Source: Bordetella parapertussis (lineage in GTDB: Bacteria > Pseudomonadota > Gammaproteobacteria > Burkholderiales > SG8-41). Taken from it: a DNA stretch of 34,503 nucleotides. The notes beneath the pieces were generated by a model. That model had not been told where the DNA came from and made no database searches. It saw only the letters and a program-made list of their open reading frames with translations. The stretch spans positions 1 to 34,503 of the forward strand of contig CAMBGJ010000008.1 of assembly GCA_945865805.1 (NCBI GenBank), given 5' to 3'. Of this stretch, positions 1 to 34,503 are shown in pieces (within the stretch, counting starts at the first letter, position 1; the number at the start of each line of letters is the position of its first letter). Position numbers and translations under genes: made by a program.

Positions 1-70
1 AAACCTTTTGAATTTCTCTGCGCGGGGTTCTCTGCGCCTCCGCGCCTCTGCGGTGAAGCAGTTGTAGTTA

Positions 71-1048
71 TCAATCAATCTTCTCGCGTATCTCACGCAC
101 CACGCGCTCCACCGACGGTATCGTATTGTCTTCCAGCAAATCCGCCGACGGCAGCGGAATGTGCGGCGTGGTGATGCGGATAATCGGGCCATCCAGATCC
201 CAGAAAATTTCGTCGGCGACGATGGACGCAATCTCCGCGCCCCAGCCGCACAGACGCGGATTTTCTTCAATGGTGACCAGCCGCCCGGTCTTGGCGACCT
301 CGGCCAGGATGGTCACCGTATCCAGCGGCACCAGCGAACGCACATCGACTACGGTGCAGGATATACCGTGTTCGCGTTGCAGAATTTCAGCAGCATCCAG
401 CGCGCGATGCACCATCAGCGCGAGCGCCACGATGGTGCAATCGGTGCCCTGGCGCAGCACCTTGGCTTTGCCCAGCGGCTCGATATGTTCGCCATCCGGC
501 ACTTCGCCTTTAAACGCGTACAGCGATTTCTGTTCGAAAAAGATCACCGGATCCGGATCGCGTATCGCTGCGGCCAGCAAGCCTTTCACGTCTCCGGGAA
601 ACGCCGGGGCAATCACCTTGATGCCGGGAATCATCATCGCCCAGTTTTCCACTGACTGCGAATGCTGCGCGCCGAAGCGCGAGCCCGCGCCGTTGGCGGT
701 ACGGATCACCAGCGGCAAAGTAATCTGCCCGTCAGTCATGTAACGGGTCTTGGCGATTTCGTTGGCGACGATATCCCAGCACACCGCGAGAAAATCCGAG
801 AACATGATTTCAGCGATGGGCTTTAAGCCCGTCATCGCCGCACCCATGGCTGCACCCAGAATGGCTTGCTCAGAGATCGGCGTGTCGCGTATGCGCCTGG
901 GGCCGAATTCTTCAAACAGCCCGACGGTCGCTTTGAACACGCCACCAGCCGCGCCGATATCCTCACCGAGAAACACCACCTTTTCATCGCGCCGCATTTC
1001 CTGCGCAATCGCTGCCGCCACCGCTTCGCGATAGGTTAATTCCGCCAT
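71..1048 (-). CDS. 2-oxoacid (pyruvate/acetoin-type) dehydrogenase E1 component, beta subunit
   Basis: ORF 71..1069; protein MAELTYREAVAAAIAQEMRRDEKVVFLGEDIGAAGGVFKAT with the transketolase-like pyrimidine-binding and C-terminal domains typical of E1 beta. Start moved to the internal ATG (MAELTY). Confidence 0.93.
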   Translation of the reverse strand: MAELTYREAVAAAIAQEMRRDEKVVFLGEDIGAAGGVFKATVGLFEEFGPRRIRDTPISEQAILGAAMGAAMTGLKPIAEIMFSDFLAVCWDIVANEIAKTRYMTDGQITLPLVIRTANGAGSRFGAQHSQSVENWAMMIPGIKVIAPAFPGDVKGLLAAAIRDPDPVIFFEQKSLYAFKGEVPDGEHIEPLGKAKVLRQGTDCTIVALALMVHRALDAAEILQREHGISCTVVDVRSLVPLDTVTILAEVAKTGRLVTIEENPRLCGWGAEIASIVADEIFWDLDGPIIRITTPHIPLPSADLLEDNTIPSVERVVREIREKID

Positions 1049-2037
1049 GCTGTGCTCCCGTCTGCCCACACGTTTTTGTCTATTTCAGAGATCGGCGGTA
1101 CCGGCGAAGCCTTGGCCGTTGCGGTGGCTACATCCACCTTGCGCAGCGATTCGCTTTCAAGATCGGTGAGCGTCGCCTCCACAATGCCCAGGCCCAGCAA
1201 GCGCTCGCGGTAAATCTTGAGCGGGTCACGTTCGAGCCAGCGATCCAACTCGCCGGGCGGCCGATACTGCCCCGGATCGGCGCGCGAGTGCCCGCTGTGA
1301 CGATACGTCATGCACTCGATCAACGCCGGGCCGCCGCCGCGGCGCGCGCGCTCCAGATATTTTTGCGCGGTGCGATACACCTCGTCGGCATCATTACCGT
1401 CGATGACGATTTTTTCCAGGCCATACGCACTGGCGCGATCGGCCGCCGGATGATCGACCGCCGTCACGCTGCGGATCGGCGTGTATTCCATGTAGAGATT
1501 GTTCTCGCACACATACACCACCGGCAGCTTCCAGATCACCGCGAAGTTCAGCGCCTCGTGAAACGCGCCGATGTTGGTGGTGCCGTCGCCGAAGAAACAC
1601 ACCGCCACCTGCTCGGTGCCGCGATACTGCGCGCTCCAAGCCGCGCCCGCCGCCACCGGCAGATGCGCACCGATAATCGCGTAGCTGCCCATGGCGCCCT
1701 TGGTCACATCGGTCAAGTGCATGGAACCGCCCTTGCCGCCCAGCAAGCCGCATTGACGCCCCATCAACTCACCGAGCACGCCCTCCATCGACGCACCGCG
1801 CGCCAGCGTGTGCGCATGGCCACGGTAGGTGCAAAACGTCCAATCGTCCGGCCGCATCGACACGCCAAAGCCGGCGGCGATGGCTTCCTGCCCCATTGAC
1901 AAGTGGCTGGTGCCCTTGATCAGGTTTTGCAAAAACAGATCGTAAGCGCGCTTTTCGCAGTAGCGCAGTTCGAGCTGCGAGCGGTAGAGCTCGAGGCGGA
2001 TGTCGTTGCCTAGGGTCATGGGTTTTGTTGTGTCCAT
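1036..2037 (-). CDS. 2-oxoacid (pyruvate/acetoin-type) dehydrogenase E1 component, alpha subunit
   Basis: ThDP-binding motif GDGTTNIGAFHEALNFAVIWKLPVVYVCENN; overlaps the adjacent E1 beta start. Confidence 0.93.
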   Translation of the reverse strand: MDTTKPMTLGNDIRLELYRSQLELRYCEKRAYDLFLQNLIKGTSHLSMGQEAIAAGFGVSMRPDDWTFCTYRGHAHTLARGASMEGVLGELMGRQCGLLGGKGGSMHLTDVTKGAMGSYAIIGAHLPVAAGAAWSAQYRGTEQVAVCFFGDGTTNIGAFHEALNFAVIWKLPVVYVCENNLYMEYTPIRSVTAVDHPAADRASAYGLEKIVIDGNDADEVYRTAQKYLERARRGGGPALIECMTYRHSGHSRADPGQYRPPGELDRWLERDPLKIYRERLLGLGIVEATLTDLESESLRKVDVATATAKASPVPPISEIDKNVWADGSTAWRN

Positions 2038-2059
2038 TGTTGTCTTTCTTCTTAAATGC

Positions 2060-2207
2060 GTGAACGAGTTAACGGGTCAAGGGCACACTTGAAGCGAAGC
2101 AGTGCGAGTGAAGCCCCCCCTCACTTTAGCCCTCTCCCCCTGCCGGGGGCGAAGGGATTTCTTTGGGTTGTTGGCTACTCGCTATCTCAACCGTCTTACT
2201 CGTTCAC
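2060..2207. repeat. Dispersed inverted-repeat element, copy A (GTGAACGAGTTAACGGGTCAAGGG...ACTCGTTCAC)
   Basis: Left end gtgaacgagttaacgggtcaagggcacacttgaagcgaagcag matches copy B at 17075; right end ttactcgttcac is the inverse of the left end. Confidence 0.7.
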
Positions 2208-2211
2208 GCCG

Positions 2212-3567
2212 TTAGTACTTGTTCGCTATAGGAAGCTCTTGCGCCGGAAAGAGGGTAATAATCTTCGCCCCATTCGGCGTCAGCACCACTTCTTCTTCGA
2301 TGCGCGCGGCGGATACACCGTCTTTGGCGGGGCAGAAGGTTTCCACTGCGAACACCATGCCGACCTTTAATTCGTACGGGTCTTTGAACGAATTCAGCCG
2401 CGATATCAGCGGCCGCTCATGCAGGCCCATACCCAGGCCATGACAGAAGTTGAGACCGAACGCGGACATCTCCGTCTCGAACCCGATTTCCGTGCACTTG
2501 GGAAAGGCTTTCGCGACTTTCTCGGTGGACACGCCGGGTTTTAACATCGATATCGCGCCATCCATCCACGCGCGCGCTTTTTTGTAAGCGTCGTGCTGCG
2601 CGGGGGTGGCGCTGCCGACCGTAAACGTGCGGTAGTAGCAGGTTTTATAACCCATGTAGGTTTGAATCAAATCGAAATACGCCTGATCGCCGGGGCGGAT
2701 CAATCGATCGGTAAAATTATGCGGATGCGGGCTGCAACGTTCACCGGCGATGGCGTTCACCGCCTCGACGCAATCGGAACCCATTTCGTAAAAGCGCTTG
2801 GTGGCGAGTGCGACGATTTCGTTCTCGCGCACCCCCGGTTTCAACGCTTCGAAGATATCCTGATACACGCCGTCACCCATCGCCGCCGCCATGTTGAGCA
2901 GCGTGATTTCGTCGTGGCTTTTGATTTCGCGCGCGTCGAGCATCACTTGCTGGCCGTCGACCACATTCAGGCCCAACTTTTGCAGAGCAAACATGAACAG
3001 CGGTTCGCACACGTCGATGCCGATGGGCATGTCGGCCACGCCTTCGGCCTTCAACACGTCGTAAATTTCTTTCGCGGCTTCTTCGAACAAGCCGACCTTG
3101 GGATTGATCGCGCCGCGCAAGCCGACATTCCCGGCGAGGCAATGGTTCTTCGGCAGCCATGGCGCGTAAATTTTGTGGTGCCGCGCGGCGGAACCGAAAT
3201 CCCACACCCACGGTTCGCCGTTGCCGGTGAGCAAACACCAGCGCGTGAGTTTGTCGCGTGCCCACTCGCCGATCACCGTGCTGGAGATGTAGCGAATATT
3301 GTATTGATCGAACACCAGCACCGCGCCGAGATCGGACTGCGCAAGTGCGTTGCGCGTGCGCGCGAGGCGGTAGTTATGCAGGCGGCGAAAATCAACGCGC
3401 TCTTCGAAATCGACTTGCATGCGGCCCGGCGCTTGCAGCGGCAGATCCCAGCGGTGACCCGGATTCGCCGGGTCATACAAGCCGTCGGGCGCGGATGACA
3501 CGCCGCGGATTTGATCGATGCTCGCGGCCTTGATCATCTTCGGTTCGACTTTCGCTTTTCGAGCCAT
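2212..3567 (-). CDS. M24 (creatinase/aminopeptidase P/DddP-like) fold protein with altered metal site
   Basis: Pita-bread C-terminal domain motifs: FDLIQTYMGYKTCYYRTFTVG, HGLGMGLHERP, VFAVETFCP, ARIEEEVVLT. Confidence 0.85.
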   Translation of the reverse strand: MARKAKVEPKMIKAASIDQIRGVSSAPDGLYDPANPGHRWDLPLQAPGRMQVDFEERVDFRRLHNYRLARTRNALAQSDLGAVLVFDQYNIRYISSTVIGEWARDKLTRWCLLTGNGEPWVWDFGSAARHHKIYAPWLPKNHCLAGNVGLRGAINPKVGLFEEAAKEIYDVLKAEGVADMPIGIDVCEPLFMFALQKLGLNVVDGQQVMLDAREIKSHDEITLLNMAAAMGDGVYQDIFEALKPGVRENEIVALATKRFYEMGSDCVEAVNAIAGERCSPHPHNFTDRLIRPGDQAYFDLIQTYMGYKTCYYRTFTVGSATPAQHDAYKKARAWMDGAISMLKPGVSTEKVAKAFPKCTEIGFETEMSAFGLNFCHGLGMGLHERPLISRLNSFKDPYELKVGMVFAVETFCPAKDGVSAARIEEEVVLTPNGAKIITLFPAQELPIANKY

Positions 3568-3609
3568 ACAAATTCCTCAATAAAATCAAATAGTTACGAT
3601 ATTTCCGCG

Positions 3610-4599
3610 TTATCCTGCCTTGATTCCTGCCGCCTTGATAATGGGCAGCCAGCGCTGCAGTTCCCGTTTCACGAAATCGCCGAGTTCTTCGGGCGTTGAC
3701 GGTGCAGCTTCCGCGCCCTGGGTGAGCAGGTGTTGCTTCACGTCGGGTTTATTCAACACCTCGGTGATTTCCTGATTCAGTTTCATCACCACCGCACGCG
3801 GCGTTTTCGCCGTGGTAAACAAGCCAAACCACAGTTGCGCATCCATACCGGGTATGCCGGCTTCGGTTGCGCTGGGGATATCGGGCGTGCCGGGAAACCG
3901 CGTTTTGCTCGACACCGCCAGCGCTTTCACCCGGCCCGCCTTAAGTTGGGTGTGCGCGGTCACCGGCGACAAAAATGAAATTTGTGTTTCCGAAGACAGC
4001 AGCGCGGTCAGCGCCAGGCCCGCGCTCTTGTAGGGAATGTGCAGCACCTTCACGCCTGCAATGCCATTAAACAACTCGCCCGCCAGATGGCTCATCGAAC
4101 CATTGCCCGCCGAGGCGTAACTGAGGCCGCCTTTCACATTGCTGTTCTGTTTGATATACGCGATCAATTCCTTGGCGCTACTGACCGGTATCGTCGGATG
4201 CGTCACCAGCACCACCACGCCTGTGGTCATGCGCGATACCGGCGCAAAGTCGCGCACCGGGTCATACGGAATATCCTTGTAGAGCGCCACCGCGCTCACC
4301 ATCGGCCCGGCGTGGCCCATCACCAAGTTGTAGCCGTCGGGCGCAGCCTTGGCTACCACGTCAGCGGCCAGCGTGCCACCCGCGCCCGCGCGGCTATCGA
4401 CCACCACTGGCTGGTTCCATTTTTCGTTGAGCTTTTGTCCGATGAAGCGCGACAGATAATCCGCCGTGCTGCCAACACCGCCGCCCATGATGCGTATCGG
4501 GCGGTTGGGAAAGTCTTTCGCATCCTGAGCGCAGGCGGCACCCGCGCACAACAACACGCACCCGCCAGCAGCGGCCTTCACGACATTTTTAAGCTTCAC
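3610..4599 (-). CDS. Bug-family tripartite tricarboxylate transporter substrate-binding protein (TctC-like)
   Basis: Signal peptide, then FPNRPIRIMGGGVGSTADYLSR, VVVDSRAGAGGTLAADVVAKAAPDGY, VLHIPYKSAG. Confidence 0.93.
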   Translation of the reverse strand: MKLKNVVKAAAGGCVLLCAGAACAQDAKDFPNRPIRIMGGGVGSTADYLSRFIGQKLNEKWNQPVVVDSRAGAGGTLAADVVAKAAPDGYNLVMGHAGPMVSAVALYKDIPYDPVRDFAPVSRMTTGVVVLVTHPTIPVSSAKELIAYIKQNSNVKGGLSYASAGNGSMSHLAGELFNGIAGVKVLHIPYKSAGLALTALLSSETQISFLSPVTAHTQLKAGRVKALAVSSKTRFPGTPDIPSATEAGIPGMDAQLWFGLFTTAKTPRAVVMKLNQEITEVLNKPDVKQHLLTQGAEAAPSTPEELGDFVKRELQRWLPIIKAAGIKAG

Positions 4600-4625
4600 G
4601 TTTCACCCCTCATGTTTCACGCACA

Positions 4626-5648
4626 TCAATTGACCTTTGCACCCGAAGCAATAATCACCGGTGCGAATTTTTTGACTTCCGCGCGGATGAATGCATCGAA
4701 CGCTTCCGGTGTCGTCGGCTTGGGCGTCGCACCCTGAGTCATCATGCGATCTTTCATTTCTGGCGCGCTCAAAATTCGCACCACTTCTTTGTTCACCGTA
4801 TTCACCACGGTGCGCGGCGTTTTCGCCGCCACCAGCAGGCCGTACCATTGATCGTATTCAAAGCCCGGCAGTCCGGCCTCGGCGATGGTCGGCACGTTCG
4901 GAAACAGCGGCGAACGCATCGCGGTACTCACGCCCAGCGCCAGCACGCGCCCGGCCTTGACCTGCCCTGCCGCCACCAGTATCGGCGCAAAGTTATATTG
5001 CACATTGCCGCCGATCACATTGTTCAGCGCGTCGGGCGCGCCCTTGTACGGCACGTGCGCCACCTTGACGCCTGCAGCGAGATTGAACATCTCACCGTTG
5101 ATCTGCGTGCCGCTACCGATGCCCGCCGAACTGAAATTCATCGTGCCCGGCTTGGCCTTCATGTAGACAATCAGCTCCTTCACCGTCTTCGGCCCCAGGG
5201 TTGGTGCCACCACCAGCAGGTTAGGCACGCTTGCCACCTGCGATACGCCGGCGAAATCCTTGATGGTGTCGTAGGGCAGCTTCGAATACAGCGTGGCGTT
5301 GCCCGCGTGGCCGGTGGACACCATCATCATGGTGTGCCCATCGTAATTGGCATCGAGCACGTATTGCGAGGCGATGGTGCCGCCGGCGCTCGGGCGGTTG
5401 TCGACCACCATTTGCTGGCCCCAGCTTTCGAGAAATTTCTCGCCGATCCAGCGCGCGAGGATGTCGGTCTGGCTGCCCGCCGCGAACGGCACCAGCATGC
5501 GAATGTTTTTGCTGGGGAATTTTTCTTGTGCCAGCGCAATGCCATTGGCCGTCAGCAGGCACAGAGCCACGGCAATTTTCAACGAGTTCGTCGCATTCAT
5601 CGCGTTCATCAAATATTCTCCCTCAGAAGCGCACGGCGAAAAAATCAT
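4626..5648 (-). CDS. Bug-family tripartite tricarboxylate transporter substrate-binding protein (TctC-like), second tandem copy
   Basis: FPSKNIRMLVPFAAGSQTDILARWIGEK, MVVDNRPSAGGTIASQYV, VAHVPYKGAPDALNNVIGG. Start could be the downstream MNAMNATNSLKIAVAL methionine. Confidence 0.92.
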   Translation of the reverse strand: MIFSPCASEGEYLMNAMNATNSLKIAVALCLLTANGIALAQEKFPSKNIRMLVPFAAGSQTDILARWIGEKFLESWGQQMVVDNRPSAGGTIASQYVLDANYDGHTMMMVSTGHAGNATLYSKLPYDTIKDFAGVSQVASVPNLLVVAPTLGPKTVKELIVYMKAKPGTMNFSSAGIGSGTQINGEMFNLAAGVKVAHVPYKGAPDALNNVIGGNVQYNFAPILVAAGQVKAGRVLALGVSTAMRSPLFPNVPTIAEAGLPGFEYDQWYGLLVAAKTPRTVVNTVNKEVVRILSAPEMKDRMMTQGATPKPTTPEAFDAFIRAEVKKFAPVIIASGAKVN

Positions 5649-5676
5649 AAGTATTTGTTTTTAAAAACTATTTTTG

Positions 5677-6744
5677 TTACCGTAATTGCTGTGCCATCCA
5701 GTCTGCCGACTGCGTGCGCCAGCGGTAGCCGCGATTATTCGCTACATGGTTGCCGTCGTCGAGCAGCAAAAATTCCACTGCCCCCTTGGCTGGTTTGGCC
5801 GCTTTGGCCAACCGTTCGCCATCCTGCCACGGCACAATACGGTCGAGTTTACCCGCGACAATAAACAGCGGGCAGGTGATGCGGTGCGCACAGTCTTTCA
5901 GCGTCAGCGTCTCGGCAAAGTGGCGCGCGTCGTCTTGCGTTTTTTGCCGTGCGCGCACGCGAAAGGTTTCGCGCGTAAGCTCGTTCAGCATGCCCCAGTT
6001 CGTCGCCCAATCGAATGGGCCGGATAACGAAATACATGCCGCGATGCGCTTTTCAAACGCCGCTGCGCGCGGCGCGTAGTAGCCACCCATCGACACGCCC
6101 CACAGGCCGATACGCCGGTGATCCACGTCGTCGCGCGTTTCGACAAAATCCACCACGGCACGTACCGCCACTTCGTAGTCGCCGCGGATGCCGAGCTCGT
6201 ATTCCGCCTCGCCCTGCCCCGGCCCGTCGAACGCGAGTACCGCCATGCCACGCGCGAGAAACGGTTGTTCGTAGGCTTCGGTTTCTTCCTTCGCTGAATC
6301 GAGCCCCATGCACATGATGACGATCGGCGGATTCTGTACGCCTACCGGTTTGCGCAAAATGCCGCGAAAGTGCGTGCCTTCAAACGGAATGTCCACGCGC
6401 TCGCCGACGGGCTGCAAATAAGGCAAGGCTTTTGTGCGGCAGGCCACCGCTTGCCGGTGCGCCGCGCGCATCTGCGCCAGGTCTTCAACAAAGACGAATT
6501 TGGCAAAGTGATAACACACCGCCGCGCGACTCCAGTGCTCGCCCGCCGACAGGTTGTGCCCTTGCGTGAACACGGCATCGCCCATCGCCTCGTGCACAGC
6601 GGCGCGCCGACTCCACGCCGCGCACCAATCGGGCCAATGTTCGATGCTTGCGGTGACTTCCTGGAAATCCGCCAATGGCACGCCGTTCGCCACGAAACGG
6701 GCGGCCCAGTGGTGTATGGCGGCCTCTACCCGCGCGTCGGGCAT
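5677..6744 (-). CDS. Alpha/beta hydrolase of the FrsA / 2,6-dihydropseudooxynicotine hydrolase-like type
   Basis: Nucleophile elbow GVSMGG, acid loop VAGKLDRIVP, His in LLDDGNHVANN; N-terminal helical cap region. Confidence 0.83.
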   Translation of the reverse strand: MPDARVEAAIHHWAARFVANGVPLADFQEVTASIEHWPDWCAAWSRRAAVHEAMGDAVFTQGHNLSAGEHWSRAAVCYHFAKFVFVEDLAQMRAAHRQAVACRTKALPYLQPVGERVDIPFEGTHFRGILRKPVGVQNPPIVIMCMGLDSAKEETEAYEQPFLARGMAVLAFDGPGQGEAEYELGIRGDYEVAVRAVVDFVETRDDVDHRRIGLWGVSMGGYYAPRAAAFEKRIAACISLSGPFDWATNWGMLNELTRETFRVRARQKTQDDARHFAETLTLKDCAHRITCPLFIVAGKLDRIVPWQDGERLAKAAKPAKGAVEFLLLDDGNHVANNRGYRWRTQSADWMAQQLR

Positions 6745-6781
6745 GGCTTTCTCCTTGATTGGCGAATCGTTGGCGGATCGA

Positions 6782-7660
6782 TCAGCCTTCCGCAGCTTGC
6801 AGATAGCTCAGATCCATATACTTGGCCGGCTCGCCCTTGGCCTGGCTGAACTGCTCGGCCATCCACACCAGTTCGGCGGCCTGACGCACGCCGTCCTCGG
6901 TAATGCGTGGGCGCGGGCGGCTGAAGATGCGTTGCAAGGCCTGGGCGGCGGCATCTGCCGGTGTATCCAGTCGTGCCGGCAACATCGCAATGGCCGCAGC
7001 CTGGTTGGCGCCATCCTGCAACCAGGCGTACGCCTGGTTGTAGCCGCGGATGAAGGCGATCAGTTCGGCCTTGTGCTCGCGTGCCCAGGCACGTCGCGTC
7101 GCGGCGATCGGCCCCGGATAGGCGGGAAAATAATCGCTCAGGGTCGCCAGGCGCTTCAAGCGCGCGGTAATCAGGTTGCAGTCGAATGGTGCGTTGATAA
7201 AACACGCGGAGCCCTCGCCGTTTTTCATGGCGTCGAAGCGCTCCTGCGAGCCGCCGAAATTCTTGAAGAGCGTGTCGCTTTCTTTCAGGCCATGCTGCGC
7301 GAAGAGCTTTTTCAGCAGCAGCGAATAACCGGTGCGCGCGTCGTCTACAACGATGTTCTTGCCCTTGAGATCCGCGATGGTATCGATGTCCCGCGACACC
7401 ATCAGGGACAGTTCTGGTGCCTGCGATTGGCCCATGAAGATGAACAGATCGGCACCAAGCTCAACGCCCCGTACGATGTGATCGACTTGCTGGAAGCCGA
7501 TGTCGAAGCCGCCGCTTTTGAGCTGCTCAATCTGGAGTATCGACGAGCCGGTGACGGTGAGATTCACTTCCACGCCGGCGTCCCGCCAAAAACCCAGTGA
7601 CTGAGCCACGTACACGGGCCAAGTGTTCACACCTTCAGAAATCAAAGCTAACTTAATCAT
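6782..7660 (-). CDS. ABC transporter substrate-binding protein, NMT1/THI5/SsuA-like
   Basis: KLALISEGVNTWPVYVAQSLGFWRDAGVEVNLTVTGSS...ADLKGKNIVVDDARTGYSLLLKKL, the pattern of NMT1-like periplasmic binding proteins. No permease or ATPase gene adjacent. Confidence 0.8.
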   Translation of the reverse strand: MIKLALISEGVNTWPVYVAQSLGFWRDAGVEVNLTVTGSSILQIEQLKSGGFDIGFQQVDHIVRGVELGADLFIFMGQSQAPELSLMVSRDIDTIADLKGKNIVVDDARTGYSLLLKKLFAQHGLKESDTLFKNFGGSQERFDAMKNGEGSACFINAPFDCNLITARLKRLATLSDYFPAYPGPIAATRRAWAREHKAELIAFIRGYNQAYAWLQDGANQAAAIAMLPARLDTPADAAAQALQRIFSRPRPRITEDGVRQAAELVWMAEQFSQAKGEPAKYMDLSYLQAAEG

Positions 7661-7817
7661 ACAATTCCGGCAAAATTTCAGGGATTCCCAGCCGCTGAAA
7701 TCAGGGCAGCCGAAAGCTCGCCGATGCTAGGTTCAGCACCAACTTTTGTCAATAAAAACCGTCTGTTATCTGTAGTCGCCGTAACGCCATTTCATCGATG
7801 CGTCAACCGCATTGGTA

Positions 7818-7849
7818 CGGATTAACAGGTAATCGAACCTACCAATCCG
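7818..7849. other. Hairpin immediately downstream of the 51-aa ORF stop
   Basis: CGGATT aacAGGTaatcgaACCTacc AATCCG: outer stem CGGATT/AATCCG, inner AGGT/ACCT; no clear T-tract. Confidence 0.45.
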
Positions 7850-8005
7850 TTAACTCGCGCGGCGACCGACACCTTTGCGGCGATCCACCGCACGACGCTC
7901 TGGCCCACTGAACAGCGCGCTACGGCCTTTACGGCGATCATCGTCGTTACGTCGGCCATTGACGTTGGTTCTACGGTTTTCAATCTCGTTGGTCGTATCG
8001 GACAT
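7850..8005 (-). CDS. Small basic protein of unknown function, 51 aa (MSDTTNEIENRRTNVNGRRNDDDRRKGRSALFSGPERRAVDRRKGVGRRAS)
   Basis: Manual minus-strand translation; GGAG Shine-Dalgarno 6 nt before ATG; stop TTA(rc) at 7850. Below the size cutoff of the supplied ORF track. Confidence 0.65.
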   Translation of the reverse strand: MSDTTNEIENRRTNVNGRRNDDDRRKGRSALFSGPERRAVDRRKGVGRRAS

Positions 8006-8038
8006 AAGTTTCTCCATGTACCATTTACCCTATTGCAA

Positions 8039-8066
8039 ATTCTATCATCGACGCCAATAGTCGCAA
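8039..8066 (-). promoter_or_regulatory. Candidate sigma70-like promoter for the 51-aa ORF
   Basis: Minus-strand TTGCGA (8066-8061), 16-bp spacer, TAGAAT (8044-8039), about 34 nt upstream of the ATG. Confidence 0.4.
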
Positions 8067-8201
8067 TTGGGTCTGGGCGGTAACCAAGCTACCGCTACTC
8101 AACGCCGCGTGTTAACGCCGGGTTCTAAACGCGACAAGGTTTTGAACATCACCCAGAGCCAGAAATTACACGCCGCATCAGGCGAAAACCTAACGCCACG
8201 A

Positions 8202-10247
8202 TCAACGTTTCAGCACGCTGAATAAATTGTAAAAATCATCCGTCCACAAACGGAAATTCGGATCGTGCGGCAAAGTCTGCGCCGCGTTGCGCAACGCGGG
8301 CGCGTTAAGAATACTGCGGTTCTGCGTGAGAATAATTTGATCGGTGGACGACAGCCAGTAATCGATGCCAGTGGTGTGCGTGCCCTCGGGTTCATCCGTG
8401 ACCATCACCGCACTCATGCCGAATTCACTGGCCAGCCGCGCCACCACCGGGGCGATATTCACAAAACGGTTGGTGGCCTGAAACACCATCACGCCGCCGG
8501 GTGCGAGATGTTTGATATACGCTTGCATCGCCTCGCGCGTGAGCAGATGCATGGGGATCGAATCACCCGCGAACGCATCGATCGCCAGCAAATCAAAATT
8601 CTGCGGTGCCTCACGCTCCAGGCTCAGGCGACCGTCGCCAAGTACCACGTCGATCTGCGCGGGGCTGTCCTTCAGAAACGAAAACTCCATCATCGCCACC
8701 GCCGCCACCTGCGGATCGATTTCGTAAAAGCGGAACACGTCGCCGCGACGCGCATACGCGGCCAGCGCGCCCGCCCCCAGCCCGATCACGCCGACGCGTC
8801 GCGGCCCGTCATTGTTCAACGCCCGCAGGCTGGCAAAGGTGCGCCCGTAACCGCTGCTCTCGCCAAAGTAAGTCGAAGCCTTGCGGCGCATCGCATCGCC
8901 CAGCAACTGTCCGCCGTGATTGATGTTGCCGTGGTACATCACGCGAAACGGCGCCGGATCGGGAAAATCCTTGGTACGCACCACGCCGTAGAAATTACGC
9001 ACCATGACGCGCACATCACGCGAATACTCGGTGACGTTCATGATCACAAAACCGGTGGTCACACTCGCCACGACAAACGCCAGCGCGGCCACCCAGCGCT
9101 TTTGCTCGAGAGCGCTCCAGAACAGCAGCAGCGCGCACGCCGCCAGCACCATGCCGAGCTCAAAATAACCTTTAAGCAACAGCGGCGCGCCGATGGCGAT
9201 CAGCAACGCGCCCAGCGCCCCGCCGATGGAAATCATCAGGTAAAACGTGGTCAGATAACGCGGCACCGGACGCACGCGATACAACTCGCCGTGGCAGAAC
9301 ATGCAGCAGACAAAAAGACCCACCACATACACTGGCGCTGCGACGTAAAGCTCCAACGACTCGGTAAACCACGCCATCGCGGGCAACGCCGCCGCCATCA
9401 GCCCGACAAACACCGGGCGCACGTACCAGCGCGGATGGTCAAAACACAGAATAAAAGTGATCAGGTACAACGCCAGCGGTGCCAGCCACAAAAAAGGAAT
9501 CGAAGCGATGTTCTGCGTCAGGTGATTGGTCACGCCGAGCAACAGGCACGAGCCCATCGCAGCGTAAATGATCCAACTGATGCGCACGCCCCACGCGGGC
9601 GCGGGGCCGTCGTCGGCTTGATTCGTGGCTACTGTCGCTGTGCCGTTAGCCGTAACAGTCGCCGCACGCGCGCTCACCCAGGCTGTCACCGCGCACAACG
9701 CGGCAAATACCCCATACAACGCCGACCAGCCGTAGGATTGCACAGTGCCGCGCAGCCACGGCTCGATGGCCACCGGATACGACAACAATGCCAGCAGCGA
9801 GGCAAAATTTGATAACGCAAACAGACGATACGGCACGGCGTGTTTGTAATGCCGCCAGTACCAGCTTTGCAGCAACGGGCTGGTCGCTGACAACAAAAAA
9901 TATTGCAAGCCGATGGTCACGCCCAACAAGCCAAGTATCGCCAGCGTGGGCGAGGTGCCCGCTTCGCCGCCGGGTTTCCAACTGACATCGGGCAAAATCG
10001 GCAGCAGCAGCAGACTCACCGCCAGCAGCGCTATATGAATTTTGGCCTGTGTGCGGGGCGCGACGCGGCGGGATGTCCAGTCAGCATACGCATAACCGGC
10101 GAGCAGCACGCTCTGAAAAAACACCAGGCACACCGCCCACACTGAAGCCGCACCACCGAACCACGGCAATATTTGCCGCGCGATCACGGGTTGCACCAGG
10201 AACAACAAAAACGCGCTAAGGAATATCGTCGCTGCGTAAAGCGGCAT
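8202..10247 (-). CDS. Fused membrane (MFS-like) / spermidine synthase-like methyltransferase-fold protein
   Basis: N-terminal multi-TM region; C-terminal IGLGAGALAAYARRGDVFRFYEIDPQVAAVA and VVLGDGRLSLEREAPQNFDLLAIDAFAGDSIPMHLLTREA. Confidence 0.88.
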   Translation of the reverse strand: MPLYAATIFLSAFLLFLVQPVIARQILPWFGGAASVWAVCLVFFQSVLLAGYAYADWTSRRVAPRTQAKIHIALLAVSLLLLPILPDVSWKPGGEAGTSPTLAILGLLGVTIGLQYFLLSATSPLLQSWYWRHYKHAVPYRLFALSNFASLLALLSYPVAIEPWLRGTVQSYGWSALYGVFAALCAVTAWVSARAATVTANGTATVATNQADDGPAPAWGVRISWIIYAAMGSCLLLGVTNHLTQNIASIPFLWLAPLALYLITFILCFDHPRWYVRPVFVGLMAAALPAMAWFTESLELYVAAPVYVVGLFVCCMFCHGELYRVRPVPRYLTTFYLMISIGGALGALLIAIGAPLLLKGYFELGMVLAACALLLFWSALEQKRWVAALAFVVASVTTGFVIMNVTEYSRDVRVMVRNFYGVVRTKDFPDPAPFRVMYHGNINHGGQLLGDAMRRKASTYFGESSGYGRTFASLRALNNDGPRRVGVIGLGAGALAAYARRGDVFRFYEIDPQVAAVAMMEFSFLKDSPAQIDVVLGDGRLSLEREAPQNFDLLAIDAFAGDSIPMHLLTREAMQAYIKHLAPGGVMVFQATNRFVNIAPVVARLASEFGMSAVMVTDEPEGTHTTGIDYWLSSTDQIILTQNRSILNAPALRNAAQTLPHDPNFRLWTDDFYNLFSVLKR

Positions 10248-10250
10248 GCT

Positions 10251-10290
10251 GTTTTACGTAACTATTTGTTTTTATTTATTATTTTTTATA
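10251..10290 (-). repeat. AT-rich dispersed element (AATAAATAAAAACAAATAGTTACGTAAAAC)
   Basis: Matches core AATAAAANCAAATASTTA on the minus strand; intergenic between the spermidine-synthase-like and NUDIX genes. Confidence 0.6.
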
Positions 10291-10322
10291 CCAACGGCCA
10301 AACAGAACTGAGCGCACCAGTA

Positions 10323-10886
10323 CTACCACTCCCCACGCAGCAGTTTTTCCGCCCACAACACGCCCATCACAGCCTTGGCTTCGGTGATGCGCCCATCGCG
10401 TATCCATTGCATCGCCTCGACGATGGGCACGTGTAACATTTCGAGAAATTCGTCGTCGTCGAGGTGCCGCCCCGCTTGCGTGAGGCTGCGTGCGAGATAC
10501 AGCTCGATGCGCTCGTTGGAGTAGCCGATGCCAGGATGCAGCGTGCTCAAGTGCCGCCACTCAGTGGCAACGTAACCGCATTCTTCGCGCAGTTCGCGTT
10601 TGGCGGTATCCAGCGGATCCTCGCCCGGATCGATCTTGCCGGCAGGCAGTTCGATGAAATGACGGTTCAGCGGATAACGGTACTGGCGCACCAGGGTGAT
10701 CGTTTTGTCATCCGGCATGGCGATGATCATCGATGCGCCCGGATGCAGGATGTACTCGCGCACGGATTCATGGCCGTTCATCAAGCGCACGCGGTCTGAT
10801 TTCACGTGCAACAGCTTGCCCTGAAAAACGGTTTGTGATGCGAGCGTAGTCTCGCTCATGTCTTGCCCGGCTTTATCGTCGGCCAC
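10323..10886 (-). CDS. NUDIX hydrolase, ADP-ribose pyrophosphatase-like
   Basis: NUDIX box GKIDPGEDPLDTAKRELREECGY. Confidence 0.92.
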   Translation of the reverse strand: MADDKAGQDMSETTLASQTVFQGKLLHVKSDRVRLMNGHESVREYILHPGASMIIAMPDDKTITLVRQYRYPLNRHFIELPAGKIDPGEDPLDTAKRELREECGYVATEWRHLSTLHPGIGYSNERIELYLARSLTQAGRHLDDDEFLEMLHVPIVEAMQWIRDGRITEAKAVMGVLWAEKLLRGEW

Positions 10887-10904
10887 GAGCAGCTCCGGTT
10901 GGGT

Positions 10905-12365
10905 TTATAGCGACGCGAGTATCGCGCTTGCACACAGCGCCATCAGCGGCTGCGGGAATATGCCGAACGCCAGCACAGCGAGGCCGTTCACCGACAGCAG
11001 CATCTGCACATCGGCACGCGGGGTAATTGCCGTGGTATCCGTGGCGTCATCAAAGTACATGAGCTTGACGATGCGTAGATAGTAGTAGGCACCGATCAGC
11101 GAGAAAATCACCGCGATCACCGCCAGCCACACATGGCCCGCTTCAACAATGGCCTGCAGCACCGCGAACTTGGCATAGAAGCCGACGGTTGGCGGCACAC
11201 CCGCCATCGAGAACATCAACAGCAACATCAAAAATGCGTACCACGGGCTGCGCTGATTGAGACCCTTGAAGTCTTCGAGATTTTCCGCCTCGAAGCCATC
11301 ACGCGACAACAGCAGAATCATGCCGAAGGCGCCCAGGCTCATCAGCACGTAAACCACCACGTAGAACATGCCCGAGGCGTAACCATTCAGGCCGCCGGCC
11401 GCGATGCCGATTAACAAAAAGCCCATGTGCGAAATCGTCGAATAGGCCAGCATGCGCTTGATGTTCGTCTGCGCAATCGCGGTGATATTGCCGATGATCA
11501 AACTGAGCACCGCCATCACCGCCAGCATCTGCTGCCAGTGCGCCTGAATTTGCTCAACACCCAACGCCTGCACCAGCAGCCGGATCACAAAAGCGAACGC
11601 GGCAAGCTTGGGCACCGAGCCGATGAACAGCGTTACCGCCGTCGGCGCGCCGTGGTACACATCGGGCAGCCACATGTGAAACGGTGCTGCGCCGAGCTTA
11701 AAGCCGATACCTGCCGCCAGGAACACCAGACCGAACACCAGCACCACGTTCTTGGCGCTGTCATCCGCGATCACGGCGGCGATGCGTGTGACTTCCAGCG
11801 AACCCGCCGCGCCATAAATCATCGACATGCCGTAGAGCAACATGCCGGAAGCCAGCGCGCCCAGCACAAAGTATTTCATCGCCGCTTCGGTGGCTTTGGC
11901 GGAATCGCGCTGCAGCGCGACCATCGCGTAGAGCGACAGGCTCAGCAGTTCCAGTCCCAGATACAGCGTCAGCAGATGGTTGGCCGAGATCATCACCATC
12001 AGGCCCAGCGTGGCAAACAGGGTCAACGCGAAAAACTCGCCGCGGAACATGCCGCGCAGCGCCAGATAATCGCGCGAGTAAACCAGGATCGAGATCACAC
12101 CAAAGTAGGTCACGAGCTTCAGCACGTCGGCCATGAGATCGCCGACGAACATACCGCTGAAGGTATGTACCGGCTCGCCGGGGTTCAGTTGCGTTGCGGT
12201 AGCCCAGGTCAGCAGCGCGCAACCGGCCAGCGTAGCCTGTGTCAGAAAATAGGTGATGCCACGGTTTTCATCGCGGATGAACAAATCGGCGATCAGGATC
12301 ACGCACGCCATGGTGAGCAGGAATATCTCGGGATAGGCGGGCCACAGGGGTTGTATGTATTGCAT
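10905..12365 (-). CDS. nuoN: NADH-quinone oxidoreductase subunit N
   Basis: Antiporter-like multi-TM protein; [35 protein letters not shown]; last gene of the nuo order. Confidence 0.97.
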
Positions 12366-12382
12366 GACTATTCCCTGATTCC

Positions 12383-13873
12383 CTATTGCCCCGGCAGCTT
12401 GCTGTGCGCGACGTGCGACAGAATGTCGCTCACCGCCGTATGTATCACGTCGGCAAACGGCTGCGGCCAGATGCCCATCACCAGCACCGCCACCGCCAGC
12501 GTGCCGAGCACAATGAATTCGCGCAGATTGATGTCTTTAAGTTGCGCTACCTGGGCATTCGCCACCGCGCCGAATATCACGCGCTTGAACATCCACAGCG
12601 TGTAGGCCGCGCCGAATATCAGCGTGGTCGCAGCAAGGAAGGCGTACCAGAAATTCGCCTGCATCGCACCCAGGATCACCAGAAATTCACCGACGAAGCC
12701 ACTGGTGCCCGGCAAGCCCGCGTTGGCCATGGCGAACAACATGAAGAACGCCGCGAACACCGGCATGGTGTTGACCACGCCGCCGTAATCGCCGATCTCG
12801 CGGGTGTGCATGCGGTCGTACAGCACGCCCACACAGAGGAACATCGCGCCGGAAATAAAGCCGTGCGAAATCATCTGGATCACGGCACCTTCCATGCCCT
12901 GCGGATTAAAGATGAAGAGGCCCAGCGTGACAAAACCCATGTGCGAAATCGACGAGTAGGCGATAAGCTTTTTCATGTCGGTCTGCACCAGCGCCACCAG
13001 CCCGATGTACACCACCGCCACCAGCGACAGGAAAATCATCAAGCCCGCCAGCGCGTGGCTGGCATCCGGCACGATGGGCAGCGACAGCCGCAAGAAGCCG
13101 TAACCGCCGAGCTTCAACATGATCGCTGCCAGCACCACCGAGCCGCCGGTGGGTGCTTCGACGTGGGCATCCGGCAGCCAGGTATGCACCGGCCACATCG
13201 GCACCTTGACCGCAAAGGCCATGAAAAATGCGAGGAAAATCGCGATCTGCGCGTTCATGCCAAGCGGCGTATCGTAAAAATCCAGCAGCGAAAAGCTGCC
13301 GCCCGAGGCAAAGTAAAGATAAATCAGCGCGACCAGCGACAGCAGCGAACCGAACAGCGTATAGAGAAAAAACTTCATCGAGGCGTACACCCGGCGCGGA
13401 CCGCCCCACAGACCGATGATGATAAACATCGGGATCAGCGTCGCCTCGAAAAACACGTAAAACAGCAGCGCATCCAGCGCGCAGAACACGCCGTTCATCA
13501 GCCCCGACAAAATCAGGAACGAGGCCATGTATTGCGCGACTTTTTTCTGGATGATCTCCCACGCCGCGATCACCACCAGCACGGTGGTAAAGCTGTTGAG
13601 CAGCAGCAGCAGCAGGGATATGCCATCGATGCCGAGGTGGTAATGCACATTGAACGCGTCTATCCACTCAACTTTCTGCACGTACTGAAAGCCACCGAGC
13701 GCGGTGCTGAAACCGGTGTGCAGCGGAATCGTAATCAGGAAGCCGAGCACAGCCCCCACCAGCGCGATCACGCGCGCGGTCGGCGCGTTGCGATCCGAAC
13801 CGGTGGCGAGCACGGCCAGCCCGAAGAAAATCGGGATCCAGATCGCCAGGCTCAACAAAGGTAACGCGTACAT
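12383..13873 (-). CDS. nuoM: NADH-quinone oxidoreductase subunit M
   Basis: [38 protein letters not shown]; position in operon. Confidence 0.97.
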
Positions 13874-13912
13874 TATTTAAGTATTTGTTTTATTTGATAA
13901 TTTTTGTTAATC
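13872..13912 (-). repeat. AT-rich dispersed element (ATTATCAAATAAAACAAATACTTAAATAAT)
   Basis: nuoL/nuoM intergenic gap; matches family core on minus strand. Confidence 0.6.
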
Positions 13913-13914
13913 GG

Positions 13915-16080
13915 CTAAGCGATCAGCGACCACAAGGTAATCGTCAGCAACAGCACAATGCCGAAAATCATCGCGAACGCGTAGTTGTAGATATAGCCCG
14001 ATTGCAGCTTGCGAATAATGGTCGAGAACAGGCCCACGCTCTTGGCCGAACCATTGACCAGGCCGTCGATTAACACCACGTCGCCGCCCTTCCACAAGCC
14101 GTGGCCAAGCACGCGTGCGCCACCAGCGAAGAACCAGTCGTTGAAGCGATCCAGGCCGTACTTATCCATCAGGATGGTCACCACTTTGCCCCACTTGGCA
14201 CGCAACACCGGCGGCAGGTCGGGCCGCACGATGTAGATGTAATAGGCAGTGCCAGCGCCGATGATCGCCAGCCAAAACGGCAGTGTCATCATGCCATGCG
14301 TGATCATGCCGATGACGCCGTGAAACTGCGCCTTCAGCGTGGCAAGGGCCGGATGCGCTGCGGACACCACGATGGATTTGCCGAAATAATCGCCGAACAC
14401 AAAACTGCCGATGATCCAGCCCGCACACACCGAGGGAATCGCCAGCATGATCAGCGGGAAGGTCACCACCCACGGCGATTCGTGCGGCTTACCGTGGTGA
14501 GCATCGTGCGCGTGGTGGGCATCATGTGCATCATGAGCGTGATCCGCGTGGTCGGCGTGAGCAGCAGCCGCGTGACCGTGGCCACCCTGATGACCGCGAG
14601 CCGCATCGTGGGCCGCTTTTTCCACCAATGCAGCCTTCGCCGCAGCTTCCTCCGCTTTCAACTGCGCCGCGCGTTCCGCGTCACACGCTTTCACCGCAGG
14701 ATCATTCGGATCGGCAAAGCGCTCTTTGCCGTGAAATGCATAAAAAATCAAACGGAAGGAATAAAAGCCGCCCACCAGCACGCCCGCCGTCGCGAGAAAA
14801 TAGGCGAAGCCCGCGCCCGCCAGCGGCGAGGCGTGCAGCGCTTCGATGATCGTGTCCTTGGAGAAAAAGCCTGCGAAGGGCGGCAAGCCGGCGTTGGCCA
14901 GCGCGCCGATCAGCATGGTGGCGTAGGTGATCGGCATGTATTTGGCGAGGCCGCCCATCTTGCGCATGTCTTGCTCGTGGTGCATGGCAATGATCACCGA
15001 GCCCGCCCCGAGGAACAACACCGCCTTGAAAAACGCGTGGGTGAACAAATGGAAGATCGCCGCCGAGTAGGCAGACGCGCCCAGCGCCATGGTCATGTAC
15101 CCGAGCTGCGACAGCGTCGAGTACGCCACCACGCGCTTGATGTCGTATTGCACGGTGGCGATCAGCGCCATGAAAAATGCCGTGATCGCGCCGATGGTCA
15201 TCACAAAGGTGAGCGCGGTGTCGGACAACTCAAACAGCGGCGACATGCGCGCCACCATAAATATGCCTGCGGTGACCATGGTGGCCGCGTGGATCAGCGC
15301 GGAAATCGGTGTCGGGCCTTCCATCGAATCGGGCAGCCACACGTGCAGCGGAAACTGCGCCGATTTACCCATGGCGCCAATAAACAGCAGGATGCAAATC
15401 ACCGTCATCAGCGACCAGGCCGCACCCGGAATGATTTCTATGGTGTTAGTGGACAAACTCTTGGCGTTGGCGAACACCGTGGCGTAATCCAGCGAGTCGA
15501 AATACATCAGCACCAGTGCAATACCCAGCAGAAAGCCGAAGTCGCCGACGCGATTCACCAAAAACGCCTTCAAGTTGGCGTAAATCGCCGTCGGCCGCGT
15601 ATACCAAAAGCCGATCAGCAAATACGACACCAGACCCACGGCCTCCCAACCAAAAAACAGTTGCAGGAAGTTATTGCTCATCACCAGCATGAGCATCGAG
15701 AAGGTAAACAGCGAAATGTAACTAAAGAAGCGCTTGTAACCGGGATCATCCTTCATATAACCAATGGTGTAGATATGCACCATCAGCGACACAAACGACA
15801 CCACGATCATCATCGTCGCCGACAACGGATCGATGAGGAAACCAATCTCGAACTTGGCGTTGCCCGACACCATCCACATATACAACGCGCCGTTGAAATG
15901 GTTGCCGGCCATCACGTCCATGTACACCGCCACCGACGCCCCCAGGCACACCAGCATGCCGGCAATGGTGATCCAATGCGCCGCGCGGCGCGACAGCGCC
16001 CAGCCGCACAGGCCCGCCGCGATGGCACCAAGCAGCGGCGCGAGCGGCACGACCAGATAAAGTTTTTGCATGGCTGTCAT
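13915..16080 (-). CDS. nuoL: NADH-quinone oxidoreductase subunit L, with a His-rich hydrophilic insert
   Basis: GKSAQFPLHVWLPDSMEGPTPISALIHAATMVTAG; 721 aa; insert HQGGHGHAAAAHADHADHAHDAHDAHHAHDAHHGKPH. Confidence 0.97.
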   Translation of the reverse strand: MTAMQKLYLVVPLAPLLGAIAAGLCGWALSRRAAHWITIAGMLVCLGASVAVYMDVMAGNHFNGALYMWMVSGNAKFEIGFLIDPLSATMMIVVSFVSLMVHIYTIGYMKDDPGYKRFFSYISLFTFSMLMLVMSNNFLQLFFGWEAVGLVSYLLIGFWYTRPTAIYANLKAFLVNRVGDFGFLLGIALVLMYFDSLDYATVFANAKSLSTNTIEIIPGAAWSLMTVICILLFIGAMGKSAQFPLHVWLPDSMEGPTPISALIHAATMVTAGIFMVARMSPLFELSDTALTFVMTIGAITAFFMALIATVQYDIKRVVAYSTLSQLGYMTMALGASAYSAAIFHLFTHAFFKAVLFLGAGSVIIAMHHEQDMRKMGGLAKYMPITYATMLIGALANAGLPPFAGFFSKDTIIEALHASPLAGAGFAYFLATAGVLVGGFYSFRLIFYAFHGKERFADPNDPAVKACDAERAAQLKAEEAAAKAALVEKAAHDAARGHQGGHGHAAAAHADHADHAHDAHDAHHAHDAHHGKPHESPWVVTFPLIMLAIPSVCAGWIIGSFVFGDYFGKSIVVSAAHPALATLKAQFHGVIGMITHGMMTLPFWLAIIGAGTAYYIYIVRPDLPPVLRAKWGKVVTILMDKYGLDRFNDWFFAGGARVLGHGLWKGGDVVLIDGLVNGSAKSVGLFSTIIRKLQSGYIYNYAFAMIFGIVLLLTITLWSLIA

Positions 16081-16107
16081 GTGATTGCGCGATTCAGGCC
16101 TGGCCTG

Positions 16108-16413
16108 CTATCCCTTAAGCTGATCCAGATCTTCAACGTTGATGGTGCTCAGATTGCGGAACAGCACCACCAGTATCGCCAAACCGATCGCCGATTCGGC
16201 CGCCGCCACGGTCAGGATGAAAAACACAAAAATCTGCCCCGCCGGATCGTTCAGGTAATGCGAAAACGCGACGAAGTTCATGTTCACCGCCAGCAGCATC
16301 AGCTCGATCGCCATCAGCAGCACAATGATGTTCTTGCGGTTGAGGAAAATCCCCACCACCGAAATCGCGAACAAAATCGCGCCCAAAATCAGATAATGGG
16401 ACAGCGGAATCAT
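16108..16413 (-). CDS. nuoK: NADH-quinone oxidoreductase subunit K
   Basis: 101 aa; [48 protein letters not shown]. Confidence 0.97.
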
Positions 16414-17063
16414 GCGCCCTCACCTTTCTTGCCGCTGTCCTTGCCGCCCTCGGTGGAATCCTGCCGCGCTTCGCTCGCCATGGTGACCACGCGCACACGG
16501 TCTTTGCGCTGTATCGCTACCTGATCGGCGGGATCCATGTATTTGATCAGCTTGCGCTTACGCAGCGTCAGCGCGATCGCGGCGATAATCGCCACCAGCA
16601 AAATCACCGCAGCGATTTCAAACGGGTAGACATACTCGGTGTAAATCAGGCGCCCGAGTTCCTTGGTATTGGAAAGGTTGGTAGGCAACGCCGGTGGTTG
16701 CGGCACGTCGCCAAAACCCACCGAGCGGCTGGTCAGGATCATCGCCATTTCGACCACCAGCAAAATCGCCACCACGCCGCCCAGCGGCAGATATCGCCAG
16801 AACCCTTCGCGCAGCTTGGCGATATTGATATCCAGCATCATCACCACAAACAAAAACAGCACCATCACCGCGCCCACATATACCAGCACCAGCGTGATCG
16901 CCAGAAACTCCGCCTGTAACAGCAGCCACAGCCCCGAGCAGGTAAAAAACGCCAGCACCAGCAGCAGCGCCGCATGCACCGGGTTGCGTGCAGTAATCAC
17001 ACCCAGCGCTGATGCCACCAGCACGGTGGACAGGAAGTAGAAGATGAGGGTTTGGAAGGTCAT
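16410..17063 (-). CDS. nuoJ: NADH-quinone oxidoreductase subunit J
   Basis: [54 protein letters not shown]. Confidence 0.97.
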
Positions 17064-17074
17064 TTTTGACAGCG

Positions 17075-17190
17075 GTGAACGAGTGAACGGGTGAACGGGT
17101 CAAGGGAACAGTTGCAGCGAAGCAGAACGGGTGCCCCTCCGCAACACTTAGCACTTACTCGTTCACTCGTTAACTCGTTCACTTGTTCAC
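17075..17190. repeat. Dispersed inverted-repeat element, copy B, inside the nuo operon
   Basis: gtgaacgagtgaacgggtgaacgggtcaagggaacagttgcagcgaagcag ... ttactcgttcactcgttaactcgttcacttgttcac; 8-bp units (tgaacgag/tgaacggg) inverted at the other end. Confidence 0.75.
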
Positions 17191-17204
17191 GCCTTTGCAT
17201 TGCA

Positions 17205-17696
17205 CTAGCGATACCGCGCATCTGCCGCACGATCCTTGGCTATTTGTTCTTCGTAAGCATCTCCGATCGAGAGCAACATCGGCTTGGTGTAAATCAGGTC
17301 GCCGCGTTTTTCGCCGTGGTACTCGAAAATGCGCGTCTCGACGATGGAATCCACCGGACACGATTCCTCGCAAAATCCGCAGAAAATACATTTGGTGAGA
17401 TCGATGTCGTAGCGCGTGGTGCGGCGCGAACCGTCGTCGCGCTGCTCGGATTCGATGGTGATCGCCAGTGCCGGGCACACTGCCTCGCACAGTTTGCAGG
17501 CGATGCAACGCTCTTCGCCGTTCGGATAACGGCGCAACGCATGCAGACCGCGGAAACGGTTGCTTTGCGGAGTTTTTTCTTCGGGGAATTGCACCGTGAT
17601 CTTGCGCGCGAACATGTAGCGGCCGGTGAGCATCATGCCTTTTACCAGTTCGAACAGCAGGAAGGTGCGAAAAAAACCACTGATTTTATCGACCAT
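17205..17696 (-). CDS. nuoI: NADH-quinone oxidoreductase subunit I, 2x[4Fe-4S] ferredoxin-like
   Basis: [12 protein letters not shown] and [12 protein letters not shown] motifs. Confidence 0.97.
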
Positions 17697-17699
17697 GGC

Positions 17700-18815
17700 T
17701 TAGGCTCCCTTCCACCATACCCACAACGGCGTCTGCATCCAGGCACCGAGCACCAGTATCCATACCAGCGTCACTGGAATGAACACTTTCCACCCCAGGC
17801 GCATGATCTGGTCGTAGCGATAACGCGGGAAAGTCGCGCGGAACCACAGGAAGCTCGACACCACCAGAAAACCCTTGAACAGCAGCCACAAAAAGCTCGG
17901 AGCGCCCAAAATGCCCCACGACGCCGGGAACGGTGACAGCCAGCCGCCGAGGAACATCAGCGCACACAGCAGCGAAACCAGCATCATGTTGGCGTATTCG
18001 GCGAGGAAAAATATCGCAAAAGTCATGCCCGAGTATTCCACGTGAAAGCCCGCGACGATTTCGGATTCGCCTTCGGCCACGTCAAACGGCGCGCGATTGG
18101 TTTCCGCCACGCCCGCGATCAGATAGGTCAGGAACAGCGGAAACAGCGGTATCCAGAACCAGCCGAACACACCGTAGGCGCTTTGTTGCCCCTTGACGAT
18201 ATCCACCAGATTCAGACTCTGCGCCGCCATCAGCACGCCCACCAGCGCGAAGCCCATGGCGATTTCGTACGACACGATCTGCGCCGCCGAGCGCATCGCG
18301 CCGAGGAACGCATATTTGGAGTTCGACGCCCAGCCCGCGATGATCACGCCGTAAACACCCATCGAGGTGATCGCCATAATGTAGAGCAGGCTCGCATCGA
18401 TATTCGCCAGCACCATTTCGGGATCAAACGGCACCACGGCCCATGCCGCCAACGCGGGCATGATCGCCATCAGCGGCGCGATGACGAACAACAGCTTGCT
18501 CGCTCCGGCGGGTATGATGATTTCCTTGACCAGCAACTTCATGCCGTCGGCGATCGGTTGCAGCAGGCCCATCGGCCCCACGCGGTTCGGCCCGAGGCGC
18601 AGTTGTATCCAGCCGATGACTTTACGTTCCCATAGCGTAAGGTAAGCGACGCTCAACATCAGCGGCACCACGATGCACAGGATCAACAACAGTGTTTTAA
18701 CCGCGTACAGAATATACGGCGCTGCCTCATTGCCAAAAATCGCCACGAGCACCGTCGCGAACAAGGCCTGCAGCGAATAGCCGAGGTTGACAATGGGCTG
18801 TAGCACCGCGCTCAC
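17700..18815 (-). CDS. nuoH: NADH-quinone oxidoreductase subunit H
   Basis: [58 protein letters not shown]. Confidence 0.97.
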
Positions 18816-21178
18816 ACGGCCACCTTTTGTTGCCCTGCCACGCGCGTCGCCGTCAACTCAGCGCTGCTTGCACCCAACGCGGACGTTTCCACGCACGCCG
18901 CCGCCAGACGAATGCAATCCGCAGGCAACTTGTCATCCATTAGGTAACCCACCACCGCGTCACCGCCGCCCTGACTCACACGCACGCTGTCGCCATCGCG
19001 CAAGCCGAGCTTGTCCGCCAGCGCGCGATTCAAGCTCGCCAGCGGCAACTGGCCGTCACATGTTTTTTGCAGCGACGGCGCGCGACGTGCAATCGCATCT
19101 GCCGCGTAAATGGGCGTTTCCGCGATGCGTTGCAGGCCCGAAGCCGCTGGCAATGCATTGGCAAGCGTTACAGATAAGTTATTGTTTTTATTGATATTTT
19201 TATTATCCGATCCCAGTGCCTCAAGGCGCACATCGTCCGCGCTTTGGTGGTCAAAACCAGTCAGTCCGAGCAGATTGCCCAACACCCGCAGCACCTTCCA
19301 CGCCGGACGCGTTTCGCCTAGCGGCTGCACTACACCCTGAAAACTTTGCGCGCGACCTTCGGTATTGATGAAGGTGCCAGCGGTTTCGGTAAACGGCGCT
19401 ATCGGCAGCAGCACCTGCGCATACGCCGTGGCTGTGTGCTGATACGCGCTTAACGCGACAACGAACTCAGCCTGCTTCATGGCATCAATGGCCTGCCGCG
19501 GGTTGTGCATATCGAGTTCGGGCTCGACGCCGAGCAACACATACGCTTTCAACGGCTGCGCGGTCATCTGTTGTGCATTCGCGCCCTTGTTACCCGGCAC
19601 AGCATTCGCCACATAACCGCCGACGCTGTTCGCGGCCTCGCCCAGAAAGCCACAGCGCGCGCCAGTGATTTCGGCCAGCGCTTGCGCCAGTGCATGTAAC
19701 CGGGCGGCTTGTGGATGATGCTGCGCAAAGTTGCCCAGCAACACGGCCACATTTTTGCCATCGGACAAGCTGGCAGCGATGCGTTGCGCGGCATCGCCAA
19801 CCGTAACTGCTGCCACCAGTGCACTGACGCTCGTCGGCACAGCCACATCTTTTACCGCTGCCGCTGCTTTAACCACTTGCGCCAATGTATCCACCAAAGC
19901 GCCGGGTGCAACGATGGCCTTGTTCGCCACACGCATCAGCAGATCATCGTCTACCGAATGTAAGATATTGATTTTTAAGGATTTTTTAGAAGACTGCCGC
20001 AAGCGATGCGTGATCAGCGGTTGATCCTTGCGCAAGGTCGCGCCCACCACCAGCACGCGATCCAGTGCGCTCACATCGGCGATGCTCATGCCCAGCCACG
20101 GCGCACCGGCCAATTTGCCGTCGGCGCTAAAGTCGCTTTGGCGCAAGCGGAAATCAACGTTGTTTGAGCCCAGCCCGCGCACTATTTTTTGCAGCAGGTG
20201 CAATTCCTCAACCGTTTGATGCGGCGTCGCCAACGCACCGATAGCCTGTGGCCCATGTGCAGCGGAGATACGTTTCAATTCCGTAGCGACAAAATCCAGC
20301 GCCGTCTGCCAATCGGTTTCTTTCCATGTGCCGTTCTGCTTCAGCATGGGCCGTGCGAGACGTTGCGCGGAATTCAGCGCTTCGTACGAGAAGCGATCCT
20401 TGTCCGAAATCCAGCATTCGTTGATGGCTTCGTTTTCACGCGGCAAGGCGCGCATCACACGATTTTGTTTCACCTGCAACGTAAGATTCGATCCCAAGCC
20501 GCAGTGCGGGCTGATCGAGGACTTGCGCGTGAGTTCCCACGTGCGCGCGCTGTAACGGAACGGCTTGGAAGTCAGCGCACCCACCGGGCACAGATCAATC
20601 ACGTTGCCCGACAATTCCGAATCCACGGTTTTGCCGACAAACGTGATGATCTCGGCATGCTCGCCGCGACCGATCATGCCGAGCTCCATCACCCCGGCGA
20701 TCTCCTGCCCGAAACGCACGCAGCGTGTGCAATGGATGCAGCGTGTCATGTCCGTCGAAATCAGCGGACCGAGATTCTTGTTGGCGACGACGCGTTTATC
20801 TTCTTCGTATTTGGATTCACTGCCACCATAGCCGACCGCCAAATCCTGCAACTGGCACTCGCCGCCCTGATCGCAGATCGGGCAATCCAACGGGTGGTTG
20901 ATCAGCAGAAACTCCATCACACCCTTTTGTGCGGTGACGGCCTGATCAGAATGCGTTTGCACCTTCATGCCGTTGGTCACCGGTGTGGCGCATGCGGGCA
21001 TGGGTTTGGGCGCTTTTTCGATTTGCACCAGACACATGCGGCAGTTCGCGGCAATCGACAGCTTGCGGTGATAACAGAAATGCGGCACGTAAATGTTCGC
21101 CAGCCGCGCGGCATCCATCACCGTGCTGCCGTCGGGCACTTCCAGCTTGTTACCGTCGATTTCGATTTCTAGTGGCAT
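18812..21178 (-). CDS. nuoG: NADH-quinone oxidoreductase subunit G
   Basis: N-terminal 2Fe-2S ferredoxin domain (CRMCLVQIE), [16 protein letters not shown], molybdopterin oxidoreductase fold. Start placed at MPLEIEIDG; the ORF extends to 21199. Confidence 0.96.
19170..19208 (-). repeat. AT-rich dispersed element inside nuoG, encoding [12 protein letters not shown]
   Basis: Minus strand GGATAATAAAAATATCAATAAAAACAATAACTTATCTG; shares an exact 21-mer aaaaatatcaataaaaacaat with the copy at about 27.69 kb. Confidence 0.65.
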
Positions 21179-21193
21179 GAATAAATTCTTAGG

Positions 21194-21275
21194 AACCACA
21201 GATGAACACAGATGAACACAGATAACCCCGGAACGATCTGGCTTTATCTGTGTTCATCTGTATTTATCTGTGGTT
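21194..21275. repeat. ACAGAT-type inverted repeat between nuoF and nuoG
   Basis: Left arm aaccacagatgaacacagatgaacacagataa and right arm ttatctgtgttcatctgtatttatctgtggtt are complementary at 30 of 32 positions. Confidence 0.85.
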
Positions 21276-21286
21276 AAAAATGCTTT

Positions 21287-22615
21287 TCAAATATACGGTG
21301 CAACCAAACACTTTTTGTGATCAATGTGATACTGGAACTCGTCGCGATAGTGCTTGATAAACGCACGCACCGGCATCGCTGCGGCATCACCCAGCGCGCA
21401 AATGGTGCGGCCCTGAATGTTGTCCGCCACGCGGTTTAACTGATCAAGGTCTTCGTTGCGGCCCTTGCCATGCTCGATACGATCAACCATGCGGTAGAGC
21501 CAGCCCGTACCCTCTCGGCATGGCGTGCACTGGCCGCACGATTCTTCGTAATAAAAATAAGATAAGCGCAGCAGCGATTTCACCATGCAGCGTGTTTCGT
21601 TCATCACGATCACAGCACCCGAGCCCAACATCGAGCCCGCCTTGGCGATGGAATCGTAATCCATGTCAGTGGCCATCATGATCTCTGCGGGCAGCACCGG
21701 CATCGACGAGCCACCGGGGATCACCGCTTTTAATTTGACGCCATCACGCATGCCGCCGGCCATTTCCAGCAGTTTGGCGAACGGCGTGCCTAACTTGATT
21801 TCGTAATTGCCGGGCCGCGCCACATCACCCGACACCGAAAACAACTTGGTGCCGCCGTTATTGGGCTTGCCCATGTTCAAAAACGCTTCGCCGCCATTGA
21901 AGATAATCCATGGCACTGCGGCAAACGTCTCGGTGTTATTGATCGTGGTCGGCTTGCCATACAAACCAAAGCTTGCCGGGAACGGCGGCTTAAAGCGCGG
22001 CTGGCCTTTTTTGCCTTCGAGCGACTCCAGCAAGCCAGTTTCTTCGCCGCAGATGTAGGCACCGAAACCGTGATGTGCGTGCAACTGAAAGTTGTAGTCG
22101 GAGCCAAGTATCTTGTCGCCGAGGTAACCCGCCGCGCGCGCCTCTTCGAGCACTTCTTCAAAGCGCTCGTAGACGTCGAAAATTTCGCCGTGGATGTAGT
22201 TGTAGCCGACGGGGATACCCATCGCGTAAGCGGCGATGGTCATACCCTCGATCACGCTGTGCGGGTTATAGCGCAGGATGTCACGATCTTTGAACGTGCC
22301 CGGCTCGCCTTCGTCGGAATTGCACACCAGATACTTCGGCCCCGGAAACTGCCGTGGCATGAAGCTCCACTTCAAGCCCGCCGGAAAACCCGCGCCGCCA
22401 CGACCGCGCAAGGCCGATTTTTTCACCTCGGCAATCACGTTTTCGGGTGTGATTTTCTCGCTGAGTATCTTGCGCAACGCCTGATAACCCCCGCGCGCTT
22501 CGTAATCCTTGATGCGCCAGTTGGTGCCGTCGATGTCCTTCATGATCAGGGCATCGGGGCCGTAAATGCCTTTGGCGAACGGGGCCGCCGGCAGTCCCAT
22601 CGGCAGGCCGCTCAT
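21287..22615 (-). CDS. nuoF: NADH-quinone oxidoreductase subunit F
   Basis: [46 protein letters not shown]. Start set to MSGLPMG (ATGA overlap with the nuoE stop); the ORF upstream to 22720 is read-through into nuoE. Confidence 0.96.
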
Positions 22616-23085
22616 TTGAGTTCCCCGATCAGCTTGTCGATTTTGTCGTTCGACATCGCGCACAGCATGTGTTTGTTGTTGCGGATGAACACCGGCGCAT
22701 CGCCGCAGGCACCCATGCACTCGCCCTCTTTTAGCGTAAAGCGCCCGTCCGCCGTGGTTTCACCAAAACCGATGCCCAATTTTTTCTTAATATAATCAGC
22801 AGCTTGCGACGCACCTTGCAGGGCGCAGGGCAGATTCGTGCAGATCGTCAGCTTGTGGCGGCCCACCGGTTTTAGGTCGTACATGGTGTAGAACGTGGCC
22901 ACTTCGTAGACGGCCACCGGCGGCATTTTCAGGTACTGCGCGACAAAATCCATGGTCTCTGTGGCTAGCCAGCCCTTTTCGTCTTGCGCAATAGTCAACG
23001 CCGCCATCACTGCGGATTGCTTTTCTTCCGGCGGGTACTTGGCCACGGCCTTGTCGATTTTTGCGAGTGCTGCCGCCGATAACAT
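22612..23085 (-). CDS. nuoE: NADH-quinone oxidoreductase subunit E
   Basis: [28 protein letters not shown] ... [10 protein letters not shown], 2Fe-2S thioredoxin-like. Confidence 0.96.
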
Positions 23086-24338
23086 TATCGATCTACCTCG
23101 CCGAACACGATATCTTGCGTGCCGATAATCGCCACCACGTCGGCGATCATGTGGCCACGCGACATCTCATCCAACGCCGACAAATGTGCAAAGCCGGGCG
23201 CGCGAATTTTCAAACGATACGGTTTGTTGGCACCGTCGGACACCAGGTAAATACCGAACTCGCCCTTGGGATGTTCCACCGCCGCGTAGGCTTCGCCCAT
23301 CGGCACGTGCATGCCCTCGGTAAACAACTTGAAGTGGTGAATCAGTTCTTCCATGTTCTGCTTCATGCCCACGCGCGAGGGCGGCGCTACCTTATGACTG
23401 TCGATCATCACCGGGCCGGGGTTTTTGCGCAGCCAGTCGATGCATTGCTTGACCAGTTTATTCGACTGGCGCATTTCTTCCACGCGCACCAGATAGCGAT
23501 CATAGCAATCGCCATTGACACCCACCGGAATATCAAAATCGAGCTTGTCGTAGACCTCGTACGGCTGCTTTTTACGCAGATCCCACTCGATGCCCGAGCC
23601 GCGCAGCATAGGGCCGGTGAAGCCTAGAGCCTTGGCGCGCTCCGGCGTCACCACGCCGATGCCAACCGTGCGTTGTTTCCAGATACGGTTGTCGGTGAGC
23701 AGGGTTTCATACTCATCGACGTACGTCGGAAAACGCCGGGTGAAATCTTCAACAAAATCAAGTAACGAGCCTTGGCGATTTTCGTTCAGTTCCTTGATCG
23801 CCTTGGCGTTTTGATGCTTGGTGGCGTTGTACTGCGGCATGGTGTCCGGCAGATCGCGATAGACGCCGCCTGGCCGGAAGTACGCTGCGTGCATGCGCGC
23901 GCCCGACACGGCTTCGTAGGTGTCGAACAAATCTTCGCGCTCGCGAAAGCAATACAAAAAAACCGTCATCGCGCCCACGTCGAGCGCGTGGCAGCCCAGC
24001 CATAGCAGGTGATTCAACAGACGCGTGATTTCATCGAACATCACACGAATGTATTGTGCGCGCAACGGCACGTTGATGCCGGCGAGCTTTTCGATGGCCA
24101 TCACGTACGCGTGCTCGTTGACCATCATCGACACGTAGTCGAGACGATCCATATACGGCACGGACTGGATAAAAGTTTTGTGCTCGGCGAGTTTTTCCGT
24201 GGCACGATGCAGCAGGCCGATGTGCGGATCGGCGCGCTCGATCACTTCGCCATCGAGCTCAAGCACCAAACGCAATACCCCGTGCGCCGCAGGGTGCTGC
24301 GGGCCGAAGTTCATCGTGTAATTGCGAATTTCCGCCAT
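23085..24338 (-). CDS. nuoD: NADH-quinone oxidoreductase subunit D
   Basis: [41 protein letters not shown]. Confidence 0.97.
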
Positions 24339-24340
24339 GA

Positions 24341-24982
24341 TCAGCCTTTGCGGAACCCTTCGCTGTTACCGTATTGCTCTTCGCGGATAATACGCGGCGT
24401 GATCTCGCGCGGCTCGATGGTCACCGGCTGGTAAATCACGCGCCCCTTATCCGGGTCGTAACGCATTTCGACGTTGCCCGACAGCGGGAAATCCTTGCGG
24501 AACGGATGGCCGATAAAACCGTAGTCCGTCAACAGGCGGCGCAAATCGGGGTGACCGTTAAACATGATGCCGTACAGATCGAAGGCTTCGCGCTCATACC
24601 AGTTCGACGATGGCCAGATGCCGATCACCGAATCGAGCACCGGAAAATCATTCTCCGCCGCAAACACCCGCAACCGCAGGCGACAGTTATGGCTGATGCT
24701 GAGCAGGTGATACACCACGGCGAAACGCTGGCCGTGCCAGGCATCACCGCTGCCATCCACGCTGCCAAAAGTGCTGTAATCCATGCCGCAAAGGTCAATC
24801 AACTGTTCGAATTTAAGCTCGGGCGAATCGCGCAGTGTTGCGACAGTGGTTAACAAGTCCGCCGCCTTGACGACGATAGTCAGCTCACCCAGCGCGATGG
24901 TCGCACTGACGCAAGCGTCGCCGAGAGCGGCTTGCACGACCGTGCATAAGGTTTCAAGGCGGGTTTCGAGGCGGGATGACAT
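24341..24982 (-). CDS. nuoC: NADH-quinone oxidoreductase subunit C
   Basis: ERMC-like motif [42 protein letters not shown]. Confidence 0.96.
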
Positions 24983-24996
24983 GTTCAGTCTAGCGG

Positions 24997-25491
24997 TCAG
25001 GCCCTGGCAATCGTGTTGGTGCGTTTGATTTTGTTTTGCAACTGGATGATGCCGTAGAGCAGCGCCTCAGCCGTTGGCGGGCAACCCGGTACGTAAATAT
25101 CCACTGGCACGATGCGGTCACAGCCACGCACCACCGAATAGGAATAGTGATAGTAGCCGCCGCCATTCGCGCACGAACCCATCGAAATCACCCAGCGCGG
25201 CTCGGCCATCTGGTCATAGACCTTGCGCAGCGCGGGGGCCATTTTGTTGCACAGAGTGCCGGCAACGATCATCACGTCCGACTGGCGCGGGCTGGGGCGG
25301 AACACGATGCCGAAGCGATCAAGGTCGTAACGCGACGCGCCTGCGTGCATCATTTCCACCGCGCAACAAGCCAGACCAAACGTCATCGGCCACAGCGAAC
25401 CGGTGCGCGTCCAGTTGATCAGCGCGTCGGCGGTGGTCGTCATGAAACCTTTTTCGTTCAGGTTTTCATTTAAGGTTTCGATTGCGCCCAT
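24997..25491 (-). CDS. nuoB: NADH-quinone oxidoreductase subunit B
   Basis: [60 protein letters not shown]. The true start may be internal ([11 protein letters not shown]). Confidence 0.96.
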
Positions 25492-25494
25492 GTG

Positions 25495-25869
25495 TTACTC
25501 CCAGTCCAAAGCGCCCTTCATCCACTCGTAGACAAAACCCACGACGAGGATGCCGAGAAACACCACCATGGCAAAGTAGCGGAACGTGCTGGCATCCTGC
25601 TCGCCAAGCACGATTGCCCACGGAAACAGAAACGCAATTTCCAGATCGAACAGAATAAACAGGATCGCCACCAGATAGTAGCGCACGTCGAATTTCATAC
25701 GCGCGTCTTCAAAGGCCTCGAAGCCGCACTCGTAGGGCGAGAGTTTTTCGTCGGTGGGCTTATACGTGCCCAGCAGCCGTGACAGCCCGCCGCCCAACAG
25801 CATGGGTGCCGCGCCCACCAGCAGGCCTACGCCGATGAACATCAATATGGGAAAGTAGTTTTCAAGCAT
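25495..25869 (-). CDS. nuoA: NADH-quinone oxidoreductase subunit A
   Basis: [40 protein letters not shown]. Confidence 0.97.
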
Positions 25870-25968
25870 CCGTTTGCTAACCGGCCTCAGATCGAGGACT
25901 GTTTATATAACTTGTTGTTTTAAATTACTTTTTTATTCCCTGTTAACCTGCTACTGCCCCTGTACTAC

Positions 25969-26053
25969 TGGTGCCGACGGAGAGACTCGAACTCTCACGG
26001 CTTTCGCCACCGCCCCCTCAAGACGGCGTGTCTACCAATTCCACCACGACGGC
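25969..26053 (-). tRNA. tRNA-Leu (anticodon GAG), CCA encoded
   Basis: GCCGTCGTGGTGGAATTGGTAGACACGCCGTCTTGAGGGGGCGG...GAGAGTTCGAGTCTCTCCGTCGGCACCA; anticodon stem CCGTC/GGCGG with loop TTGAGGG; long variable arm. Confidence 0.94.
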
Positions 26054-26099
26054 ATAACTACTTGGCACCTGTGCTTTAACAGACGCTCATTTTTATGAA

Positions 26100-26561
26100 C
26101 TACTTGGGTGTGTCTCCCGCTTTGGGCGGTACGGCTGGCACGTCTGCCGGTGCGGCTGCGCCGGATTTCTCGCCCTTATTACCCTTTTCACCCTTATCCG
26201 ATTTTGCCGCTGGCACTGCTGGCACATCCGACGCCCCCGGAACGCCCGGAACCCCTGACGCCCCCGGCGCCTTATCCGGCGCGCTTTGCGTGGCACCCGG
26301 CTGATTGGCCATCACGCCTTTGCCGCTACTGCCTTTAGTGTTCAGGTACGACAGCCCGATACTGGTGAGAAAAAACACCAGCGCCAGCCCGGCCGTCATG
26401 CGACTCAAAAAATTGGCTGAACCCGCCGAGCCGAACACGCTACCGGCCGAGCCGGTACCAAAAGCCGCGCCCACGTCAGCACCCTTACCATGTTGCACCA
26501 GCACCAGGCCGATAATCCCGGCAGCGGCGACTACGTGCAAAATCAAAACCACGAGATCCAT
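26100..26561 (-). CDS. secG: Preprotein translocase subunit SecG, with long Ala/Pro/Gly/Lys-rich tail
   Basis: VLILHVVAAAGIIGLVLVQHGKGADVGAAFGTGSAGSVFGSAGSANFLSRMTAGLA. Confidence 0.94.
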   Translation of the reverse strand: MDLVVLILHVVAAAGIIGLVLVQHGKGADVGAAFGTGSAGSVFGSAGSANFLSRMTAGLALVFFLTSIGLSYLNTKGSSGKGVMANQPGATQSAPDKAPGASGVPGVPGASDVPAVPAAKSDKGEKGNKGEKSGAAAPADVPAVPPKAGDTPK

Positions 26562-26568
26562 AATTAAT

Positions 26569-26594
26569 CCAATAAAATCAAATACTTAAATTAC
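26569..26594 (+). repeat. AT-rich dispersed element (CCAATAAAATCAAATACTTAAATTAC)
   Basis: secG/tpiA intergenic gap; near identical to TCAATAAAATCAAATAGTTACGATA at 3577. Confidence 0.6.
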
Positions 26595-26613
26595 TTCAGT
26601 CACATCACCCGCG

Positions 26614-27363
26614 CTAAGCGGCTTTGCAGATGGCAGCGAATTCATCCGCCACCAGCGCTGCGCCGCCGATCAAGCCGCCATCGATATCCGCCATCGCAAA
26701 AAGCTGCGCGGCGTTCGCACCCTTGACACTGCCACCATAAAGAATCGGCAACCCATCTGCCACGCGCATATCCTGATCCGCAATACGCCCGCGGATCAAA
26801 GCATGCACTGCCTGCGCCTGCTCCGGCGTGGCCGTCTTGCCAGTGCCGATAGCCCACACCGGCTCATACGCCATCACGGCTTGTCCCAGCGCAGCCACGC
26901 CTGACTGCGCGATCACCGCATCCATTTGCCGCGCAATCACCTGCTCCATCACGCCGGACTCGCGCTCCGCCAGCGTTTCGCCCACGCACAAAATCGGCGT
27001 CAGGCCCGCCTTCAACACAGCAGCGAATTTTTTCGCCACCACCCCATCTGTATCGCCAAACAGCGCGCGCCGCTCGGAATGCCCAACAATCACAAAACGG
27101 CAACCAAAATCCGCCACCATGCCCGCCGAAACCCCGCCGGTGTAGGCGCCGTGTTCGTACTCGCACACATCCTGCGCGCCCCACGATATGCCCTGCCCGC
27201 GCAAAATCTGCTCGGTTTGCGCCAGATAGGGATACGGCACACACACCGCGCAACGCGCGCTCGTGACCGAAGCCAGCAAAGGAATCAAAGACTTAAGCAA
27301 TGCCTGATTCGAAGCCAGGTTGCCATTCATCTTCCAGTTACCCGCGACCAACTTGCTACGCAT
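26614..27363 (-). CDS. tpiA: Triosephosphate isomerase
   Basis: MRSKLVAGNWKMNGN, FVIVGHSERR, AYEPVWAIGTGKTATPEQAQ, LPILYGGSVKGANA. Start set to the internal ATG. Confidence 0.97.
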   Translation of the reverse strand: MRSKLVAGNWKMNGNLASNQALLKSLIPLLASVTSARCAVCVPYPYLAQTEQILRGQGISWGAQDVCEYEHGAYTGGVSAGMVADFGCRFVIVGHSERRALFGDTDGVVAKKFAAVLKAGLTPILCVGETLAERESGVMEQVIARQMDAVIAQSGVAALGQAVMAYEPVWAIGTGKTATPEQAQAVHALIRGRIADQDMRVADGLPILYGGSVKGANAAQLFAMADIDGGLIGGAALVADEFAAICKAA

Positions 27364-27686
27364 TTCGCACCCGGCTGACATTAACCGTCGGATTTTACCG
27401 GGACAGCGACTAACGGTCAACGCAAGCACATGGGAATGCGTGAGAGAAAGCCATGGATTTGACGGGCTTTTTCAGGTGACGCACGCTATCAACGCAGGAA
27501 TTATTTGTGCACGATAGCGATACGGCGAAACCAGCGCTGCTAAACCCTGCTCGTCCGCGCATAAAGTCTACCGCTACCTCGCTTCGACTCTGCAAACGGC
27601 AACGGCGCGCGCAACACCTGAGGCACAGGCTCACCGGGCGACGTCGAAGAAGTCGCATTTTCACCTTCCAGGAACGCACTCAAGGT

Positions 27687-27725
27687 GATAAAAAATATCA
27701 ATAAAAACAATTTGTTACGTATAAT
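27687..27725 (+). repeat. AT-rich dispersed element upstream of the ChaN-like gene, carrying a TATAAT
   Basis: gataaaaaatatcaataaaaacaatttgttacgtataat; exact 21-mer shared with the nuoG copy. Confidence 0.6.
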
Positions 27726-27760
27726 AGTCGCAACTTTCCTCGACCTGCCGGAGCGATCTT

Positions 27761-28624
27761 TTGCGGCTCAATACCTTGCTACCCGCCTTGTGCCTGATCA
27801 GCTGGCTCCACGGTTGCGCGACTACACCGTCGCGTCATGCGTGGGAAAACCGTCTTTCCGGCGACAACATCGTGCTGCTGGGCGAGGTGCACGACAATGC
27901 CGAGCATCATCGCTTGCGGCTGGACGTGTTGCGGCGTGCGTTCGACGCGGGCTGGCGTCCATCCATAGCGATGGAGCAATTCGACCGCGAACGGCAGCCA
28001 GACATCGAGCGCGCACGCCGGGAACGCCCGCGCGACGCGCAGCATGTGATCGACCTCGCAGGTCTTAATCGCAGCGGCACGCGCAGCAACTGGGCGTGGG
28101 ATTTTTACCGGCCCTTTGTCGAGCTGGCGCTGGCGTACGACTTACCGCTAATCGCCGCCAACCTGTCGCGCGCGGATATCGGCCAGATCATGAAAGGTGG
28201 CTACGCCGCACTATTCGATGCGCAAACCATCAATACGCTCGGTCTGAAAAGCGTGCCCGCCGATCTGCAAGCCGTCCAGGAACAAGTCATTGAACAAGGC
28301 CATTGCAACGCGCTGCCGCCGCATGTGGTGCCCGCAATGACTCGAGGACAACTGGCGCGCGATGCGGTAATGGCATCCATCGTGAGTCATCATTCGGTGC
28401 AGGGCATCGTGCTGTTGGCCGGCAATAGCCACGTCAGACGCGACAGGGGCGCGCCGCGCTGGCTCAATCGCGCGCATCTGGCGCGAACTTACGCCGTTGG
28501 CTATCTGGAAAATCCGCCGTCTGGCGCCGGGGCAAACGCATTCGATGCGGTAGTGCCTACCAAGGCGGCAGAACGCCCCGATCCCTGCCTCGCCTTCAAG
28601 AAACGCATCGAGCAAATACGTTAG
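27761..28624 (+). CDS. ChaN-like lipoprotein (DUF399 / heme-binding uptake, EreA/ChaN-like fold)
   Basis: TTG start with GGAG upstream; lipobox LHGC; LSGDNIVLLGEVHDNAEHHRLRLDVLRR, SIAMEQFDRERQ, VLLAGNSHVRRDRGAPRWL. Confidence 0.85.
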   Translation: MRLNTLLPALCLISWLHGCATTPSRHAWENRLSGDNIVLLGEVHDNAEHHRLRLDVLRRAFDAGWRPSIAMEQFDRERQPDIERARRERPRDAQHVIDLAGLNRSGTRSNWAWDFYRPFVELALAYDLPLIAANLSRADIGQIMKGGYAALFDAQTINTLGLKSVPADLQAVQEQVIEQGHCNALPPHVVPAMTRGQLARDAVMASIVSHHSVQGIVLLAGNSHVRRDRGAPRWLNRAHLARTYAVGYLENPPSGAGANAFDAVVPTKAAERPDPCLAFKKRIEQIR

Positions 28625-28627
28625 ACG

Positions 28628-29683
28628 TTAAAGCGCTTGCACCACCGCGTCGCCCATCTGTGACGTGGAGGCTTTGCCACCCAGGTCGCCGGTCAGATGT
28701 TGGGCATCCGTGATCACTTTTTCCATCGCGTTGTCGATCAACGTGGCAGCTGCAACCGCTGATGCCTGCTGGTGTTTACGCCCCAGCCACTCCAGCAACA
28801 TCTTGCCGGACATGATCATCGCGTACGGATTGGCGATAGCCTTGCCGGCAATATCAGGCGCGGAGCCGTGCGTGGCCTGCGCCATCGCCTGATGCTGGCC
28901 CACGCACAGGCCCGGCGCCAGACCCAGCCCGCCCACCACCGCCGCGCCCAGATCGGTGAGGATGTCACCGAAAAGATTGGTCGTTACCACCACGTCGAAC
29001 TGCTGCGGCTGCATGGCGAGCTTGGCAGCCATGCCGTCGATCAGCACATGCTCGAGCTTCACATCCGGATATTCGGTGGCGCCCTTGCGGCACTCGTCGG
29101 CGAACATGCCGCAGCACAGCTTGTAGGTGGATTCCTTGTGCACCGAGGTGACTTTTTTCATCGTACGCGTGCGAGCGATCTCGAACGCCTCGCGCGCCAC
29201 GCGATTCGCCCCCGTGCGTGTCACCACGCGCGTGCCGATGGAGATTTCGTCGTTGGGCCGAAATTCGCCGTTGCCCGCAATCACCACACCGCCCGATTGC
29301 AGGCCCTCGGTGACTTCGCGAATGATCACCACGTCCACGCCCTTGTGCAGCGACTGAATATTGGCGTAGCTACGCACCGGCTTTACGCTGGCGTAGAGCT
29401 CGAATTTTTTGCGCAACCCGGCGTTCACCCACGTCGGGTCGTTGCGTGGATAGGCGTTATGCCCCATCGGCCCGAGGATGAATCCATCCATGCCACGCAG
29501 CGCGTCAACCGTGATTTTTGGGATGGTGTGGCCATGAGATTCGTGCGCCTTGCGTCCCACCGGCAACGGATGCCACTCCACCGCGCAGCCGGTTTTCGCC
29601 ACAGCGGCTTTCATCACCTGGACGGCTTCGGGCACCACTTCCAAGCCGATGTCGTCGCCCAGCAATATCGCAATCTTCAACAA
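28628..29683 (-). CDS. Isocitrate/isopropylmalate/tartrate dehydrogenase family protein
   Basis: LLGDDIGLEVVPEAV, VDVVIIREVTEGLQSG, FDVVVTTNLFGDILTDLGAAVVGGLGLAPG, ATHGSAPDIAGK. Confidence 0.9.
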   Translation of the reverse strand: MLKIAILLGDDIGLEVVPEAVQVMKAAVAKTGCAVEWHPLPVGRKAHESHGHTIPKITVDALRGMDGFILGPMGHNAYPRNDPTWVNAGLRKKFELYASVKPVRSYANIQSLHKGVDVVIIREVTEGLQSGGVVIAGNGEFRPNDEISIGTRVVTRTGANRVAREAFEIARTRTMKKVTSVHKESTYKLCCGMFADECRKGATEYPDVKLEHVLIDGMAAKLAMQPQQFDVVVTTNLFGDILTDLGAAVVGGLGLAPGLCVGQHQAMAQATHGSAPDIAGKAIANPYAMIMSGKMLLEWLGRKHQQASAVAAATLIDNAMEKVITDAQHLTGDLGGKASTSQMGDAVVQAL

Positions 29684-29701
29684 GATAATTCCTCAATCCG
29701 T

Positions 29702-30897
29702 TCAGTGGATGTAATGCCGTATAGCCTTCATGCGCGTCACCGAATCACCGGCCAGATGCGTCCAGATGTGTGCGTCGCGCACCAGTTTTTCAGTGAGGGC
29801 ATCGATTTCCAGGCCGTTGGAACCGTGCAGATCCATATTGAGCGCAGTGACGCGCTGAATCGCCATTTTGGAAAAATTGGTCACCAACAACGCCGGGCCG
29901 AAATCCTTGGCGGCGGGGTCGCGCGCCAACGCGCGATCACGCTCCCAAGCGGTGCGCAGCACGAACGAGCGCAACGCTTCGGTGAGCATGCGCATTTCCG
30001 ACAACTGCAGTTGCGCCAGTTGCTGGTCGGCCAGCGGTTTACCGCCTTCGCGATGCGTGGTGGCGTGATGCATGCCATGCTCCACTGCGGCGTCGCACAC
30101 GCCCAGCGCATTAGCCGCCAATTCCAGATCACCGAACTCCGACGGATCGCCGCCGCGCACGCGTGCGCCACCATGCGCCTCGCCCACCACATTGGCGTGC
30201 GGCACGCGCGCGTTGTCGAAAATCAGCTCCGCATTTTGGTAAAAGCGCCAGCCACGTTTATTGAACACCTTGCCGTGGCGAAAACCCGGCGTAACGGCGG
30301 GCACCAGAAACAACGTGGTGCCGTTGCGCGCATCGACTTTGGAATCCGAGCGCGTACGCACGAAAACAGCTTGGCGATATTGCCGTTGGCGATGAACACT
30401 TTTTCGCCGTTGAGTATCCATTCATCACCCTGGCGCTCGGCGCGCAACCGCAGACCCGAGGCCACATCGCCCGGCGGCAGGCGGTTATCCGACCCGGAGT
30501 TCGGCTCGGTGCTGCCCGACCCCAGCAGATACGTATCGTCGGCGAGAAACGGCGGCAGAAAGCGCTGCTTCTGATCCTCGGTACACACGGCGGCGATCAA
30601 CTGGCTCCATTTCCAGTTCTGGCTGAACGCCTTGCAAATCGCACTGTCACCCTTGGCGAGTTCGGCGATCACCAGCGTTTGCGTTACCAGATCGATGCCG
30701 TGCCCGCCGTAGGCCTTGGGCGTGGCTGCGGTTCTGAAACCGAGTTTGGACCCTTTGCGAATCAAATCCCAGTCGAAGGTATCTTGCGGCGCTTCCATGG
30801 CGTCGCGGGCGAGCGAGCGTGGGCGTATTTCTTCGAGCGCAAATTTGCGTGCCTTGAGTTGCCACTCGCGCTGTTCGTCGTTAAGGGAAAAATCCAT
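29702..30897 (-). pseudogene. Acyl-CoA dehydrogenase interrupted by a single frameshift
   Basis: Frame 1 (30897 down to about 30363): MDFSLNDEQREW...GDEWILNGEKVFIANGNIAKLF; frame 2 continues VRTRSDSKVDARNGTTLFLVPAVTPGF... to 29702. Adding one A to the AAAA run at 30363-30366 restores KLFFVRTRS. Confidence 0.85.
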
Positions 30898-30907
30898 CGT
30901 CGTTCCT

Positions 30908-32116
30908 TTATGAATGGGCGCGTTGAAAGCCCGCGACGGCTTCGGCGACCAGTAACCTGGCGGCACCCGCGCCAACTTCGCCATGCTTGAACATCAAGGC
31001 ATCGTCCACGTATTTTTGCAGTGGCATGTCGCGCATCACGCCCATCGCGCCAAAACATTCGGCAGCGCGTTCGGTGACGTCCACCATCAGCTCGCTGGTA
31101 TACGCACGCGCCATGTGATGCAGCGGCAGGCCCGAAACGCTGCGATCGGCTACAGCCGCCGGGTGATCGACCACCCACGCCGCTTTCCACGCCATATTGC
31201 GCGCGGCTTCGAGCTTGATCGCCATGTCGGCAAGGAAGGTGCCGATGGCCTGATGTTCGATGGTTTTCTTGCCGCCCTGACGACGCAGCCGGGTGTAATC
31301 AATCGCCGCTTCGAACGCCGCCTGGCCGATATCGATATTGGCGGCAGCGAGCAGCGGCGAGACGCGTTGCGTGTAACGCGTGCCTACGTCGCTCAGCAAC
31401 ACATCGCTGTCAGGTACGATGCAGTCTTTGAGCACTACCGTGCCCGCCGCGCCATGTCCCCAGCGCAGGGTTGCACCGCCGCGCGTACGGCTTGCCTCGC
31501 GCACGGTTAAGCCCGCCGTGCCGCGCGACACGGGCAACGTGATATCGCCGCTTGCGCTGCTGGCGTTGACTGCAAACAAATGCGCGACCGCAGCATTAGC
31601 CACGGCAGCGAACTCGCCGTTAACCACCCACGCACCTGCGCTGTTTTTCACTGCTGTAGCCTGCGGCGCTGGCGTGCCGCTGGCGCTGTGATAGGCGGCT
31701 GCGCGGCCCGCATCCGGGTTACGCCCGGGGTAGGCCAGGTGATAAGCCACATCCGCAGTGAACGTCGGCAGATAACGCTGGCGTTGTTCGTTGGACAAGA
31801 CCTCACCGAACAGCAAGCGCGCCAGCACGGCCGTATGCGCCATCACCACCGCGATATCCGGGTCGCCCTGGGCGAGTTCCTCGATCACGAGACAGGCCGT
31901 ATGGCTGTCCGCGCCCGCGCCGCCGTGGGCTTCCGCCAGCGACAGCGCGCGCAGGCCCATGCTGGAGGCCGCATTAAGCAAATCCGTCAGCAAGGGCTTA
32001 TCAAAAGGCTCCAACCGGCGTGGATGCAAGGTAACCGGCTTCATTTCGTCGCGCGCAAAGCCGCGCACAGTGTCGGGGATTTCGATCTGCTCCGCGCTAA
32101 GATGTAAATTGTAAAT
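30908..32116 (-). CDS. Acyl-CoA dehydrogenase family protein, probable ATT start (annotated-type GTG start would be 32068)
   Basis: ORF 30908..32068 plus in-frame upstream codons giving (I)YNLHLSAEQIEIPDTVRGFARDEMKPV; AGGAGG at 32126-32121; C-terminal FGAMGVMRDMPLQKYVDDALMFKHGEVGAGAARLLVAEAV. Confidence 0.8.
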   Translation of the reverse strand: MYNLHLSAEQIEIPDTVRGFARDEMKPVTLHPRRLEPFDKPLLTDLLNAASSMGLRALSLAEAHGGAGADSHTACLVIEELAQGDPDIAVVMAHTAVLARLLFGEVLSNEQRQRYLPTFTADVAYHLAYPGRNPDAGRAAAYHSASGTPAPQATAVKNSAGAWVVNGEFAAVANAAVAHLFAVNASSASGDITLPVSRGTAGLTVREASRTRGGATLRWGHGAAGTVVLKDCIVPDSDVLLSDVGTRYTQRVSPLLAAANIDIGQAAFEAAIDYTRLRRQGGKKTIEHQAIGTFLADMAIKLEAARNMAWKAAWVVDHPAAVADRSVSGLPLHHMARAYTSELMVDVTERAAECFGAMGVMRDMPLQKYVDDALMFKHGEVGAGAARLLVAEAVAGFQRAHS

Positions 32117-32139
32117 AGCGCCTCCTGGCTGATGGTGTT

Positions 32140-32590
32140 ACCACGATAGAACGGCGGGTGCAGCGCGGGAACAGTTGTTGTTCGCGCAGCGCCCGCGTGA
32201 TCGTCTGCTGCCGCGTATTGATTATAGGCGATGGCATCTTTGCCGACGCAACCATGCTCGTGTACGAAATCGATTCATAGCCCGGCAATCCGGAGGCTGC
32301 CATCGTAGGCAATTCCGGCGCCAACGCCGAAGGCTGGGGACTGGTCATCGTCAGCGCACGTAGCTTGTCCGACAGGATATGCCCCTTAACCGAGCCGATG
32401 CCGGGAAACATCAACTGCACTTCGCCGCTGCTCAGCGCATGGACCGCGGCCCCCGCGCCCCTACAAAAAATGCGCACGATATCGATGCCGACAGCGACTT
32501 GAACCGTTCTCCCGAAAGGTGATTGCCCAATCCCGGCAAGGTGGAAGCGTAAGCAGAATAGTCACGGCGACAAAAAAATTCTCGCGACAT
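32140..32590 (-). pseudogene. Degraded Bug/TctC-type receptor fragment
   Basis: AYASTLPGLGNHLSGERFKSLS in one frame, then GIDIVRI...GAGAAVHALSSGEVQLMFPGIGSVKGHILSDKLRALTMTSPQPSALAPELPTMAASGLPGYESISYTSMVASAKMPSPIIN in another. N- and C-termini not found. Confidence 0.8.
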
Positions 32591-33055
32591 CGCTAGCTGC
32601 AGATGCAACGAACCCGAAAATAGCCATAACATAAGTAATTGATTTAGTTGATTATTTTAGTTACGCTTTTCCTTACCGTGAGGAGTCCACTGAATTGACG
32701 AGGGATGATTGTGCCGCGCGCCACCGCAGCATAATCTCGCCTGGCTACTGTGGTAAATAGGCTAACGTGTGCTGGAACTGGTTCAAATATCATCGAGTTG
32801 CCACTGCGGAAGACACGCCAGCGGCCAGCGATCGATGTTTGCAGCCGGGGGCATTGGGCGCGCAAGCGTCGACACATGAGAAACCGCTGCAAAAATACAG
32901 GCGCACAGTATCCCAGTATTGTTCTGCAATGTGTCTACCAGCAAATAGACAACGGCAAATAGCAACTAATGTCGCTAATTGTTTCGCCGTCCTGGCGGCG
33001 AGCGGTAAAATAGGCCATTTCCCACATCAACGACAAACACGACAATCACGTTTTT

Positions 33056-34360
33056 ATGGCCCAACGAGCAAGCCCACCGACCCTGCGCGGCGCCACCCGG
33101 CTTTCGGTGGCGCGCGGCCAGTTACTCAATCTGATCGAGGTCTTGCTGGATCCGTTGGTCTTGGTGCTGTCGCAGTGGGCGGTGGCGCTTTGGCTTGAGG
33201 GGCACCTAGGGCCGCGCGATATTATTCTGTCGCTGATCGTATTTTCGTTAACCTTTCCGGGTTCGCCGCGGCTGGAAATGCCGCCCTGGCGCGCCGTACG
33301 GCATATCGTCGTCGGCTGGGTCGCGCTATCCGGGCTGCTGTTCATTTTCGGCTATGCAAGCCGCTATCTGAATGAATTCAATCTCGATGTCATCCTGCAC
33401 TGGTGGTGGGTGACGATGGTCAGTCTGCTGGCAGCGCATTTTTTGCTGAAGTGGGCTGCCCCGTTCATCCGCGAACTTCAAGGCCCGCAGCGATGCGTGA
33501 TACTGGCGGGCATGAACGAGCAGGGCCTTGAGCTCGCCCGACGTCTCACGGTCGATCTGTATGCTAATGTGCGCTTGCTCGGGTTTTTCGACGATCGGGG
33601 CGAAACACGCGTCGACAATCCCGATAGATTCCCGATGCTGGGTAAGTTTGCGGAAATGCCAGAATTCGTGAAAAAAAACAAGGTAGATGTTATTTACCTC
33701 TCGCTGCCGATGGCTTCGCAGCAACGCATCCTGAGTCTGCTCGAAGCCTTGCGGGATACCACCGGCTCGATCTATTTCGTGCCGGATACCTTTGTGACTG
33801 ACCTGATTCAGGGGCGAATGGATTCGGTGGGAGGGATTCCCGTCGTGGCCGTTTGCGAGACGCCGTTCATGGGCGTTAACCGCGTCATCAAACGCAGCAC
33901 GGACGTCGTGCTCGCAACACTGATTCTTGTGCTGATTTCGCCGCTGCTGCTGATCATTGCACTGATGATCAAACTCACCTCGCCGGGCCCGGTCATATTC
34001 AAACAGCGGCGCTACGGGCTGGACGGCGGCGATATCCTGGTTTACAAGTTCCGCTCGATGACGGTGATGGAAGACGGCGCCGCCGTGAAGCAGGCGCAAA
34101 AAAACGATCTGCGCTTAACGCCCATCGGCGGCTTCCTGCGCAAATCCTCGCTCGATGAATTGCCGCAGTTTCTGAACGTTCTACGCGGCAGCATGAGCAT
34201 CGTCGGCCCGCGCCCGCACGCGGTGGCGCACAACGAGGAATATCGCAAGCTGATCAAAGGCTACATGCTGCGGCACAAGGTGCCGCCCGGCATTACGGGC
34301 TGGGCGCAGGTCAACGGCTTTCGCGGTGAAACGGATACGCTGGATAAGATGAAGGGAGGC
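33056..34360 (+). pseudogene. Polyprenyl (undecaprenyl-phosphate) glycosylphosphotransferase, WcaJ-like, 3' end truncated by an IS
   Basis: KRSTDVVLATLILVLISPLLLIIALMIKLTSPGPVIFKQRRYGLDGGDILVYKFRSM, LRKSSLDELPQFLNVLRGSMSIVGPRPHAVAHN, PGITGWAQVNGFRGETDTLDKM. The ORF then runs into IS sequence to 34435. Confidence 0.85.
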
Positions 34361-34364
34361 GGAT

Positions 34365-34503
34365 TCAAGTCTGAAGTGCAACCGCGTTATGATGCGAGTG
34401 TAGCTTCTTCCAGAAGACTTCGTGGGGTGTTTTGAAGCCGAGGCATTTTCTGGGGCGATGGTTGAGGTAGTGCATGGCGGCAGAGATGTCTTTTTTGGTG
34501 ATT
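34365..34503 (-). mobile_element. IS30-like family transposase, C-terminal end (element continues past the window)
   Basis: Minus-strand translation ITKKDISAAMHYLNHRPRKCLGFKTPHEVFWKKLHSHHNAVALQT*, the LNxRPRKxLGFKTPxEVF / VALQT ending of IS30 transposases. Confidence 0.85.

Follow-up and report, generated by a model that had tools for sequence, protein, structure and literature searches.

Since about 1980, DNA uptake that depends on a specific sequence has been reported from no more than two families, and the Pasteurellaceae and Neisseriaceae were still named in 2025 as the sole families that discriminate DNA by an uptake sequence (PMC12616744). In Haemophilus and Neisseria such sequences serve as 'self' tags during uptake. 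Ideas on why uptake specificity evolves and on what reads the motif thus rest on two cases. The uptake signal sequence (USS) of the Pasteurellaceae (Hin-USS AAGTGCGGT and Apl-USS ACAAGCGGT, each with two AT-rich 3' segments) is a ~30-nt motif of a core and two AT tracts and is present in ~1000–2000 copies (PMC1626085, PMC12616744). According to Redfield and co-workers, USS and the DNA uptake sequences (DUS) of the Neisseriaceae occur in many copies without orientation bias, at somewhat regular intervals and preferentially in non-coding DNA; they have a consensus much stronger than that of regulatory sites, an origin through mutation proven via gap-free protein alignments, and subclade dialects, and they weaken after competence is lost (PMC1626085).

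Here we describe an element first seen in a window of 34,503 nucleotides (the whole stretch of DNA analysed, contig C8) belonging to a genome of 5.09 Mb in 455 contigs. The window contains the nuoA-N operon, and its NuoG has close relatives in MAGs of freshwater betaproteobacteria, some of which are wrongly labelled 'Bordetella parapertussis'. Detailed analysis spans 1.19 of the 5.09 Mb (the window plus L034–L093), with gene positions taken from a home-made gene caller (88% coding). We posit that the element is probably a DNA uptake (signal) sequence, the trace in the genome of an uptake system with sequence specificity; no report of such an element was found in the literature on this bacterial group. 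The testable published traits of USS and DUS are seen here, and a single lineage is suggestive of weakening after competence loss.

The Pasteurellaceae USS shares its layout with the element, a core followed by two tracts on the complementary strand, and not its sequence; common to both are a strong consensus, regular spacing, substitution origin, dialects and possibly decay with competence loss (PMC1626085, PMC12616744). The USS has a GCGG inner core, whereas the element has no GC-rich inner core, and the Pasteurellaceae motifs are not enriched in the 1.19 Mb (AAGTGCGGT, 2 copies; ACAAGCGGT, 5 copies). With ~1 copy per 3 kb the element reaches about one third of the density of the Haemophilus USS (~1 per kb), and its host belongs to the Burkholderiales. 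The Neisseriaceae DUS (GCCGTCTGAA, receptor ComP) resembles the element in copy number, occurrence in both orientations, genus dialects and non-coding preference, whereas its continuous 10–13-nt motif, with a CTG core and no AT tracts, is unrelated; DUS is likewise not enriched, with 2 copies in 1.19 Mb. REP/MITE repeats also occur as hundreds of short intergenic copies, but the element shows neither inverted repeats nor insertion and reflects in-situ substitution instead.

Motif and copies in the window

A preliminary description of the window had reported a recurring family of AT-rich words with a common word order, and this family is real: eight of the ten copies listed fit the proposed core AATAAAANCAAATASTTA with ≤3 mismatches, and the window holds eight such matches against a mean of 0.02 expected from 100 dinucleotide-preserving shuffles. 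The same description had proposed a profile scan of the genome and its relatives against shuffles, and enrichment is indeed strong, with 1054 matches to AATAAAANCAAATASTTA (518+536; ≤3 mismatches) across the 5.09 Mb genome compared with 22 (12+10) for the reversed-pattern control. De novo counting, which uses no prior word, returned CAAATACTTA as the top over-represented 10-mer, with 83 occurrences in the genome where 0.49 would be expected.

An iterated profile of 41 columns and 38 bits, built from 1.19 Mb and applied with a copy cut-off of >21 bits, recovered 345 copies in the 1.19 Mb, ten of them within the window, and 18 when reversed. Lowering the cut-off to 11 bits adds just ~40 copies, which together with the low reversed count indicates that the element is a discrete class. 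The AT-rich consensus of ~36 bases is about AAAAAWWnTCnAWTAAAAACAAATASTTAYR, or AAAAWWnTCAWTAAAAACAAATASTTAYR in a slightly shorter form. On the complementary strand it reads as a TAASTATTTG core, TTTTTATT, GAn and WWWTTT, the two T tracts after the core lying ~10 nt apart. Conservation falls to background by ~13 bases beyond the 18-base core on both sides, and neither a terminal inverted repeat nor a conserved border beyond the ~36 bases was found in the copies. Since ~12.8 bits suffice to locate 345 sites in 1.19 Mb and the motif holds 38, it is three-fold over-specified. The copies in the window are as follows:

3566..3606, + strand, upstream gap of the 2212–3567 gene; 48.8 bits; exact core 3579–3596
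5638..5678, − strand, between genes 4626–5648 and 5677–6744; 50.3 bits; exact core 5648–5665
10249..10289, − strand, upstream of the MFS/spermidine-synthase-like gene 8202–10247; 51.7 bits; exact core 10259–10276
13868..13908, − strand, filling the 41-base nuoL/nuoM gap within the nuo operon; 47.9 bits; exact core 13878–13895
19165..19205, − strand, within nuoG, coding for 15 residues in a linker; 46.5 bits; exact core 19175–19192
19951..19991, − strand, within nuoG (15 residues); 35.5 bits
25898..25938, − strand, upstream of nuoA and downstream of tRNA-Leu; 39.0 bits
26558..26598, + strand, gap 26562–26613; 45.5 bits; exact core 26571–26588
27687..27727, + strand, gap preceding the + strand gene 27761–28624; 48.9 bits; exact core 27700–27717
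32622..32662, − strand, gap preceding the 33056/33107 + strand gene (WcaJ-type sugar transferase); 42.5 bits; exact core 32632–32649

The coordinates given earlier lie within ~10 bases of the exact cores, and the listed copy near 25903(−) is a member (profile score 39 bits). The estimate of about ten copies agrees in number with the profile; its composition changes, as the weak copy listed at 7749(+) scores merely 11 bits and drops out as a non-member, while the nuoG copy at 19951–19991(−) had been missed. Location at gene boundaries applies to most copies and not to all, because two lie in nuoG and 59 of the 345 in the 1.19 Mb fall within predicted genes, the remainder being in gaps.

Placement, spacing and origin of the copies

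A gap nearly always contains at most one copy, and the minimum distance between copies is at least 100 bases. Copies in tandem gaps follow the gene orientation in 102 cases and oppose it in 94, consistent with the independence of gene direction noted earlier, and no association with GC skew was found in the 1.19 Mb. Among gaps of 60–100 bases, occupancy is 0.34 for tandem and 0.32 for convergent gaps compared with 0/17 for divergent ones. Given the lack of strand or skew bias and these occupancies, placement does not depend on transcription, and short gaps with promoters are avoided.

Mean spacing in the 1.19 Mb is 3.2 kb and more even than expected, with a coefficient of variation (CV) of 0.578, where copies placed at random in the real gaps give 0.768±0.034, and a variance/mean of 0.32 for copies per 20 kb (P about 7e-7). 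Even spacing is also seen in G001 (CV 0.586 vs 0.767±0.079; 3/1000 nulls equally even) and in G019, a member of another genus (CV 0.505 vs 0.924±0.116; 0/1000 nulls equally even). As the null was drawn from real gaps, evenness as a by-product of gap positions is ruled out. The longest gap-rich stretch without an element (L057, 9.3–20 kb) carries TctC, amidohydrolase and luciferase-like genes and no phage, and is uninformative on depletion in mobile DNA.

The two nuoG copies and intergenic intermediates served to judge how copies originate. The linker copy at 19165–19205 is present at the same codons in all seven of seven same-genus loci and in genus g7, and also in two further congeners of a second alignment, where L202 and L094 have identical NuoG. 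At this site relatives without the element show ordinary linker codons, with a length difference of ≤1–2 codons that is far below element length; the change from SRLNNRL to INKNNNL is an example. Across congeners the copy at 19951–19991 scores 35, 30, 24, 24, 16, 13, −12 and −22 bits in an alignment that is gap-free except in the most divergent row, so this graded gain is nearly all by substitution. Comparable intermediates occur in the nuoL/nuoM gap, where the window, L096 and L167 have full copies, the distant L108 has a copy-like word, and L094 and L095 have partial words. Of the other intergenic copies, that at 10249..10289 has a counterpart in L095 and that at 26558..26598 has counterparts in L095 and L096.

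The near absence of gaps in nuoG alignments with element-free relatives indicates that these copies arose by point substitution and not by insertion, and the copies are thus in-situ changes. The suggestion of a small dispersed element is not upheld if an inserted element is meant, given that the nuoG copies align with these relatives without a large insertion and that terminal inverted repeats and conserved borders were not found. Empty orthologous sites, proposed as a further check, took the form of substituted nuoG sites in relatives with no gap of element length.

Distribution and competence genes

Four genera of family f1 carry the element in high numbers, with 283–1308 copies in 13 of the 14 genomes of genus g1, 755 in g6, 140–374 in each genome listed for g7 and 60–130 in g8. 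Genera g2, g3, g4, g5 and g9 of the same family are at background, with the exception of one g2 member, G014 (52 vs 14 control). Almost all members of the family, element bearers included, possess the competence genes for ComEC and DprA, whose presence in bearers is therefore informative mainly via a single genome, G009. At 97% completeness, this genome stands alone among the 14 genus members in being at background (76, with 68 for the control), and among family genomes ≥95% complete it alone lacks ComEC (PF03772) and it alone lacks DprA. In a NuoG tree G009 is placed within the genus, above the element-bearing L099 (87/91), with the element-bearing g7 as sister to all (100/98). This nesting among bearers makes loss likelier than primitive absence. 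The joint absence of element, ComEC and DprA is suggestive only, as it represents one event in one lineage with a long branch and a base composition lowered to 47% GC. A de novo word search for a replacement motif in 134 kb of G009 returned nothing but AT-rich simple words.

G062, which has elements and no ComEC, was considered as a counter-example and rejected: nuoG is missing as well, and the lack of ComEC is attributed to an incomplete assembly. ComEA was rejected as the determinant, since TIGR00426 is above cut-off only in g1 and g6 and absent in the element-bearing g7 and g8. Genera g2–g5 and g9 carry ComEC and DprA in the absence of the element, which is thus not required for competence. 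More generally, most competent bacteria do not require uptake sequences.

Candidate functions and a possible third uptake-sequence system

Several other explanations could account for hundreds of similar AT-rich words in gene gaps. A composition artefact, that is, AT-rich spacers in a GC-rich genome, accommodates the AT-richness and intergenic location of the copies and is refuted by the excess over reversed (1054 vs 22) and shuffled (8 vs 0.02) controls and by absence from other genera of the family; as argued earlier, AT bias alone cannot explain the shared word order. A role in transcription, as a promoter, terminator or regulator site, is in our view very unlikely, despite the location in gene gaps and the −35/−10-like words near some copies, such as TATAAT downstream at 27697. 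Both orientations are equally common, copies occur within genes, between neighbouring nuo genes and in gaps where genes converge, the short divergent gaps where sigma-70 promoters would be expected to be enriched are depleted, and a promoter scan remained at shuffle level. The earlier remark that the element fits neither promoter nor terminator therefore holds, copies with no strand bias being found in convergent, tandem and within-operon gaps as well as within genes. Genome-wide insertion of a short mobile or copied repeat (MITE/REP-like) would explain high copy number, strong consensus and intergenic preference, but is extremely improbable considering the graded intermediates and the nuoG alignments, in which element-free relatives reveal no insertion of element length, and considering that spacing is even and that terminal inverted repeats and conserved flanks are absent.

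The main rival is a site for a nucleoid or chromosome-organising protein placed once per few kb, with a role in compaction, domain borders or segregation. Even spacing, AT tracts about one helical turn apart, absence of strand bias and genus-wide conservation all agree with such a site, and Karlin, as cited in PMC1939737, once read the even spacing of the Haemophilus USS in this way. We nevertheless consider it unlikely here, since ordinary protein sites do not carry ~3x the information needed for locating them, the element is absent where ComEC and DprA are absent, and its occurrence among the genera of one family is patchy. The three-fold over-specified consensus, combined with even spacing and joint absence with ComEC and DprA, argues for an uptake sequence rather than a bound regulatory or nucleoid site.

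An uptake sequence would imply that the competence machinery has a receptor for DNA at the cell surface, perhaps a type IV minor pilin, that prefers fragments carrying the motif. Better-matching fragments from relatives would be taken up and recombined more often, and point mutation together with recombination could build up the motif (molecular drive) in any DNA that tolerates change. Such accumulation would be expected chiefly in the short gaps between genes and now and then in protein linkers, with a density of one copy per ~3 kb and with crowding avoided.

We are slightly inclined to go further and view the element as a third, independently evolved uptake-sequence system in Burkholderiales outside the Neisseriaceae, with genus and family dialects (f1 genera g1, g6, g7 and g8; f25 genus g163), a receptor of its own and secondary loss along with competence genes. 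If so, a third motif, unrelated to the other two and behaving alike across the genome, would mean that uptake specificity arises repeatedly. The lineage, in which competent genera with and without the element occur together, would be a new setting for finding the receptor, and would also allow molecular drive to be tested against species recognition.

An order-wide search of ~400 genomes revealed one further clear bearer, G452 (family f25, genus g163; 191 vs 3 control), with the dialect AAATATTsAATATAATCAAnTAnTTA, and G018 has its own motif variant. G215 (25 vs 1 in the order search) was rejected as a bearer, there being no clear element in 192 kb. Across the class, a looser pattern is in weak excess over control in many Gammaproteobacteria, for example G555 (37 vs 2).

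The lineage of G009

Although assigned to the window's genus (g1), G009 (L174-L183, L207), a genome without the element, has a GC content of 47% in the 134 kb sampled. Combined with a long NuoG branch and the absence of both competence proteins ComEC and DprA, this marks G009 as a divergent and apparently non-transformable lineage. In genus g1, the HhH domain of ComEA is followed by a long tail of Lys/Asp/Ala repeats (KKDDKADAKK...) whose length varies (L199, L200, L201).

A variant and possible relatives of the element beyond the family

G452, from another family than the window's (f25; L216-L225), carries a variant dialect of the element with ~191 copies in 3.3 Mb. A class-level search revealed that AATAWAAWCAANNNSTTAYR is weakly over-represented in several other Gammaproteobacteria (13-37 versus 0-5), including G555, G503, G643 and G636. 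This excess could reflect either a related motif of another family or a recurrent unrelated word.

Inverted repeats with tandem-unit arms

Long inverted repeats with arms composed of short tandem units (GTGAACGAGTGAACG..., CACAGATGAACACAGATG..., CGCAAAGACGCAAAG...) occur at:

window 17064-17204, long inverted repeat, tandem-unit arms
window 21200-21286, long inverted repeat, tandem-unit arms
L034:4305-4398, long inverted repeat, tandem-unit arms
L039:1525-1587, long inverted repeat, tandem-unit arms

The 1.19 Mb contain 81 pairs of 14-mer inverted repeats, at least some of which have this structure. A tandem-unit-arm hairpin is also present in the nuoI/nuoJ gap of most relatives, with a differing unit.
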